DNA from: an uncultured Bacteroidales bacterium
GTDB taxonomy: Bacteria > Bacteroidota > Bacteroidia > Bacteroidales > Bacteroidaceae
Reading direction: 5' to 3'
NCBI GenBank assembly: GCA_902774335.1
Contig: CACYHW010000008.1
Location: forward strand, 25,689-89,688
Length of the DNA stretch: 64,000 nucleotides
The notes beneath the pieces are model-generated. The model made no database searches. It had not been told where the DNA came from and saw only the letters and a program-made list of their open reading frames with translations. This document shows, in pieces, positions 1-64,000 of the stretch. Every line of letters begins with the position of its first letter. Within the stretch, counting starts at the first letter, position 1. Both the position numbers and the translations under genes were made by a program.

Positions 1-2
1 CC

Positions 3-38
3 GTTCTGACAGGTCTCATCAAGAGAATCAGAGGCTGA
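3..38 (+). CDS. possible 3' end of an upstream gene
   Basis: One frame stays open from the window edge to a TGA at 36-38 and reads VLTGLIKRIRG before the stop. The next gene starts 3 nt later, a spacing typical of an operon. Too little is visible to name a product. The open frame could also be chance. Confidence 0.3.
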   Translation, partial: VLTGLIKRIRG

Positions 39-41
39 TCC

Positions 42-1712
42 ATGGATAAGGCCGTCATATACCAGATCTTTACCCGCCTGTGCTGCAACAGCGGGCAGAA
101 TGTGCCTGGCGGCGATATCCTTACCAACGGTTCAGGTAAACTGAACAGCTATACTCCCGTCGTACTTGACAACATCAAGTCGATGGGAGTTACTCATATA
201 TGGTTCACAGGCCTGATAGCCCACGCATCGTGCACCGATTACAGTAAGTACGGTATACCCGTATCGGCCCCCGAGACCGTCAAGGGACGTGCCGGATCAC
301 CCTACGCCATACGTGACTATTACGACATTGACCCTGATCTGGCCGAGTCCGTTCCGGACCGCTTGAAGGAGTTCCAGGCCCTGGTGGACAGGGTGCATGC
401 CGCCGGCATGAAATTCATCATGGATTTTGTGCCCAATCATGTGGCCCGCCAGTACCACTCCATCATGAAACCCAGAGGTGTCAGGGACCTTGGTCAGGGC
501 GACGATGTGAACATGCATTTTTCGGCCGCCAACAACTTCTACTACATGCCCGGACAGCAGCTGGGCGGACAAGTTGACTGGGGCGGCTACAAGGAGTTTC
601 CGGCCAGAGCCACAGGCAATGACCAGTTTACAGCAACTCCTTCATACTCAGACTGGTATGAGACAGTCAAACTCAACTATGGAGTTGACTACACAGGCGG
701 CGGACAGCACTGTTTCACGCCCATTCCAAGCACCTGGAAAAAGATGCTCCGCATACTGCTCTACTGGGCAGCCAAGGGCGTGGACGCATTCCGTTGCGAC
801 ATGGCCGAGATGGTGCCGGTGGACTTCTGGCACTGGGCTGTTCCTCAGGTCAGGAAGGAGCACAGAGGCATTGAGTTCATAGCCGAGATATACAACCCCG
901 GATCATACGGATCATACATTGAGTACGGAGGCTTTGACTACATCTACGATAAGGTAGGTCTCTACGATACGTTGCGCGCTATCGTGGAGTCGCGTGAATC
1001 GGCCACGGCAATTACACGCTGCTGGCAGCAGACGGGACAGAACGGACCTCACATGCTGCACTTCATGGAAAACCACGACGAGCAGCGTCTGGCATCCAGA
1101 TTCTTCGGTGGAAACGCCATAAAAGGACGTCCTGCCATGATTGTATCGGCCCTGATGGACTGCTGTCCTGTAATGGTTTATGCAGGCCAGGAGGTTGGCG
1201 AAACGGGAATGGATCAGGAGGGATTCAGCGGACTTGACGGCCGCACCACCATATTTGACTATTGGGCTCCCGATACCCTGACCCGTCTCTACGACAACGG
1301 CAAATGGGACGATACCCTGCTCACACAGGACGAGCGTGAACTGCGCAGCTTCTACTCCACTCTGCTGCGTATCTGCAATCAGGAAAAGAGCATAAGCGCC
1401 GGCAAGTTCTTTGATCTGATGTACGTCAATCCCGTATCGGCCGGCTTCAACCCCCACCGCCAGTATGCGTTCCTGCGCTCCGACGGCAATGAGGCTGTCC
1501 TGGTGGTGACCAACTTCACCGACCAGCCGCTGGATACGGCAGTCAACATCCCACAGCACGCATTTGAGTACATGGGCCTTAAGGAGAATGAGCACGTAAC
1601 CCTGCAGGAACTCCTGTCAGGACACACATTCCGTTCGTGCATCCTGCCCGACTCTCCTGTCCGTCTGCGCGTTCCCGCCCAGTCAGGAGTTGTGCTCAAG
1701 TGGAAAATCTGA
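42..1712 (+). CDS. GH13 alpha-amylase family protein, cytoplasmic
   Basis: Glycoside hydrolase family 13 protein of 556 residues, expected to act on alpha-glucans or maltooligosaccharides. Conserved region I is DFVPNHV (residues 128-134). The nucleophile is Asp253 in DAFRCDMAEM, the acid/base is Glu282 in FIAEIYN, and the transition-state Asp346 lies in ENHDEQR, so the catalytic set is complete. There is a TIM barrel followed by a C-terminal beta domain (from about 460). No signal peptide is visible, so a cytoplasmic location is inferred. It runs convergently into the GH5 gene with no intergenic base and no terminator between them. The exact specificity (alpha-amylase, neopullulanase or other) cannot be read from sequence alone. 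Confidence 0.9.
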   Translation: MDKAVIYQIFTRLCCNSGQNVPGGDILTNGSGKLNSYTPVVLDNIKSMGVTHIWFTGLIAHASCTDYSKYGIPVSAPETVKGRAGSPYAIRDYYDIDPDLAESVPDRLKEFQALVDRVHAAGMKFIMDFVPNHVARQYHSIMKPRGVRDLGQGDDVNMHFSAANNFYYMPGQQLGGQVDWGGYKEFPARATGNDQFTATPSYSDWYETVKLNYGVDYTGGGQHCFTPIPSTWKKMLRILLYWAAKGVDAFRCDMAEMVPVDFWHWAVPQVRKEHRGIEFIAEIYNPGSYGSYIEYGGFDYIYDKVGLYDTLRAIVESRESATAITRCWQQTGQNGPHMLHFMENHDEQRLASRFFGGNAIKGRPAMIVSALMDCCPVMVYAGQEVGETGMDQEGFSGLDGRTTIFDYWAPDTLTRLYDNGKWDDTLLTQDERELRSFYSTLLRICNQEKSISAGKFFDLMYVNPVSAGFNPHRQYAFLRSDGNEAVLVVTNFTDQPLDTAVNIPQHAFEYMGLKENEHVTLQELLSGHTFRSCILPDSPVRLRVPAQSGVVLKWKI

Positions 1713-3023
1713 TTATCTTACAAGGTATTTCCGGCCGTTGCGGATAACAATATTACCGTTAAGCCAGTATTCCGAATCATATGTGACACCGGCGTTCACG
1801 GGGGCCACGCCCACATATCCGTCATTGCCGTAATAGCCCTTGATTATCTCGTCCTTAAGGTCCTCAAGCGTCCATTTGGGAACACTGCGGTCCTGTCCGT
1901 CCGACAGCTTCATCCAGAACAGTGTGGCTATATTCTTGCGTTTGGCAGTCGACACAAAGTATTTGCAGTACTTCTTGAAATTCTCGTATCTGGTATTGTC
2001 GGTATAATCATCTTCGTTGAGTGTTCCCCACTCTCCTATTACCACAGGGACCTTCTTGGTGACAAAACGGGTATTCAGATCCGACATCAGGCCCGACGCC
2101 TCATTCTTGGAATTATTGAGATTGGTCATTCCCAAGATATAGCTGTGTATCTGCAGAATGATATGTCCGCTCAGCGTATCGGTAGGTATCACCATCTTGG
2201 TGAACGGATCCGTACTGTGACCGGTTCCACGGCAGTTGCTGGCCGCATAATTGGTCACAATAAGGTTACGTGATATATTGTTGCCTCCGGTTGCACGGAC
2301 CGCATCGACGAATGTCTGAGCATAGCCGTTAACGGCGGCATAGGCCGATGACGACAGACTCGCGTTGTATTCGCCGTCTGCCTTTGCCGATGCATATACC
2401 CATGATCCCAGCGTGTCGAGCATCTCGTTATACCCCTCGAACAGCAGATGTTCATCGTAATCCTTGAACTCATTGGCTATTTGGGTCCATAGATCATAGA
2501 ACCTGTCCTTATTGGCGTTGTATGAATCACGGTCGGCTACCACCCAGGCCACATCGGTGTCACCTGTGTCGTGATGGACATTCAGAATGCAGTACATACC
2601 CTGCGATATCACGTAATCCACCACCTCATGTACACGTTCCATCCAGGCTTCATCCACCTTACTGCCAAAGGGATAACGCTTTTTGTCCCAGATAAGTCCG
2701 TCGGTTCTGATACCACCCATGTGAGGATACCAGGTAACAGGGACGCGGATGGCATTGAATCCGGCCTCCTTGAACATCTTGATGAGTTTGAGGGTTGCAA
2801 CGGGCTGTCCCCATGCCGTCTCATATTTGGAAGGTGTCCTGTCGGTGTAGTACTCAATCCACATATTCTCTGTGGAACCGGAGTGGGAATCAAGGGTGTT
2901 TCCAAGGTTCCAGCCCACTTTCATGTTCTTGACGGCATCGGCCGCTTTCTCAAATTCAACATCCTGAGCCTTGAGTATCAGTACTGCGCAGGCAAGGCAT
3001 ATGAGTAGAATAATCCTTTTCAT
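1713..3023 (-). CDS. secreted GH5 endoglucanase-type glycoside hydrolase
   Basis: Family 5 glycoside hydrolase of 436 residues. An N-terminal signal peptide ends near LILKAQ (residue 20). GWNLGNTLDS (37-46) and the AIRVPVTW strand are typical of GH5, particularly the subfamily 4 type of endo-beta-glucanase or xyloglucanase. The acid/base is Glu200 in FEGYNEML and the nucleophile is Glu331 in VIGEWGT; His150/His151 lie in the LNVHHD motif. A short C-terminal tail ending NGRKYLVR resembles tails on other Prevotella secreted enzymes (inference). Likely substrates are beta-glucans or xyloglucan; the product is secreted. Confidence 0.88.
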   Translation of the reverse strand: MKRIILLICLACAVLILKAQDVEFEKAADAVKNMKVGWNLGNTLDSHSGSTENMWIEYYTDRTPSKYETAWGQPVATLKLIKMFKEAGFNAIRVPVTWYPHMGGIRTDGLIWDKKRYPFGSKVDEAWMERVHEVVDYVISQGMYCILNVHHDTGDTDVAWVVADRDSYNANKDRFYDLWTQIANEFKDYDEHLLFEGYNEMLDTLGSWVYASAKADGEYNASLSSSAYAAVNGYAQTFVDAVRATGGNNISRNLIVTNYAASNCRGTGHSTDPFTKMVIPTDTLSGHIILQIHSYILGMTNLNNSKNEASGLMSDLNTRFVTKKVPVVIGEWGTLNEDDYTDNTRYENFKKYCKYFVSTAKRKNIATLFWMKLSDGQDRSVPKWTLEDLKDEIIKGYYGNDGYVGVAPVNAGVTYDSEYWLNGNIVIRNGRKYLVR

Positions 3024-3095
3024 AACAAACCTTTATTTGCCGTAAAAGTATAATAAATGTATCAGATGGACAATCTACCCAAGACCGATTATATG

Positions 3096-3103
3096 TATAT
3101 TTG
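3096..3103 (+). promoter_or_regulatory. -7 box (TATATTTG) for pfkA
   Basis: Exact match to the Bacteroidetes TAnnTTTG element, about 32 nt before the chosen pfkA ATG at 3135. It supports that start over the upstream in-frame ATG at 3057, which lies before the box. Confidence 0.6.
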
Positions 3104-3134
3104 CGTTTATAAAATACAAAATAAGTGTAATATT

Positions 3135-4106
3135 ATGGAAATCAAGACTATAGGCGTTCTTACATCCGGAGGCGACGCTCCCGGAATGAACGCATGCATC
3201 AGAGCCGTAACCAGAGCCGCCATTTATCAGCACTGGAAGGTATACGGCATATACCGTGGATGGGAAGGACTTATCAATGACGAGGTCCGTGAACTGACAA
3301 CCGAGAGCGTCAGCAATACCATACAGCGAGGCGGCACCATTCTCAAGACCGCACGCAGCGAGGAGTTCCGTAAGCCCGAAGGCCGCAAAAAGGCCCATGA
3401 GACTCTTGTCAAGTACGGAATAGACGCGCTTATAGTAATAGGCGGCAACGGCTCACTTTCAGGTGCGCTGGAGCTGGCCAAGGAGTATGATTTCCCTGTC
3501 ATCGGACTGCCGGGCACCATCGACAACGACCTGTACGGCACCGACTCCACCATAGGTTATGACACTGCACTCAACACCATCGTGCAGTGCGTGGACAAGA
3601 TACGTGACACCGCCACATCTCATGACCGCATCTTCTTTGTCGAGGTTATGGGACGTGATGCCGGTTTCCTGACTCAGAACAGCGCCATTGCAGCCGGTGC
3701 CGAGGCAGCCATCATCCCCGAGGACTGCACCGACATTGATCAGCTGGCCACATTCATCGGCCGCGGCATCCGCAAGAGCAAGAACAGCAGTATTGTTCTG
3801 GTGTCCGAGAAGGACGGCGGCGCCATGCACTATGCCGACCGCGTACGCAAGGAGTATCCTCAGTACGATGTACGTGTATCAATCCTGGGTCATCTGCAGC
3901 GCGGAGGCACTCCTACCGCTTATGACCGCATCCTTTCAAGCCGTCTGGGCGTTGCTGCCATCGAGGCTCTGAACGAGGGACAGCGGAACATTATGGTGGG
4001 CATCAAGAACGATCAGATTGTGTACGTTCCTATTGCCCGCGCCATCAAGTGGGACAAACCCATTGACAAGGAGCTGATCCACGTTCTGGGAGTACTTTCA
4101 ATTTGA
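3135..4106 (+). CDS. pfkA: 6-phosphofructokinase (ATP-dependent)
   Basis: Phosphorylates fructose 6-phosphate to fructose 1,6-bisphosphate in glycolysis; cytoplasmic. The 323-residue length fits bacterial PfkA. GGDAPGMN near the N-terminus binds [12 protein letters not shown] follows, the catalytic Asp lies in TIDND, and MGRDAGFLT and LGHLQRGG complete the sugar-phosphate site. The frame extends 26 codons upstream, but those residues are non-homologous in character and precede the promoter box, so [10 protein letters not shown] is taken as the start. The stop codon TGA (4104-4106) directly joins the heptamer repeat that follows. Confidence 0.95.
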
Positions 4107-4131
4107 ATTGAGAATTGAGAATTGAGAATTG
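4106..4131. repeat. AATTGAG heptamer repeat, left arm of composite module
   Basis: Tandem AATTGAG units directly after pfkA. With the complementary arm at 4200-4231 it brackets the terminator at 4164-4199. The spacer begins ATACGCTG, as it does at 47979, and then has CCTGCGT and GCGACATAAAAAAG. Confidence 0.9.
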
Positions 4132-4163
4132 ATACGCTGTACCTGCGTTAATTACCGCGACAT

Positions 4164-4199
4164 AAAAAAGCCTTGCGAAGATTTCGCAAGGCTTTTTTT
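4164..4199. terminator. bidirectional terminator between pfkA and carB
   Basis: Hairpin GCCTTGCGAA/TTCGCAAGGC flanked by runs of A and T, so it can act for both convergent genes. It lies inside the heptamer repeat module. Confidence 0.85.
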
Positions 4200-4231
4200 A
4201 ATTCTCAATTCTCAATTCTAAATTTTCAATT
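4200..4231. repeat. AATTCTC heptamer repeat, right arm
   Basis: Inverted counterpart of the arm at 4106-4131. It reaches the TAA stop codon of carB (4231-4233 on the minus strand). Confidence 0.9.
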
Positions 4232-7200
4232 TACTTGAAGCTGTCCCAACTCTTGATAGGAATATCATCAATATCAACAGTGCAGAAAGCATTGATGAAC
4301 GAACTGGCCAGACGAGCGTTGGTAATCAGCGGAATGTTCAGGTCAATGGCTGCACGGCGGATCTTGTATCCGTTGGTGAGCTCGTGCTGGGTAAGATCCT
4401 TGGGGATGTTAACCACCATGTCAATCTGCTTGTTGTGGAGCATCTCCAGAGCCTGTGGCTGTTGTCCCTCCTCGCTGGGCCAGTATACGCGGGTATTCTT
4501 GATACCGTTCTCCTCCAGGTACTTTGAAGTACCGCCGGTAGCGTACAGGTTGAAGCCCTTTGAAACAAGCATCTTGGCGGCATCCAGCATTGCGGCTTTC
4601 TGCTTTGCGGTACCTGTTGACAGAAGGATGTTCTTCTTGGGGATGCGGTAGCCTACTGAGAGCATTGACTCCAGGATGGCGTAACGCTGGTCATCACCCA
4701 GGCAGCCTACCTCACCGGTCGAAGCCATATCGACACCGAGTACGGGGTCGGCCTTCTGCAAACGGTTGAACGAGAACTGTGAAGCCTTGATACCTACGTA
4801 GTCGATATCGAACAGGCTCTTCTCGGGTGCCTCGACAGGAATGCCAAGCATGATCTTGGTTGCTATCTCGATAAGGTTGATCTTGAGCACCTTGCTTACG
4901 AACGGGAACGAACGTGAAGCGCGCAGGTTACACTCAATTACCTTGATATCGTTCTCACGTGCCAGATACTGGATGTTGAAAGGTCCGCTGATGTGGAGTT
5001 CCTTGGCAATCTGACGGCTGATGCGCTTGATACGCTTTACAGTCTCAACATAGAGCTTCTGGGGCGGGAACTGGATGGTAGCGTCACCGGAGTGTACGCC
5101 GGCAAACTCAATGTGCTCGCTGATAGCGTAGGCAATGATCTCACCGTCCTTGGCAACGGCATCCATCTCAACCTCCTTGGCATTCTCGATAAAGCGGCTT
5201 ACTACAACCGGGTGCTCCTTTGATACCTCGGCAGCCAGCTGCAGGAAACGCTCCAGCTCCTCCTGGTTGCTGCAGACGTTCATGGCAGCACCTGAAAGAA
5301 CGTATGAGGGACGTACCAGTACGGGGAATCCAACCTTCTCGATGAACTTGCCAATCTCCTTCATAGAGGTAAGCTCGCTCCACTCAGGCTGGTCAACGCC
5401 GATGCGGTCAAGCATTGCAGAGAACTTCTCGCGGTCCTCGGCATTATCGATGTCCTTGGCGCTTGTACCCAGGATAGGCACATTCATTGCATCAAGCTTC
5501 ATGGCCAGGTTGTTAGGAATCTGTCCGCCGGTTGATACAATCACACCGTAAGGATTCTCCAGCTCTATGATATCCATGACGCGCTCAAATGAGAGCTCAT
5601 CAAAGAACAGACGGTCTGTTACATCGTAGTCGGTACTTACTGTCTCAGGGTTGCAGTTGATTACGATGTTGCGGTAGCCCTCCTTGCGGACGGTGTTCAG
5701 AGCCTGAACGCCGCACCAGTCAAACTCAACTGATGAACCGATTCGGTATGCGCCTGAGCCGATAACGATGATTGACTTCTTGTCATCAAAGAAAGGTATA
5801 TCGTGAGCGCAGCCGTTATATGTCATGTACAGGTAGTTCTCCTGAGCCTGATACTCACCGCCCAGTGTATCGATCTGCTTAACGAAAGGAACAATGCCCA
5901 GGCTCTTACGCTTGTTGCGTACAGCCAGCAGACCGGCCTGTGCGCCAAGACTCTTCTCGGCACCTATGGCACGTGAAATCTGGAAGTCTGAGAAACCAAT
6001 CTTCTTGGCCTTGCGCAGCAGATCCTCGCTCAGAGCATCTACGCCCTTAACCTTATGCAGTTCCTTTGATACATCGTGAATACCCTTCAAGCGGTTCAGG
6101 AACCACTTGTCAATCTTGGTAAGCTCCCAGATGCGGTCAACGGTGTAACCCTCGCTGAAGGCCTGGCTGATAGCGAACAGACGCTTATCGGTAGGCTCCT
6201 TGAGTGCCTTGTCCAGGTCGGCAAACTTGATGCTCTTGTTCTCAACGAATCCGTGCATGCCCTGACCGATCATACGGATACCCTTCTGGATAACCTCCTC
6301 AAAGCTGCGGCCGATAGACATAACCTCACCTACAGACTTCATTGACGAGCCGATCTCGCGGTCAACGCCGTGGAACTTGCTCAAATCCCAACGGGGAATC
6401 TTGCAGACTACATAGTCAACAGAGGGCTCAAAGAAATCGGTTGTGGTCTTGGTGATGGAGTTCTTAAGCTCGAACAGGTTGTAACCCAGACCCAGCTTGC
6501 AGGCAACGAATGCCAGAGGATAACCGGTAGCCTTTGATGCCAGGGCCGATGAGCGGCTCAGACGGGCGTTAACCTCGATGACGCGGTACTCCTCGCTCTG
6601 GGGGTCGAATGCGAACTGGATGTTGCACTCACCTACTATACCGATATGACGTGCTATGCGGATGGTCAGCTCCTCAAGCTTATGAACCTCATGATTTGTC
6701 AGAGTCTGTGTAGGAGCAACCACGATACTCTCACCGGTGTGGATACCCAGCGGGTCAAAGTTCTCCATTGAGCAGACGATGATTGAGTTACCGCTCTTGT
6801 CGTTCACGCACTCGAACTCAATCTCCTTCCAGCCCTTGAGGCTCTTCTCAACCAGGATCTGCGGTGAGAATGAGAATGACTTCTCGGCCAGTTTGTTCAG
6901 CTCCTCCTCATTGTCGCAGAAACCTGAACCCAGACCGCCCAGAGCGTATGCAGAACGGATGATAACCGGGTAACCCAGCTCACGTGCAGCTGCGCGTGCA
7001 TCGTCCATGGTCTCTACGGCGTGGCTCTTGATGGTCTGTACGCCTATCTCATCCAGACGCTTGATAAAGAGGTCGCGGTCCTCGGTGTCCATGATGGCCT
7101 TAACCTGGGTACCCAGAACCTTTACCTTATATTTATCCAGAACACCGTTCTGCTCCAGGGCGACACCGCAGTTCAGAGCGGTCTGGCCACCGAATGCGAG

Positions 7201-7458
7201 CAGGATTGCATCGGGACGCTCCTTGGCAATCACCTTCTCAACAAAGAACGGGGTTACAGGGTAGAAATAAACTCTGTCAGCTACACCCTCGCTGGTCTGT
7301 ACTGTAGCGATGTTAGGGTTAATGAGGATGGTCTCGATGTTCTCCTCCTTAAGGGCCTTAAGGGCCTGTGAGCCTGAGTAATCGAATTCGCCGGCCTCAC
7401 CTATCTTGAGTGCGCCTGATCCCAGGAGCAGCACTTTCTTGTATTTCTTCAATGCCAT
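4231..7458 (-). CDS. carB: carbamoyl-phosphate synthase large subunit
   Basis: The 1075-residue synthetase makes carbamoyl phosphate from bicarbonate, ammonia and two ATP, for pyrimidine and arginine synthesis. Two homologous ATP-grasp halves are visible, starting near residues 5 and 560 (GSGALKIGEAGEFDYSGSQ and IGSGAYRIGSSVEFDWCGVQ), followed by a C-terminal MGS-type allosteric domain (from about 935). The N-terminal half reads more like the animal CAD/CPS1 family than E. coli CarB, for example INPNIATVQTSEGVAD. It lies 12 nt downstream of carA in the same operon. The partner CarA lacks the usual glutaminase cysteine, so free ammonia may be the nitrogen donor (inference). Confidence 0.95.
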   Translation of the reverse strand: MALKKYKKVLLLGSGALKIGEAGEFDYSGSQALKALKEENIETILINPNIATVQTSEGVADRVYFYPVTPFFVEKVIAKERPDAILLAFGGQTALNCGVALEQNGVLDKYKVKVLGTQVKAIMDTEDRDLFIKRLDEIGVQTIKSHAVETMDDARAAARELGYPVIIRSAYALGGLGSGFCDNEEELNKLAEKSFSFSPQILVEKSLKGWKEIEFECVNDKSGNSIIVCSMENFDPLGIHTGESIVVAPTQTLTNHEVHKLEELTIRIARHIGIVGECNIQFAFDPQSEEYRVIEVNARLSRSSALASKATGYPLAFVACKLGLGYNLFELKNSITKTTTDFFEPSVDYVVCKIPRWDLSKFHGVDREIGSSMKSVGEVMSIGRSFEEVIQKGIRMIGQGMHGFVENKSIKFADLDKALKEPTDKRLFAISQAFSEGYTVDRIWELTKIDKWFLNRLKGIHDVSKELHKVKGVDALSEDLLRKAKKIGFSDFQISRAIGAEKSLGAQAGLLAVRNKRKSLGIVPFVKQIDTLGGEYQAQENYLYMTYNGCAHDIPFFDDKKSIIVIGSGAYRIGSSVEFDWCGVQALNTVRKEGYRNIVINCNPETVSTDYDVTDRLFFDELSFERVMDIIELENPYGVIVSTGGQIPNNLAMKLDAMNVPILGTSAKDIDNAEDREKFSAMLDRIGVDQPEWSELTSMKEIGKFIEKVGFPVLVRPSYVLSGAAMNVCSNQEELERFLQLAAEVSKEHPVVVSRFIENAKEVEMDAVAKDGEIIAYAISEHIEFAGVHSGDATIQFPPQKLYVETVKRIKRISRQIAKELHISGPFNIQYLARENDIKVIECNLRASRSFPFVSKVLKINLIEIATKIMLGIPVEAPEKSLFDIDYVGIKASQFSFNRLQKADPVLGVDMASTGEVGCLGDDQRYAILESMLSVGYRIPKKNILLSTGTAKQKAAMLDAAKMLVSKGFNLYATGGTSKYLEENGIKNTRVYWPSEEGQQPQALEMLHNKQIDMVVNIPKDLTQHELTNGYKIRRAAIDLNIPLITNARLASSFINAFCTVDIDDIPIKSWDSFK

Positions 7459-7470
7459 AGTAGCGGGGTG

Positions 7471-8532
7471 TTAGAGTTTTGAAACAAAATCATCGTAAAT
7501 AAACTTGGCGTCAGTGTTCACCTGATCGCTCTCTGAGTGGAACATCACGCCTACCCAGGGCTTGCGTGTGTTGTAGATGCCCTCAACAGAACCGTCGTTC
7601 AGGTTCTTGAGGTATACCTTCCACTGACCAACCACTGAATCCTCGCGGATAGCGTAGTTGTGGTTCTGTGTGGTTATGTAGCAGCGCTCGGTACCTGCCA
7701 GTATTACCGGCTGGTTCTGACTGTGGTGGCCGAACTTGAGCTTGTATGTATCCATACCGCCGGCAAGACCCAGCAGCAGGCATCCCATACCGATACCCAG
7801 GATAGGAGTATCGTTCTTGGCCATGAATTTCTGGAGCTTGGTAACAACCTCACTGCAGTAGCTGGGGTTACCCGGACCGTCCGATATTACCAGACCGTCC
7901 ATCTCCATCTTGCTGTAGTCGTAGTTCCAGGGAACGCGTACCACCTCAAGATCCTCGTTGATGAGGCAGCGTACCACTCCGGCCTTAACGCCGCAGTCTA
8001 CCAGTACCACCTTCTTTGAAGCACCCTCGTTATATGTAACAGGTTTCTCGACCGATACCTCCGGAAGCATGTTGGTATATGCATACTCGGCAGGCTTGGT
8101 CTTACCGTCAAACACGATCTTGGCGGTCATGCTGCCATGGTTGCGGATGTGCTTGGTAAGCTCACGGGTATCAACACCCATCACACCAACAATCTTTTCG
8201 CGCTTCATCCACTCTGCGAGTGACTCCTTAGCGTTCCAGTGGCTGTAAAAGTCGCTCACCTCGCTTACTATCAGTGCACGTGCCTGAGCCTGTGAGCTCT
8301 CGGCGTTAGTGGGCAGTCCATACTCATCGGGAGTCATGGGCTGGATTCCGTAGTTACCAATGACCGGATAGGTCATTACAATGAGCTGTCCGCGTGAAGC
8401 AGGCTCGGTAAGAAGCTCAGGATAACCTGCCATTGCGGTGTTGAATACCAACTCACCGCTTACAGGATGTTCATAGCCGAATGATTCGCCCTTGAAACAG
8501 GTACCGTCGGCCAAAATCAATGATACTGTCAT
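7471..8532 (-). CDS. carA: carbamoyl-phosphate synthase small subunit, glutaminase Cys replaced
   Basis: 353-residue small subunit with the CPSase N-terminal domain (LADGTCFKGESFGY onward) and a class I glutamine amidotransferase domain. The amidotransferase elbow, normally GICLGHQ, reads GIGMGCL, so the nucleophile Cys is Gly248. TYKLKFGH and the final FHSES (the His and Glu positions of the triad) are present. Animal CPS1 has a comparable Cys-to-Ser change and uses ammonia; the same is inferred here. The Cys two residues later (Cys250) is not at the elbow position. First gene of carAB; a promoter box and a leader hairpin lie upstream. Confidence 0.9.
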   Translation of the reverse strand: MTVSLILADGTCFKGESFGYEHPVSGELVFNTAMAGYPELLTEPASRGQLIVMTYPVIGNYGIQPMTPDEYGLPTNAESSQAQARALIVSEVSDFYSHWNAKESLAEWMKREKIVGVMGVDTRELTKHIRNHGSMTAKIVFDGKTKPAEYAYTNMLPEVSVEKPVTYNEGASKKVVLVDCGVKAGVVRCLINEDLEVVRVPWNYDYSKMEMDGLVISDGPGNPSYCSEVVTKLQKFMAKNDTPILGIGMGCLLLGLAGGMDTYKLKFGHHSQNQPVILAGTERCYITTQNHNYAIREDSVVGQWKVYLKNLNDGSVEGIYNTRKPWVGVMFHSESDQVNTDAKFIYDDFVSKL

Positions 8533-8579
8533 TCTCTCTCTTTATTGTGTTAAACTCTTTTCAATCACAGAGTAAAAAA

Positions 8580-8610
8580 AAGGAGAAACTGTAAACAACA
8601 ATTCCTCCTT
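8580..8610 (-). terminator. hairpin plus U-tract in the carA leader (attenuator candidate)
   Basis: Read on the minus strand, the stem AAGGAGGAA/TTTCTCCTT (one G-T wobble) is followed by a run of T at 8574-8581. It sits between the proposed carA promoter (8702-8709) and the carA start (8532), so it could end transcription early. It could instead end read-through from the GH43 gene, whose stop is at 8795. Confidence 0.55.
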
Positions 8611-8697
8611 CTAAAAAATATTTCTCTTGGAAACATTATCCCCACCGGTCTGCTTATGCTTTGGCGAGCAACTTATATTTCCTCTTTTTCTTAACAT
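8611..8697 (-). CDS. possible 28-residue leader peptide of carAB
   Basis: Short frame starting 4 nt after the -7 box and ending in TAG immediately before the attenuator-like stem. It begins MLRKRGNI and is rich in Arg and Lys. Its position suits translation-coupled attenuation, possibly sensing arginine, an end product of carbamoyl phosphate. A frame of this length can arise by chance, and no ribosome binding site is possible in such a short leader. Confidence 0.3.
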   Translation of the reverse strand: MLRKRGNISCSPKHKQTGGDNVSKRNIF

Positions 8698-8701
8698 GCT
8701 G

Positions 8702-8709
8702 CAAAGGTA
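8702..8709 (-). promoter_or_regulatory. -7 box (TACCTTTG) for carAB
   Basis: Matches TAnnTTTG on the minus strand. A TTG lies 19 nt upstream at the position of the -33 element. It implies an mRNA leader of about 165 nt before carA. Confidence 0.6.
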
Positions 8710-8794
8710 CAGCTTTTCCTTCAAACCTCAACACACAAATGAATAAGTTTTCAACAAAAGAAGAATAAATAAACATAATAAGCCCTCTATCCTG

Positions 8795-10141
8795 TTACAG
8801 AGGTTTGTAGTCAAATGAGGCCAGGGTTGCATTGCCGTCCAGAAGATAGGCAGGACGGAGGGCAAAGAATCCTTTGTAGTAGTTGTGGTGATAGGACTGG
8901 ACGGTAGCGTTCTGATAATATACGGTCCAGTCGGCTCCGTCGGGGCTTATCCACACAGATACGTTGTTGCGGTCGTTCAGTATGCGAACGTAGAAATCGG
9001 GACCCTTGCTCTCCTGGGCGCCGATGTTTGCGTCCTCATTATAGAAAAGGTAGAGTCCGGCACGTCCGCCCTCACCTATTTTGAAATGGGCCGATATCTG
9101 ATAAGAGGCGTCGATGGCGGTGGTGGTCATCAGAGTGCCGCCGTCAAAGCCGGGCTCCCACTTGGCCCACATGATGGGGTTCTCGTAGTGACGCAGGTAA
9201 TCGTAGTTCTTCTGCAGACCGCCTCTTTTCCACTTGGCGCCCTTTTTCTGTACCAGTACAGGCCAGCCGTCCTTGGTCCACTCCACACTCTCGATAATGG
9301 TGCTTCGGCCCAGAGTATGAAATCCGTTGCGGTATGCGTGATATACAATGTACCAGTTGCCCTGGGGATCGTCAATCAGAGTGCCGTGACCCTTGGACCA
9401 CCACTGCTCGTCGGCTGAATAGGTGTGTACCAGCGGGTTGTAGGGGCTGTTCTCCCAGGGACCGGTTACGGACTTGCTGCGGGCTACCACGCACATATGG
9501 CTGGTGGGAGGACCTGCGGTTCCACCTTCGGCGCTTACCAGATAGTAGTAGTCACCACGCTTAAGAATCTTGGGTGACTCCAGCCACATGCCCTCGGTCT
9601 CCCACTCCTCGGGATACTGCCACGGGTCATAAACCTTCTTGTTCGGACCGGTTATTGAAAGGCCGTCAGCCGACAGAGGAGCTACATGACCGTCATTGGT
9701 ATAAAGGTAACGGTTGCCGTCGGCATCAATGGCATGACCGGGATCGATTCCGCTTACCATCAGTTTGACGGGCTCGCTCCACGGGCCTTCCATCCTATCG
9801 GCCGTAACCACAAAGTTCTCACCGCTGCTGGTGGGATAATAGATGTAGTACTTGCCGTCAACCTTACACAGGTCCGGAGCGTATATGGAATAGTCCTGAT
9901 CCTGAACGGCGCGTGCTATAGGCTCCCAGGTCAACAGATCTGTGGAGTGCCATATGAGCAGACCGGGATAGTAGGTGAAATTGGAATGAGTCATGTAATA
10001 ATCATTGCCGTCACGCAGGATTGTGGGGTCCGGATAATCTCCCGGGAATATCACCACTTTCAGAGCATCTTTCTGCCTGCACCCTGACATAAGCAGAGAA
10101 ACAGCGGCAACTGCCATTGCGACATAGGATTGGACCTTCAT
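8795..10141 (-). CDS. GH43 family glycosidase, lipoprotein
   Basis: Five-bladed propeller glycosidase of family 43, usually an arabinofuranosidase or beta-xylosidase acting on arabinoxylan. From the start used here, a lipobox LLMSGC (Cys21) predicts a membrane-anchored lipoprotein. The catalytic base is in GDYPDP (Asp38), the pKa-tuning Asp133 in SGIDPGHAID and the acid Glu188 in WLESPKIL. A C-terminal beta-sandwich of about 150 residues follows. An ATG 4 codons upstream (10153) is the alternative start; the shorter one gives a standard signal peptide. It fits with GH67, the esterases and xylose isomerase as xylan-degrading functions. Confidence 0.88.
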   Translation of the reverse strand: MKVQSYVAMAVAAVSLLMSGCRQKDALKVVIFPGDYPDPTILRDGNDYYMTHSNFTYYPGLLIWHSTDLLTWEPIARAVQDQDYSIYAPDLCKVDGKYYIYYPTSSGENFVVTADRMEGPWSEPVKLMVSGIDPGHAIDADGNRYLYTNDGHVAPLSADGLSITGPNKKVYDPWQYPEEWETEGMWLESPKILKRGDYYYLVSAEGGTAGPPTSHMCVVARSKSVTGPWENSPYNPLVHTYSADEQWWSKGHGTLIDDPQGNWYIVYHAYRNGFHTLGRSTIIESVEWTKDGWPVLVQKKGAKWKRGGLQKNYDYLRHYENPIMWAKWEPGFDGGTLMTTTAIDASYQISAHFKIGEGGRAGLYLFYNEDANIGAQESKGPDFYVRILNDRNNVSVWISPDGADWTVYYQNATVQSYHHNYYKGFFALRPAYLLDGNATLASFDYKPL

Positions 10142-10169
10142 ATTTAGAGACATTAAATGTTAGTAAATG

Positions 10170-10177
10170 CAAAAATA
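10170..10177 (-). promoter_or_regulatory. -7 box (TATTTTTG) for the GH43 gene
   Basis: Minus-strand TAnnTTTG match, 28 nt before the ATG at 10141. Confidence 0.5.
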
Positions 10178-10208
10178 ATAAGAATATGCCTCGGTTTGTC
10201 CCATATGC

Positions 10209-10245
10209 AAAAAAAAGACGGACTGACCATCAAGATCAGTCCGTC
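10209..10245 (-). terminator. terminator after the small outer-membrane protein gene
   Basis: Perfect 10-bp stem GACGGACTGA/TCAGTCCGTC with an 8-T tail on the minus strand, just past the stop at 10268. Confidence 0.9.
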
Positions 10246-10267
10246 CTGTATGATTGTTATTCCTTAA

Positions 10268-10708
10268 TCAGAAAGCATAGCGGATACCTAATCCGGGATA
10301 GATTCCGTCAAGGAGCTTTACGCCGTCGTTGATAGAAACGACGTTGGGACGTACATCCAATGAAAGCTGAAGAGGTACACTGCCAAAAGTATACTCAATA
10401 CCAACCTGACCACAAACACCTATTGAGGTGAAGCCGTCACCAATGTATACGTTGGCACCGGGGCCTGCATATACATTCCATGTTCCGGCAGTCCACTGGG
10501 GAGAAGCGATAACAAAGTCGTAAACACCGCTGATACCAACAGTGCCGCCCCACCAACCGAGATCTGCCTCAAGGAAGTTAGAACCAAGGCCGTGCTGGTA
10601 AGAAATCTCACCACCATTTGCAAAACGGGCACCGATTGCACGAGGCTGAGCTACTGCAGCAGCTGAAATACCCAAGACAAGCGAAAGAACAACTAAAAGC
10701 TTTTTCAT
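10268..10708 (-). CDS. small outer-membrane beta-barrel-like protein
   Basis: 146-residue secreted protein of unknown function. The signal peptide ends ISAAAVAQ. The mature part alternates polar and hydrophobic residues, is rich in Gly and aromatics and ends in Phe (GLGIRYAF), as outer-membrane barrel strands do, so a small barrel is inferred. It is monocistronic, with its own promoter and a strong terminator. No specific role can be assigned. Confidence 0.75.
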   Translation of the reverse strand: MKKLLVVLSLVLGISAAAVAQPRAIGARFANGGEISYQHGLGSNFLEADLGWWGGTVGISGVYDFVIASPQWTAGTWNVYAGPGANVYIGDGFTSIGVCGQVGIEYTFGSVPLQLSLDVRPNVVSINDGVKLLDGIYPGLGIRYAF

Positions 10709-10733
10709 ATTTGTATTTGTTAAGATTGATACG

Positions 10734-10741
10734 CAAAAATA
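10734..10741 (-). promoter_or_regulatory. -7 box (TATTTTTG) for the small outer-membrane protein
   Basis: Minus-strand TAnnTTTG match, 25 nt before the ATG at 10708. Confidence 0.55.
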
Positions 10742-10865
10742 TGATAAAATAAATATAAAAACAAATATCGGGGAATAATCTCACCCATAAAACAAAAATT
10801 TTAGCATCAACTGTTATGTGGGTATCATTTTTGGGTATAATCCGATTTGTTTTGCGGAAAAAGAG

Positions 10866-10873
10866 TACCTTTG
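10866..10873 (+). promoter_or_regulatory. -7 box (TACCTTTG) for tRNA-Thr
   Basis: TAnnTTTG match 19 nt before the mature tRNA 5' end. Confidence 0.55.
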
Positions 10874-10890
10874 CCGCCGGTTTAAGAATC

Positions 10891-10965
<75 letters not shown>

Positions 10966-10966
10966 C

Positions 10967-11001
10967 AAAAAAAATAGCGCCCGTTAGGACGCTATTTTTT
11001 T
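10967..11001. terminator. bidirectional terminator between tRNA-Thr and GH67
   Basis: Stem AATAGCG/CGCTATT flanked by A and T runs. It ends tRNA transcription and can serve the convergent GH67 gene. Confidence 0.85.
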
Positions 11002-11074
11002 GAACCGAAGCGGAACGCGGGGTCCCTACCATTACACCTTATCAGAAGGAATAGCCTAAGGAGTAATTCCTCTG

Positions 11075-13093
11075 TTATTGCAGTGTATAATCGGGGAGTT
11101 TATCAAGATCGGGAGTCTCATAATTGGATATTCGCAGGCGATAACGGCGCAGTTCATCGAGCGTATGCTGAGGCTGTGTGCAGTCATCGGGAATAGGCAT
11201 ACCCGAGAATGTCTGGAAGTAGAGCATCAGGGCATCACGCCACCAGATGGCATCCTTGGCCTGACGCACCAGCTTGTCATGAACCTGACCGTAACGGTAC
11301 GGATCAACGTATTTCTCTACGCTCTCCCATGTGCCGATAAAGCCGCGTGCCTCCTGTATTCCCTCCTCAAACGTGTAACATAGCTCATCCCACAGGGTAC
11401 GTCCACTCTTCATCTTATAGTCCCAAGGCAGATGATGGAACCAAAGGATCAGGTTATCGGGACATGTCTCTACGTTGTTATAGATCGATTTGAGAGGCTC
11501 ATTATACTGAGACACATTATTGCTGCCGGTTGTGGTACGGTCAAAACCTATTCCGTCTGCTGCAGCCTTATGATAGTATGCAGGCTCCCAGTCGGGACGT
11601 GACGAACGGTCCCAAGGTCCGGGGCCATAATGACCTGCTCCGGAAAAACAGTGGTGCAGTCCCATTGGCATCTCATACTTGACGCAAGCCTCACGCGATG
11701 CCAGAAGCATATTGGCTACAGGCTCCACAAACTTCTTGTCGGTTGTGAAGGTCTGTTTTATCCACTCATCAACAATCTGCTGCGAACTCAGGTCCGGATT
11801 CCAGGCCATACGGCCAAATGCGTACCAGTTGGCCTGCGCCATGTGATGTCCGCACCAGTTTATGCTGTCACCTATGTTGGTAACACCGGCAATGGCGCTG
11901 TATTTGGTATTGCCATGAACCTTACCCAGAGTGATGGCGGCAACGGTGCTGCCCTCACCCTTCTGATATGTATCGCTATCCAGGCACTCCTTCCACATGG
12001 GGTGCAGATAGACCATATGATTACTGTGGCCCAGATACTCCTGGGTAATCTGCATCTCGGCCATCACGTTGGTGTGCTCCAACTGTCCGAACAGCGGGCT
12101 GAAAGGCTCACGGGGCTGGAAATCGATAGGTCCGTTCTTGATCTGTATGATCACGTTGTCACGGAACTGTCCGTCCAGAGGCATGAACTCCTCGACAGCC
12201 TGATTGGCGCGGTCGGGCGATTCGGCGGCATACACGAATGCTCTCCACATCACGATTCCACCGTAGGGCTTCAGGGCATCGGCAATCATATTGGCACCGT
12301 CGGCATGTGTACGTCCGTAGTCCTGCGGACCGGACTGACCCTCGGAGTTGGCCTTTACCAGGAATCCTCCAAAATCAGGGATTATGCTGTAAATCTCGGC
12401 AACCTTATCGTTCCACCACTTGATCACATCCTTATCCAGAGGATCGCTGGTCTTGAGACCTGCCAGATGCTTGGGAGCGGCAAAGTTGAGTGACAGGTAC
12501 ACCTTTATTCCATACGGGCGGAAAATATCGGCCAGAACCTTGACCTTTTCCAGATACTCACGTGTGAGCATGCAGGGATCGGCGTTCACGTTATTCAGAA
12601 CGGTACCGTTTATGCCGATGGATGCGTTGGCGCGGGCATACTCCTCGTACTCGGGACGTATCTTACCGGGCAGCTCGTTCCATTTCCAGAGTGACTGGCC
12701 GGCATATCCGCGCTCTACGGTGCCGTTGGGATTATCCCAGTGATTGAGCACGCGGTACTTGAATGCGGGTACCTCGACGATATCCTTATCCACCTTTATA
12801 TTGCAATCGCGAAGACGCTTAAGGTGATATGTGCCGTACATCAGGCCCACCTCGGTGTTGGCATAGATTACGGCATCGCCATCGGCGTTGTTGCTGATGC
12901 GGAATCCCTCATCGCCCAACTCCTTGTCATACGTCTTGAGCAGCTCCTTGTTGGCTGCAGTTACCGGAGCGGTGATATCGCCCAACCACAAATCATGTCC
13001 GTTCCTGTTCTCCGGCCTTGTATTACCGCAGGACTGCATTCCCAGAGCCATTGCAGCCAGGGAAACTCCAAAAATCAAATTCCTTATTCTCAT
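11075..13093 (-). CDS. GH67 alpha-glucuronidase, lipoprotein
   Basis: Removes 4-O-methylglucuronic acid side chains from xylan fragments. The 672-residue protein matches family 67 through NHWDNPNGTVERGYAG, the acid motif NSEGQSGP, NGPIDFQPREP (catalytic Asp) and the following QITQEYLGH region (catalytic Glu). MRIRN is chosen as start because it gives a signal peptide with lipobox at Cys22 (GMQSCG) and leaves 4 nt after the YigZ gene; the frame upstream has only a TTG. The tight spacing to the YigZ gene suggests co-transcription. Confidence 0.92.
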   Translation of the reverse strand: MRIRNLIFGVSLAAMALGMQSCGNTRPENRNGHDLWLGDITAPVTAANKELLKTYDKELGDEGFRISNNADGDAVIYANTEVGLMYGTYHLKRLRDCNIKVDKDIVEVPAFKYRVLNHWDNPNGTVERGYAGQSLWKWNELPGKIRPEYEEYARANASIGINGTVLNNVNADPCMLTREYLEKVKVLADIFRPYGIKVYLSLNFAAPKHLAGLKTSDPLDKDVIKWWNDKVAEIYSIIPDFGGFLVKANSEGQSGPQDYGRTHADGANMIADALKPYGGIVMWRAFVYAAESPDRANQAVEEFMPLDGQFRDNVIIQIKNGPIDFQPREPFSPLFGQLEHTNVMAEMQITQEYLGHSNHMVYLHPMWKECLDSDTYQKGEGSTVAAITLGKVHGNTKYSAIAGVTNIGDSINWCGHHMAQANWYAFGRMAWNPDLSSQQIVDEWIKQTFTTDKKFVEPVANMLLASREACVKYEMPMGLHHCFSGAGHYGPGPWDRSSRPDWEPAYYHKAAADGIGFDRTTTGSNNVSQYNEPLKSIYNNVETCPDNLILWFHHLPWDYKMKSGRTLWDELCYTFEEGIQEARGFIGTWESVEKYVDPYRYGQVHDKLVRQAKDAIWWRDALMLYFQTFSGMPIPDDCTQPQHTLDELRRYRLRISNYETPDLDKLPDYTLQ

Positions 13094-13097
13094 ATAG

Positions 13098-13115
13098 TTA
13101 TAAATTTTCAATTAT
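13098..13115. repeat. degenerate AATTTTC repeat remnant at the yigZ stop
   Basis: On the minus strand it reads ATTATAATTGAAAATTTATA and encodes the last residues IENL and stop of the YigZ protein. It resembles the heptamer arms elsewhere in the window but has about one and a half units. Confidence 0.4.
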
Positions 13116-13754
13116 AATCTCCGGATCCGCCTGAGTAGCCCCAATCCCGCTAAGTTTCCGCTCCAGCTCATCGGCCACCGAAAGCTTAGCCCTGAAAGTC
13201 ATTCTGCAGTCAAAAGTGCGTGCAGACTGTTTGCAGTTGAACGCGCCCCAATCCTGAGTACCCATCTGTACGTCCAGATCCTTGGCCGCCTTCATGACCA
13301 CATTCATCATATTATAGGTAAACAGGACGGTAACGTCGCGCTCCACATAGGCGGTCACGACCTGGGCCTTCTCTATAACCTGCGCGGCACCCAGTCTGTA
13401 TGCCTCGGTCAGGCCCGATGTGCCCAGCTTCACTCCGCCAAAGTAACGTACCACAGCTATCAGCACGTCGCTCAGGCCGGCGCTGTTGATCTGTCCAAGG
13501 ATAGGCTTGCCGGCAGTTCCTGAGGGCTCGCCGTTGTCATTGGCGCGCCAATCGGCCCTTTCGGCACCCAGTATATAGGCGTAGCAGATATGACGTGCGT
13601 CATAATACTCTTTCTGGAGGGCGGCTATTCTCTCCTTAACCTGATCGGCATCAGTAACATGCCAGATAAAGGAGATAAAGCGGCTGCGCTGCTCCACAAA
13701 CTGTGACTGCGCCTCCCCTTTTACCGTAAGATATGTGTCGGTTCTGCCCTCCAT
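13098..13754 (-). CDS. YigZ / IMPACT family protein
   Basis: 218-residue member of the UPF0029 (IMPACT/YigZ) family. The N-terminal domain has the family pattern SRFISFIWHV, DARHICYAYI, DNGEPSGTAGKPIL and VVRYFGGVKLG. The C-terminal ferredoxin-like domain follows. Eukaryotic IMPACT acts in translation control; the bacterial role is unclear. The final residues IENL and the stop lie in a remnant of the AATTGAR repeat. Promoter box at 13767-13774. Confidence 0.88.
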   Translation of the reverse strand: MEGRTDTYLTVKGEAQSQFVEQRSRFISFIWHVTDADQVKERIAALQKEYYDARHICYAYILGAERADWRANDNGEPSGTAGKPILGQINSAGLSDVLIAVVRYFGGVKLGTSGLTEAYRLGAAQVIEKAQVVTAYVERDVTVLFTYNMMNVVMKAAKDLDVQMGTQDWGAFNCKQSARTFDCRMTFRAKLSVADELERKLSGIGATQADPEIIIENL

Positions 13755-13766
13755 AATTCAGAGACC

Positions 13767-13774
13767 CAAAGATA
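13767..13774 (-). promoter_or_regulatory. -7 box (TATCTTTG) for yigZ
   Basis: Minus-strand TAnnTTTG match, 12 nt before the start codon, so the 5' leader would be very short. Confidence 0.5.
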
Positions 13775-13818
13775 TAGTTTTTTTCGGTCCCCTCCCCAAC
13801 GCCGGCGTCCGATTTGAC

Positions 13819-13872
13819 AAAATGCACTGCCATAATGCATTTTATGTGGCAAGAATTGCCTTTATACCACAT
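13819..13872. promoter_or_regulatory. two nested inverted repeats before the 13915 promoter
   Basis: AAAATGCA (13819-13826) pairs with TGCATTTT (13836-13843). ATGTGG (13844-13849) pairs with CCACAT (13867-13872). They lie just upstream of the -7 box at 13880 and could be operators. No regulator is known. Confidence 0.3.
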
Positions 13873-13879
13873 TTTTTAC

Positions 13880-13887
13880 TACGTTTG
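13880..13887 (+). promoter_or_regulatory. -7 box (TACGTTTG) for the Fib_succ_major lipoprotein
   Basis: TAnnTTTG match 27 nt before the ATG at 13915; it excludes the longer upstream frame. Confidence 0.55.
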
Positions 13888-13914
13888 CACAACCTTAAAA
13901 CTATTTTTTATTGT

Positions 13915-15216
13915 ATGAAACAGATTAAGTCCTTGTTTTTGCCGTTAACGGCAATCGTGTTTGCATTGTTCTCTTGTGATAAAGAATCTGGTCTCGAGAC
14001 CCCGCCAGAGCCCGGGGAAAAGACTGTAGTCCTTTTTGACTCAGTAACGGTTACTCCGTTCTCAGCTTCAGTATTCGGAAACTTTGCTACTCAGTTTACT
14101 GACAGTGAATACAAGAAGGCCAATTTTGGTGTCTTGTACATTGACAGTGTCATCGAAAATACAGACATCTTCAATGCCTGGATAAACGGTGATAAAGATC
14201 CTAAAATCAAAAGTGCACGCGGAAGCCGCCGAGGCAACATCATTGAGGGCAAGCTCTCAAACCTGGGCATAGCAACCACTTACAGCTACTGCACTTACTT
14301 TATCAACGGTGAGACCAAGGTTCTGGGAAACCACGGTACATTCACCACCAACTCTTTCAATCCCACTGTAACAACCGGCGACGCATTTGACATCACCTAC
14401 TATGATGCAGTGCTGACAGGCCGTGCACAGGAGGTTCAGAAATCACTTGACCTTTGCGAGATAGGTATTATGTATCACACATCCCAGGAGCAGCTTAAGA
14501 CTGCCGGTACCAAATCAATCGTCAAGTCCTACAAGAACAATGCCGAGATGAACCGTTTACTGGACTTCAAGTTCAACACACAGTACTTTTACTGTGCTTA
14601 CCTCAAGACTCCTTCCGGACTGTTCTACTATGGCGACGTCAAGGATTTCACAACTCCCGATATGGCTGTTGACCTGGGCCTGAGCGTAAAATGGGCAGCC
14701 TGTAACTTAGGAGCAAGACAGCCCGAGGAATTCGGTAACTACTACGCATGGGGTGAAACCGCTCCCAAGACCAGCTACACCTGGGACACTTACGACCTGC
14801 AGAGCCGTTACAACACCGATACAACATCTACATATGTATCCTCAAAAGAATACATAGAGTTGAAGGATGATGCAGCCAATGTCAACTGGGGCGGCACATG
14901 GAGAATGCCCAAAAGCACAGAATTGAGGGAACTCGATTCTCTCTGCACCATAGTTCCCGCTAGGAAAAACGGCGTAGCCGGATTCACCATTACGAGCAAG
15001 AAAAACGGCAATTCCATCTTTGCTCCTGCTGCCGGATATATGCAAGGTTCTGCCACCTTATTGTCCGGATCCATGTGGATTATGTTCTGCAGCGACCTGT
15101 ACTTCTGCAGAGACGCTTACGGATTCTGGTGGTGGTGGTATAGAATCGGCCAAGTCGAGGAGCCTGGCATGGCACGCTGGTACGGACTTCCCATACGTCC
15201 TGTCTGCTCAAAGTAA
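13915..15216 (+). CDS. lipoprotein with C-terminal Fib_succ_major domain
   Basis: 433-residue surface or periplasmic lipoprotein of unknown function; lipobox FALFSC (Cys21). Residues about 35-245 are a two-part beta-rich region with no family I recognise. From about residue 250 the Fibrobacter succinogenes major-paralogue domain is clear: VDLGLSVKWAACNLG, GNYYAWGET, WGGTWRMP and the closing LPIRPVC. The same domain closes the sigma-linked protein at 23380-24606. The frame extends 60 codons upstream without a signal peptide and before the promoter, so the internal ATG is used. A 31-bp palindrome starts 11 nt after the stop. Confidence 0.8.
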   Translation: MKQIKSLFLPLTAIVFALFSCDKESGLETPPEPGEKTVVLFDSVTVTPFSASVFGNFATQFTDSEYKKANFGVLYIDSVIENTDIFNAWINGDKDPKIKSARGSRRGNIIEGKLSNLGIATTYSYCTYFINGETKVLGNHGTFTTNSFNPTVTTGDAFDITYYDAVLTGRAQEVQKSLDLCEIGIMYHTSQEQLKTAGTKSIVKSYKNNAEMNRLLDFKFNTQYFYCAYLKTPSGLFYYGDVKDFTTPDMAVDLGLSVKWAACNLGARQPEEFGNYYAWGETAPKTSYTWDTYDLQSRYNTDTTSTYVSSKEYIELKDDAANVNWGGTWRMPKSTELRELDSLCTIVPARKNGVAGFTITSKKNGNSIFAPAAGYMQGSATLLSGSMWIMFCSDLYFCRDAYGFWWWWYRIGQVEEPGMARWYGLPIRPVCSK

Positions 15217-15226
15217 TCAGCTGACA

Positions 15227-15294
15227 GGTGACAAAGGGGACGGTTCTGTTTGGCTCGCCAAGTCGAGCCAAACAGAACCGTCCCTTTTGTCACC
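15227..15294. repeat. REP-like 31-bp palindrome
   Basis: Arms 15227-15257 and 15264-15294 are inverted copies with one G-T wobble and a CCAAGT loop. The core contains GGGGACGGTTCTGTTTGG. It sits between convergent genes where no other terminator is seen. The sequence resembles REP elements mobilised by Y1 (RAYT) transposases in other bacteria (inference); no such transposase is in the window. Confidence 0.8.
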
Positions 15295-15296
15295 TT

Positions 15297-16127
15297 TTAT
15301 CGGGTTGATAGGTCTTCAAATAATTCTTCCTGACGATAGTCCGATTCCTTCCACTGGAATTTAACCTTTTCCGGCACATAGAACTTGTCAATCCTGTAAT
15401 CGATATTGGCCTTGTGAGCCTGACTGAGCTGGAACGGACGTCTCACATAATACTCCTTGCCATCCTTTATGAAACGGGCTCCCGTCTGATGGAAGCGGAA
15501 CGGCACGTCTTTCTCAACACACTGACGCCTGAGGTCCAGAATCCAATCATAATTGCAGGGACGCGCCTCAACGCCGGATTCACCTCCCACCGACACCTCC
15601 TCAATACTGTTGTCAAGATACTGTGAGATATCCACCGCTGTTATCAGAGGCGATACAATTATTGATTTGTGCTTTATCGGCAGCTTTTTGAATATGGGCA
15701 GACGGTAATCGGCCATCTGCTGATTCTCCACCGTACAGCCCACCAGAACATTGTCGTATCCATCGGCCCAGTCGTCAGGAACGCAATCCATGAAACGGTC
15801 TATGCGTTTGGTAAAGAAGTAGAACCAGAGGTCGCTGCGTACGCGCATCATCTGCCAGCACTCCTTACGCCATTCATCGGCATCCTTAAGCAAGAAGTCC
15901 GATGTAAAACAGGTGAACACCACCTTACCGGGCTCAATCTTCCAACTGCGGTCACGCTTGCGCTTTAAGGGCAGATCAAAAGCGGCAGTCTTACGTGCCA
16001 GATCACTGCCTATCTCACTGCCGTACATGGCATCCTGTCTGTACACATAGCAGTACTTGCAACCCGGACTGATTTTGGTACAACCATGCCAGGGATTCCA
16101 ATCCGCATATATGCTCCAATGCTCCAT
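15297..16127 (-). CDS. DUF5131 (phage Gp37/Gp68-type) family protein
   Basis: 276-residue protein of the DUF5131 family, found in phages and bacteria. Near the start NPWHGCTKISPGCKYCY gives Cys16, Cys23 and Cys26, a CX6CX2C cluster suited to a radical-SAM-like iron-sulfur site (inference from spacing). TFFTKR-like and GGESG motifs follow, as in the family. The function is not established. The -7 box is only 4 nt from the start, so its mRNA would be leaderless. It is divergent from the fRMsr gene. Confidence 0.82.
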   Translation of the reverse strand: MEHWSIYADWNPWHGCTKISPGCKYCYVYRQDAMYGSEIGSDLARKTAAFDLPLKRKRDRSWKIEPGKVVFTCFTSDFLLKDADEWRKECWQMMRVRSDLWFYFFTKRIDRFMDCVPDDWADGYDNVLVGCTVENQQMADYRLPIFKKLPIKHKSIIVSPLITAVDISQYLDNSIEEVSVGGESGVEARPCNYDWILDLRRQCVEKDVPFRFHQTGARFIKDGKEYYVRRPFQLSQAHKANIDYRIDKFYVPEKVKFQWKESDYRQEELFEDLSTR

Positions 16128-16131
16128 GCTA

Positions 16132-16139
16132 CAAATGTA
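16132..16139 (-). promoter_or_regulatory. -7 box (TACATTTG) for the DUF5131 gene
   Basis: Minus-strand match only 4 nt before the ATG. Confidence 0.5.
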
Positions 16140-16141
16140 GC

Positions 16142-16174
16142 AAATTGAGAATTGAGAATTGAAAATTGAGAATT
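16142..16174. repeat. AATTGAG heptamer repeat in a divergent promoter region
   Basis: Four units with one AATTGAA variant, lying between the two divergent -7 boxes. Unlike the other copies it is not next to a stop codon. Confidence 0.85.
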
Positions 16175-16182
16175 AAAAAGCG

Positions 16183-16190
16183 TAATTTTG
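16183..16190 (+). promoter_or_regulatory. -7 box (TAATTTTG) for the fRMsr gene
   Basis: TAnnTTTG match 6 nt before ATG 16197, implying a leaderless mRNA. Confidence 0.55.
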
Positions 16191-16196
16191 CGGCAT

Positions 16197-16664
16197 ATGA
16201 CAGAGTTGGAGAAAGAACAGAAATATAAGCAGTTGCTCAAGGAAGCTACCGCACTGCTGGACGGAGAGAGTGACATGATTGCAAATATGGCAAACCTGGC
16301 GGCTCTCATTCATGAGACTATGGGATTCTGGTGGACAGGATTCTATATTGTGCGGGCCGATAAGGATGGCGCCGAGCAACTGGTACTGGGACCGTTCCAG
16401 GGTCCGATAGCCTGCACACGCATTGCGCTGGGACGCGGGGTGTGCGGAACATCATGGCAGCGCCGTGAGACTGTTGTAGTACCCGATGTGGAGAAGTTCC
16501 CGGGACACATTGCCTGCAGCAGCCAGTCCCGCAGCGAAATAGTTGTACCCGTATTCAAAGCCGATAAGGTATCGGCCGTACTTGACATTGACAGCAGGTA
16601 TCTGGACACTTTCAATGAGACCGACGCCAGTTACCTGGAGCAGATTGTCAAACTGTTGAACTGA
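16197..16664 (+). CDS. GAF-domain free methionine-(R)-sulfoxide reductase
   Basis: Reduces free methionine-R-sulfoxide; cytoplasmic repair of oxidised methionine. The 155-residue single GAF domain has the three family cysteines in GPIACTRI, GRGVCGTS and HIACSSQS. WTGFYIV and IVVPVF complete the fold. The start is the ATG at 16197; a TTG 9 nt upstream falls inside the -7 box. It is followed 8 nt later by the MmcQ/YjbR gene, so the two are probably one operon. Confidence 0.88.
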   Translation: MTELEKEQKYKQLLKEATALLDGESDMIANMANLAALIHETMGFWWTGFYIVRADKDGAEQLVLGPFQGPIACTRIALGRGVCGTSWQRRETVVVPDVEKFPGHIACSSQSRSEIVVPVFKADKVSAVLDIDSRYLDTFNETDASYLEQIVKLLN

Positions 16665-16672
16665 AACACGTT

Positions 16673-17026
16673 ATGGATATAGAACTGTTCCGCGAATACT
16701 GCCTCAGCCTGCCGCTGGTAACAGAGGATATGCCGTTTGATGATACGGTTGTGGTATTCCGTCTCAAAGGCAAGATATTTGCCTGCATTACGCTCGACAA
16801 GCCCGATATAGTGGTCCTGAAATGTGACCCTGACCGCGCATTGGAACTGCGCGATCATTACGCCGCAATAGAAGGAGCTTTCCACTGGAACAAGAAATAC
16901 TGGAACCAGATACGTCTGGACGCCGATGTGGACCGTCCCCTCATAGAGGAACTTACCCGCCACGCCTACAACGAGGTCAACGCCAAACTCCCTAAGAAAG
17001 ACAGAGTCTTTCCAATTGAGAATTGA
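16673..17026 (+). CDS. MmcQ/YjbR family protein
   Basis: 117-residue protein of the MmcQ/YjbR (DUF419) family, often described as DNA-binding-like with a CyaY-type fold. LSLPLVTEDMPF, KGKIFACI, HWNKKYWNQIRLD are typical. The final residues IEN and the stop are encoded by the AATTGAG repeat (CCA ATT GAG AAT TGA), so the C-terminus was set by the repeat. Second gene after fRMsr. Confidence 0.88.
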   Translation: MDIELFREYCLSLPLVTEDMPFDDTVVVFRLKGKIFACITLDKPDIVVLKCDPDRALELRDHYAAIEGAFHWNKKYWNQIRLDADVDRPLIEELTRHAYNEVNAKLPKKDRVFPIEN

Positions 17027-17046
17027 GAATTGAGAATTGAGAATTA
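17014..17046. repeat. AATTGAG heptamer repeat, left arm
   Basis: More than four units. It encodes the end and stop codon of the MmcQ/YjbR gene. A direct repeat of GCACCTGCGTAAA (17051 and 17066) follows before the terminator. Confidence 0.9.
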
Positions 17047-17090
17047 ACAAGCACCTGCGTAAAAAGCACCTGCGTAAAGCCCTCGACATT

Positions 17091-17123
17091 AAAAATGGCC
17101 CGGAAATCTTCCGAGCCATTTTT
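17091..17123. terminator. bidirectional terminator inside the repeat module
   Basis: Stem ATGGCCCGGAA/TTCCGAGCCAT (one mismatch) flanked by A and T runs, between convergent genes. Confidence 0.85.
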
Positions 17124-17125
17124 AT

Positions 17126-17158
17126 AATTTTCAATTTTCAATTCTCAATTCTCAATTA
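17126..17158. repeat. AATTTTC/AATTCTC heptamer repeat, right arm
   Basis: Inverted arm reaching the TAA stop of the DUF1015 gene (17156-17158). Confidence 0.9.
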
Positions 17159-18403
17159 GTCGAGTGAGTGTATCACGAGACCGGAGCGGAGCTTGGGCTC
17201 AAACCAAGTGGTCTTGGGCGGCATGATGTTGCCTGTATCGGCTATATCCATGAGCTGTTTCATCGAAACAGGATAGAGAGCCAAAGCCATCTTCATCTCG
17301 CCGCTGTCCACGCGACGCTTGAGCTCGCCAAGGCCGCGGATACCGCCCACAAAGTCGATACGCTTGTCGCGGCGCAGGTCCTTGATACCAAGCAGCTGGT
17401 CCAGGATCAGGTTTGATGAGATTGTTACATCAAGCACACCAATGGGATCGCTGTCGTCGAATGTGCCCTTCTTTGCGGTCAGCTTGTACCATTCTCCGTC
17501 AAGATAGAGAGAGAATGTGTGCAGCTCGGACGGCTTGAAGATATCCTTGCCCTTGTCCTCGACTACAAAGTTCTTCTCAAGAGCCTTGAGGAACTCTGCC
17601 GATGACATACCGTTCAGATCCTTGACAACGCGGTTGTAGTCAATGATGGTGAGCTGTGAAGCGGGGAAGCAAACTGCCATGAAGTAGTTGTACTCCTCAT
17701 CACCACGGTGATTGGGGTTAAGGCGGGCCTTCTCGGCACCTACCAGGGCAGCAGCAGCTGAGCGGTGGTGACCATCGGCAATATAGAGTGAAGGAATACC
17801 TGCAAACCTCTCGGTTACAGTCTTGATATCCTCATCCTTGTCAATTATCCAAAGCTGATGACGGAAACCGTCACCCTGAGCAACGTAATCATACTCAGGA
17901 GCGCCCTTTACATACTTGGCAACGAGCTGATCCAGAACGGCATCATCGGGATAAGCAAAGAACACCGGCTCGATGTTGGCGTTGTTCACGCGAACATGCT
18001 TCATGCGGTCCTCCTCCTTATCGGGACGTGTAAGCTCGTGCTTCTTGATATTGCCCTTGAGATAATCCTCAACGTATGCGCATACAACAAGACCATACTG
18101 GGTCTTGCCCTGCATGGTCTGAGCGTAGATGTAGTACTGCTCCTTGGTGTCACGCTTGAGCCAGCCCTTGTCCTGGAACTTCTTGAAGTTCTCGGCGGCC
18201 TTGGCATATACGCGGGGATCGGACTCATCGGCTATGGGATCAAAGTCAATCTCAGGCTTGATGATGTGGTACAGCGACATCTCGTTACCGGCTGCCTCTG
18301 CACGTGCCTCCTCTGAATTAAGGACGTCGTAGGGACGGCTCTGAACCTTCTCTACGAGCTCCTTAGGCGGACGTATGCCCTGAAACGGTTTAATTATAGC
18401 CAT
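17156..18403 (-). CDS. DUF1015 family protein, linked to serine synthesis
   Basis: 415-residue cytoplasmic protein of the DUF1015 family. FQGIRPP at the N-terminus, SRPYDVLNSEEAR, the YIADGHHRSAAA motif and GIRGLGELKRRVD are family landmarks. The start codon overlaps the serA stop by 1 nt (TAATG), so it belongs to a serC-serA-DUF1015 operon, an arrangement also seen in other Bacteroidetes and Clostridia. The context suggests a role in serine metabolism; the molecular function is not established from sequence. Confidence 0.88.
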   Translation of the reverse strand: MAIIKPFQGIRPPKELVEKVQSRPYDVLNSEEARAEAAGNEMSLYHIIKPEIDFDPIADESDPRVYAKAAENFKKFQDKGWLKRDTKEQYYIYAQTMQGKTQYGLVVCAYVEDYLKGNIKKHELTRPDKEEDRMKHVRVNNANIEPVFFAYPDDAVLDQLVAKYVKGAPEYDYVAQGDGFRHQLWIIDKDEDIKTVTERFAGIPSLYIADGHHRSAAAALVGAEKARLNPNHRGDEEYNYFMAVCFPASQLTIIDYNRVVKDLNGMSSAEFLKALEKNFVVEDKGKDIFKPSELHTFSLYLDGEWYKLTAKKGTFDDSDPIGVLDVTISSNLILDQLLGIKDLRRDKRIDFVGGIRGLGELKRRVDSGEMKMALALYPVSMKQLMDIADTGNIMPPKTTWFEPKLRSGLVIHSLD

Positions 18404-19323
18404 TAGCGGTTAACCATGAACTTAGTGCAACCATCCTTGATGAAGCCAACAATCTGGTTGGCAGCTGCGATACCGGCGTTGATGTTAGCCTCGGCAGTCT
18501 GGGCACCCATCTTCTTGGGAGTAGCAAAGTAACGGCCTGCAAACAGCTCCTCAAACTTGGCAGCTGCAGCAGGTGCGATATCTGAAACGAACTTGATGTC
18601 ATCGCGCTCCTGCATGAGCTTGATGAGCTCCTCCTCGTTGATGATCTCCTTACGGGCTGAGTTAACCAGAACGGCACCCTTAGGCATCAGACCTACAAGC
18701 TTGGCACCGATTGAGTTCTTGGTCTCATCGGTAGCAGGCAAGTGAAGTGAAATGAACTGGCAGGTCTTGTACATCTCCTCCACGTTATCAACTGCATGTA
18801 CACCGGCAGCCTCGATAACCTCCTTGGGGCAGTAAGCATCGAAAGCGTAAACCTCCATGCCAAATCCCTTGGCGATGCGGGCTACGTTACGGCCTACATT
18901 ACCGAAAGCGTGGATACCCAGCTTCTTGCCCAGCAGCTCAATACCTGATGTGCCATTGTAGAAGTTACGTACGGCGTAAACCATCAGACCGGCTACGAGC
19001 TCGGCAACAGCGTTGGCGTTCTGACCCGGAGTATTCATAACGCATACTCCATGAGCGGTGGCCGATGCCAGGTCAACATTGTCATAACCTGCACCTGCGC
19101 GAACCACGATCTTAAGCTGCTTGGCAGCATCGAATACCTCAGCGTCTATGATATCGCTACGGATAATGATAGCGTCAGCATCAGCAACAGCAGCAAGAAG
19201 AGCAGCCTTCTCTGTATATTTCTCAAGCAGGGCCAGCTCATAGCCGGCGCCCTCAATTACTTCACGGATTCCATCAACAGCAACCTTAGCAAAAGGTTTT
19301 GATGTAGCAACAAGTACCTTCAT
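18403..19323 (-). CDS. serA: D-3-phosphoglycerate dehydrogenase, Lys-type active site
   Basis: Oxidises 3-phosphoglycerate to 3-phosphohydroxypyruvate, first step of serine synthesis. The 306-residue protein has no regulatory ACT domain (short type). The NAD-binding GIHAFGNVGRNVA and active-site Arg in VNSARKE are present. The usual catalytic His (TPH in relatives) is Lys270 in ATPKKMGAQT, as in the type III Lys variant described for Entamoeba and Bacteroidetes enzymes. Followed by DUF1015 and preceded by serC. Confidence 0.93.
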   Translation of the reverse strand: MKVLVATSKPFAKVAVDGIREVIEGAGYELALLEKYTEKAALLAAVADADAIIIRSDIIDAEVFDAAKQLKIVVRAGAGYDNVDLASATAHGVCVMNTPGQNANAVAELVAGLMVYAVRNFYNGTSGIELLGKKLGIHAFGNVGRNVARIAKGFGMEVYAFDAYCPKEVIEAAGVHAVDNVEEMYKTCQFISLHLPATDETKNSIGAKLVGLMPKGAVLVNSARKEIINEEELIKLMQERDDIKFVSDIAPAAAAKFEELFAGRYFATPKKMGAQTAEANINAGIAAANQIVGFIKDGCTKFMVNR

Positions 19324-19340
19324 ATCAATATCGAATTATT

Positions 19341-19380
19341 AATTCTCAATTTTCAATTCTCAATTCTCAATTTTCAATTA
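19341..19380. repeat. AATTCTC/AATTTTC heptamer repeat between serC and serA
   Basis: Five and a half units with no terminator. The far end supplies the TAA stop of serC (19378-19380). Being inside an operon, it is transcribed. Confidence 0.9.
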
Positions 19381-20442
19381 GTGCTTTGCCTCGAACTCCT
19401 TCATGCAGGCAATCAGGGCATCAACACTCTCCATAGGCAGAGCGTTGTAGCAAGAAGCGCGGAAACCGCCAACTGAACGGTGACCCTTGATACCAACCAT
19501 GCCCTTGCCCTTTGCAAAGTTCATGAACTCGTCCTCGAGCTCCTTGTACTCGGGAGCCATTACCCAGCAGATGTTCATGTAAGAACGATCCTCATCCTTA
19601 GCGGTACCTACGAACAGACGGTTGCGGTCAATCTCACCGTACAGCTTGGCAGCACGGGCCTCGGCACGCTTAGCCATCTCCTTAACACCACCCTGAGCCT
19701 TGAGCCAGCGGAGTGACTCCATAGCTGAGTAGATAGTGAATGTGGGAGGAGTGTTGAACATTGAACCGTTGTCGATGTGAGTCTGATAGTTCAGCATTGT
19801 GGGGATGTAACGGTCAACCTTACCCAGGGCATCGTTCTTGATGATAACGAAAGCCATACCTGAGGGAGCAAGGTTCTTCTGAGCACCACCGTAGATGCAG
19901 TTATACTTGCTGACGTCGATAGGACGTGAGAAAATATCTGATGACATATCAGAGATCAGAGGAACAGGGCTGTCCAGGTCCTTGCGGATCTCAGTACCGT
20001 AGATGGTATTGTTTGTTGTAAAGTGGAAATAATCAGCATCAGCAGGGATTACATAATCCTTGGGGATGAAGGTGTAGTTTGCATCGGCCGATGAAGCTAC
20101 CTCAACAACCTCACCGAATGCCTTTGCCTCCTTCATAGCCTTCTTAGCCCAAACACCGGTGTTCAGGTAAGCAGCCTTCTTATTGAGGAAGTTATAAGGA
20201 ATGCGGCAGAACTCCATGCTGGCACCACCGGCCAGGAAAAGAACTGAATAACCCTCGGGAACATCCAGAATCTCCTTGATCAGAGCCTCGGCCTCGTCAA
20301 CGATGGGCTGGAACTCCTTTGAACGGTGACTGATAGAGAGAATTGAAATGCCTGTGCCGGCGAAATCATAAACAGCCTGAGCTGACTTCTCGATCACTTC
20401 CTGCGGCAATACGGCAGGACCTGCGCAAAAATTATGCTTCAT
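19378..20442 (-). CDS. serC: phosphoserine aminotransferase
   Basis: PLP enzyme converting 3-phosphohydroxypyruvate and glutamate to phosphoserine. The 354 residues match Ser[12 protein letters not shown] at the N-terminus, [11 protein letters not shown], the PLP lysine in [12 protein letters not shown], and [15 protein letters not shown] near the end. First gene of serC-serA-DUF1015, with the -7 box at 20481-20488. Confidence 0.96.
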
Positions 20443-20480
20443 AACAGAGTATATGTATTAAAGTTTTTTGATTCGTGGCG

Positions 20481-20488
20481 CAAAGGTA
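20481..20488 (-). promoter_or_regulatory. -7 box (TACCTTTG) for serC
   Basis: Minus-strand TAnnTTTG match 38 nt before the serC start. Confidence 0.55.
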
Positions 20489-20619
20489 CTCCCTTAATTC
20501 GGGTAAACCAAATATTTTCAATGAAAAAAGTGATAAACTTTTGAACAATATACAAATATTTTGCAAAGTTAAAAGCTCCTATTGTTTACACTTTGCAACA
20601 AATCAGCCACAACCCTTTT

Positions 20620-20667
20620 CATTTTGTCAGTTTTTATGCAAACCCCTCCAAAAACCTTGACAAAATG
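20620..20667. repeat. 10-bp inverted repeat in the serC upstream region
   Basis: CATTTTGTCA (20620-20629) and TGACAAAATG (20658-20667) with a 28-nt spacer. The rest of the 268-nt gap is AT-rich and shows nothing else recognisable. Confidence 0.4.
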
Positions 20668-20682
20668 TTAGAAGTCAGGAAT

Positions 20683-20712
20683 AAAAAAAGGAGGCCGGAG
20701 CCTCCATTTTTT
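20683..20712 (-). terminator. terminator of the first CE1 esterase gene
   Basis: Stem GGAGGC/GCCTCC with loop CGGA, flanked by A and T runs. It directly abuts the stop codon. Confidence 0.8.
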
Positions 20713-21880
20713 ATTTGAAAATCAGCTGAGCAAACTCATACAGACTGCGGCGCCAGGTATGCCACTCGTGGGCTGTGCCTTCCGATATATAACCTACGGC
20801 CTTTACGCCCATGCCGTTAAGAGCCTCGGCTGCCTCCATAACCCTGGGGTTCTCCTTGCTTCCTGAACTCATGAACACCAGCTTGGCGGTATTCTTGAAA
20901 CCGTTTGCGCCGTTTACATCATCAGGGCTGATGGTGCCGCCGCTGAACATACCTATGTATCCGAACTTGGTGGGATTGGCCAATGTGATACGACGGGTCT
21001 GACCGCCGCCCATTGACAGACCGGCCATACCGCGGTGAGCGGCATCGGTATACACACGGAACTCCTTCTCAATGAACGGGATGATGTCGTTAAGGAGCAC
21101 TACAGAGAATGCATCGTTGCTGGCACCGCGTCCGCCCTGCTGTTGCTGGGGCTGAGGCTCCGGAGCATACTGGCCTTTAAGATGAATGTTCTGGCCCTGA
21201 CCGTAATCCATTACGATGATGAACGGAACAGCCTTCTTCTCGGCAATCAGGTTGTCCATAATCTGACCGGTATGGCCCTGAACTGACCAACCGTACTCGT
21301 TCTCGGCGTTACCGTGCTGCAGATACAGAACCGGATACTTCTTGTTTGGGTTCTTGTCATACTCGTTGGGCAGATAAACATAGCAGTGACGCATGCTCTC
21401 AGTGGCCTTTGACCAGTAGTATTTCTCTACGATAGAGCCCTGGGGAACATCCTTGACCTGCCAGAAATCCATATCGTCCGACGGAATCTCGATACCGCTT
21501 CCCCATCGGCCTGCGCCAAAATAAGATATTGTACCGGGATCGGGCATAGCCGTACCGTCCACAATAAGCTGATAGTAGTGGAAACCTACATCCTGCGGGG
21601 CCGATGTACCCGTCCACACGCCGTTCTCATCCTTGGTCATCTCATAACGGCGACCCAGATCCAACTGGACCGATGTTGCACCGGGAGCACGCAACTGAAC
21701 GCGTACAGCACCCTGCGAGTTCACCATGGGGTACTGACGGCCGGGCTGGTTTGTGATAACTGAAGGCTTGAAATCCTCAACTGCGTCCGCGAATGACGGA
21801 ACGGGAGCATTGTTTCTCTGCTGCTGGGCCGATACAGACAATGCAGCCAGCATCATGACTGAAAGCGTAATCCTTTTCAT
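20711..21880 (-). CDS. secreted CE1-type esterase (first of three)
   Basis: 389-residue secreted esterase. After a signal peptide (ending SVSAQ) comes an immunoglobulin-like/CBM48-type domain (about 45-140), then an alpha/beta hydrolase of the Esterase D/CE1 group. The nucleophile is Ser289 in GLSMGGG; the catalytic His is in GTAHEWHTW. A Gln/Pro-rich loop (240-250) precedes the nucleophile. Such enzymes remove acetyl or feruloyl groups from xylan. MKRITL is preferred over an upstream codon because it begins a standard signal peptide. Paralogues lie at 50343 and 61731. Confidence 0.85.
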   Translation of the reverse strand: MKRITLSVMMLAALSVSAQQQRNNAPVPSFADAVEDFKPSVITNQPGRQYPMVNSQGAVRVQLRAPGATSVQLDLGRRYEMTKDENGVWTGTSAPQDVGFHYYQLIVDGTAMPDPGTISYFGAGRWGSGIEIPSDDMDFWQVKDVPQGSIVEKYYWSKATESMRHCYVYLPNEYDKNPNKKYPVLYLQHGNAENEYGWSVQGHTGQIMDNLIAEKKAVPFIIVMDYGQGQNIHLKGQYAPEPQPQQQQGGRGASNDAFSVVLLNDIIPFIEKEFRVYTDAAHRGMAGLSMGGGQTRRITLANPTKFGYIGMFSGGTISPDDVNGANGFKNTAKLVFMSSGSKENPRVMEAAEALNGMGVKAVGYISEGTAHEWHTWRRSLYEFAQLIFK

Positions 21881-21935
21881 TTTTCTAATTATTTGGTTAG
21901 TAATAATGTTCAATTGCGAACTTAATGTTTTTTTT

Positions 21936-21973
21936 TGAAAAAACGACGCATTGGGGTCGTTTCCCTTTGCGTC
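21936..21973 (-). terminator. terminator of the symporter gene
   Basis: Minus-strand stem GACGCA/TGCGTC with inner GGG/CCC pairing, followed by a T run. Confidence 0.65.
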
Positions 21974-21978
21974 ATTTT

Positions 21979-23349
21979 CTAATGTGTCGTTTCGTAATCC
22001 TTGAGGGAGCGGATAGCAGCGGGACAGAGTATCAGCACTGATATAACAGTTACCCAGGCCATCAGGCCCACGCCTATATCACCAAGCTGCCAAACCACAT
22101 CGGTCTCACGTACGGCGCCGAATATTACAGCCGCCATAGTGATAACCCTCAGTATATTGATGGCTATGCTCTCCCATTTAGGCTTACCCTTCCTGAACAG
22201 ATAGATAATGCTTGACTCCGAGTAGAAATAGTAAGCCATAACCGTGCTGAACACAAAGAACACCATGGCAATGGAGACAAACCGCCCGCCGAATCCCTTA
22301 AACACAGAATCTACAGCAGTCTGGGTGTAACTCACGTAATTGTTGGCCAGTTCCGGAGCACCTGCATATATCATGTTGCCCGTGGAATCAAAGATATTGT
22401 ACATGCCCGATGACAGTATCATAAGAGCTGTCGCCGTACAAACCAGCAGCGTATCCACATAGACCGAGAAAGCCTGCGCCAGACCCTGCTGGGCAGGATG
22501 AGCCACATCGGCCGATGCCGAAACGATTGCACCCGTTCCCTGCCCCGCCTCATTGGAGAATATGCCGCGCTTGACACCCATAGCGATAGTGGAGCCTATG
22601 ATACCGCCGCATACAGGATTGATTCCGAAAGCATTGGTAAAGATAGAAGCGAATATTCCCGGAACAGCCTTGATATTGATACATATAACCACAATGGCCA
22701 TAATCATATATCCCAAAGCCATGAACGGAGTGACAATAGCAGCCACACGGGCAATCCTCCTGACTCCGCCAAATACAACCAGGCCCAACAATACAGCCAT
22801 TCCTATGCCACTGGCAAGCGTTGAAACCGAGAATGCGTTGCTGAGCGCCGTAGAAGCGCCGTTTGACTGAACCGTAGGCAGGAACACGCCGCATGCCACC
22901 AGTGTAATGACCGCAAAGGTCTTGCCAAGCCAAGGCATCTTAAGTCCGTTTTCAATGAATGACGCCGGGCCGCCCCTGAATCCGGTACTGTGCGAGAACT
23001 TGTAGATTTGCGCCAGAGTGGATTCAACAAAGGCGGTCGATGCCCCGAAGAAAGCCACCACCCACATCCAGAACACGGCGCCCGGTCCGCCAAAAGCGAT
23101 AGCCGTAGCCACTCCTACGATATTTCCGGTTCCAACCCGGCCCGAAAGAGCCAGACAGAATGCTTCGAAAGATGATATACCGTTATTGCCAGCCTTCCTG
23201 CTGAAAAGCGACCTGAGCATGGACCCGAACTTGCGAACCTGCACAAACCTGGTCCTGAAAGAGAAATAGAGACCTGCCAGAATCAGAAGCCCCACCAACC
23301 CGGGATTCCAGACAATATCATTAACCTTAGAGACAATGTTTTCAAGCAT
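21979..23349 (-). CDS. alanine/glycine:cation symporter (AGCS) family protein
   Basis: Inner-membrane sodium-coupled amino acid transporter, 456 residues with about 10-11 hydrophobic segments. Family features are RTRFVQVRKFG, GRVGTGNIVGVATAIAFGG, AFFGASTAFVES, NEAGQGTGAIVSA and YYFYSE. The -7 box at 23357-23364 ends 7 nt before the start codon, so the mRNA is predicted to be leaderless. It is monocistronic. Confidence 0.92.
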   Translation of the reverse strand: MLENIVSKVNDIVWNPGLVGLLILAGLYFSFRTRFVQVRKFGSMLRSLFSRKAGNNGISSFEAFCLALSGRVGTGNIVGVATAIAFGGPGAVFWMWVVAFFGASTAFVESTLAQIYKFSHSTGFRGGPASFIENGLKMPWLGKTFAVITLVACGVFLPTVQSNGASTALSNAFSVSTLASGIGMAVLLGLVVFGGVRRIARVAAIVTPFMALGYMIMAIVVICINIKAVPGIFASIFTNAFGINPVCGGIIGSTIAMGVKRGIFSNEAGQGTGAIVSASADVAHPAQQGLAQAFSVYVDTLLVCTATALMILSSGMYNIFDSTGNMIYAGAPELANNYVSYTQTAVDSVFKGFGGRFVSIAMVFFVFSTVMAYYFYSESSIIYLFRKGKPKWESIAINILRVITMAAVIFGAVRETDVVWQLGDIGVGLMAWVTVISVLILCPAAIRSLKDYETTH

Positions 23350-23356
23350 AATGCCC

Positions 23357-23364
23357 CAAAGTTA
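23357..23364 (-). promoter_or_regulatory. -7 box (TAACTTTG) for the symporter
   Basis: Minus-strand match 7 nt before the ATG. Confidence 0.55.
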
Positions 23365-23379
23365 CAAAAAAGAGATAAA

Positions 23380-24606
23380 CTAATTGCAGACGGGACGTAC
23401 AGATAAGCCCAAGTATCGGAAGACACAGCCATATGGCACGAATCTTGTCTTAGTAAAACTTGCTGAGTAACATTCAAACTGGTTCGAATAAGGATTGAGA
23501 GAAGATGATACGTAATCTATACTAAAACTAACGCCTGTAACTTTGTGTGCAGACAGTCCTGCAGCTGGCAGAAAGATGGAGTGGTCTGTATAACCGGGCA
23601 TATTGCTGGTTACATAAAAACCATAAACGCCATTCATATTGCCCCAGGTCCAGGTACAGTTCTCTTTCAATTCATTCCACTCCTCAATGGTTGGTATCCG
23701 CCAATCACCACCCCATTTTACATGGGCCACATCATCTTCAGGATCCAGAACAGTCTTATTATCCACCAAGCCATCATAACCATATCCTGCATTGTTGCAG
23801 TATTTGGTCAGAAGCATCGTTGAATCATTTGTCTCATCGGATATAAACCACTTACTGAATCTGTAGTTTGAAAGCAGATACTCAGATTTGGTTTCTGTCT
23901 CACCCCATGCATAGTAGTTGCCCAAATCCTCAGGCTTATCGGCCCCCACGTTACATGTCGCCCATTTTACGCTCAACCCCATATCCACATACCTGTGCCT
24001 TCTTATCCTGCCGTCACCACGCCTTACCTTTCTGGCATCAAGGTCAAGCACCGTCTGTTCCCTGCCATCATCTATACCAACCAGCAGGGACTGGTCACTA
24101 TTCTTCTCATAAGCCTTGACCTTCTCTATCATTTCGGCAGTGAGTTGGGCAAGGCTCTTTGTCGTGTCTGTATTAAAATACTCTTTTCCGTTTACAAGAA
24201 TCCTATTCACACTCTTGCCGTTTACGGTAATATTTCCGGCACTGTCAATCTGCACTCCCGGCAATTTACGGATAAGATCCTCTACCGATTCGCCCTCCGG
24301 CAATCTGTAGGCAGCCGAGTTAAACTTTGCGGTATCACTGACCGCCTGCACCTTTGCAACTACCCCTTGGACTGCAATTTCTTCCATAGCCCCTTGCGGA
24401 TTTGACTTGAAAGGCATCAGGAACAGCAAAAGCAGGACTGCAGCTGCTGCAGGAACCGATATGGCCGCTGTAATGAATCGACGGCGGCGCTTTACCGCAA
24501 GGTCATGAGAGGCTTTCCTGGAGAGGAAATCATTCCAGTCAGACTCCGGCAGCTCTGCCTTTCGGCTCAACTGACGTTCTTTGATTATGTCTTCCCAATC
24601 CTTCAT
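23380..24606 (-). CDS. anti-sigma-like membrane protein with plug segment and Fib_succ_major domain
   Basis: 408 residues in three parts. Residues 1-43 are a charged cytoplasmic segment (MKDWEDIIKE), 44-65 form one transmembrane helix, and the rest is periplasmic. Residues 92-195 strongly resemble the plug-type segment of TonB-receptor-like proteins: SVEDLIRKLPGVQIDSAGN, VNGKSVNRILVNGKEYF, EKVKAYEKNSD, GREQTVLDLDARK. Residues 207-408 are a Fib_succ_major domain (VDMGLSVKWATCNVG, GNYYAWGET, WGGDWRIP, LSVRPVC). The start overlaps the ECF sigma stop by 4 nt (ATGA), so an anti-sigma role is inferred. The plug and Fib_succ parts would then be the sensor. No beta-barrel follows. Confidence 0.75.
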   Translation of the reverse strand: MKDWEDIIKERQLSRKAELPESDWNDFLSRKASHDLAVKRRRRFITAAISVPAAAAVLLLLFLMPFKSNPQGAMEEIAVQGVVAKVQAVSDTAKFNSAAYRLPEGESVEDLIRKLPGVQIDSAGNITVNGKSVNRILVNGKEYFNTDTTKSLAQLTAEMIEKVKAYEKNSDQSLLVGIDDGREQTVLDLDARKVRRGDGRIRRHRYVDMGLSVKWATCNVGADKPEDLGNYYAWGETETKSEYLLSNYRFSKWFISDETNDSTMLLTKYCNNAGYGYDGLVDNKTVLDPEDDVAHVKWGGDWRIPTIEEWNELKENCTWTWGNMNGVYGFYVTSNMPGYTDHSIFLPAAGLSAHKVTGVSFSIDYVSSSLNPYSNQFECYSASFTKTRFVPYGCVFRYLGLSVRPVCN

Positions 24607-25178
24607 AGTCCTGTCTTGTCTATATAGTTCATCAATGCCTTCTTAAGGCTGGCGCGAGCCTTGGCCAGAACCGATGTGGAAGTTCTCTCCGTTATGCCCA
24701 ATGCCCGGGCAATATCGTGATGACTGTATCCGTCAATGCAATACATATTGAACACCGTACGCCTTACCGGAGGCAATTCAGCTATCAGTTTATCAAGTAC
24801 ACCGTCAGGTATCTTCCTGACTGATTCAGCATCGGGCTCCAAAGCATTCTCCAACTCATCCCCGCTAACCTGTTCAAAAGGAATCTGCCTGAACCGGGAG
24901 CTCTCTTTAAGGCGGTTTATAGCCATATTGACGGTAATCCTGCTAAGCCATGCATAAAGTGAGCCTTCGCTCACATATCTGAAAGACTTGAAGTTATCCA
25001 TAGCCTTGATCATACAGTCATGCATCAGGTCTCGCGCCTCCTCCCTGTCTTCTATGTATCTGAGACATATTGCATAGAGTCTTGATGAATATCGGGTATA
25101 CAGCTCCGCCTGTGCATCCCTATCCATACGGACGCACCCCAAAGCCAATTCCTGCTCTGTAAGGAAGCTTTTCCTCAT
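24603..25178 (-). CDS. ECF-type RNA polymerase sigma factor
   Basis: 191-residue sigma-70 family factor of the extracytoplasmic type. Region 2 spans about residues 25-95 (AICLRYIEDREEARDLMHDC, LYAWLSRITVNMAINRLK). Region 4 spans about 130-180 (LPPVRRTVFNMYCIDGYSH, HHDIARALGITERTSTSVL). The ATG at 25178 is used; a GTG one codon upstream is possible. Translationally coupled to the membrane protein downstream, its presumed anti-sigma factor. Confidence 0.9.
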   Translation of the reverse strand: MRKSFLTEQELALGCVRMDRDAQAELYTRYSSRLYAICLRYIEDREEARDLMHDCMIKAMDNFKSFRYVSEGSLYAWLSRITVNMAINRLKESSRFRQIPFEQVSGDELENALEPDAESVRKIPDGVLDKLIAELPPVRRTVFNMYCIDGYSHHDIARALGITERTSTSVLAKARASLKKALMNYIDKTGL

Positions 25179-25257
25179 CACTTTTTCAAGCCTTTCCGCT
25201 AAATAAACCGCAATTTACTCAAAATGCGTCTTGCATTATGGAAAAAATATGTTGCGA

Positions 25258-25290
25258 ACAAAAAAGGGCGGTTCCAAGCCGCCCTATTTG
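25258..25290 (-). terminator. terminator of the histidine phosphatase gene
   Basis: Stem GGGCGG/CCGCCC with a T tail on the minus strand. Confidence 0.8.
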
Positions 25291-25292
25291 TT

Positions 25293-26027
25293 TTATCTGG
25301 CCAGCACGCCGGAGTCCAGACCGCGGATAGTCTTGAACCGCATCTGGCCTTGCTGATCTATTATTATGGCTACGCCGGCCAGGTAATTGATCCATTTGCG
25401 GTTTACCCAGTAATGCAGGTCAACCTGTTTATCTGATGCATAGATAGCCATCGGGGTCACCATATAATCATGTGACACCAGCACATTGATACGCTTCATT
25501 GAAGGCAGATGAGCCTTGAGTGAATCCAGCCACTCCTTGCTGCGCTCCTCCAGGTTATAGAAGCCCTCTTCCTTACCGCCTTCATATGCCCACTGTGAGA
25601 GTGACTCCCAGTTATCCCAACCGTTACGCTTAAGAGCCGGTATGTCCTTACGGTACCAATCGCCGTTGAGTATGCCCCACTCCTCATGAATGAACTCATC
25701 GCCGCGGCCTATGGCAATATTCTCGCAGGTCTGTATGGTGCGACCATAATCGGAGTGAGCGTAGAAAGCCTGCTCACCGCTCTTGATCTTCTCACCCACC
25801 ATCCGGGCCTGAGCCTTTCCGTTCTCGGTCAGCAGTCCGTTCTTGGAGTAATCACGGCCGCGCTCACCGTGTCTGACCAGAAACACCACCGTCTCATAGG
25901 GCTTAACCTCTGCAAACACATCGGCTATATCATTGAAACCTATATCAGTATAGGTAGGCTGAGCACTCAACTGAAACATACCGCACATAAGGACTGCGGC
26001 CACCATAAGCATTATCTTTTTCATCAT
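25293..26027 (-). CDS. secreted histidine phosphatase family protein
   Basis: Phosphoglycerate-mutase-like phosphatase, 244 residues, with a signal peptide ending FQLSAQ. The phosphorylated His is in LVRHGERG; the second catalytic His is in VLVSHDYM; TENGKAQA and SDYGRTIQT supply the other family positions. The natural substrate is unknown. The ATG at 26027 is used because the codon before it is TTG. The promoter box is at 26054-26061. Divergent from the cupin gene. Confidence 0.87.
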   Translation of the reverse strand: MMKKIMLMVAAVLMCGMFQLSAQPTYTDIGFNDIADVFAEVKPYETVVFLVRHGERGRDYSKNGLLTENGKAQARMVGEKIKSGEQAFYAHSDYGRTIQTCENIAIGRGDEFIHEEWGILNGDWYRKDIPALKRNGWDNWESLSQWAYEGGKEEGFYNLEERSKEWLDSLKAHLPSMKRINVLVSHDYMVTPMAIYASDKQVDLHYWVNRKWINYLAGVAIIIDQQGQMRFKTIRGLDSGVLAR

Positions 26028-26053
26028 CAAGTATGTTTTATGTTAGGACTTTG

Positions 26054-26061
26054 CAAACTTA
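26054..26061 (-). promoter_or_regulatory. -7 box (TAAGTTTG) for the histidine phosphatase
   Basis: Minus-strand TAnnTTTG match 26 nt before the start. Confidence 0.5.
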
Positions 26062-26092
26062 CAAATATTTGTGCTATTCGTGAAGATTTGAT

Positions 26093-26100
26093 TACATTTG
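26093..26100 (+). promoter_or_regulatory. -7 box (TACATTTG) for the cupin lipoprotein
   Basis: TAnnTTTG match 29 nt before the start at 26130. Confidence 0.5.
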
Positions 26101-26129
26101 CGCATAATCAACAATTCTCATAAAGGACT

Positions 26130-26609
26130 ATGAAAAAGAATTATCTGCGGGTGCTTGCCGCCACCATAGTTTGCGGCTTGGCTACAGTATGTTTATCGCT
26201 GAACTCCTGCAATGATACCAAGGCACAAGAGTCAGACCCCACACCGCAGGTTCAGAGCACCGAACTGATACGCACCAGCCAGAGCTGGGATGGAGTAGAA
26301 CTGCCCGATTACCTGGAGGGCCGTCCCGAACTGGTGGCAGTAAAGTATGTTTTCCCCGCCGGCAAAAAGTTAGGCTGGCACCACCACCCCGTTATGAATT
26401 ACGGAATACTGGTGCAGGGCGAGCTGACCATCATAGGACTGGACGGTAAGACCAAGGTTGTTCATGAGGGTGAGCCAGTTGTCGAAATGGTGAATACAAT
26501 CCACCACGGCGAGAACAATGGTGACAAAGACGTAATCCTATACATGTTCTACCTCTCGCAGAAAGACTCCCTGCTGGCCGTGCAGCATCCTGAAATCCCA
26601 CTGGAGTAG
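26130..26609 (+). CDS. cupin-domain lipoprotein
   Basis: 159-residue lipoprotein (lipobox LSLNSC) with a single cupin barrel. GWHHHPVMNYGILVQGEL provides the metal-binding histidines of cupin motif 1; NTIHHGENNG is motif 2. It may be an enzyme or a ligand-binding protein; the function is unknown. It converges on the TonB-domain gene with an 11-nt gap that contains TACTTTTGTGTCA, part of a sequence repeated at 27632. Confidence 0.82.
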   Translation: MKKNYLRVLAATIVCGLATVCLSLNSCNDTKAQESDPTPQVQSTELIRTSQSWDGVELPDYLEGRPELVAVKYVFPAGKKLGWHHHPVMNYGILVQGELTIIGLDGKTKVVHEGEPVVEMVNTIHHGENNGDKDVILYMFYLSQKDSLLAVQHPEIPLE

Positions 26610-26610
26610 A

Positions 26611-26623
26611 TACTTTTGTGTCA
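26611..26623. repeat. 13-bp repeat TACTTTTGTGTCA, copy 1
   Basis: Identical to 27632-27644. In both copies the last three bases are the stop codon (TGA on the minus strand) of a gene. Confidence 0.6.
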
Positions 26624-27556
26624 ATTCAGGCGGAAATAGACCGGGACGGTGTATTGCACTCTGACGGGAGTTCCGTGCTCCATGCCGGGTTTCCACTTGG
26701 GCATTGTGGATATTACCCGCCGAGCTTCTTCATCAAGCAAAGGGTGTACACTTTTCAGCACGCTTACATTCTTAATGGAGCCATCCTTCTGTACTACAAA
26801 ATTTATAAGTACACGCCCTTGTATTTTAGCCTCTCTGCACTGGGCCGGATAATTGACATTTGCCTTGAGGTAATCCAGTAAAGCCTGCGAACCTCCCGGG
26901 AACTCTGGGCCGACTTCTGTTACATAATAAATGGAATCGGGATTGATTTCCTCTTTTTTATCCACATCAATGTATTCAACTTTAATGTCTGGGGTTCCTG
27001 ATGCTTTGGCATCAGAGAGAATAGCCATCTGATCATTCCAGTTCTTATCCGGCAAACGATAAAACATATCAGGCCAGGAATATGCCATCTCTCCTGGCTT
27101 AAGTGCATATATGACATCACCATCATAGAAAACAACCCAAATATCTTCATCATCATTTGTTTCATCAGCCTCTGTTTTTTCGAGTCTCTTCCTGGCATCC
27201 TCTATTTCAAAATCCCTACGCTTCTGGGCTTCACCTATATTACCGTCAACCGTCTTCAACAGCTCTTTTGTCAGCGTAGCGTCAATCTCTTTTGTCTTGG
27301 CAATTCCCGGCTTTTTATATACCAGTTCATACTTATCGGCCTTCTTTACAACATACATGCTGAAATAATTGTTACCCCAGGCATCATCCACCACATAACC
27401 GCAGACAAAACCCTCAGGAGCCTTATTCTGCATATTTTTAAAATTCCAGGACTCCGGATCCATCAGCTCCCATGAACCATTCAGTGGATATCCGGCCGCA
27501 AGAGCAAGCTGTGATATCATCACAACACCCAAAAACAGAAAAGACAACTTTCTCAT
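26621..27556 (-). CDS. secreted protein with TonB C-terminal domain
   Basis: 311 residues. A cleavable signal peptide (MRKLSFLFLG to ALAAG) replaces the membrane anchor of ordinary TonB. Residues about 20-210 are an unrecognised region with a charged helical stretch (RDFEIEDARKRLEKTEADE). Residues about 222-311 are a TonB C-terminal domain: FPGGSQALLDYLKANVNYP, IQGRVLINFVVQKDGSI, ARRVISTMPKWKPG. The ATG at 27556 is chosen as the signal peptide start. A periplasmic or outer-membrane-associated location is inferred. It is downstream of two other secreted proteins on the same strand. Confidence 0.82.
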   Translation of the reverse strand: MRKLSFLFLGVVMISQLALAAGYPLNGSWELMDPESWNFKNMQNKAPEGFVCGYVVDDAWGNNYFSMYVVKKADKYELVYKKPGIAKTKEIDATLTKELLKTVDGNIGEAQKRRDFEIEDARKRLEKTEADETNDDEDIWVVFYDGDVIYALKPGEMAYSWPDMFYRLPDKNWNDQMAILSDAKASGTPDIKVEYIDVDKKEEINPDSIYYVTEVGPEFPGGSQALLDYLKANVNYPAQCREAKIQGRVLINFVVQKDGSIKNVSVLKSVHPLLDEEARRVISTMPKWKPGMEHGTPVRVQYTVPVYFRLN

Positions 27557-27631
27557 AATGCAGTTTATCAGGTTGTTCATCTTATAAACGGCAAAAATCT
27601 CTGAATACGTCTTTATGACACAGGGATACGT

Positions 27632-27644
27632 TACTTTTGTGTCA
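27632..27644. repeat. 13-bp repeat TACTTTTGTGTCA, copy 2
   Basis: Second copy; it overlaps the TGA stop of the gene that ends at 27642. Confidence 0.6.
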
Positions 27645-28400
27645 GTAATCAGTCACCCAATTGGCAGGTTTCTTGTCAATCCTGAGCAGATAATATTCGC
27701 GGTAAGGATTCTGTAGCAACGACGCATATTTCTTAGCCAAGCTCTTGATATCAGAAAGTTTGGAATTGATTATCTCAATATCCTTTTTCCCAATGGCATC
27801 GTACATACCCTGGTTAATTGACACAAGAGCGGCGTTATTACCGTTTCTTGGAGACCAGCATTTTGCGCCGTATTGTCTGTTGAAGAATCGATAGGTAGTT
27901 CCATCAAGACCGGCAGCCATAGCCATTACGCCCTCTCCGGACTTAAGGATATCCAGTTTCTGTTGAATCCACTGTTTTTCAGGCAGATTACTGGCCGAAT
28001 AAACCGCAGCATCTATCAGATTCCTCATCTGATAAGCTAGTTCCTCATCTATTTCAAGCACGTGAGGCTCTGTCTGATTCTGCACTTTTAGTTCCAGACG
28101 ACACTCCATAGACTGGCTGTTGCAGACACATTGGATTTCATAGCTCTCCTCAAAAGACGGTTCAACTTTTGTGCTCCAGCATACCACGTCATAATTTCTG
28201 GGAGATTTCATCATTTCCTCCATCTGTTTCTGGAAGCCTTCGGGGTCTTCAAGCATATTACCACTCCATACCATCGTATACGTTGGGAGCGGTTTGTCAC
28301 AAGGTTGCAGATACTCATTTGTTCTCTGCGCCATAGCCGACATTGCAAACATCAGCAAAAGACCGGATAAAACCGGCTTAAGATACATTCTCATATTCAT
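27642..28400 (-). CDS. secreted protein of unknown function
   Basis: 252 residues with a signal peptide ending AMSAMAQ. I do not recognise a domain. Three Cys pairs or singles in the first half (CVCNSQSMEC) suggest a disulfide-stabilised fold, and the C-terminal third is helical. Its start is 1 nt from the stop of the upstream gene (28402-28887), so the two are in one operon, likely with the TonB-domain gene. Confidence 0.7.
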   Translation of the reverse strand: MNMRMYLKPVLSGLLLMFAMSAMAQRTNEYLQPCDKPLPTYTMVWSGNMLEDPEGFQKQMEEMMKSPRNYDVVCWSTKVEPSFEESYEIQCVCNSQSMECRLELKVQNQTEPHVLEIDEELAYQMRNLIDAAVYSASNLPEKQWIQQKLDILKSGEGVMAMAAGLDGTTYRFFNRQYGAKCWSPRNGNNAALVSINQGMYDAIGKKDIEIINSKLSDIKSLAKKYASLLQNPYREYYLLRIDKKPANWVTDY

Positions 28401-28401
28401 T

Positions 28402-28887
28402 CTATTTTATTGGTTTCAACCTAATCTCATAAGTCCCGCGGTCAATCGGGAAAGACAGCTTTTCATACCCTTCTGCCTCGAAAGACAGATAATTGTCCGT
28501 GCTTTTAATACCTATAAGCATAAAGAAACCGTCTTTCTGGTCTGCATTGGTAATTGTAACGGCACGATCCACAAAATCACGCTCACAGATCCTTACCTCT
28601 TTATTTGCAATAGGATTGCCGTCAGCGTCAAGTACATGTCCGTTAACCCTTCCTCCCGCTTTAGGAGCAGACTCTATCGGCTTGTGCATATCTTCAATAT
28701 TCTTTCTGACCAAGGAATCCAGCTGTTCTCTGCTCATCTGGCTCAACTCATTAATCCTTTCAAGTGTAGAATCCAGTTTAGTCTGCAATTTCGCACTATT
28801 CTTCTCTGCAGTCCCCACCTGCTGTGCACTCAAAGGAAAGCACACCATCATAAAGACTGGAATCAAAAACAATAAATTCTTTCTCAT
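28402..28887 (-). CDS. secreted protein with carboxypeptidase-regulatory-like domain
   Basis: 161 residues. The signal peptide ends FPLSAQ. Residues 25-70 form a charged, probably coiled-coil helix. Residues about 78-161 look like a carboxypeptidase-D regulatory-like beta-sandwich (GGRVNGHVLDADGNPIANKEV, GFFMLIGI, YEIRLKP), the domain that usually begins TonB receptors. Here it stands alone. First gene of the three-gene secreted cluster. Confidence 0.75.
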   Translation of the reverse strand: MRKNLLFLIPVFMMVCFPLSAQQVGTAEKNSAKLQTKLDSTLERINELSQMSREQLDSLVRKNIEDMHKPIESAPKAGGRVNGHVLDADGNPIANKEVRICERDFVDRAVTITNADQKDGFFMLIGIKSTDNYLSFEAEGYEKLSFPIDRGTYEIRLKPIK

Positions 28888-29001
28888 AAAGCAATTAATC
28901 CGGCTATCTATTCTCTAAACTGATTTATACCCCAAATGCGTCTCCTGTTAAAGAACTTTTCTCATAATAATGCTTAAATCAATTTACTGACTATCACGGA
29001 G

Positions 29002-29054
29002 CGGTATGGGGATACCTGTTGTCTTATAATCGGGATCTGAAAAGCCCTCCCGAT
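29002..29054. promoter_or_regulatory. inverted repeats in the region before mtgA
   Basis: GGTAT-GGGG-ATACC (29002-29015) and ATCGGGA/TCCCGAT (29029-29054) lie in the 232-nt divergent gap between 28887 and mtgA. They may be regulatory. The rest of the gap shows nothing clear. Confidence 0.25.
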
Positions 29055-29087
29055 ACGATCCTTTTATGTCATGTGTCAAGAAATAAG

Positions 29088-29095
29088 TATTTTTG
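29088..29095 (+). promoter_or_regulatory. -7 box (TATTTTTG) for mtgA
   Basis: TAnnTTTG match 24 nt before ATG 29120. Confidence 0.55.
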
Positions 29096-29119
29096 CAGCC
29101 TATTAGGACTCAATCGTTT

Positions 29120-29785
29120 ATGAAGAAGCGCAAATGGACATACAAGCTGTTAGTAAGACTACCCCTACTCTTTATTGCCTTCAGCTTTGCCCTGGTGCTT
29201 CTGTTACGATACGTTCCCATAAAATATACTCCGCTCATGCTTAAACGCTCCATCGAGAACCGTAAAGTGGAGTCATTTAAGAATCAGCACACTTGGGTTA
29301 GCCTGGATAAGATATCGCCTCAACTTGCCAAGGCCGTAGTTCTGACCGAGGACCAGAAGTTCTATCAGCATCACGGTTTTGATTGGGAAGAGATCCGTAA
29401 GATGCGTGATGACCACCTGAACAAAGGGACCAAAATCCGTGGTTGCAGCACCATATCGCAACAAACTGCCAAGAACGTATTTACATTCGGCTCCCGCACC
29501 GGCGCTAGGAAGATCTGTGAAGCTTACTGGACAGTTCTGATAGAACTACTCTGGAGCAAGGACCGCATAATGGAAGTCTACCTTAATGTGATTGAGATGG
29601 GCCCCGGCATCTATGGTGCCGAAGCCGCCGCCCGGCATTATTTTAATTGTCAAGCCGGCAAACTTACCCGCAGACAAGCCATATCCATCGCCATTTGCCT
29701 GCCCAACCCGCTAAAGAGCAATCCCACCAAGCTGACTCCCTACCTCCGTAACCGATGCAATACTCTGCTTGAACAGATGCAATGA
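29120..29785 (+). CDS. mtgA: monofunctional peptidoglycan glycosyltransferase
   Basis: GT51 enzyme that polymerises lipid II into glycan strands on the outer face of the inner membrane. The 221 residues have one N-terminal transmembrane helix (about 10-32) and the GT51 motifs EDQKFYQHHGFDW (catalytic Glu), RGCSTISQQTAKNVF, KDRIMEVYLNVIEMG and RRQAISIAICLPNP. There is no transpeptidase domain. MKKRKW is used as start since upstream codons overlap the promoter. Confidence 0.93.
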   Translation: MKKRKWTYKLLVRLPLLFIAFSFALVLLLRYVPIKYTPLMLKRSIENRKVESFKNQHTWVSLDKISPQLAKAVVLTEDQKFYQHHGFDWEEIRKMRDDHLNKGTKIRGCSTISQQTAKNVFTFGSRTGARKICEAYWTVLIELLWSKDRIMEVYLNVIEMGPGIYGAEAAARHYFNCQAGKLTRRQAISIAICLPNPLKSNPTKLTPYLRNRCNTLLEQMQ

Positions 29786-29804
29786 GGAATCTCGCCAAAG
29801 GGAA

Positions 29805-29839
29805 CAAAAAAGCGGCCCCCGCAAAAGGAGCCGCCTTTT
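29805..29839. terminator. terminator after mtgA
   Basis: Stem GCGGC/GCCGC flanked by A and T runs, just past the mtgA stop. Confidence 0.7.
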
Positions 29840-29852
29840 CAATTCTTGAAAA

Positions 29853-29885
29853 TGATACAAAAGGGGCCTGACCCCAATTGTATCA
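29853..29885. repeat. REP-like palindrome TGATACAA...TTGTATCA
   Basis: Outer 8-bp arms and inner GGGG/CCCC around CCTGA. The right arm overlaps the nqrF stop codon by 3 nt. It resembles the GGGGTCAGGCCCC class of REP sequences known from other bacteria (inference). It may also help end nqr transcription. Confidence 0.7.
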
Positions 29886-31151
29886 TCCGCCAAAGTTATC
29901 GTACATGATGGAGGCGGGATCAACGCCCAGGTTGTCCAGCATTCCGGTAACGGCCTTTGACATGGGGCCGGGACCGCACATGTAGTACTCGATATCCTCG
30001 GGAGCCTCGTGGTCCTTCAGATATGTCTCGTACATTACGTTGTGTACAAAACCCGGAGTGTACTTTACGCCAGCTGCATCGGCTGCGGGATCGGGACGGT
30101 CCAGAGCCAGATGGAAGTGGAAATTGGGGAACTCCTTCTCGATCTGCAGGAAGTCCTGCAGGTAGAATACCTCGTTGAGGGCACGTGCTCCGTAGAAGTA
30201 GTGCATCTCGCGGTCGGTAGTCTTGAGGGTCTTGGTCATGTGCATGATCTGTGCACGCAAAGGAGCCATACCGGCACCGCCACCAACCCAAATCATCTCC
30301 TTCTTTGAGTCAAAGATAGGATGGAACTCACCGTAAGGACCTGACATGATTACCTTGTCACCGGGCTTGAGGCTGAAGATATAAGATGAAGCCACGCCTG
30401 TGGGAACATCCTGGAAGCCAACCTCGGGTTTCGGTTTGAAAGGAGGAGTAGCAATACGTACCGTCAGCATGATGCGGTCACCCTCGGCCGGATAGTTAGC
30501 CATAGAGTAAGCACGGATGGTAGACTCCTTTACGACCGATTTAAGGCCAAAGAGACCGAACTTCTCCCATGCGGGCAGATACTCAGGACCGATAAGATCC
30601 TTGTCGATATCCTTATCATAATCCATGGTGTATGCGGGGATCTTGATCTGAGCGTAACTACCGGGCAGGAAGTCCATATGCTCGCCAGCGGGAAGCTGTA
30701 CGATGAACTCCTTGATGAATGTAGCCACGTTCTTGTTGGAGATAACCTCGCACTCCCACTCTTTTACGCCGAGTACGCTCTCAGGAACCTTGATGGCCAG
30801 GTCACCCTTGACCTTGCACTGGCAACCCAGACGCCAGTTGTCCTTGATCTGCTTGCGAGTGAAGTGACCCTTTTCTGAGTCAAGGATCTCACCGCCGCCC
30901 TCAACGACCTGGCATTTGCACTGTCCGCAAGAACCCTTACCGCCGCAGGCAGAGGGCAGATAAACACCGTTCTCGGCCAGAGTGCTCAAGAGGCTTGCGC
31001 CTGAATTCACCTCAAGTTCCTTGTCGCCGTTGATGGTTACCTTGACCTTGCCTGAGGCAACAAGGTAGCTCTTGGCCACCAGCAGGATAACTACCAGCAG
31101 CAGGATAACGGCCAGGAAAACTATAATACTTGAAATATAGATGTTGTTCAT
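29883..31151 (-). CDS. nqrF: Na+-translocating NADH:quinone reductase subunit F
   Basis: NADH-oxidising subunit of the Na+-pumping complex. 422 residues: an N-terminal membrane helix (about 5-28), a 2Fe-2S ferredoxin domain with CGGKGSCGQCKC and GCQCK, then FAD- and NADH-binding domains (RAYSMANYP, GGGAGMAPLRAQI, YYMCGPGPM). Last gene of nqrABCDEF. Confidence 0.95.
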   Translation of the reverse strand: MNNIYISSIIVFLAVILLLVVILLVAKSYLVASGKVKVTINGDKELEVNSGASLLSTLAENGVYLPSACGGKGSCGQCKCQVVEGGGEILDSEKGHFTRKQIKDNWRLGCQCKVKGDLAIKVPESVLGVKEWECEVISNKNVATFIKEFIVQLPAGEHMDFLPGSYAQIKIPAYTMDYDKDIDKDLIGPEYLPAWEKFGLFGLKSVVKESTIRAYSMANYPAEGDRIMLTVRIATPPFKPKPEVGFQDVPTGVASSYIFSLKPGDKVIMSGPYGEFHPIFDSKKEMIWVGGGAGMAPLRAQIMHMTKTLKTTDREMHYFYGARALNEVFYLQDFLQIEKEFPNFHFHLALDRPDPAADAAGVKYTPGFVHNVMYETYLKDHEAPEDIEYYMCGPGPMSKAVTGMLDNLGVDPASIMYDNFGG

Positions 31152-31163
31152 AATATTACCTTT

Positions 31164-31772
31164 TTAAATTGCCAGACCTGAGAAACACATGAAAGCCATG
31201 GCCATCAGACCTACGGTAATGAAAGTTATACCGACACCCTTCAGGGGTTTGGGTACATCGCAATATTCCATCTTCTCACGGATGGCAGCCAGGCAGACGA
31301 TAGCCAGAGCCCAACCGATACCGGAACCCAATGCGTAAGCGATTGAGTCACCGAAAGAGGTTATGGCCTGAGTGTTGTCCGGATCCATACCGATACGCTG
31401 CTGCATGAACAGTGAAGCACCCATGATGGCGCAGTTCACGGCGATAAGCGGCAGGAATATACCAAGTGAGTTGTAGAGTGACGGAGAGAATTTCTCAACC
31501 ACCATCTCAACCAGCTGGACGATACCGGCTATAACAGCAATGAAAAGGATGAAACTCAGGAACTCCAGACCCATCGGCTCCAGGACCTTGGTCTGAAGCA
31601 GATAGTTAACAGGAAGTGTAATGAGCTCAACAAAGATAACAGCCACACCAAGTCCCAAAGACGTCTTTACGTTCTTGGATACTGCCAGGAATGAGCACAT
31701 ACCCAGGAAGAACGCAAATATCATATTGTCGACAAATATCGACCTTACAAATAAACTGAAGAAATGTTCCAT
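31164..31772 (-). CDS. nqrE: Na+-translocating NADH:quinone reductase subunit E
   Basis: 202-residue membrane subunit with six helices. Cys in [11 protein letters not shown] and VNCAIMGAS are the expected iron-sulfur ligands shared with NqrD. It is 12 nt from nqrF and 19 nt from nqrD. Confidence 0.95.
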
Positions 31773-31791
31773 AGTTCTTTACGCTTTGAGA

Positions 31792-32412
31792 TTAGTTTTC
31801 CTGTAAATCCTTGTTCTTGGCGCGGTGGTACCAGATGATGCAGCCAGCCAGGATAAGAGCCATAGGAGGCATGATCATAAGACCGTTGTTCAGGTAACCG
31901 GCCTCATAGCAGGCCTGCGGTATAACCTGGAAACCGAACAGTGTTCCGCTACCAAAAAGTTCACGTACAAAAGCAACCACTACCAGAATGGCAGCATAGC
32001 CGAGACCGTTACCTATACCGTCCAGGAAAGATGCCCAGGGGCCGTTCTGCATGGCGAAAGCCTCCAGACGACCCATAAGGATACAGTTGGTGATGATAAG
32101 TCCGATATAAACGGAAAGCTGAACGCTCACATCATATGCAAAAGCCTTAAGGATCTCGCTTACCACGGTAACCAGAGCAGCTACAACCACAAGCTGGATG
32201 ATGATGCGGATACGGTTAGGAATTGTATTACGCAGGAGTGAGATAATCACGTTTGACATGGCCACGATGATGGTAACTGAAAGACCCATCACGATGGCAG
32301 GTTTAAGCTGAGCCGTTACGGCCAGAGCCGAGCAGATACCCAGAATCTGAACCAATACAGGGTTATTGATCCATAAAGGCTGTTTAAAAGCCTCAGTGTT
32401 CTTGTTTGCCAT
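31792..32412 (-). CDS. nqrD: Na+-translocating NADH:quinone reductase subunit D
   Basis: 206-residue membrane subunit, pseudo-symmetric to NqrE. Ligand cysteines lie in LGICSALAV and ITNCILMGR. MANKNTEAF at 32412 is used as start because it leaves 7 nt after nqrC; the longer frame would overlap nqrC. Confidence 0.94.
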   Translation of the reverse strand: MANKNTEAFKQPLWINNPVLVQILGICSALAVTAQLKPAIVMGLSVTIIVAMSNVIISLLRNTIPNRIRIIIQLVVVAALVTVVSEILKAFAYDVSVQLSVYIGLIITNCILMGRLEAFAMQNGPWASFLDGIGNGLGYAAILVVVAFVRELFGSGTLFGFQVIPQACYEAGYLNNGLMIMPPMALILAGCIIWYHRAKNKDLQEN

Positions 32413-32419
32413 AATCCTA

Positions 32420-33313
32420 TCAGTCGTTAGAGTTTTCATCGCAGCACTCATCGGCACCCTCCTCGCAGCCGCCTTCCTTGCAGCACTGCTTGGTCAGGAA
32501 CGGAATGTATGCTGACAGCACCTTATTAATCATTGAATTCACACCGGTTGATGTGATGGTTGCGCCGGTCACACCGTCAACCTCGAACTTGGAGTTCTGG
32601 TCAGCCTTGCCAAACTTGACAACCTTGAGACCTACCTCGCTACCGTTCACAACCTCTTTGCCGGGGAATCTGTTCTGGAACTTAAGACCGGCAATCTCGC
32701 CACCCAGACCCGGAGTCTCGGATGAGTGTGAGAAATATACACCGTAAACTGTGTTACGGTCCTCGTTCAGAGCAATGTAACCCCAGATTGTACCCCACAG
32801 ACCAAGTCCGTTCATAGGAATGACGTATTTCTTCTGACCTTCAATCTCGGCCACAAAAACGTGGAGATTACCATTGTCGGCCTCGGCCTTGTAACTGGTA
32901 TTGAACTCACCGTCATACTCAGTCAGCTTACCGTCAGTTGCCATAAGCGCATCGGACTTGATAACCTGGTCGTAGGTGCCGGCCACATCGGGCAGGTCAC
33001 GCAGATTCAGGGCTGAGAGTATCTGCTGCTTGGTATCGTTGATTACATTGGCGGTCTGACGATCCTTGAGAGTCTGTGAAACGAACACCAGGAGGAAAGC
33101 CACTATGATAACCATCACGGCAGCATAGACGATAGTGTATACGTTGCTGTTGGTGTTGAGACCCTTCTTGGCGGGAGCGGCAGGCTCTGCGCCGGCCTCA
33201 ACAATCTCTTCGAACTCGCTCTGAGGTGCCTGACACATGGGGCACTGCTCAGGAGCCTTGTCTCCTTCGTGGACATAGCCACAAACCTTGCATTTGAATT
33301 TTTTCGTAGCCAT
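32420..33313 (-). CDS. nqrC: NqrC fused to an N-terminal rubredoxin-like domain
   Basis: 297 residues. Residues 1-35 form a rubrerythrin-type rubredoxin-like domain with Cys8, Cys11, Cys24 and Cys27 (FKCKVCGYVHEG, APEQCPMCQAP). A Pro/Ala-rich linker and a membrane helix (about 58-78) follow, then the periplasmic FMN domain with the flavinylation motif GVTGATITSTG. The C-terminus is a Cys-rich tail (QCCKEGGCEEG, ECCDEN). Standard NqrC lacks both the rubredoxin part and the tail. By topology the rubredoxin domain should face the cytoplasm, near NqrF and the NqrD/E cluster (inference). It may add an electron entry or exit point. Confidence 0.9.
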   Translation of the reverse strand: MATKKFKCKVCGYVHEGDKAPEQCPMCQAPQSEFEEIVEAGAEPAAPAKKGLNTNSNVYTIVYAAVMVIIVAFLLVFVSQTLKDRQTANVINDTKQQILSALNLRDLPDVAGTYDQVIKSDALMATDGKLTEYDGEFNTSYKAEADNGNLHVFVAEIEGQKKYVIPMNGLGLWGTIWGYIALNEDRNTVYGVYFSHSSETPGLGGEIAGLKFQNRFPGKEVVNGSEVGLKVVKFGKADQNSKFEVDGVTGATITSTGVNSMINKVLSAYIPFLTKQCCKEGGCEEGADECCDENSND

Positions 33314-33318
33314 AATCC

Positions 33319-34482
33319 TTATTTGTTTATTCTGTTAAGACGTTTGTTCACGTTACGCTGTACTACACAGTAGTCAATGAGCGGAGCGAAGCAGTTCATG
33401 AGCAGGATGGCAAGCATCATACCTTCGGGATAACCGGGGTTCATGACGCGGATTGTGATAGCCATCATACCGATCAGGAGACCGTAGATCCACTTACCAA
33501 CCTCTGTACGGGCCGATGTCACAGGATCAGTTGCCATGAATACGGCACCGAAGCAGAAACCGCCCAGGCAGATATGCTCGTACCAAGGCATCTGAGCCAT
33601 AGCGTTGTCGGGACCCCACTGGTTGTAAACCAGAGCCATCAGGATACCGCCTGCAAATACTGAAAGCATTGTCTTCCAGCTTGCGATTCCGGTATAGAGA
33701 AGCAGCAGAGCACCAAGAGCGATGGCGATAACGCTGGTCTCACCTACTGAACCGGGGATGAAGCCCCATACCATATTCATATCAAAGGCGGGAGCGGCAG
33801 CGGTGGTAGCAGCTGTACCCAGAGCGGTGGCAGCGGTCATACCGTCGATGTCGGCACCAAGACCGCAGATTGCGTGGTCAACCACCCAAACGGTCTCACC
33901 GGTGATTACTGAAGGATATGCAAAGAATATGAATGCACGGGTAATCAGGGCAACGTTCAGGAAGTTCATACCTGTACCGCCGAATATCTCCTTGGCAAAG
34001 ATTACCGAGAAGGCAACGGCAACGGCCAGAATCCACAGAGGAGTGGTTGCGGGGATAATCAGGGGAATGATGAAACCTGATACCAGGTAACCCTCCTGAA
34101 TCTCCTCGTGTTTCCACTGAGCCACGATGAACTCAATTGTAAGACCTACTACATACGAAACAATCAGTCTGGGCAGAACGGCCAGGAAGCCGAACCAGAA
34201 CTTGTTCCAGAAAGTAGCCTGCTCAAGCAGACCGGCCAGAGCGAAGTGCTGATAGCCTACGTTGTACATACCGAACAGCAGTGCGGGGCACAGGGCGATG
34301 ACAACCATGATCATCATGCGCTTGCTGTCAAACGAGTCGTGAATGTTCACGCCGTTCTTTGAAGTGGTGTTCGGAACATAAAGGAAGGTCTCAAAACCTT
34401 CAAAAACCGAACGGAAAGCATGCAGTTTGCCACCCTCCTCGAAATTCGGCTTAATCTTGTCTATGTAATTTCTTAAACTCAT
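33319..34482 (-). CDS. nqrB: Na+-translocating NADH:quinone reductase subunit B
   Basis: 387-residue core membrane subunit carrying a covalent FMN and riboflavin. About 10 helices. DGMTAATALG is the probable flavin-attachment motif (usual form SGAT). GGFCFGAVFMATDPVTSA is a conserved stretch. Starts 14 nt after nqrA. Confidence 0.94.
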   Translation of the reverse strand: MSLRNYIDKIKPNFEEGGKLHAFRSVFEGFETFLYVPNTTSKNGVNIHDSFDSKRMMIMVVIALCPALLFGMYNVGYQHFALAGLLEQATFWNKFWFGFLAVLPRLIVSYVVGLTIEFIVAQWKHEEIQEGYLVSGFIIPLIIPATTPLWILAVAVAFSVIFAKEIFGGTGMNFLNVALITRAFIFFAYPSVITGETVWVVDHAICGLGADIDGMTAATALGTAATTAAAPAFDMNMVWGFIPGSVGETSVIAIALGALLLLYTGIASWKTMLSVFAGGILMALVYNQWGPDNAMAQMPWYEHICLGGFCFGAVFMATDPVTSARTEVGKWIYGLLIGMMAITIRVMNPGYPEGMMLAILLMNCFAPLIDYCVVQRNVNKRLNRINK

Positions 34483-34496
34483 AACACTTCAGGGTT

Positions 34497-35846
34497 TTAG
34501 GCCATTTCGGCACGCAGGTTATTGAGGCCCTCGCGCACAATGCGCTGAAGCTCAAGTTTAGATGAATCAACAAACTCGCACAGAGCAAAATCCTCAGGGG
34601 CAACCTCGTAGATACCGTATGCCTCCATCTTGTCGATATTGCCTGTAATGATAGCCTTGATAAGGAACTCGGGATAGATATCCATGGGGAACACCTTATC
34701 GTACTCATTGGACATGATCATGTGACGCTCACCGCCCTTGATGCGTGCATCAATGCTGTAACGCTTCTTGCATGTAAGCCAGCTGAAGAATGTGCGGCTT
34801 ACGCTGTACTGCTTGAAACGGGGAGCAATCCAGCCCATGAACTCATTCACATCGTCACCCTCGGGGATAACGGTTACCATGTTGGCAAATGCGCCCAGGT
34901 AATCATCCTTGGAGCACTTTACACCGGTCAGCACGTTACCGTTGATGATACGGATATGCTCGGTCTTGTTCAGACGTCCGTCCACAATCGATGAGATCTT
35001 GGCTCCGGCAATGACCTTAAGATACTGGGGATTTACAATCTCCTCACCTGCCACGGCAATGACGCGGGTCATATCGACCACGCCCTTGTTGAACAGACGG
35101 CCGATAAAGATAACGGCCTCGGGATCGATGGTCCATACAATCTCACCCTTGTTGACGGGCTTGATGTTGTTGATCTGTACACCTACGTTGCCTGCGGGAT
35201 GAGCACCCTTGAATGCATACAGGTCAACGTTCTTGGCATCGGTAAGAGTCTCTGCTGTCTGGCTGGCGCTGATGCTCAGTGTTGTGGGAGCAATCTTGGC
35301 GATTGCGCTCAGGCCGGTACGGAAGTCCAGCTCGTTGCCCTGGAGTACGAACTCAAAGTCAGGAGCAAGAGGTTTGGAATCGAAAGCCGATACAAAGATG
35401 CCTCTGGGAGCATCGGCGGGGTTAGCGATCACGTCATAAGGACGCTGACGGAAGAATGAGAAAAGACCGGACTCCAGGAGCGCGGTCTTAACCTCCTCAC
35501 CTGAGAGCGACTGAACGCTCTTGGTGCCGAACTCGACATACTTCTGCTTGGCATCGGGCTTGACCACAATGCTCATGACCTTACGGCGGGCACCGCGGTT
35601 CACTGCAACAACCTCACCGCTCACAGGCGAAACGAATTTCACCTCAGGGTGGTTCTTGTCAATGAACAGAGCCTCACCGGCCTTGACGGTCTGCTGTTCC
35701 TTGACGACAGGCTTGGGAGTGACTCCGGTAAAGTCGTCGGGGCATAACGCGTATGACTCCGCAAGACCAACCTCTGTCAGCTCCTTAACCGGAGCGCCCA
35801 GCAACTTGATGTCCAGACCTTTTCGTAAACGAATGATTTCTGCCAT
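34497..35846 (-). CDS. nqrA: Na+-translocating NADH:quinone reductase subunit A
   Basis: 449-residue cytoplasmic-side subunit of the complex. RLRKGLDIKLLGAP at the start, GEALFIDKNHPEVKFVSPVSG and HPAGNVGVQINNIKPV are family landmarks. First gene of the operon, promoter box at 35896-35903. The ApbE flavin transferase needed for NqrB and NqrC is not in this window. Confidence 0.95.
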   Translation of the reverse strand: MAEIIRLRKGLDIKLLGAPVKELTEVGLAESYALCPDDFTGVTPKPVVKEQQTVKAGEALFIDKNHPEVKFVSPVSGEVVAVNRGARRKVMSIVVKPDAKQKYVEFGTKSVQSLSGEEVKTALLESGLFSFFRQRPYDVIANPADAPRGIFVSAFDSKPLAPDFEFVLQGNELDFRTGLSAIAKIAPTTLSISASQTAETLTDAKNVDLYAFKGAHPAGNVGVQINNIKPVNKGEIVWTIDPEAVIFIGRLFNKGVVDMTRVIAVAGEEIVNPQYLKVIAGAKISSIVDGRLNKTEHIRIINGNVLTGVKCSKDDYLGAFANMVTVIPEGDDVNEFMGWIAPRFKQYSVSRTFFSWLTCKKRYSIDARIKGGERHMIMSNEYDKVFPMDIYPEFLIKAIITGNIDKMEAYGIYEVAPEDFALCEFVDSSKLELQRIVREGLNNLRAEMA

Positions 35847-35895
35847 TTTGTTGTTAGTTGAATATATAGTTTAATATTATTCAGAAAATCGGGCG

Positions 35896-35903
35896 CAAAT
35901 TTA
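35896..35903 (-). promoter_or_regulatory. -7 box (TAAATTTG) for nqrABCDEF
   Basis: Minus-strand match, leader about 45 nt. The 262-nt gap to the divergent tamB-like gene otherwise holds only AT-rich sequence with several GTGG runs. Confidence 0.5.
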
Positions 35904-36094
35904 CTAATAAAACGGCTAAAACCGGTAGTTAAAAAACAAAAAAGAAACTGCACTTTTCAACACCTACAGGATTATCCCATTTCATCGTAGGATTGTCCGG
36001 TTTTCAACAGGTTTAAGTCACCAAAAGTGGAAAAAGTGGTAAAAACTGTGGAAAACTTTAAATACGCGTGTTGTACATATTAGATTTTTCACTA

Positions 36095-36102
36095 TATTTT
36101 TG
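36095..36102 (+). promoter_or_regulatory. -7 box (TATTTTTG) for the TamB-like gene
   Basis: Match 6 nt before ATG 36109, implying a leaderless mRNA. Confidence 0.5.
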
Positions 36103-36108
36103 CATGTA

Positions 36109-39100
36109 ATGAAAACCGGGAAGGTCCTACATATTATTCTGATTGTGCTCGTCGCTCTCTTTTTGAGCGGCCACATCCTGTTGAATAACAAGAAGATACA
36201 GCAGGATGCGGCTACACATGTGGTACGTATAGCACAGGCAGCGCTCGGGACCGATGTCAGCGCCGGGCGTGTACAACTTGTTTACCCCTTCGGCATCACA
36301 ATCGATGACCTTACGGTGTACGATCTCAAGCACGATACACTGGCCCACGCAGCATCCGTTTCACTGCGCCTCAAGCCTTTCCAGTTGCTTCGTAACAAAG
36401 TCAGTATCACCAGTGTAAGGGTCAACAGCCCCGCCGTGACACTGAGCAAGGACAGCATCGGAGCGCAGCCCAACTACGCATTCCTGGTGGATCTGTTCGG
36501 CGGAAGCGATGATCCCATGGCTCTCAGGGCCAATTCCATACTTATCCGTAACGGTTCTGTCAGGTATGACCTCAAGACGGCAGAACGCACGGACAGTATC
36601 TTCAACCCCAATCACATCGCTGTTGCCGGACTGACAGCAAACCTGTCCGTCAAGGCCTTCAGCACCGACTCCATATCGGTCATAATGCGTAAGTTCGCAT
36701 TCAGCGAGCACTCCGGATTCAGGCTCACCAAAGCCAAGGGTGCAGTCACCATAGGCCAGGATCAGACTATCCTGACAGGACTTACGGTATCAACACCCAA
36801 CAGCAGTTTCCAGGCTCTGCGATTTACTGCCGGTATAGGTATGGCAACACCCATTACAGGTGTTCCCCAGGCCGATGCCGACGTACGCTCCATCTTTACC
36901 GGAAGCGATCTGAAGGCATTCTTCCCGCAGCTGGCCAGCATGACCGACCCCATCGACATAACCGTCAAGGGTAAGAGCGGCGACGGCAAGGTAGGCATTG
37001 ACGCCATCTACGTACATGCTCCCAACAACACCGTTGACCTGGGCATGAGCGGTACGCTGATGATGGACAGCGCCCTCCATATCACCGGATGCAGGTTCGC
37101 CGAGCTCCACGGATCGTTCGCCGCCGGCCTGCCGGTATGGCTCGAGGAGCAGTTCCTGGGTCTTGGACTCACCGTTCCCTCACAGCTCAAGTCGCTGGGT
37201 GACGGAACCATCAGGGCTACGGCCGACAACTATGACGGCAATCTGGATTCGGAGCTGGAGATATCGGCCCAGGCAGGAACGCTCTCTTGCGGCATCGAGG
37301 GCCGGAACAACAGCTACACCGCCAGCCTTAAAGCACAGGACATCAGGCTGAACAGCATTACCGGCATAAGCGACCTGGGCAAGGGCAGCCTTACCGCACA
37401 GGCCAACTTCAACAAACGTTCTGACGGTTACAGAGGTACGTTCCATGCCAATGCCGGAAGCTTAGTATATAAGAAGTATAGGTACCGCAATATCGTGGTG
37501 AACGGATCATTTGATCCCGAGTTGGTTACTACTGACCTGAACTTTGCCGACCGCAACGGTTCGCTGGCACTCAACGCCAAGGCAGGACTGGGAGGAGAGC
37601 CCTTCTTCAACCTCCTGATGCAGGCCGATTCGCTCAACCTGGCAGCATACAACCTGGCGGGTCGCGACACCATGTCGCTCACCACTACCCTGGCCGCCAA
37701 CCTGAGCGGTAAGGACGTTGACAACCTGAACGGTAAGATTACGGTTGACAGCCTTGTCTATGTTGACCGGGAGGGTGACTGGTATATGGATAATTTCACC
37801 GTAACCATCGATGAATCCGAGAATCTGGACAAGGTCATAAGCGTCTATAGCGACTTTATGGACATGTCCATCATAGGCAAGTACACACTCTCCAGCCTGC
37901 CCGCATCGTTTGCCAAGGCTTCATCGGACGTACTGCCTACCATCGGTAAGATGCTGGCCGACAACATGGGCGTCAAGAGCTATCTCAACAGCCGCAACGT
38001 ATTCAACGTGAACGCCTGCCTGTTCAATACGGACTTCATGGATGCCGTATTCCACTACCCCGTCTCCATAAGCAGTCCGGCCAACCTGCACATGAACTTT
38101 ATCGACACGGACAGCACATGTGTGGGACATCTCATCATACCGCAGATAACCGTAGGAACGCAGGTCATCCAGGAGGCCGATCTGGACATCAACTCCACAC
38201 AGGGCACCTGCTATATCACCATCAACGGATTGTACGGTGAAAAGGAGAGCAACCCCATCAATATCGAAGCCTCGCTTATGGCATTCACCGATATTGTCCG
38301 CGGCACCTATGTCTTCAACAACCAGACGGGCGACATAAGCGGAAAGGCCAAGACACTGTCACAGTTCTTCCGCTACGACCACCGTCGCGGACTCAAGTCA
38401 CTCACCTTTATCGACACTACCAACGTCATCATAAACAACACCAACTGGAGCGTATCCATTGCCAGAATCAGCACGGATATGCATAAGGTTACCGTATCTG
38501 ATTTCAGGGCCAGGAACCAAAGCCAGCACCTGGATGCCGACGGTACTATATCGGCCGATTCCAGCGATGTATTCCGCGTGTCTATGAACAACATCAACCT
38601 TGGACATACACTCTCGGCATTCGGCGGCAACAAGGCAGGTATTGAAGGTATGGCGTCGGGCGAGATGTTCATTGCGGGGCTGTTGGGCAATCCGGCATTC
38701 TACGGCCTGTTCTCCATCAATGACTTCAGTTTTCTGGATTCATACCACGGCAATCTCACAGCCGACTGCCGTTGGAACAGGGATACCCGCCGTGTTGAGA
38801 TGGAGGCCAATATGGTGGACAAGGGCGTGGCCAACACCTACATTGCAGGTACGTACATACCCGAAACGCATTACATGGACGTAACCATCGATGCCGGACA
38901 TACCGACCTTCACTTCCTCAACACCTGGACCAAATCGGCATTCCAGGATATCGGAGGACGAGCATTGGGCCAGCTCAGGCTGTTCGGCAACCTGCCCGAT
39001 CTGGACATGGAGGGCCAGGCCATCCTGGAAGACGGCTATTTTGTACAGGATGCCGTACACACCACCTTCCTTGTAAAGCGCGACACGCTCTGGTTCGAGC

Positions 39101-40446
39101 CGGGCAAGATGCTCTTCAGGGATGTTGAGTTCTACGACGAGAAGGGTCACGACGGACTGCTCACCTGCATACTCACCCACGACAAGTTCTCCCACTGGAG
39201 AGTGGATATGACGGCCGATGTAGCCGATATGCTGGTATATTATCAGCCCAGGACCGAAAAGAGCGACATCTACGCATCGGTATACGCCGAGGGCTCCATG
39301 GCTCTCAAGTACGCCCCCTCAAACGGACTTAACATATCGGTCAACGCCCGAACCGCTCCCGGTACCAGGATAGGCTACAATCCCACCTCGGGATCCGTGG
39401 CCGATTATAACTTCCTGACCATCGTGGACAGGAATACCGTGCGCTTGGACGAGGAGGCCGTCAAGGCAATCATCCCCACCAAGACCAAGTCCGGCAAGCA
39501 TTTCAGTCTTGACTTCAACATTGAGTGCAGTGAGGATGCCCTTATCGAGATGTCGCTGGCCTCGCTCAACGGATTCTTCCGCGGAAACGGTGATCTGTCG
39601 CTCAAGTATGACCCCAAGGACGGTCCTATTATAAACGGTATTTACAACCTGAGCTACGGTCAGTGCTCACTCTCGCTGGAGGATCTGATACGTAAGAACT
39701 TTACCCTGATGGAGGGCAGCTACGTGCGCTTTAACGGCGCTCCGCTCGACACCGAACTGAGCCTGCAGACCTACCATAACGTCAACTCCGTATCCATCTA
39801 CGACCTTGACCCCAGCGCATCGTCGTCAAACAACGTACGCGTACGCTGCCTGATGAACATCAACGGCAATGTCACCGACCCGCGCATAACGTTTGACATT
39901 GATATGCCCAGCGGCACATCCGAGGAGAAAGACATCCTAGCCAGCGCCACATCCACCGAGGAGCAGCGCAACATCCAGTTCATGTACCTGCTTGCCATAG
40001 GACGTTTCTATACCTACGATATGGGAGCCATGAATGAAGGCCTCACCCCCAGCACCATGGAGTCCATAGTCAACTCTACCGTGAGCGGTCAGATAAACAA
40101 CCTGCTGTCACAGGTGCTCGACAACGAGAAGGTCTCCATATCCAGTAACCTGAGCGCCAGCAGCTATCTGTCGAACGATGCCACCAACCTCAACAACAAG
40201 GAGTTGGAGGGCATTCTTGAGGCCCATCTGCTTGATAACCGTCTGCTTGTGAACGGCAGCTTCGGTTACAGGGAGAACACCATCAACAACACCTCGAACT
40301 TTATCGGTGACCTGGAGGTCAAGTACAAACTCTTCCCCCGTAAGGGCATCAGCATCAAGGGTTACAACAAGGCAAACGACAAGTATTTTTCTAAAACAAC
40401 CCTTACAACCCAGGGCGTAGGACTTGTCTTCGAGAAGGATTTCTGA
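36109..40446 (+). CDS. TamB-like translocation and assembly module protein
   Basis: 1445-residue protein with one N-terminal membrane helix (about 5-25) and a long periplasmic stretch of repeated beta strands typical of AsmA/TamB (DUF490) bridge proteins. The C-terminal DUF490 portion includes ARTAPGTRIGYN, GNVTDPRITFDIDMP and the final barrel-like strand VGLVFEKDF. Such proteins link inner and outer membranes and help outer-membrane protein or lipid delivery. The ATG at 36109 is used; the in-frame TTG upstream overlaps the promoter. Monocistronic or followed by the TonB receptor from its own promoter. Confidence 0.9.
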   Translation: MKTGKVLHIILIVLVALFLSGHILLNNKKIQQDAATHVVRIAQAALGTDVSAGRVQLVYPFGITIDDLTVYDLKHDTLAHAASVSLRLKPFQLLRNKVSITSVRVNSPAVTLSKDSIGAQPNYAFLVDLFGGSDDPMALRANSILIRNGSVRYDLKTAERTDSIFNPNHIAVAGLTANLSVKAFSTDSISVIMRKFAFSEHSGFRLTKAKGAVTIGQDQTILTGLTVSTPNSSFQALRFTAGIGMATPITGVPQADADVRSIFTGSDLKAFFPQLASMTDPIDITVKGKSGDGKVGIDAIYVHAPNNTVDLGMSGTLMMDSALHITGCRFAELHGSFAAGLPVWLEEQFLGLGLTVPSQLKSLGDGTIRATADNYDGNLDSELEISAQAGTLSCGIEGRNNSYTASLKAQDIRLNSITGISDLGKGSLTAQANFNKRSDGYRGTFHANAGSLVYKKYRYRNIVVNGSFDPELVTTDLNFADRNGSLALNAKAGLGGEPFFNLLMQADSLNLAAYNLAGRDTMSLTTTLAANLSGKDVDNLNGKITVDSLVYVDREGDWYMDNFTVTIDESENLDKVISVYSDFMDMSIIGKYTLSSLPASFAKASSDVLPTIGKMLADNMGVKSYLNSRNVFNVNACLFNTDFMDAVFHYPVSISSPANLHMNFIDTDSTCVGHLIIPQITVGTQVIQEADLDINSTQGTCYITINGLYGEKESNPINIEASLMAFTDIVRGTYVFNNQTGDISGKAKTLSQFFRYDHRRGLKSLTFIDTTNVIINNTNWSVSIARISTDMHKVTVSDFRARNQSQHLDADGTISADSSDVFRVSMNNINLGHTLSAFGGNKAGIEGMASGEMFIAGLLGNPAFYGLFSINDFSFLDSYHGNLTADCRWNRDTRRVEMEANMVDKGVANTYIAGTYIPETHYMDVTIDAGHTDLHFLNTWTKSAFQDIGGRALGQLRLFGNLPDLDMEGQAILEDGYFVQDAVHTTFLVKRDTLWFEPGKMLFRDVEFYDEKGHDGLLTCILTHDKFSHWRVDMTADVADMLVYYQPRTEKSDIYASVYAEGSMALKYAPSNGLNISVNARTAPGTRIGYNPTSGSVADYNFLTIVDRNTVRLDEEAVKAIIPTKTKSGKHFSLDFNIECSEDALIEMSLASLNGFFRGNGDLSLKYDPKDGPIINGIYNLSYGQCSLSLEDLIRKNFTLMEGSYVRFNGAPLDTELSLQTYHNVNSVSIYDLDPSASSSNNVRVRCLMNINGNVTDPRITFDIDMPSGTSEEKDILASATSTEEQRNIQFMYLLAIGRFYTYDMGAMNEGLTPSTMESIVNSTVSGQINNLLSQVLDNEKVSISSNLSASSYLSNDATNLNNKELEGILEAHLLDNRLLVNGSFGYRENTINNTSNFIGDLEVKYKLFPRKGISIKGYNKANDKYFSKTTLTTQGVGLVFEKDF

Positions 40447-40505
40447 TCCTTAGCATCTATCCTAAACCACTATTTTAAGGTATTGCAGCCGCATCCGAGG
40501 GCCGC

Positions 40506-40513
40506 TACCTTTG
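40506..40513 (+). promoter_or_regulatory. -7 box (TACCTTTG) for the TonB receptor
   Basis: Match 60 nt before the start; the leader contains the inverted repeat listed next. Confidence 0.55.
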
Positions 40514-40514
40514 C

Positions 40515-40571
40515 ACCTGTCAAATCCAGTAGGGATTTGTTCTTTTCCTTACATTATATAATTCGACAGGT
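40515..40571 (+). promoter_or_regulatory. leader inverted repeat ACCTGTC...GACAGGT before the TonB receptor
   Basis: ACCTGTC (40515-40521) begins near the transcription start and GACAGGT (40565-40571) ends 2 nt before the start codon. Pairing would close the whole 5' leader and cover the ribosome binding region. Too short for a known cobalamin riboswitch. Confidence 0.4.
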
Positions 40572-40573
40572 AT

Positions 40574-42982
40574 ATGAAAACAAGACACACTGTTAAGACC
40601 GGGAACACAGGATACCATTTTATAGGTATAGCCAGAACACTGATCTTACTTGCAGCACTCTCCCATTCCATCGGCATTTCGGCCCATCAGGAGGGCAGCG
40701 AAGCCGATATTGACATTAAAGGAACGGTATTCGACATCACCCAGAACGAGATCCTTCCGGGTGCGACCGTCTACATTGAAGAACTTCAGAAAGGTGTCAT
40801 TACCGATACCGATGGAATATTCCAGATTGCAGGAATACCCGAAGGAACCTATACTCTCAAGGTCCAGTATCTGGGATATCAGCCCACCGAAAAGACCATA
40901 CGCACCGACCGCGGCGCCAAGTCAAACAACATAGGACTCAAGCCTGAGAACCAGTCGCTGTCAGAGGTTATCATATCGGAAAAAAGCCAGGCCAGAATAC
41001 TTCGTGAGCAGGCTATGCCTATCACGGTCATCAGCATGCAGCAACTCCAGGGTACGGTAAGCGACGTACAGAGCATACTTGCCAAGACCGCCGGCGTAAC
41101 CATACGTGCCACCGGCGGATTGGGAAGCACCTCGCGCCTGTCGGTACGCGGTCTGGAAGGCAAACGCATAGGTTTCTTCATAGACGAGACACCCATGAAC
41201 GACCAGTCCGATTTTGTGGACCTGAACGACATCCCGGTCGATATGATTGACCGAATCGAGATATACAAAGGTGTTGTCCCGGCCAAGTTCGGAGGCTCAT
41301 CCATGGGCGGCGCCGTGAACATAGTCATTAAGGAGTATCCCGAGCATTATGCCGATGTCAGTTACCTCAGGGAGTCCTACAATACCAACCGCTTCCAGAC
41401 GGTACTCAAAAAGAATGACTTCAAGCACGGTCTGGTATACGGCATAGGAGGCGGCTACACCTATGCCGACAACGATTACACCATGGATTCACCCTACATC
41501 AAGGGCCTTAAGATACACCGCGACCATGACAACTTCAGGAAGGTGATGATGGGCGGAAGTATCAAGGCCCACAAGTGGTGGTTCGATGAGGTCGAACTGG
41601 AGCCCGTATACGTGAACACATACCATGAGATCCAGGGTATAGACTTTGACATACGTCACGCCCACAGCAAGTCGCAGGGCTATCTGTGCAACCTCAAGCT
41701 GGTCAAGGACGATTTCCTTGTTGAGGGTCTTGACTTTGACATGTCTACAGCCCTTGCATACACCGTCTATAACATGATCGACACCGCCACCACCTACTAC
41801 GACTGGTACGGCAACAGTCACCCCACTCCCTCGCCCTACGGCGGTGAGATTATAGGCAACCGTTTTGCCACCGATTCACGTAACACCAAGTTCACGCTGC
41901 TCAACAAGCTCTACATAGAGTATCTCATCAGTAAGCGCCACTCTTTGATCTTCAACTCACTTATCCAGACCGCCGACGGCAGCCCAAGCGACGAACTCAA
42001 GATCAAGAGTATGGGCAAGAAGGTGGACTTTGACTCACACATGCGCAGTTGGGTTGTAGGCATGACCTACGATTACCGCTCACTCGACCAGCGCTTCCTG
42101 AACTCCATTACCGGTCGCTACTATTGGTACGGCATGAACACCCAGTATGAGAACATCTATGTTACCAGTCCCGTCCAGGACATATCACTCCGCAAGACCA
42201 GCGCCGGATTCAGCGAAGCCATGCGTTACCGCCTCACTCCGGGTCTGATGGCCAAGCTCTCGGGAGGCTATGACGTACGTATCCCGGCCGATAACGAGCT
42301 GCTGGGCGACGGTTCCACCATAGCACCCTCACAGCAGCTCATGCCTGAGCGCAACCTGAGCTTCAACGCCGGCATGCTGTATGACCTGACAGGCATACAC
42401 CCCACCAACCTGCAGGTCGAGGTAAACGGTTACTACATGCATGTGGACGATATGATACGCTTTGTCAAAGGCATACTGGGCGCCCAGTACCAGAACTTCG
42501 GCGAGATGCGCACCATCGGCGTGGAGGCCGAGGTCAAGGCCGATATGCTGCCCTTCCTGTACGGATACGCCAACGTGACCTATCAGGACCTGCGCGACAC
42601 CCGCGATCATGAGGCCGGCAAGGACCTTCCCAACCCCACCAAGGGCAAACGCATGCCTAACATACCCTACTTTATGGCCAACGGTGGACTGGAGTTCCAC
42701 AAGGAGAACCTGTTTGGAGGCAAGGGGCAGAACACACGTCTGTTTGCCGATGTATCGTTCGTGGAGGAGTACTTCTACGACTTTGAACTGACCAAGAACG
42801 AGAAACGCCGCATACCGCGCAGCACCACCCTTGACCTTGGATTCGAACACAGCTTCCTGGACCAGCGCCTGTTCATATCGGGCAAGGTCAAGAACGTAGC
42901 CGACGCCACGGTGATATCGGAATACAACTGCCCGCTGCCGGGACGCACCTTTGGAGTCAAGCTCCGCTATATTCTCAGATAA
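40574..42982 (+). CDS. TonB-dependent receptor
   Basis: 802-residue outer-membrane transporter. After an N-terminal signal (to about 40) comes a carboxypeptidase-regulatory-like domain (IDIKGTVFDITQNE, GTYTLKVQYLGYQ), then the plug (QAMPITVISMQQLQ, LSVRGLEGKRIGFFID, DMIDRIEIYKGVVP) and a barrel ending in KLRYILR. It is not SusC-like in size, and no SusD follows; instead a DUF4374 lipoprotein is 32 nt downstream. That pairing suggests uptake of a metal complex such as a siderophore or haem (inference). Confidence 0.92.
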   Translation: MKTRHTVKTGNTGYHFIGIARTLILLAALSHSIGISAHQEGSEADIDIKGTVFDITQNEILPGATVYIEELQKGVITDTDGIFQIAGIPEGTYTLKVQYLGYQPTEKTIRTDRGAKSNNIGLKPENQSLSEVIISEKSQARILREQAMPITVISMQQLQGTVSDVQSILAKTAGVTIRATGGLGSTSRLSVRGLEGKRIGFFIDETPMNDQSDFVDLNDIPVDMIDRIEIYKGVVPAKFGGSSMGGAVNIVIKEYPEHYADVSYLRESYNTNRFQTVLKKNDFKHGLVYGIGGGYTYADNDYTMDSPYIKGLKIHRDHDNFRKVMMGGSIKAHKWWFDEVELEPVYVNTYHEIQGIDFDIRHAHSKSQGYLCNLKLVKDDFLVEGLDFDMSTALAYTVYNMIDTATTYYDWYGNSHPTPSPYGGEIIGNRFATDSRNTKFTLLNKLYIEYLISKRHSLIFNSLIQTADGSPSDELKIKSMGKKVDFDSHMRSWVVGMTYDYRSLDQRFLNSITGRYYWYGMNTQYENIYVTSPVQDISLRKTSAGFSEAMRYRLTPGLMAKLSGGYDVRIPADNELLGDGSTIAPSQQLMPERNLSFNAGMLYDLTGIHPTNLQVEVNGYYMHVDDMIRFVKGILGAQYQNFGEMRTIGVEAEVKADMLPFLYGYANVTYQDLRDTRDHEAGKDLPNPTKGKRMPNIPYFMANGGLEFHKENLFGGKGQNTRLFADVSFVEEYFYDFELTKNEKRRIPRSTTLDLGFEHSFLDQRLFISGKVKNVADATVISEYNCPLPGRTFGVKLRYILR

Positions 42983-43014
42983 CTCATTAACAATAACTTA
43001 TTAATTCAAAAACA

Positions 43015-44235
43015 ATGAAGAAAACACTCTTTTTCAGTGCCTCCATCCTGTGCGGTGCGGCACTCCTCCTTACAGCATGTGACAAGGAAGACGATCCGGT
43101 ATCAGAGCAACTGCCCGGCGGCAAGGGTCATATCGTGATTGAGTCCACCATCAAGAACGACGATGGTGCCAGCGGTGCGTCATATCTGTACCAGATCCAG
43201 AACCTGGGCGACCCTATCAGCTTTGACAACGCCATTCAGGTAGGTTTCTCGTCAACAATATCGGCCTATGGCAATGATATCTACGTATTCCCCAGTGAAA
43301 TGATCAAAAGTAATCTGATGATTGACCGCTATGTACGTTCAAACGACGGTTTCAAGAAGGTCGCCTCCAGACAGGTTGTTCCTGGATCGGCATGCTACGC
43401 TCTGCTCAAGATCAGCGACAGCAAGGCTTATATTCCCCAGTACGGACTGGGTAACATCGAGATTGTGGACCCCATGACTCTTGATGTTAAAGGCGAGATC
43501 AACCTGCGCGAGTATGCTTTCAGCGACCAGAGCGCCGATCCCGCCCGCGGCATCCTGCGTGACGGCAAGATGTACGTTGCCCTGGATCAGGTAGGCCCCA
43601 CATGGATGCCTTTTGAGAACTACCGCCAGGTAGACGTTGTGGTGATCGATGTCAATACCGACAAGGTTGACAAGATGATTTCCGAGACCGTTACAGGGCT
43701 GAGTTTCCCCACACGTCCGTTCCTTCCCGGCATGATGTTCATGACCGAGAACAAGGATATCTACATAGCCTGCTGCGGAAACTTTGGTTATGATGAGACA
43801 TATGTCAAGAACGGTTTTGTATGCATCCCCAACGGAAGCACCGAGTTTGACACATCACGTTCATGGAATATCAATGAGACCGTCATTGAAGGAACCGATG
43901 GCTGGAGAGCCGCTTCGATCTACAACTCAGAGTATCTGGGCAACGGTAAGGTTGCAGCTTTCGTGGCCTGCACTGAGCTTAACGGTGACAATCCCTACAC
44001 CGCCCACAACTCCATAGCGGTTATCATTGACATCAACAATAAGACTGTCAAGAGAATCCAGGGTATCCCTAATACCGATCCGCACAGCTGCTCTATCGAC
44101 CTGTATGACGGAAAGGTTTACTTTGCCGCATACGGTGTCAACGCTTCCGGAATCTTTGCATACGATCCCTCAAACGAGGCTGTTGAGCATGTGCAGGAGT
44201 GCAACACCGACATATCATACCTTAAGATATTCTGA
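43015..44235 (+). CDS. DUF4374 family lipoprotein
   Basis: 406-residue lipoprotein (lipobox LLLTAC, Cys22). The body has repeated beta-propeller-like strands (VGFSSTISAYGNDIYVFPS, YIPQYGLGNIEIVDP, GNGKVAAFVACTE). DUF4374 proteins are found next to TonB receptors in Bacteroidales and are thought to bind the ligand at the cell surface. In an operon with the receptor; closed by a terminator. Confidence 0.85.
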   Translation: MKKTLFFSASILCGAALLLTACDKEDDPVSEQLPGGKGHIVIESTIKNDDGASGASYLYQIQNLGDPISFDNAIQVGFSSTISAYGNDIYVFPSEMIKSNLMIDRYVRSNDGFKKVASRQVVPGSACYALLKISDSKAYIPQYGLGNIEIVDPMTLDVKGEINLREYAFSDQSADPARGILRDGKMYVALDQVGPTWMPFENYRQVDVVVIDVNTDKVDKMISETVTGLSFPTRPFLPGMMFMTENKDIYIACCGNFGYDETYVKNGFVCIPNGSTEFDTSRSWNINETVIEGTDGWRAASIYNSEYLGNGKVAAFVACTELNGDNPYTAHNSIAVIIDINNKTVKRIQGIPNTDPHSCSIDLYDGKVYFAAYGVNASGIFAYDPSNEAVEHVQECNTDISYLKIF

Positions 44236-44248
44236 TTCCAATAAGGCA

Positions 44249-44287
44249 AAAAAAAAGAGAGCTCCTTTGGGGGCTCTCCTTTTTTTA
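44249..44287. terminator. terminator between the DUF4374 gene and proS
   Basis: Stem GAGAGC/GCTCTC flanked by A and T runs; convergent genes share it. Confidence 0.85.
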
Positions 44288-44300
44288 TGCTGTCAGCTGA

Positions 44301-46723
<2,423 letters not shown>

Positions 46724-46726
46724 ATT

Positions 46727-47974
46727 ATGAGTGTAAAATTCAAATATAAGCTCCTGATATATCTTGTAGCGGTACTGCTTGCGGTTCCGCAGATGCTGCA
46801 CGCGCAGTGGTTCGGGAGCAAATCGGAAAGGATAAACACTCTGCGTATGATTGTGGCAGGTGATTGGGAACGCATGCCTGTGGTCAATATGGAGGCCGGT
46901 GAGTCCATTGAGTTCTCCTTTGACGAGATGTCGCACCGCTATCACCGCTTTACCTACCACATACAGCACTACGATGCCCGCTGGCAACCATCGGACCTGT
47001 TGGAATCGGACTATCTGGACGGCTTTAACGGCGAGACCATCGACAACTGGCGCAACTCGTTCAACACCACTTTCGACTATACCCATTACAGCCTGACAAT
47101 CCCCAACAACCAGGTGAGCCTCAAACTGTCGGGCAACTACCGCATGTCCATACGTGAGGACGGCGTGGAGGTGGCCTACTTCAAGTTCTGCCTGAGCGAG
47201 GGTTTAAACTGCCTACAGGCTACCCTGAGCGGCAATACCGACATTGATACGCACGATTCGCACCAGCAGCTCAACCTGGCCGTAAACTACGCAGGGCTCT
47301 CCATCAGGGACTACACCAAGGAGCTCTACACAGTAGTGATGCAGAACGGACGCACCGACAACGCTGTTCTCAACCCCACTCCCACATACGATGCCGGAAA
47401 CCGTCTCACATACGAGCACTGCAGGGATCTGATATTCCCCGCCGGAAACGATTTCCGCCGTTTTGAGGTTGTGGACATGTATTACTACTATCTCAATGTG
47501 GACCGTATCAGTTACCACGATCCATACTATCACGCCAACCTGTCAAAGGACACCCGCCGTCACGCCTATAAGTTTGACTACGACCACAACGGACGTTATC
47601 TGATACGTGCCGACGAGTCCAACGACAATGACATCGAGGCCGATTACCTGTTCGTACATTTTGACCTTGCCGCCGATCCTTTGAACAACGGGAAGCTCTA
47701 CATATCGGGCCATTTCAACGGCGGAAACCTGGATTCCAGGAATGAGATGGAGTACAACGCAGGCGAAAAATCATATCAGGCCACCATTCTCCTCAAGCAG
47801 GGTGCTTATGATTACCAGTACCTTTGGGTTCCCGACGGACATAAAGCCGGGCGCACTGAACTTATAGAGGGTGATTGGTACGAGGCCAAGAACGAGTATC
47901 AAATCCTGCTTTACTACCGCCCGCGCGGCTCACGCTATGACCGTCTGATCTCTCAATTGACAATTGAGAATTGA
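46727..47974 (+). CDS. DUF5103 (T9SS plug-type) secreted protein
   Basis: 415 residues with a signal peptide ending MLHAQ. It matches the DUF5103 family, described in Flavobacterium as the Plug protein that closes the SprA channel of the type IX secretion system. RINTLRMIVAGDWERMPV, YHIQHYDARWQPSDLLESDY and YDYQYLWVPDG are characteristic. The last residues IEN and the stop are encoded by the heptamer repeat. No other T9SS gene is in the window. Confidence 0.85.
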   Translation: MSVKFKYKLLIYLVAVLLAVPQMLHAQWFGSKSERINTLRMIVAGDWERMPVVNMEAGESIEFSFDEMSHRYHRFTYHIQHYDARWQPSDLLESDYLDGFNGETIDNWRNSFNTTFDYTHYSLTIPNNQVSLKLSGNYRMSIREDGVEVAYFKFCLSEGLNCLQATLSGNTDIDTHDSHQQLNLAVNYAGLSIRDYTKELYTVVMQNGRTDNAVLNPTPTYDAGNRLTYEHCRDLIFPAGNDFRRFEVVDMYYYYLNVDRISYHDPYYHANLSKDTRRHAYKFDYDHNGRYLIRADESNDNDIEADYLFVHFDLAADPLNNGKLYISGHFNGGNLDSRNEMEYNAGEKSYQATILLKQGAYDYQYLWVPDGHKAGRTELIEGDWYEAKNEYQILLYYRPRGSRYDRLISQLTIEN

Positions 47975-47980
47975 GAATTA
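47955..47980. repeat. AATTGAG heptamer repeat, left arm
   Basis: It encodes the C-terminus of the DUF5103 protein, then continues into ATACGCTGAGCTTGCGT and GTGACATAAAAAAG, closely matching the spacer at 4132-4169. Confidence 0.9.
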
Positions 47981-48012
47981 ATACGCTGAGCTTGCGTATG
48001 TTCCGTGACATA

Positions 48013-48042
48013 AAAAAGACGATCCTGTGGACCGTCTTTTTA
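48013..48042. terminator. bidirectional terminator inside the repeat module
   Basis: Stem GACGATCC/GGACCGTC (one mismatch) flanked by A and T runs. Confidence 0.8.
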
Positions 48043-48075
48043 AATTCTCAATTCTCAATTTTCAATTCTCAATTT
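48043..48075. repeat. AATTCTC heptamer repeat, right arm
   Basis: Inverted arm. It contains the TGA stop and the last Asn codon of rarA. Confidence 0.9.
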
Positions 48076-49340
48076 CCTTTCTTTCCCCAAAGAGCATCCA
48101 TGCGCTCCTTGATCCTGTCCTCCTGTGCATTGGACTGAGGTTCCCAGAAACGGGTACCCTTGATTTCATCGGGCAGATACTGCTGATTCACAAAGTGACC
48201 TGCATAATCATGGGCATACTGGTAGTTCTCACCGTATCCCAGGTCTTTCATAAGTGATGTGGGTGCGTTCCTGAGATGCAGCGGCACCGGAAGATTTCCG
48301 GTCTCTCCCACCTTGGCCAAGGCTGCGCCGATACCCAGATAGGCCGAGTTGCTCTTGGGGCTGGTAGCAAGATACACCGTTGCTTCGGCCAGCGGAATAC
48401 GTCCCTCGGGCCATCCTATCTTCATAACCGCATCAAAGGCAGCATTGGCTATAAGCAGTGCGTTGGGATTGGCCAGGCCCACATCTTCGGAGGCCGATAT
48501 CACCAGACGGCGTGCTATGAATGCCGGGTCCTCGCCTGCCTGCACCATGCGTGCCAGCCAGTAAAGGGCTGCATCGGGGTCACTGCCGCGTATTGACTTG
48601 ATGAAAGCCGATATGATATCATAGTGCATCTCGCCGTCCTTGTCATACGCCAGGGGGTTCTGCTGCAAACGTTCATTGACGATTTCATCGGTGATTACCA
48701 CCTTATCGGAACTGTCTGCCTCAACCACCAGTTCCAGTATGTTGAGCAGTTTGCGGGCATCGCCGCCCGAAAAACGCAATATTGCGGTTGTCTCCTTGAG
48801 TTCTATGTCGCGCTCCTTGAGAATGACATCGATCTTTACGGCGCGGTCCAGCAGCTTGAGCAGGTCATCCTTCTCAAGCGAATTGAGTACATAGACCTGC
48901 ATGCGTGACAGGAGCGGACGTATCACCTCGAACGACGGGTTCTCGGTAGTTGCACCTATCAGCGTTATGTCACCACGCTCCACGGCGCCCAGGAGTGAAT
49001 CCTGCTGAGCCTTGTTGAAGCGGTGTATCTCGTCGATAAAGAGTATTGGACTGCCCTTGGTACGGAACAGAGGGTTACTGCGGGCACGGTCTATAACCTC
49101 ACGTACCTCCTTCACACCGGCAGTCACTGCGCTCAGGGTGCTGAACGGCAGTTCCAGCTTGGAGGCCACGATCTGTGCCAGAGTGGTCTTACCCGTTCCG
49201 GGAGGGCCCCAAAGTATGAACGATGACAGCCGTCCGGAGTCGATCATACGGCGCAGCACCGCGCCGGGACCTACCAGATGCGTCTGACCCACATATTCAT
49301 CCAGGGAACGGGGTCTCATTCTTTCTGCTAACGGCTGCAT
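48069..49340 (-). CDS. rarA: replication-associated recombination protein A (AAA+ ATPase)
   Basis: 423-residue MgsA/RarA/WRNIP1 family ATPase acting at stalled replication forks. Walker A GPPGTGKTTLAQI, Walker B ILFIDEIHRFNKAQQD, sensor ATTENPSFEV and the SSB-type tetramerisation domain with GSDPDAALYWLARM are seen. 16 nt downstream of the GT2 gene and probably co-transcribed. Confidence 0.94.
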   Translation of the reverse strand: MQPLAERMRPRSLDEYVGQTHLVGPGAVLRRMIDSGRLSSFILWGPPGTGKTTLAQIVASKLELPFSTLSAVTAGVKEVREVIDRARSNPLFRTKGSPILFIDEIHRFNKAQQDSLLGAVERGDITLIGATTENPSFEVIRPLLSRMQVYVLNSLEKDDLLKLLDRAVKIDVILKERDIELKETTAILRFSGGDARKLLNILELVVEADSSDKVVITDEIVNERLQQNPLAYDKDGEMHYDIISAFIKSIRGSDPDAALYWLARMVQAGEDPAFIARRLVISASEDVGLANPNALLIANAAFDAVMKIGWPEGRIPLAEATVYLATSPKSNSAYLGIGAALAKVGETGNLPVPLHLRNAPTSLMKDLGYGENYQYAHDYAGHFVNQQYLPDEIKGTRFWEPQSNAQEDRIKERMDALWGKKGN

Positions 49341-49356
49341 ATCCTTTTTAAATTGG

Positions 49357-50241
49357 TTACATCAAACTTATGTAACAGAGTTTGTAGAGGGAGAAAATAC
49401 GGAGTTTGGGCTTGGGTCCCAACAGGTTTTTCTCCATGCTCTTTTGGAAGAAAGTCCACAAAATCCTGAAGAACCACCTCATCCTGAACCTCTTGACCTT
49501 ATTGTAGTGAGTAAGCAGTTTTGAGCTGTCACCTATCTCATTCCTGTGGTCAAAGGCATTCAAAACGGCCTGACGGGTCTTGTTCAGGTAGACATCACTG
49601 CTCTCCAGACCAAGGTGTTCCACGGGGTTGTCAATATGGAGTATGCTCACTCCGTTCTCTTCCAGTTCATGTCCGAACTGCACGTCTTCATAGCCGTAAC
49701 CCACATACGACTCGTCGAACCTGATGGCCATGAATACAGGCCTATCTATGACAAAAGAGAACGATGTGAACCTCAGGTACGGGTTCTTGCTTCGAAAACC
49801 GGCCGAACGCTCATAAGCGGCACTCTTCTCATAGAGATACCTGAGTTCAACGCCTTCCCTGGGCATTTTGTCGGGATGTATAAGTCCGCCGCATACTACC
49901 GATGCCTTATCGGCGGCTTCCATGTATTTCCTTAGGAATTTTTTGCTCCTGACAGCCGAATCGCAATCCAGGAACAGGAGTTTGTCATATCTGGACTCAT
50001 CGGCCATGTAATTGCGTATGGCGGCACGTCCTATGTTGTGCGAGAGGGCAAAGAAACGGCAGTTCTCATGGCTCTCGGCAACGATGCGGTTCTTTTCCAG
50101 AATAGCCTTGTCTGTCGAGCAGTCATCGGCCACGATAATCTCGTATGGGACGCCTAGTTCCAGTCCCTGGAAATGGAGGTCCTTGATAAGTTGGGAGCAG
50201 TCCCAGTTATAGACCGGAATTAGTATTGACAACGATTCCAT
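49357..50241 (-). CDS. family 2 glycosyltransferase
   Basis: 294-residue GT-A fold transferase. SILIPVYNWDC, the DDCSTD nucleotide-binding motif, LDCDSAV (DxD-type) and a GYGYEDVQFGHELEE acceptor-side motif are present. The C-terminus is basic and hydrophobic, suggesting membrane association. The sugar and acceptor are unknown. In an operon with rarA. Confidence 0.88.
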   Translation of the reverse strand: MESLSILIPVYNWDCSQLIKDLHFQGLELGVPYEIIVADDCSTDKAILEKNRIVAESHENCRFFALSHNIGRAAIRNYMADESRYDKLLFLDCDSAVRSKKFLRKYMEAADKASVVCGGLIHPDKMPREGVELRYLYEKSAAYERSAGFRSKNPYLRFTSFSFVIDRPVFMAIRFDESYVGYGYEDVQFGHELEENGVSILHIDNPVEHLGLESSDVYLNKTRQAVLNAFDHRNEIGDSSKLLTHYNKVKRFRMRWFFRILWTFFQKSMEKNLLGPKPKLRIFSLYKLCYISLM

Positions 50242-50288
50242 ATCGCAAAGAAACGAATTAATTCCTAAAAGACATCATTTAATCGCAC

Positions 50289-50327
50289 AAAAGAGGGAGT
50301 GCCCTCCTGACGACACTCCCTCTTTTT
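50289..50327 (-). terminator. terminator of the second CE1 esterase gene
   Basis: Perfect stem GAGGGAGTG/CACTCCCTC with flanking A and T runs. Confidence 0.85.
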
Positions 50328-50342
50328 ATCATGACCTGACTT

Positions 50343-51482
50343 TTACTTCTTGAACAGCAACTGTGCGAAGGTGTTCAGGTAGAGTCTCCAGTTGGCCCAT
50401 ACATGACCGCCGTCCGACTTGTAGAAGATGTGGTCAAGACCACAGTCGGTAAGGGTCTGATCCAGGGTAACGGCACCGTCCCAAAGGAAATCGGTGGTAC
50501 CGCAAGCCAGGAAGTAGAGCTTTACGCCTGCCTTCTTGAGGGCTGTAATCTGCTCGGGAGTAGCGCTGCCTGCAGCTGACAACGGGCAGATCCAGTCGAA
50601 CATCGAAGGATACAGGATTGAAGCGGTGATGGTGTGGCCGCCACCCATTGACAGACCGGCAATGGCACGTGACTCAGGCTTGGCGATTGCACGGAACTCC
50701 TTCTCGATGAAGGGAACAATCTCCTCACAGAGGCTCTTTACATATGCGTTCTGAAGGGCGGGATCGCGGAAGTTCATGTCGCTGGTGGGAAGACCCAGTG
50801 TCTGGGCAGCCTGCTGGTTGGGGTTACCGTTAGGCATAACCACGATCATAGGCTCTGCAAGACCCTTCTCAATCAGGTTGTCAAGGATCTGTGCGGTACG
50901 GCCCATTGATGTCCAGGCCTCCTCATCGCCACCGGCTCCGTGAAGCAGATAGAGAACGGGATACTTCTTATTCTTGTTCTTCTCGTATCCGTAAGGAGTG
51001 TAGACGGTAAGACGACGGTTCATTTTCAGAATCTTGCTGTCATACCACTTGTAGGTAACGGTTCCGCGCTGATTGGCCTCCGAGTAGTTCTCGGTACGCT
51101 CGCCGGGAACCAGGAGCATATTCAAATAACGTGTTCCGTCACGCTGTACCATGTAGTTCTGGGGGTCATTGACCGATACGCCGTCAACCACAAAGTTGTA
51201 GGTGTAGATTTCAGGTGAAGGGGTGTCCACTGTAATCTCCCATATGCCGTTGGGGCCCTTCTGCATAGGAATACCGCCGCCGTAGGGATTCTCCATCCAG
51301 CTGCCTACCAGATTGACGATGGTAGCGTAGTTGGCATTGAGACGGAATGTTACCTTGTCGCCCTTAAGCTCGGGTGAGATAACCTGCTGTCTTCCACCAA
51401 AATTAAAGTTTGAAAGCTCCTGCGCCTGTGCGCCCAGGCACATGAATGTCACGAGTGTGACAACCGAAAAAAATTTCTTCAT
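50343..51482 (-). CDS. secreted CE1-type esterase (second of three)
   Basis: 379 residues, signal peptide ending GAQAQ. An N-terminal CBM48-like domain (about 30-125, VTFRLNANYATIVNLVGSW) precedes the alpha/beta hydrolase domain. Nucleophile Ser278 in GLSMGGG; oxyanion/HG motif LYLLHGAGG; catalytic His in GGHVWANWR. Likely an acetyl-xylan or feruloyl esterase. Same layout as the first and third copies, but without their Gln-rich or inserted loops. Confidence 0.85.
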   Translation of the reverse strand: MKKFFSVVTLVTFMCLGAQAQELSNFNFGGRQQVISPELKGDKVTFRLNANYATIVNLVGSWMENPYGGGIPMQKGPNGIWEITVDTPSPEIYTYNFVVDGVSVNDPQNYMVQRDGTRYLNMLLVPGERTENYSEANQRGTVTYKWYDSKILKMNRRLTVYTPYGYEKNKNKKYPVLYLLHGAGGDEEAWTSMGRTAQILDNLIEKGLAEPMIVVMPNGNPNQQAAQTLGLPTSDMNFRDPALQNAYVKSLCEEIVPFIEKEFRAIAKPESRAIAGLSMGGGHTITASILYPSMFDWICPLSAAGSATPEQITALKKAGVKLYFLACGTTDFLWDGAVTLDQTLTDCGLDHIFYKSDGGHVWANWRLYLNTFAQLLFKK

Positions 51483-51563
51483 AATTACTCAAAGGTTAAT
51501 AATTACCGTAAATAGTGATTGTTGTGCATTCTGCAGGGATAACAGGAACCGCCTGCATTGATG

Positions 51564-51571
51564 CAAATGTA
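51564..51571 (-). promoter_or_regulatory. -7 box (TACATTTG) for the second esterase
   Basis: Minus-strand match with a leader of about 80 nt. TGCAT/ATGCA palindrome adjoins it. Confidence 0.4.
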
Positions 51572-51629
51572 ACCAAAATTACAGATATACCAACTGTTTG
51601 AGTCTTAATCTGTGCAAAAAAGGGTTTAA

Positions 51630-52649
51630 TCAGAAGTAGAGCCAATGCCACCTCATTCCTACGCCACCGGTCTGATATTCAAGCGTCGGCATGGGTAGTT
51701 TTATTCCGCTCAGCACCCTGAGCACATGCTTGAGGGTCTTGTTGCGGCACGGAATGCGTGACAGGTCTATGTCCGGAGAGATAAAGAACTGGCGGTGACG
51801 TGCGTCGTTGGGCATATAGGCCAGCTGTCCGGGCTGATACTCCCAGCCGCGTCCCCAGTTGCCGTCCTCACCCACCTTGCCTGCCGGACGGAAATTGTTG
51901 TATTCACCGGTCATTCCCTCGGCTCCGTAGCCGATGGCCCACCCCAGCCATGAGGGATAACGGCTGTCCTTTTTCATCAGCAGTGACTTGACATCGAAAG
52001 ACATCCATATGGTCACGCCGCTGTAATCCTCGTACAGACGGTCCAGCCAGTCCTCGCCCATGATGAAATCACGCTCCATTGTCAGGGGATTGCTCACGTT
52101 GTATTTGGGACAGCCGGAGTTATGATAGGAGTACTTGAGTGCAATGCGCTGCTCGTGCCAGAGAGCCTGCTGCGCCATAAATAGTCCGGTACCCAGCAGG
52201 TTGGCACTCATATCGCCCCACGAGAATCCCCAGTCGGCCGACAAACCGTCAAAGATCTCTACTACCGACATCACGGCCAGTCCCAGCGTGCCGCCGTAGA
52301 TGATGGAGTGCTTCTCGTCCCATCCGGCCAGAAGCAGTGCCTCGTAGCCCAGGTTTCCCATGTTGTAACAGGCATTGGCGTGGCCTGCCTTGTCCATCTG
52401 CAGCCACTCCCTGTTATCGTTGTAGAAATGGAATCCGCCTGTTTCGGAGCCTGAATACCAGGATTTGTAAAGCGAAGTCATGATTCCGCCCACAAGTGCA
52501 CCCTCGGTGCCCAATACCAGCGAAACGTTCTTTTTGTAGTTTAATGTGGAATCTTCCCTCAAAGAATTGGATGAGGACTCTTTTGTCATGGATTTTACGG
52601 GGCCGCACAGTATAACGGCTGCAAGCAGGAGTGATAACTTTTTACGCAT
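51630..52649 (-). CDS. DUF2279 family outer-membrane or periplasmic protein
   Basis: 339 residues with a signal peptide (MRKKLSLLLAA onward). It matches the DUF2279/YfiM-like family: LQMDKAGHANACYNMG, GGTLGLAVMSVVEIFDGLSADWGFSWGDMSANLLG. Its function is unknown. Start at 52649 because the -7 box (52657-52664) is 7 nt upstream. Confidence 0.78.
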   Translation of the reverse strand: MRKKLSLLLAAVILCGPVKSMTKESSSNSLREDSTLNYKKNVSLVLGTEGALVGGIMTSLYKSWYSGSETGGFHFYNDNREWLQMDKAGHANACYNMGNLGYEALLLAGWDEKHSIIYGGTLGLAVMSVVEIFDGLSADWGFSWGDMSANLLGTGLFMAQQALWHEQRIALKYSYHNSGCPKYNVSNPLTMERDFIMGEDWLDRLYEDYSGVTIWMSFDVKSLLMKKDSRYPSWLGWAIGYGAEGMTGEYNNFRPAGKVGEDGNWGRGWEYQPGQLAYMPNDARHRQFFISPDIDLSRIPCRNKTLKHVLRVLSGIKLPMPTLEYQTGGVGMRWHWLYF

Positions 52650-52656
52650 AGCGGCG

Positions 52657-52664
52657 CAAAAGTA
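52657..52664 (-). promoter_or_regulatory. -7 box (TACTTTTG) for the DUF2279 gene
   Basis: Minus-strand match 7 nt before the ATG; implies a leaderless mRNA. Confidence 0.5.
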
Positions 52665-52672
52665 CAATTTTT

Positions 52673-53425
52673 TCACATCACCTGGCTGCCGTACAGTGCA
52701 AAATCTCCGCGCGCGGGATCATCGGGCCAGATTTTGGCCATTTGACCGGTAATTTCGACGCTTGTCCTAAGGTCAGCGCTGCTTCTGGAGGTGAGTCCCA
52801 GCGCACGTGCCGTTGCGTACACGTGTGTATCCACGGGAACCAGCAGCTGGGCCGGAGCAACACGGGTCCAGATACCGAAATCCACCGGGCTCCCCTTGCG
52901 TACCATCCACCTGAGGAACATATAGAGCCTTTTGTTGGCCGATGTGCTGCCGGGTACGGGAATGCCGTTCACGCCATCAAACTCACGGCACAGAGCAAGA
53001 ACTCCGTTCTCCAGAGGCTGGCCGGGCACAAACAGTTCCTCAAGGCTCTCCATTCGGGAATAGAGACTGACCAGACGTGCACACAGCGCCCTGAAATCGG
53101 CCCACTTGTAGAAGCGGTACAGGCAGCAGGTGTCCTCACTGCCGGCCTCTTTCCAAGCCCCCGACACGATGAAACGGTACGGACCGCCCGCCCTGTCCAT
53201 CATAGTGTGAAGCCCTTCAAGCACGCCCAGGAATACCTTACGGCTGCCATAAGCCATCCAGGCCGATATGAATGCCGATGTCTCAATATCGTGACGGTCA
53301 CGGTACCTGTGAGGGAACCGGACCGGATCTGAGTCCACAAAGTCGGGCCGCTCATACAGGTCTGCTGCACTTCTGAGTTGTGATACTATGCCGGGGGAAA
53401 ACTTATCCATCCTGTTACTGAACAT
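52673..53425 (-). CDS. TIGR02757 family protein
   Basis: 250-residue protein of the TIGR02757 (DUF2400) family, common in Bacteroidetes and of unproven function. LYERPDFVDSDPVRFPHRY, DIETSAFISAWMAYGSR and VPVDTHVYATARALGL are landmarks; the last suggests helix-hairpin-helix ancestry. ATG at 53425 or 53410 can be the start. The -7 box is at 53435-53442. It ends 23 nt before the DUF2279 start. Confidence 0.82.
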   Translation of the reverse strand: MFSNRMDKFSPGIVSQLRSAADLYERPDFVDSDPVRFPHRYRDRHDIETSAFISAWMAYGSRKVFLGVLEGLHTMMDRAGGPYRFIVSGAWKEAGSEDTCCLYRFYKWADFRALCARLVSLYSRMESLEELFVPGQPLENGVLALCREFDGVNGIPVPGSTSANKRLYMFLRWMVRKGSPVDFGIWTRVAPAQLLVPVDTHVYATARALGLTSRSSADLRTSVEITGQMAKIWPDDPARGDFALYGSQVM

Positions 53426-53434
53426 GAACAGGTA

Positions 53435-53442
53435 CAAAAGTA
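53435..53442 (-). promoter_or_regulatory. -7 box (TACTTTTG) for the TIGR02757 gene
   Basis: Minus-strand match 9 nt before ATG 53425. Confidence 0.45.
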
Positions 53443-53455
53443 CAAAAGTTATGAC

Positions 53456-53463
53456 TATCTTTG
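53456..53463 (+). promoter_or_regulatory. -7 box (TATCTTTG) for the hydrolase lipoprotein
   Basis: Plus-strand match 30 nt before ATG 53494. It is only 13 nt from the divergent box, so the two promoters may compete. Confidence 0.5.
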
Positions 53464-53493
53464 TAATGACCGTTCTACCTAAACAGGCAGTTT

Positions 53494-54891
53494 ATGAAGA
53501 GAATTCTGTTTTTGATACTGTCCGTTCCGGTACTGCTCATGTCTTGCCGGGATGAGGACGACAACGAAAAGGACTATTTGGAGGAACCCGGGTATGAAAT
53601 ACTCAGTTACAGCGACAACGGTTCCATATACTGTACCTACTCCTACCCGTCGGTTGACCACCAGGGCAATCCCGCAACGCTTTCATCGGCAATAATGGCC
53701 TGGAATCCTTCGGACCGCAACGGCGCCCAGATCAAGACACTGATAATAGGCTGCCATATCACCATAACGGCCGATGCCGAGTGTCCCACCCGCATGGAAG
53801 ATTCGCCGTCGGTCAACGACGTGCAGATGATGAAGGTGCTCTCCACATCGGCCATCATTCCGGAACTCAGACAGAGCGTCGTGATCATGCCCGATTATCA
53901 GGGTTACGGAATAACCACCAATATGGTACATCCATACATGTCACAGGAACTTACCGCACGGCAAGTTGCCGATGCCGTCAAATACGGCCTGCAGGCATAC
54001 AAGAGCCTGGAAAAGGCGCTGCCTTTTGCCAAGAACTGGAAGTCAGTCTGCATGGGCTTTTCACAGGGAGGAGCGGTTGCGCTGGCCACCCAGAGATACC
54101 TGGAGCAGAGCTCCATGGACAAGCAGCTGCACCTGGCAGGCAGTTTCTGCGGAGACGGTCCATATGACCTGGTAGAGACCATACGCTACTATTTTGAGGA
54201 TGACGGTCACTCCTATGACGTGCAAACAGAGCACCGGAGCGCCATGTCCACGATGCCGGTTGTCCTTCCGCTCATTGTCAAGGGCATGCTCGACACCGAT
54301 CCGGACATGAAGGAACACGGCATCAGTGATTTCTTTAGCAAACAGTTCATAGACACCGGTATATTTGAGTGGATAGAACACAAGGAAATGACTACCAACG
54401 ATATTGCCAAAGCCTTTTATGACATGTGCAGCGACGGTCTGACAGCCGCCGACGGCACGCAATACACGGCGCAACAGATGCAAGCTCTGTTCCCCTCCAG
54501 TTCGACATCATCGGGATTATATGGCGTTACGTCCCGTTTATCTGCAATGCTCACTCCCGATGCATACCGTCAGTTTACGGAATATCTGGCCTCCAGTTCC
54601 ACCCCGGCCGTAACGGGCAGGCCTGTTGATGACCTGATGCATGCGCTCGCCGTCAACTCCGTTGTCCAGGGTTGGGAACCAACCCACAGGATTGTTTTAC
54701 TGCACTCAAAATATGACACCGTCGTACCTTACGGGAACTACCTCTCGTTTGCCGGCAGCCATCCGCAGGCCCAGATCAAGTTCAAGGACTTGGGAAACAA
54801 GGATCATGCCGATACCGGAACAAGTTTTTTCCTGTCATTGATAAGTGTTACATTCTCTAAGGAGTTCACATGGCTATTTGCCGAAAAATAG
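53494..54891 (+). CDS. alpha/beta hydrolase lipoprotein
   Basis: 465 residues, lipobox VLLMSC (Cys17). The hydrolase fold has nucleophile Ser in GFSQGGAVAL, Asp in HSKYDTVVPYG and His in NKDHADTG, with VIMPDYQGYG earlier. It resembles secretory lipase or peptidase-like esterases; the substrate is unknown. Followed by glnS from its own promoter. Confidence 0.82.
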   Translation: MKRILFLILSVPVLLMSCRDEDDNEKDYLEEPGYEILSYSDNGSIYCTYSYPSVDHQGNPATLSSAIMAWNPSDRNGAQIKTLIIGCHITITADAECPTRMEDSPSVNDVQMMKVLSTSAIIPELRQSVVIMPDYQGYGITTNMVHPYMSQELTARQVADAVKYGLQAYKSLEKALPFAKNWKSVCMGFSQGGAVALATQRYLEQSSMDKQLHLAGSFCGDGPYDLVETIRYYFEDDGHSYDVQTEHRSAMSTMPVVLPLIVKGMLDTDPDMKEHGISDFFSKQFIDTGIFEWIEHKEMTTNDIAKAFYDMCSDGLTAADGTQYTAQQMQALFPSSSTSSGLYGVTSRLSAMLTPDAYRQFTEYLASSSTPAVTGRPVDDLMHALAVNSVVQGWEPTHRIVLLHSKYDTVVPYGNYLSFAGSHPQAQIKFKDLGNKDHADTGTSFFLSLISVTFSKEFTWLFAEK

Positions 54892-54892
54892 G

Positions 54893-54900
54893 TAATTTTG
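54893..54900 (+). promoter_or_regulatory. -7 box (TAATTTTG) for glnS
   Basis: Match directly after the stop of the hydrolase gene, 27 nt before ATG 54928. Confidence 0.55.
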
Positions 54901-54927
54901 CACCCTGATTATTTTTAGCACTTATAT

Positions 54928-56670
54928 ATGACAGAGAATACTGTAACTGAAAGCAGCGAGAAAAAGAGTCTGAACTTCATTGAGGAGATGGTTGAGAAAG
55001 ACCTTGCCGAGGGCAAGAACGGAGGCCGCGTGCAGACACGTTTCCCGCCGGAACCCAACGGTTACCTCCACATCGGACACGCCAAGGCCATCTGCATGGA
55101 CTTTGGTATGGCTCAGAAGCACGGCGGCATATGCAACCTGCGCTTTGACGACACCAACCCCACCAAGGAGGATACCGAGTACGTTGATGCCATCAAGGAG
55201 GACATCGAATGGCTGGGATTCCACTGGGCAAACGAGTTCTACGCATCGGACTACTTCCAGCAGCTGTGGGATTTTGCAGTAGAACTCATCAAGGAGGGCA
55301 AGGCTTACGTTGACGAGCAGGATCAGGAGACCATCCTTTCACAGAAGGGTACCCCCACCCAGCCCGGTATCAACAGCCCCTACCGCGACCGCCCCGTTCA
55401 GGAGAGCCTGGAGCTGTTCAACAAGATGAACAGCGGCGAGCTTGAGGAGGGCTCAATGGTGCTGCGTGCCAAGATTGACATGGCACACAACAACATGCTG
55501 TTCCGCGATCCCATCATTTACCGCATAGTCAAGACTCCGCATCACCGCACAGGTACCAAGTGGAAGGCATACCCCATGTATGACTTTGCACACGGCCAGA
55601 GCGACTTTTTTGAGGGTGTGACCCACTCTCTCTGCACGCTGGAGTTCGTCCCTCACCGTCCTCTTTATGACCTGTTCATAGACTGGCTCAAGAAGGGTCA
55701 GGACCTTGACGACAACCGTCCACGTCAGACCGAGTTCAACAAGCTCAATCTGAACTACACCCTGCTGAGCAAGCGCAACCTGCTGGCTCTGGTACAGAAC
55801 GGCATGGTATCAGGATGGGACGATCCCCGCATGCCGACCATCTGCGGTTACCGCCGCCGCGGCTACACCCCTGAGTCCATCCGCATGTTCGTGGACCGCA
55901 TCGGCTATACCAAGTTCGATGCACTGAACGATATGGCGCTGATGGAATCGGCCATCCGCGAGGACCTGAACCGCCGCGCCACACGTGTATCGGCTGTAAT
56001 CAACCCCGTCAAACTGATTGTGACCAACTATCCCGAGGATAAGACCGAGGAGTTCGAGGCTATCAACAACCCCGAGGATCCCGAGGCTGGCAGCCACAAG
56101 ATAACATTCAGCCGCGAGCTCTGGATTGAGCGCGAGGACTTTATGGAGGATGCTCCCGCCAAGTATTTCCGCCTGAGCCAGGGCCGTGAGGTACGCCTTA
56201 AGAGCGCTTACATTGTGCTCTGCACCGGATGCAAGAAGGCTGCCGACGGCACCATCGAGGAGGTTTACTGCGAGTACATTCCCAACACCAAGACCGGCGA
56301 GTCCGACTGCAACCGCAAGGTCAAGGGTACCATCCACTGGGTAAGCGCAGCCCACGCCATCAAGGCCGAGGTTCGTCTGTACGACCGTCTGTGGAAGGTG
56401 GAGAACCCGCGTGACGAGCTGGCCCGCCTGCGTGAGGAGGGAATGGATCCCGTGGAGGCTCTCAAGCAGATGAAGAACCCTGATTCACTTGAGATACGCC
56501 CCGACTGCTACGTTGAGCAGTTCCTGGCCGACACCAAGCCCATGGATCACTTCCAGTTCCAGCGTATAGGCTATTTCTGCACCGATAAGGATTCAACCCC
56601 CGAGCACCTGATATTCAACCGCACCGTATCACTCAAGGATACCTGGAACAAGGTTAAGGACAAGGCTTAA
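54928..56670 (+). CDS. glnS: glutamine--tRNA ligase
   Basis: Class I synthetase charging tRNA-Gln. 580 residues; PPEPNGYLHIGHAKA (HIGH motif), RFDDTNPTKE, the KMSKS-like LLSKRNL and the C-terminal anticodon-binding beta barrels are all present. First gene of a three-gene operon with overlapping stops and starts. Confidence 0.96.
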   Translation: MTENTVTESSEKKSLNFIEEMVEKDLAEGKNGGRVQTRFPPEPNGYLHIGHAKAICMDFGMAQKHGGICNLRFDDTNPTKEDTEYVDAIKEDIEWLGFHWANEFYASDYFQQLWDFAVELIKEGKAYVDEQDQETILSQKGTPTQPGINSPYRDRPVQESLELFNKMNSGELEEGSMVLRAKIDMAHNNMLFRDPIIYRIVKTPHHRTGTKWKAYPMYDFAHGQSDFFEGVTHSLCTLEFVPHRPLYDLFIDWLKKGQDLDDNRPRQTEFNKLNLNYTLLSKRNLLALVQNGMVSGWDDPRMPTICGYRRRGYTPESIRMFVDRIGYTKFDALNDMALMESAIREDLNRRATRVSAVINPVKLIVTNYPEDKTEEFEAINNPEDPEAGSHKITFSRELWIEREDFMEDAPAKYFRLSQGREVRLKSAYIVLCTGCKKAADGTIEEVYCEYIPNTKTGESDCNRKVKGTIHWVSAAHAIKAEVRLYDRLWKVENPRDELARLREEGMDPVEALKQMKNPDSLEIRPDCYVEQFLADTKPMDHFQFQRIGYFCTDKDSTPEHLIFNRTVSLKDTWNKVKDKA

Positions 56671-57752
56671 TGAAGGACGACTCGGCATCATACTTTGACA
56701 GTCAGGAGTTCCTGGATCTTCTGAGCATGTATGAGAACATGCTGGCAGACGGCAGTTCCGTCTATTTTGACAGCATGGACATTGCCAATATAGCCGAGTT
56801 CTACTCCATCAACGGTCAGCTGGATAAATCCGACGCCGCAATAGAATATGGTCTGCGCCTGCACCCGTCGGACGCAGACATTCTTATTTCCAAGGCCAAT
56901 AACCTGCTGCGCCGCGGCCACAAGGACGAGGCCAGGGTCATTGCCGAGTCCATCACCGAGACCGAGAATCAGGAGCTGCTCTACCTCAAGGGCGAGATAG
57001 AACTGGCCTTTGACAACCTACAGGAGGCCGATGCCCTCTTTATGAAGGCCGTACAGCTGAGCGACGACGACCCCGGCATGCTCAACGACATCATTGTCAA
57101 GTACATGGACAACCGCCAGTACGACCTCTGCCAGAAATGGCTCGACATGGCGCTGCTGCTGTCACCCGACTCCCGTAACTTCATTGAACTGCAGGCCGAC
57201 CTCTTTTTTGACACAGGCCAGGCCGACACTGCAATAGAGTGGTACAACCATCTGCTTGACGAGTTTGCCTACGACACCTACTACTGGGAGCAGCTGGGAC
57301 GCATATACTACGAGAAGAACGATTTCCCCAAGGCCCGAGAGTGCTTTGAGTTCATCGAGGCCATAGAACCCGAGAACAAGTCGGCACTCATGATGAAAGC
57401 CGGCTGCATATTCAACATGGAGGAGTGGAACGAGGCCTACCAGATCTATAAGGTTCTTCTGGCCGATGACAACACCTCCTATACCCTGCTCTACTACTGC
57501 GGACGCTGCCTCTACGAGACTGGCCGCTACAGCCTTGCATACGATCATTTCATGGATGCGCTGGCCATGCTCATGCTGGACACTGACGTTCCCCAGGAGA
57601 TGTTCACGGAACTCTATTACTATCTTGCCGACAGCGCATACATGACCGGCAGTACGGAACAGGCCAAATCATTCCTGTATCAGGGTCTGGCGCTGGATCC
57701 GGACGATGAGGACCTTAAAAGAATAGCCGCTAAAATACTACCCGAACAATGA
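56670..57752 (+). CDS. tetratricopeptide repeat protein
   Basis: 360 residues of TPR-type helical repeats, no signal peptide, so probably a cytoplasmic scaffold. The start codon overlaps the glnS stop (TAATG). Recurrent W/Y/F/A/A patterns such as AIEYGLRLHPSDADILISKA, DTAIEWYNHLLDEFAYDTYY and SLAYDHFMDALAMLM mark the repeats. No partner is known. Confidence 0.85.
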   Translation: MKDDSASYFDSQEFLDLLSMYENMLADGSSVYFDSMDIANIAEFYSINGQLDKSDAAIEYGLRLHPSDADILISKANNLLRRGHKDEARVIAESITETENQELLYLKGEIELAFDNLQEADALFMKAVQLSDDDPGMLNDIIVKYMDNRQYDLCQKWLDMALLLSPDSRNFIELQADLFFDTGQADTAIEWYNHLLDEFAYDTYYWEQLGRIYYEKNDFPKARECFEFIEAIEPENKSALMMKAGCIFNMEEWNEAYQIYKVLLADDNTSYTLLYYCGRCLYETGRYSLAYDHFMDALAMLMLDTDVPQEMFTELYYYLADSAYMTGSTEQAKSFLYQGLALDPDDEDLKRIAAKILPEQ

Positions 57753-58222
57753 ACAAATACATTATCGTATTCCTGATTTCCATGGTTCCGCTCATTGAAC
57801 TGCGCGGAGCTATACCATATGCCGTAGGCTTTGACCTTCCCATAGTTCCCTCAATCATAGTTGCACTGGTGGGCAACATGCTGCCTGTGCCTTTCATATT
57901 CCTCTTTGCCCGCAAGCTCCTGAACTGGGGCCAGGACAAGAAACTTATTGGCGGATTCTGCCGCTGGTGTCTGGAAAAAGGCGAAAAAGGCGGCCGCAAG
58001 CTGGAAGCCAAGGCCGGCATGGGACTCTATATGGCGCTGCTGCTGTTTGTAGGCATACCTCTTCCCGGCACCGGTGCCTGGACAGGAACACTGGCAGCAA
58101 GCCTGCTTGACCTGAACTTCAAGAAAAGCATTCTCTACATTCTTTTGGGACTCCTGCTGGCCGCCGCAATAATGCTCGCAGCCAGTCTTGGCGTATTCGG
58201 CGCAGTCTCCATGATCAAGTGA
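57749..58222 (+). CDS. small multidrug-export-type membrane protein
   Basis: 157-residue inner-membrane protein of the COG2426 small multidrug export family. PLIELRGAIPYAVG, GNMLPVPFIFLFA and GIPLPGTGAWTGTLAA are family signatures. Three to four helices. The start overlaps the TPR stop (ATGA). The transported substrate has not been established. Confidence 0.85.
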   Translation: MNKYIIVFLISMVPLIELRGAIPYAVGFDLPIVPSIIVALVGNMLPVPFIFLFARKLLNWGQDKKLIGGFCRWCLEKGEKGGRKLEAKAGMGLYMALLLFVGIPLPGTGAWTGTLAASLLDLNFKKSILYILLGLLLAAAIMLAASLGVFGAVSMIK

Positions 58223-58238
58223 TCACGGACGCCAGGAA

Positions 58239-59795
58239 TCAATCCTTGAAATAAAGCGCGAAAGTATCGGCCGATATCTTGGCCCTGAGACGTGACTTGA
58301 TGCTTCGCATGTTGGAGCGTGAGGTGCACATGATGTCTGCCACCAGATCCTGGTCAATTCCAAGCAGGTTACAGAATATAAGCGTGATATCCTGCTGACC
58401 CAGCTTGCCTGCCTCGGCCCTGAGGTTGGCAATGGGCGATGCGAAGTAAAGGTTTATATCGTGTATCACAACATCCCTCTCCTCCTGACGGAACGAGCGG
58501 TGCTGCATGGCCACGTCATTCACCAGGTTGAACGCGATACCGGTCCTGAAGGCGTCGCAGGCCTCCATCAGACGGTTACCCTGAGAGTTGGATTTCTCCT
58601 CGATCTGTTTCTTGATAAGGTCATCGTACTTATTCAGGTAATATGTCTCCCTGCGGCGGTCACGCTGTATGCTTATGATAATGAGTGAGGCCAGTACGAT
58701 AGTAAGCACCAGGGAACCCACGAATATCACCCTTACAACCCTGGACCTGATCTTCTGCTTCTGCATGGCATCGCTGTGCTGCAGTCTGATCTGTGTTATC
58801 TCGGACTGCGAAACCTGCTTTTTGCGCTCGTTCTGATACTCCTCGTTAAGTATCTGCTGGTTCCATGCAGCCTGGTAGTTACGCAGCTGGATGGCCACCT
58901 TTTCGAGTCCCTCGACCGCAAGTATCCTTGTATCCAGGTCGTTGGTCGAGCTGTGGGCACGCCTCAGGTAATAGAAGGCCGAATCCAGATTGTGTATGTA
59001 GTAGAATGCGATACCCTTGAGAGCGTAACCCGGAGCAGCCTGCTCATTGTTCTTGCACAGCCTCAGATAGGGATTGATATACTCGAATATCATGGAACCG
59101 GCCTCCACATTGTAGATGCCGTTCTTGACGTGAGCCATATACAGAAGGCATGTACGGTATCCTTCGGTATCGATGCACTTGTCGTCAAGTACCCTTTCAA
59201 AGATGGCCTGTGCCTTGTTGTACTCCTCCTTTCCGTACAGCGATATACCCAAATTCAGTTCGGCCAGCGACGCGTTGCGGCAGTCGTCCAGCTTCTCGTA
59301 CAGCTGCTTGCTCTCGGTATATGAGCGTATAGCCTCATCGTGCAGGCCGCACAGGTTATAGTGGTGGCCCAGCATGGAAAGCGTGGAGGCATAGTATTTT
59401 GAAATGGTGTCGGGGAAGAGTTCCTTGGCCTTAAGCAGCGCGTAGATGGCCTCAGGATCCTTGTTCATATCGGAATAGGCGCATCCCAGCGAGTACCAGC
59501 TCATGGCGGGATAATGGCCTATCTTGCGGATGCCCCAGTAGTCCGTGGCAATGCGGGCAACCGAATCGGACTCTATTACCTTGCCGGCCAGATGATAAGC
59601 CTGTGTTTTGAGCATTGAATAGATGGCCAGGCGCTTTCCGCAAAGATTATTGCTGTCTATACTGTCCAGACGCTCAATGGCCTGATATGGGTTCTTCTCC
59701 ATAGAACGCTCTATGGACTTAAGGTTGTTCATTTCACTCCTGCCGCAGCCGGCAAGCACAAACAAGACGGATAATATAAGGCAACTCGTTTTCAT
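58239..59795 (-). CDS. TPR membrane regulator-like protein
   Basis: 518 residues. The N-terminus carries a lipobox (VLAGC, Cys17). About 320 residues of TPR repeats are followed by one membrane helix (VIFVGSLVLTIVLASLIII), then a coiled region and a C-terminal helix-turn-helix-like segment (LLGIDQDLVADIMCTSRSN, MRSIKSRLRAKIS). This layout is common in Bacteroides putative one-component regulators: periplasmic TPR sensor, cytoplasmic output (inference). Its -7 box at 59803-59810 is 7 nt from the start. Confidence 0.8.
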   Translation of the reverse strand: MKTSCLILSVLFVLAGCGRSEMNNLKSIERSMEKNPYQAIERLDSIDSNNLCGKRLAIYSMLKTQAYHLAGKVIESDSVARIATDYWGIRKIGHYPAMSWYSLGCAYSDMNKDPEAIYALLKAKELFPDTISKYYASTLSMLGHHYNLCGLHDEAIRSYTESKQLYEKLDDCRNASLAELNLGISLYGKEEYNKAQAIFERVLDDKCIDTEGYRTCLLYMAHVKNGIYNVEAGSMIFEYINPYLRLCKNNEQAAPGYALKGIAFYYIHNLDSAFYYLRRAHSSTNDLDTRILAVEGLEKVAIQLRNYQAAWNQQILNEEYQNERKKQVSQSEITQIRLQHSDAMQKQKIRSRVVRVIFVGSLVLTIVLASLIIISIQRDRRRETYYLNKYDDLIKKQIEEKSNSQGNRLMEACDAFRTGIAFNLVNDVAMQHRSFRQEERDVVIHDINLYFASPIANLRAEAGKLGQQDITLIFCNLLGIDQDLVADIMCTSRSNMRSIKSRLRAKISADTFALYFKD

Positions 59796-59802
59796 ATAAC
59801 GC

Positions 59803-59810
59803 CAAAATTA
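59803..59810 (-). promoter_or_regulatory. -7 box (TAATTTTG) for the TPR regulator
   Basis: Minus-strand match 7 nt before the ATG; implies a leaderless mRNA. Confidence 0.5.
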
Positions 59811-59864
59811 ACCATTTGTACGGAAAAAACGTTATTTTTACACCACATAAAAATATATATCCTT

Positions 59865-60785
59865 ATGACATTTTTACAAACAACAGTTGACCCCAACGTG
59901 GTAATCAACGTAAACGACTCTATAAAGGCTGCCACGAGCAACCTCATCCAACAGGTCAAGGAGGACCCCGACACATTCATGCACGATTTGCTGCAGAGCG
60001 CAATTGATTTCGGCCTCAAGCTTCTGGCCGCAATTGCCATATATGTCATAGGAGCATGGCTCATCAAGAGAGTCAAGATCTGGCTCGGAAAGGTGTTTGC
60101 AAAACGCAAGACCGAGGCCACGCTCTCCACATTCATCACATCGCTGGTGTCCATCACCCTCACGGTGCTGCTCATAGTCATCACCATCGGCACCCTGGGC
60201 ATCAACACCACCTCGCTTGCTGCACTTCTGGCTGCCGGAGGTATGGCCATAGGTATGGCTCTGAGCGGCACGGTGTCCAACTTTGCAGGCGGTCTGATGA
60301 TTCTTGTTTTCAAGCCCTTCAAGGCCGGCGATTTTATCAGCGCACAGGGATTCAGCGGAACTGTAAAGGAGGTATCCATTGTCAACACCAAGATAATAAC
60401 CCCCGATAACCGCGTCATCATAATCCCCAACGGAGCCCTTTCCAACGGCAATATCGACAACTATTCGGCCAAACCCATACGCCGTCTTGACATAGAGATA
60501 GACCTGGCATATGATACCGATGCCCAGAAGTGCATCCAGGCCATACTCGATATCCTCAAGTCCGATGAGCGCATACTTGACGCCAAGACCAAGGGAGCAG
60601 CCGACCCAATGGCCGTGCTGAGCGCCATGAAGGAGAGCACCATCACCTTCCTGGCCCGCGTCTGGGTACACTCTGCCGATTATTGGCCCGTCAAGTTTGA
60701 CCTTAACAAGGCCATCTTCACGGAGCTTCCCAAGCAGGGATTCCACTTTGAGTATCCGCACGTGAACGTAACCATAAACAAGTGA
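59865..60785 (+). CDS. mechanosensitive ion channel (MscS family)
   Basis: 306-residue inner-membrane channel that opens under hypo-osmotic stress. Three to four helices; the pore helix contains AALLAAGGMAIGMALSGTVSNFAGG. The beta domain has AGDFISAQGFSGTVKEVSI and the ITPDNRVIIIPNGALSNGNI segment. A weak -7 match TATTTTTA is at 59833. Followed 1 nt later by the SDR gene. Confidence 0.93.
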   Translation: MTFLQTTVDPNVVINVNDSIKAATSNLIQQVKEDPDTFMHDLLQSAIDFGLKLLAAIAIYVIGAWLIKRVKIWLGKVFAKRKTEATLSTFITSLVSITLTVLLIVITIGTLGINTTSLAALLAAGGMAIGMALSGTVSNFAGGLMILVFKPFKAGDFISAQGFSGTVKEVSIVNTKIITPDNRVIIIPNGALSNGNIDNYSAKPIRRLDIEIDLAYDTDAQKCIQAILDILKSDERILDAKTKGAADPMAVLSAMKESTITFLARVWVHSADYWPVKFDLNKAIFTELPKQGFHFEYPHVNVTINK

Positions 60786-60786
60786 T

Positions 60787-61581
60787 ATGGTTATACTCAT
60801 TACCGGCATAACATCGGGATTCGGCGAGGCTATGGCCCGCCGTCTGTCGGCCGACGGTCATAAGGTTTACGGAACGCACCGCAAGGAGTGTACCCAAATA
60901 CCCGGAGTTACCTATCTCAAGGCCGATGTCCGCGACAGCCAATCCGTCGATGAAACCGTAAAAAAGGTCCTTGACGCCGAGGGCCGCATAGACGTATTCA
61001 TAAACAATGCCGGAATGGGTGTTGCAGGACCGCTGGAGTTCACCTCAATCGAGGATGCACAGAACCAGATGGATGTCAACTTTACCGGAATGATACGGTT
61101 CCTGAACCGCATTGTCCCCGTGATGAGACAGCAGCGCAGCGGTAAGATAATCTGCTTCAGCTCCATAGGCGGTCTGATGGGACTGCCCTATCAGGGTATG
61201 TACTCAGCCAGCAAGTTTGCCATAGAGGGATACTGCGAGGCACTGCGTCTGGAGTTGCATCAGTTCGGGATACATGTCACCGTTATCAATCCGGGAGATT
61301 TTTATACCGGCTTTACCGCAGCCCGAACCAAGAACCTGCCCGATGAGGCTGCCGCCGCCTACCCCGGCTACAGCAAGTCCATGCAGGGAATCGAGAAGGA
61401 TGAACGGACCGGTCTGCAACCGGATTATCTGGCTCGCCGCATAAGCCGCCTTGTGCGCAAGCGCCGCCCAGCCAACCGCTACATCATCGCTACGACTGTG
61501 CAGAAGGCTTCAGTCCTGCTCAAAGCCATACTTCCGGCCAAGTGGTACGACAGAATCCTTTCCGCCTACTACAATCTTTGA
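60787..61581 (+). CDS. short-chain dehydrogenase/reductase family protein
   Basis: 264-residue NAD(P)-dependent oxidoreductase. Cofactor motif TGITSGFGEAM, structural NNAGMGVAGPLE, catalytic Ser in CFSSIGGL and YSASK (Tyr-x3-Lys). The C-terminus is amphipathic and may touch the membrane. Its substrate is unknown. The TGA stop opens into the AATTGAAAATT unit of the following repeat. Confidence 0.9.
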   Translation: MVILITGITSGFGEAMARRLSADGHKVYGTHRKECTQIPGVTYLKADVRDSQSVDETVKKVLDAEGRIDVFINNAGMGVAGPLEFTSIEDAQNQMDVNFTGMIRFLNRIVPVMRQQRSGKIICFSSIGGLMGLPYQGMYSASKFAIEGYCEALRLELHQFGIHVTVINPGDFYTGFTAARTKNLPDEAAAAYPGYSKSMQGIEKDERTGLQPDYLARRISRLVRKRRPANRYIIATTVQKASVLLKAILPAKWYDRILSAYYNL

Positions 61582-61591
61582 ATTGAAAATT
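61581..61591. repeat. AATTGAAAATT repeat unit
   Basis: Single degenerate heptamer arm at the SDR stop codon, before the hairpin element. Confidence 0.6.
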
Positions 61592-61594
61592 CTT

Positions 61595-61661
61595 GGAGCA
61601 GCGAGAGGAGAGAAAGTTTACTTTCTATCCCGAGTCGCGACAAGAATCATGGAACGAAGTG
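61595..61661. repeat. small hairpin element GGAGCAGCGAGAG...CCGAGTCGCGAC...AACGAAG
   Basis: The core is AGAAAGT-TT-ACTTTCT between GGAGCAGCGAGAG and CCGAGTCGCGAC, followed by AACGAAG. The same ordered motifs, with a different hairpin core, occur at 62410-62463 inside the third esterase gene. Confidence 0.5.
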
Positions 61662-61667
61662 ACATAA

Positions 61668-61699
61668 TTGAGAATTGAAAATTGAGAATTGAGAATTAT
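61668..61699. repeat. AATTGAG heptamer repeat
   Basis: Four and a half units in the leader of the third esterase gene. Confidence 0.9.
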
Positions 61700-61730
61700 T
61701 ACTACGAATCTGCATTATAAAACCAATTGT

Positions 61731-62975
61731 ATGAAAAGAACATCCATCACCCTGCTGACCCTAATAACACTCTCAGCATCCACCTTTGCACAGCCGCAAG
61801 GAGCCTTCCGCCGTGAATCATTCCCCGAAGGCTCATACTCACCGGTTACCAACATCAACCGCAACTCATACCCCCGTGTCCTGGCCGACAACAGCGTTAT
61901 GTTCCGTGTTCAGGCACCTCAGGCACAGACCGTACAGATTGACCTGGGCGGAACCAAGTATGACATGACCAAGGGCGAAGGAGGCCAGTGGAGTGTAACC
62001 ACCAATCCACAGGTACCCGGATTCCACTATTATAACCTCTTTATAGATAATGTATCTGTTTCCGATCCCGCCAGCCAACCATTCTACGGTTGCAGCCGAT
62101 GGACAAGCGCCATCGAGATCAAGGAGGACGGAATGGATGTGTTTGAGGTTCAGGATGTACCTCACGGCGAGGTCCGCACCGTGCACTATTTCTCCAAGGT
62201 GGAGAACGCATGGCGTCCCGTCATGGTATATACCCCCGCAGGATACAACGAGAGCAAGGACTCCTACCCCGTTGTCTATATCCAGCATGGCGGCGGTGAG
62301 GATCATCGCGGTTGGATGGAACAGGGCCGCACCGCACAGATAATGGACAATCTGATTGCTACAGGCAAGGCCGTTCCCATGATTGTAGTCAGTGCCAACA
62401 GCAACGTTCGGAGCAGTGAGAGCCATCAAGTTGGCTTGAATGGCCGAGTCGCGACGAACGAAGGCGCAGCCAATGTGCAGGCAAGAAGTGGAGGTATGGG
62501 CGGCGGCTACAGCTGGCAGGGTATGCAGACATTCCGCAGCGAGCTTATCGACAACGTCATACCTTTTATAGAGAAGAACTACCGTGTCAAGAAAGACCGT
62601 AAGAGCCGTGCCATGTGCGGACTCTCCATGGGTGGCGGCCAGGCCTTCTACATCGGCCTGCGCGATCCTGAGGTGTTTGCAAACGTAGGTGTGTTCTCCA
62701 CCGGTATGTTCGGCGGCATACAGGGCGCATCAAACTTTGACCTGGAGGCAGAATGCCCGGGCATCCTTACCGACACCAAGAACTTCAACAAGCAGTTTGA
62801 CGTATTCTTCCTGAGCTGCGGTGAGCAGGATCCGCGCATCGAACACACCCGCAACATCGTCAGGAAGATGCAGGACGGCGGCGTAGAGGTCAAGTTCAAC
62901 TCCTACCCCGGCGACCACGAGTGGCAGGTTTGGCGCAAATCCCTCCACGAGTTCGCCCAGTACCTGTTCAAATAA
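61731..62975 (+). CDS. secreted CE1-type esterase (third of three)
   Basis: 414 residues, signal peptide ending STFAQ, a CBM48-like domain (about 35-130), then the hydrolase domain with GLSMGGGQAFYI (nucleophile Ser) and GDHEWQVW (catalytic His). A loop inserted before the nucleophile (about residues 226-245, SSESHQVGLNGRVATNEGAA) is encoded by DNA resembling the intergenic hairpin element at 61595-61661. MKRTS is chosen because it starts a signal peptide. It shares the xylan-esterase prediction with the other two copies. Confidence 0.85.
   Translation: MKRTSITLLTLITLSASTFAQPQGAFRRESFPEGSYSPVTNINRNSYPRVLADNSVMFRVQAPQAQTVQIDLGGTKYDMTKGEGGQWSVTTNPQVPGFHYYNLFIDNVSVSDPASQPFYGCSRWTSAIEIKEDGMDVFEVQDVPHGEVRTVHYFSKVENAWRPVMVYTPAGYNESKDSYPVVYIQHGGGEDHRGWMEQGRTAQIMDNLIATGKAVPMIVVSANSNVRSSESHQVGLNGRVATNEGAANVQARSGGMGGGYSWQGMQTFRSELIDNVIPFIEKNYRVKKDRKSRAMCGLSMGGGQAFYIGLRDPEVFANVGVFSTGMFGGIQGASNFDLEAECPGILTDTKNFNKQFDVFFLSCGEQDPRIEHTRNIVRKMQDGGVEVKFNSYPGDHEWQVWRKSLHEFAQYLFK
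62410..62463. repeat. partial copy of the hairpin element inside a reading frame
   Basis: GGAGCAGTGAGAG, a TCAAG-TTGG-CTTGA hairpin, CCGAGTCGCGAC and AACGAAG in order, in frame, in the third esterase gene. Confidence 0.5.
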
Positions 62976-62988
62976 AAAAGCAGACAAT

Positions 62989-63027
62989 AAAAAAATAGGC
63001 TCGGAAATCTCCGAGCCTATTTTTTTG
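62989..63027. terminator. bidirectional terminator between esterase and xylA
   Basis: Perfect 12-bp stem AATAGGCTCGGA/TCCGAGCCTATT flanked by A and T runs. Confidence 0.9.
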
Positions 63028-63040
63028 ATTGAAGCTTGTA

Positions 63041-64000
63041 TTAAGCGTACATAGCAACGATTGCCTCGTACAGCTCCTGCTTACCGCTGGTCTGCTTGGG
63101 CTCGTCTACCTTCTTGCCGTACTCGTAAGCCTCCTCGAGAGTCATCTTGCCCTCCTCGAACTTCTTACCCATACCGCTGTCGAATGAAGCGTAACGCTCA
63201 GCCTTCATCTTCTTGTAGGGTGACTCCTCAAGCAGCTTAGCAGCTGACTCAAGAGCGCGAGCCATAGCATCCATACCGCTGATGTGAGCGATAGCGATGT
63301 CCTCAAGATCTGTTGAGTTACGACGTGTCTTGGCATCGAAGTTTGTACCACCTGTGCCCAGACCACCGTTACGGATGATCTCCATCCAAGCCTGTACAAG
63401 CTCGTACTGGTCAATGGGGAACTGGTCGGTATCCCAACCGTTCTGATAGTCACCGCGGTTAGCGTCGATTGAACCGAGCATGCCGGCGTCAACTGCGCAA
63501 GCCAGCTCGTGCTCAAATGTGTGACCGGCCAGAGTAGCGTGGTTAACCTCGATGTTTACCTTGAAGTCCTTATCCAGCTTGTGAGCCTTGAGGAAACCGA
63601 TAACGGTCTCGGTGTCAACATCATACTGGTGCTTTGAAGGCTCGCATGGTTTGGGCTCGATCAGGAATGTACCCTTGAAACCCTTGCTGCGTGCATAGTC
63701 ACGAGCCATGGTCAGCATGGTAGCCATATGCTCTTTCTCACGCTTCTGGTCTGTGTTGAGAAGGCTCATGTAACCCTCACGGCCACCCCAGAATACATAG
63801 TTCTCAGCGCCCAGCTCGATACCTGCGTCGATAGCGTTCTTGATCTGAACGATAGCGCGGGCTACAACATCGAAATCAGGATTGGTAGAAGCACCGTTCA
63901 TGTAACGCTTGTTACCGAATACGTTAGCGGTTGACCAAAGCAGCTTGGCACCGGTCTCTTTCTGCTTCTCCTTGATGTAAGCTACGATAGCCTTCATGTT
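63041..64000 (-). CDS. xylA: xylose isomerase (5' end outside the window)
   Basis: Converts xylose to xylulose, feeding xylan sugars into the pentose phosphate pathway. About 319 residues of an expected 435-440 are visible, so the N-terminal quarter is cut off by the window edge. Metal-binding residues lie in [30 protein letters not shown] and GGTNFDAK. The codons continue past 63997 without a start signal. It fits with GH43, GH67 and the esterases. Confidence 0.95.

Follow-up and report, generated by a model that had tools for sequence, protein, structure and literature searches.

We propose that the heptamer repeat AATTGAR, which borders many genes in this Bacteroidales genome, belongs to a family of short cassettes at gene ends, of the type known from other heptamer repeats, in which a full copy consists of an arm, a core, a hairpin and an inverted arm and copies arrive at tight gene junctions; we give this reading close to an even chance. 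The window, i.e. the whole stretch of 64,000 nucleotides that was analysed, contains three such cassettes as well as arrays without a partner (Table 1). A full cassette measures about 80-170 bp. Its arms mostly consist of three to five AATTGAR units, most commonly four, and usually start at the edge of an ORF, from where they run outward into intergenic space.

The initial annotation had described a heptamer repeat AATTGAG/AATTCTC, and its existence is borne out by the number of copies, which lies far above chance: the window holds 34 matches to AATTGAGAATTGAG with up to two mismatches, whereas 100 shuffles gave a mean of 0.53 and a maximum of 3. The same arrays were recovered by a separate period-7 search of the window. 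The genome-wide search for (AATTGAG)n that had been suggested returned 320 matches (172 + 148) with up to one mismatch and none for the pattern read backwards. Further counts were made in a sample of 854 kb of the 2.35-Mb genome, in which the window itself had been picked for its arrays and genes were called with a simple hexamer model made for this analysis. Here, 34 of the 35 exact period-7 runs are (AATTGAR)n, and four units were counted in 29 of 51 arrays. Among 190 inner units, variation amounts to 0-1.1% at positions 1-4 and 6, 10% at position 5 and 26% at position 7. The three variants AATTGAG, AATTGAA and AATTTAG account for 179 of these units, and none contains GG, so that quadruplex-forming G tracts are absent. 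The array sites are mostly intergenic, with the exception of C14 13648, which lies within a gene, and C3 123704, which lies 52 bases inside a called ORF.

The arrays are anchored at gene ends. When their distance to the nearest stop codon was compared with random placement, as the initial annotation had proposed, an enrichment was found: the 5' edge lies at or inside an ORF end in 32 of 50 arrays (a count that takes in C3 123704), against an expectation of 5.0 (sd 1.3; maximum of 11 in 10,000 placements). The misses include C1 120519 and 61666, where the guest element M2 separates the array from the gene end. Without the nine arrays of the window the figure is 25 of 41, and 15 of the 50 arrays start between -1 and +2 of the stop. 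Of the 14 arrays with a gene start on their 5' side, 8 lie antisense 3-25 bases upstream of the start codon. Convergent junctions are enriched, with 12 of the 35 array junctions as compared to 95 of 685 junctions overall (odds ratio 3.6, p=0.0014). The picture of a dispersed element at 3' gene ends thus holds with regard to dispersal, the tie to stop codons and the convergent enrichment, but the rule is wider, since some arrays are found antisense before starts. The same polarity is seen in contigs from many phyla, where, among the contigs listed, 61 of 136 arrays touch an ORF by their 5' edge and 30 by their 3' edge. These contigs were chosen by the exact three-unit word among the matches listed, their unit counts therefore being biased, and were split into Bacteroidota and others by record titles. 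They hold at least 187 arrays of at least three units, of which 136 (on 85 of 116 contigs) were used; the 51 arrays dropped were not flanked by genes on both sides or lay in gaps of 400 or more.

An overlap with a stop codon, as seen for 16 arrays, is partly automatic, since any ORF running into an array in sense orientation is terminated there. The arrays probably make stops only incidentally, because the Xanthomonas heptamer GGGAATC shares their polarity and yet makes no stop; reading the unit sequence gives none in any frame. This weakens stop supply as the reason for the polarity.

Table 1. Arrays, cassette parts and the docked M2 element in the window
Feature	Position	Strand	Remark
Left arm, three units + AATT	4106..4130	+	first A common to pfkA stop TGA
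Core TACGCTGTACCTGCGT ... CCGCGACAT	4131..4163	+	pfkA/carB cassette
A-tract / hairpin / T-tract, terminator-like in both directions	4164..4198	.	predicted fold
Right arm, AATTGAR read inward from carB stop	4200..4231	-	
Possible remnant (doubtful) of one or two decayed units, UPF0029/yigZ stop	13098..13113	-	
Array in divergent gap, upstream of GAF-domain gene, no stop there	16143..16174	+	
Left arm, four units + AATT; encodes YjbR last residues IEN + stop	17014..17045	+	
Core, CCTGCGT twice, then CTCGACAT	17046..17089	+	YjbR/DUF1015 cassette
Terminator-like hairpin	17090..17124	.	predicted fold and terminator scan
Right arm at DUF1015 stop	17126..17157	-	
Solo array, serC stop to next start; missing or shorter in some congeners	19341..19379	-	
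Left arm; encodes C-terminal residues + stop of T9SS plug (DUF5103) gene	47955..47979	+	
Core TACGCTGAGCTTGCGTA ... CCGTGACAT	47980..48012	+	T9SS plug (DUF5103)/rarA cassette
Terminator-like hairpin	48013..48041	.	predicted fold
Right arm at rarA stop	48043..48074	-	
First part of array at SDR stop	61581..61591	+	
M2, palindromic dispersed element (74 bp) interrupting SDR array	61592..61665	+	
Remainder of SDR array, after M2	61666..61697	+	

Protein domain matches agree with the gene families named at the array-bearing loci of the window, the name serC coming from a class-V aminotransferase domain and rarA from MgsA_C/AAA domains. Arms had been reported at nine stops, and they are present at those of pfkA, carB, YjbR, DUF1015, serC, DUF5103, rarA and SDR, but the yigZ site is doubtful. 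The arm positions at gene ends are 4106 for pfkA, 4231 for carB, 17156 for DUF1015, 19378 for serC and 48069 for rarA, and the SDR stop (61579-61581) falls at the array start. The stops of YjbR (17024-17026) and of the T9SS plug gene (47972-47974) lie within the array, which supplies the last residues of both proteins, as had been claimed. The three convergent gene pairs likewise have one composite layout, and spacer blocks are shared among the cassettes, just as described. The array in the divergent gap is an addition to the earlier list. Apart from one tRNA (Thr by ARAGORN), no known RNA family was found in the window.

Neighbouring arrays (up to 200 bp apart) face each other: all 15 pairs in the own genome point inward and none outward, and after adding the many-phyla contigs the ratio is 47:1 among the contigs listed. 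The pairing rule applied leaves 20 of the 50 arrays unpaired. The core (CCTGCGT...GACAT), followed by a hairpin site, is present in 18 of 29 paired elements, while 11 have no core as searched. A hairpin folds in 17 of the 18 core-bearing elements, mostly with A- and T-tracts. In 14 loci, including L293, which does not fold, core identity averages 74%, whereas the first ten stem bases are only 44% identical (34% for random sequences) and 13 distinct stem cores were found. Composite cassettes fold with z values of -8.7 to -13.7. A GC-rich stem followed by a T run, the hallmark of an intrinsic terminator, is found at core hairpins; terminator-like sites showed no excess in our scan (16 versus 15.0 in shuffles), which covered two cassettes of the window and flagged just the one at 17101. 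Within a pair, the two arms did not match unit by unit when compared by eye, and fold-back copying of paired arms was rejected on this ground.

Comparison of orthologous loci, which the initial annotation had also called for, revealed filled and empty states. We read the YjbR-DUF1015 junction in 21 genomes, and in the 18 with both genes, it is two-armed in six, one-armed in one and armless in 11. The armless junctions contain a short hairpin alone in a gap of 36-42 bp (8), another inverted repeat (2) or a core-like block (1). In the six two-armed copies, YjbR has an array-derived end, either IEN (4) or IDN (2), and in G023 the hairpin differs although the orthologous site is filled. At C1 24366, a cassette of 133 bp is present in the own genome, and the aligned ends lie 38 and 29 bp apart in the cassette-free genomes G011 and G008, respectively. 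Inverted repeats of other kinds also occur at array junctions within the genus. The array stretch in a TonB-receptor-like gene is as long as the corresponding stretch of the array-free G002, so simple insertion is not its origin there.

Some of these comparisons would also suit ordinary heptanucleotide simple repeats, which arise by slippage anywhere and are spared by selection at harmless spots, chiefly behind stops, an explanation that we consider unlikely. According to Mrazek (2007), cited in excerpts of PMC4679880 and PMC4692102, most genomes have heptanucleotides as their commonest class of long simple repeats; the serC junction has five units in G000, about one in G005 and G016 and none in others, and orthologous arms vary between three and four units. 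Against it, a single unit family makes up nearly all exact period-7 runs in the sample, and slippage would not predict the exclusively inward pairs, the four-unit peak or variation mainly at positions 5 and 7.

It also seems improbable that the cassettes are a miniature mobile element whose terminal inverted repeats are built of heptamers and which a putative transposase moves in trans. Inverted ends, dispersed copies and filled next to empty sites would be expected of such an element, and the 15 pairs do provide terminal inverted repeats, albeit imperfectly matched. L191 (G022, DUF5103 gene) and L266 (G023, YjbR-DUF1015) even share 88% identity in a stretch of 76 bases that takes in the stem, but these two, from different species, are the closest such case among the 29 paired elements, and no closer whole copy was found; the remaining matches above 90% come from orthologues at one junction, from M2 or M3 parts in common, or from 31-43 bases of core. 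No target duplication was visible by eye, but the AATT at both ends would make a short one hard to recognise. PF01797 (RAYT) matches occur in 23 of 37 genomes, and no array was seen in eight of these loci or in eight wider neighbourhoods (overlapping sets, covering part of all matches); a RAYT origin was thus rejected. The single PF01797 match of G000 is accompanied by different palindromes at distances of up to about 100 and 400 bp.

Arms could also be candidate protein-binding sites on DNA or RNA, with outward seven-base sites marking gene borders, for instance for RNA decay or insulation, to which we assign a slim chance. The near-invariant AATT and A6, the polarity and the four-unit preference are consistent with such sites, as are 42 units of one junction in seven genomes, with no changes at positions 5 and 6 and 16 at position 7 (positions 2-4, and nearly always 1, being fixed by the search requirement). 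Exact three-unit arrays are absent from 18 of 36 congeners, which argues that such sites are not essential. It is extremely improbable that the arms are footprints of a telomerase-like reverse transcriptase adding heptamers to broken ends, for which the DRT10 enzyme, described in an excerpt of PMC12632851 as using an RNA template to make tandem repeats of 9 nt, offers a precedent and which outward polarity would fit as addition at two ends, but RVT_1 (PF00078), searched in 37 genomes, was not found in G000 (87% complete) or in the array-rich G005, G016, G010 and G026, its matches in seven genomes falling in three without an exact three-unit array and four with 2 to 9 matches, and a reverse-transcriptase origin was rejected.

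We therefore return to the gene-end cassette as the preferred reading. Cassette copies would arrive at tight gene junctions, where an AATTGAG arm could replace a lost stop, because TGA is present in every frame within three units. The core hairpin with its A- and T-tracts is predicted to form and may end transcription from both sides. With stops supplied by the arm and possible two-way termination, arrival would cost little and might separate crowded convergent genes. The arms could subsequently become docking ground for M2 and M3, two palindromic elements of 46-74 bp, too short for genes, that are docked in arrays. In the flank counts of M2 and M3, which take one heptamer-like word as criterion, two of the 24 M2 sites (L288 and L289) and one of the 13 M3 sites (L311) turned out, when read, to match by chance. 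M2 had no match in phage or plasmid collections. As to the arms themselves, we consider copying or conversion acting locally among arms already present, together with occasional whole-cassette arrival, likelier than simple slippage.

The cassette layout is of a kind already described in unrelated bacteria. According to excerpts of Rehm et al. (2015, PMC4692102), GGGAATC of Xanthomonas and GGGGA(C/T)T of Nostoc are mostly intergenic heptamers preferring four units, with 70 and 75 convergent inverted pairs in two Xanthomonas genomes and few in Nostoc; they lie on the coding strand just 3' of ORFs, overlapping stops, or on the non-coding strand just upstream, and are under-represented in divergent gaps. 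The AATTGAR arrays share the seven-base unit, mostly intergenic location, four-unit peak, convergent pairs, stop overlap, outward polarity and scarcity in divergent gaps with them, and the view of the initial annotation that this anchoring was not known for heptamers does not stand against the stop-overlapping heptamers and convergent Xanthomonas pairs in those excerpts. In contrast to the Rehm heptamers, AATTGAR has no G tract and its units carry TGA, and neither core-plus-hairpin nor docking elements appear in the excerpted description. Rehm et al. tied the four-unit preference to G-quadruplexes in the same excerpts (PMC4692102). Because AATTGAR has no GG, quadruplex formation cannot lie behind its four-unit preference, which suggests that it cannot be the general reason for this size. 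TAACTGA heptamers occur in Beggiatoaceae, Cyanobacteria and some Bacteroidetes, mostly just upstream of starts, and the main genome studied has a single indirect repeat (MacGregor 2015, excerpts of PMC4679880). As far as these excerpts go, they resemble the present arrays in being intergenic, in having stops in all three forward frames and some stop overlap, and in that near relatives can lack the repeats; unlike them, AATTGAR is found predominantly at stops, and inverted pairs are frequent. REP/BIME sequences and REPINs with RAYT are, in the excerpted accounts (PMC2817692, PMC3116915), likewise extragenic palindromic repeats in mosaic layouts, but the arms here are tandem heptamers, and the RAYT neighbourhoods examined contained none. 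REP sequences are also insertion-sequence targets (PMC1525189, in excerpt), just as a dispersed repeat is a landing ground for M2 and M3 here, with the difference that the target is a tandem heptamer and the guests measure 46-74 bp. Among the papers listed by literature searches for the unit and for heptamer repeats, none was on AATTGAG arrays, and those listed for the unit look like unrelated sequence matches. Within the literature searched, and as far as its excerpts tell, the AATTGAR unit, the common core before a stem-variable hairpin slot and the docking of M2 and M3 in arrays are new. One might speculate, rather doubtfully, that heptamer arms at ORF edges form one cross-phylum class of four-unit size and outward polarity, made by a dedicated process and not by slippage, with a free unit sequence, a cause other than quadruplexes for the four units, and a role as landing grounds for small palindromic elements.

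Taken together, the Xanthomonas-type architecture recurs in Bacteroidales with a unit rich in A and T, and the same measure shows it around this unit in contigs from other phyla. With the quadruplex removed as a general reason for four units, one question is left, namely what makes heptamer arms at gene borders. Since identical junctions occur in a filled, an empty and a half-filled state within the genus, the origin of the arms can be tested. Here, repeats take over the stop codon of a gene and host other elements.

In the window, 34 matches to the heptamer doublet were found, compared with 0.53 by chance in shuffles, and 320 genome-wide at up to one mismatch; the doublet pattern read backward gave no match in the whole genome at the same tolerance. 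A genome sample of 854 kb (36% of the genome) contained 35 exact period-7 runs, 34 of which consisted of AATTGAG, AATTGAA or AATTTAG, and runs with periods of 4, 5, 6, 8, 9-11 and 12 numbered 21, 4, 2, 2, 0 and 4, each of their units being seen at most four times. Four units made up 29 of the 51 arrays (tandem runs of AATTGAR heptamers), and two, three, five and six to eight units were counted in 4, 5, 9 and 4 arrays, respectively. Among 190 inner units, variation was at most 1.1% at positions 1-4 and 6, 10% at position 5 and 26% at position 7. Across 42 units from seven genomes at one junction, 16 changes fell on position 7 and none on positions 5 and 6, with the search pattern itself requiring positions 2-4 and nearly always position 1.

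AATTGAR arrays, as defined for use with gene calling, and the element M2 in the window
Feature	Position	Remark
AATTGAR array	4106	
AATTGAR array	4204	
AATTGAR array	16143	
AATTGAR array	17014	
AATTGAR array	17130	
AATTGAR array	19345	
AATTGAR array	47955	
AATTGAR array	48047	
AATTGAR array	61666	
Array piece	61581-61591	part of array at 61666
M2	61592-61665	74-bp palindromic element, variable central stem

Genes were called with a simple hexamer model, and 50 of the 51 arrays were flanked by genes on both sides. The initial annotation had described a repeat that settles at stop codons and convergent gene ends, and both parts of this description held. The 5' edge of the array lay inside an ORF end or at most two bases from it in 32 of 50 cases, compared with 5.0 on random placement within the same gaps (sd 1.3, maximum 11 in 10,000 trials), and in 25 of 41 without the window arrays. 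The overlap with stop codons is partly automatic, as TGA occurs in all three frames of AATTGAG repeats and an ORF entering a sense array therefore ends there. The array started at -1 to +2 relative to the stop codon in 15 arrays, the stop lay 5-19 bases into the array in 16, and one anchored array sits 52 bases within a called ORF. When the 5' side pointed toward a gene end, 32 of 36 arrays touched that end; when it pointed toward a gene start, the array was 3-25 bases off in 8 of 14 and farther in 6. Overall, the 5' edge was the one nearer to a gene in 41 of 50 arrays, with nine exceptions. The 35 array junctions comprised 12 convergent, 22 tandem and 1 divergent, versus 95, 497 and 93 of all 685 junctions, an enrichment of convergent junctions (odds ratio 3.6, p=0.0014); for divergent junctions, the odds ratio was 0.18 (p=0.07).

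Neighbouring arrays at most 200 bp apart faced inward in all 15 pairs of our own sample. A scan of named genomes with the exact three-unit word yielded at least 116 stretches from many phyla, and the contigs were split into Bacteroidota and others by their record titles. Among the matches listed, 17 pairs were inward, 0 outward and 14 same-strand in Bacteroidota contigs, and 15, 1 and 7 in the others, while the 5' edge was nearer the ORF in 63 of 81 arrays (39/49 at one per contig, p=4e-5) and 40 of 55 arrays (26/36, p=0.011), respectively. As a counterpoint to this polarity, the 3' edge touched an ORF in 30 of the 136 arrays among the matches listed, although the 5' edge did so in 61. Again among the matches listed, the same contigs held 269 exact period-7 runs, 137 with the AATTGAR unit and the remainder with other heptamers, and 38, 7, 2, 8, 2 and 13 exact runs with periods 4, 5, 6, 8, 9 and 10. 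Two arms of one intergenic region may use different heptamers with the period of 7 kept, as in loci L138 and L047 (for example, GTCAGGA and AATTGAG versus AGGGAAT).

Array pairs enclosing an interior were found 15 times in the 854-kb sample. Of 29 paired elements, congener loci included, 18 carried the core CCTGCGT...GACAT immediately 5' of the hairpin site, and a hairpin fold was found at 17 of these 18, in most cases preceded by an A-tract and followed by a T-tract. Over 14 loci, a set that leaves out four orthologues of one junction and includes the non-folding L293, mean identity was 74% for the core, 44% for the first ten stem bases and 34% for random words, and 13 distinct stem cores were present. 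On these figures the hairpin looks like a slot, the shape of which would be kept while its sequence mostly changes. An exception to the variable stems is the pair L191 (G022, DUF5103 gene) and L266 (G023, YjbR-DUF1015 junction), which match at 88% over 76 bases, stem included, across different junctions, as copying of the whole cassette (arm, core, hairpin and inverted arm) would give. Folds of the three composites in the window are 8.7-13.7 standard deviations better than those of shuffles, as is bound to happen with inverted arms; a generic terminator scan of 3500-20500 returned 16 sites versus 15.0 in shuffles and flagged one of the two cassettes covered (site at 17101).

Comparison of orthologous loci revealed filled and empty states. 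The YjbR-DUF1015 junction was read in our own genome and 20 congeners, with both genes present in 18. Arms were two-sided in G000 (own genome), G005, G015, G008, G023 and G026, one-sided in G022 and absent from 11 genomes. In eight of these 11, the gap measures 36-42 bp and holds a short hairpin; G016 and G013 carry a different inverted repeat there, and G004 has a hairpin together with a core-like block. YjbR ends, for instance, in DRVESL or DRVSPV without an array, and in array-derived IEN (four) or IDN (two) in the two-armed genomes, indicating that the array took over the stop. The repeat-derived IEN ends first noted for YjbR and DUF5103 are seen in four of six two-armed genomes and, for DUF5103, at 6 of the 30 loci read (array decayed in G016); the remaining DUF5103 loci have MEQ, IEQ or other residues at the C-terminus, some with other inverted repeats. 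In L192 (G015) and L193 (G033), an 11-base tandem repeat, AGGCTCGGTYY, adjoins the DUF5103 stop in place of heptamers. At serC, at least two units were seen in 7 of 20 readable genomes (in G029, units lie away from the stop), and about one unit in G005 and G016. Five own array junctions fell within two fetched congener contigs (16 comparisons); at C1 24366, our genome has 133 bp with arms, and the aligned ends lie 38 bp (G011) and 29 bp (G008) apart without a cassette. A different inverted repeat, GGGACGGTTCTG...CAGAACCGTCCC, occupies 15237-15284 in the convergent junction 15216/15297 of the window, and similar-looking repeats occur at YjbR-DUF1015 in G016, G022 and G013.

An antisense array at C14 13648 forms an open frame within a TonB-receptor-like gene (identity read from the protein). 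Among 13 genomes, the array is clear in eight and decayed in G007 and G008; the gene lacks it at equal length in G002 and is one residue longer without it in G006. Given the equal length in G002, this array did not arise by simple insertion, which counts against a pure insertion model. In G022 (L347), the palindromic element M3 lies within the heptamer stretch of this gene, with the frame kept and about 15 residues added. M3 (46 bp) is present in 17 of 37 genomes, with a heptamer-like word beside 13 of 32 distinct sites (12 on reading, those in one orientation), and many other sites sit between TGACGCAAA-type arms. Of the 37 genomes, 19 have M2 matches, and some of these matches are 100% identical across species, with copies noted in G020, G005, G022 and G026; a heptamer-like word adjoins 24 of its 35 distinct sites in 30 fetched loci (22 on reading), and the left flank is mostly (G/C)AATT. 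These adjoining words indicate that heptamer arrays are a docking ground for M2 and M3, both of which are also found elsewhere.

The exact three-unit word was present in 18 of 36 congeners, with at most 41 matches each and 46 in our own genome. Elsewhere in the order, one genome out of 24 contained it, and a sample of 395 genomes from the phylum contained it in six, namely our own and five with a single match apiece. The control word in reverse, (GAGTTAA)3, itself a heptamer array, was found in four other genomes of this sample. An origin of the arrays by reverse transcriptase is disfavoured, as RVT_1 (PF00078) was not found in G000 or the array-rich congeners G005, G016, G010 and G026. In G000, the single match to PF01797 (Y1-transposase) lies about 100 and 400 bp from CAATTGGGG...CCCCAATTG palindrome parts, and the 5 kb around it contain no heptamer array. 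CAATTGGGGCCTGACCCCAATTG palindromes surround this match in L225 (G000:C19:24500-29500), at least one of them, by our own reading, seemingly inside an ORF resembling a sugar-phosphate nucleotidyltransferase.

We judge the cassette reading to be the best explanation. The arms could supply a stop codon, the hairpin may end transcription from both directions, and cassettes would be kept where gene ends are tight; we infer termination, mobility as a unit and a generating process. TAACTGA heptamers, mostly before start codons, are described by MacGregor (2015, PMC4679880). For heptamers of Xanthomonas and Nostoc, Rehm et al. (2015, PMC4692102) link four units to a quadruplex; AATTGAR, in contrast, is without GG, and this link therefore cannot be general. 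Heptamer arrays are already a known kind of repeat, and the AATTGAR case usefully contradicts the reason offered so far for the four-unit size.
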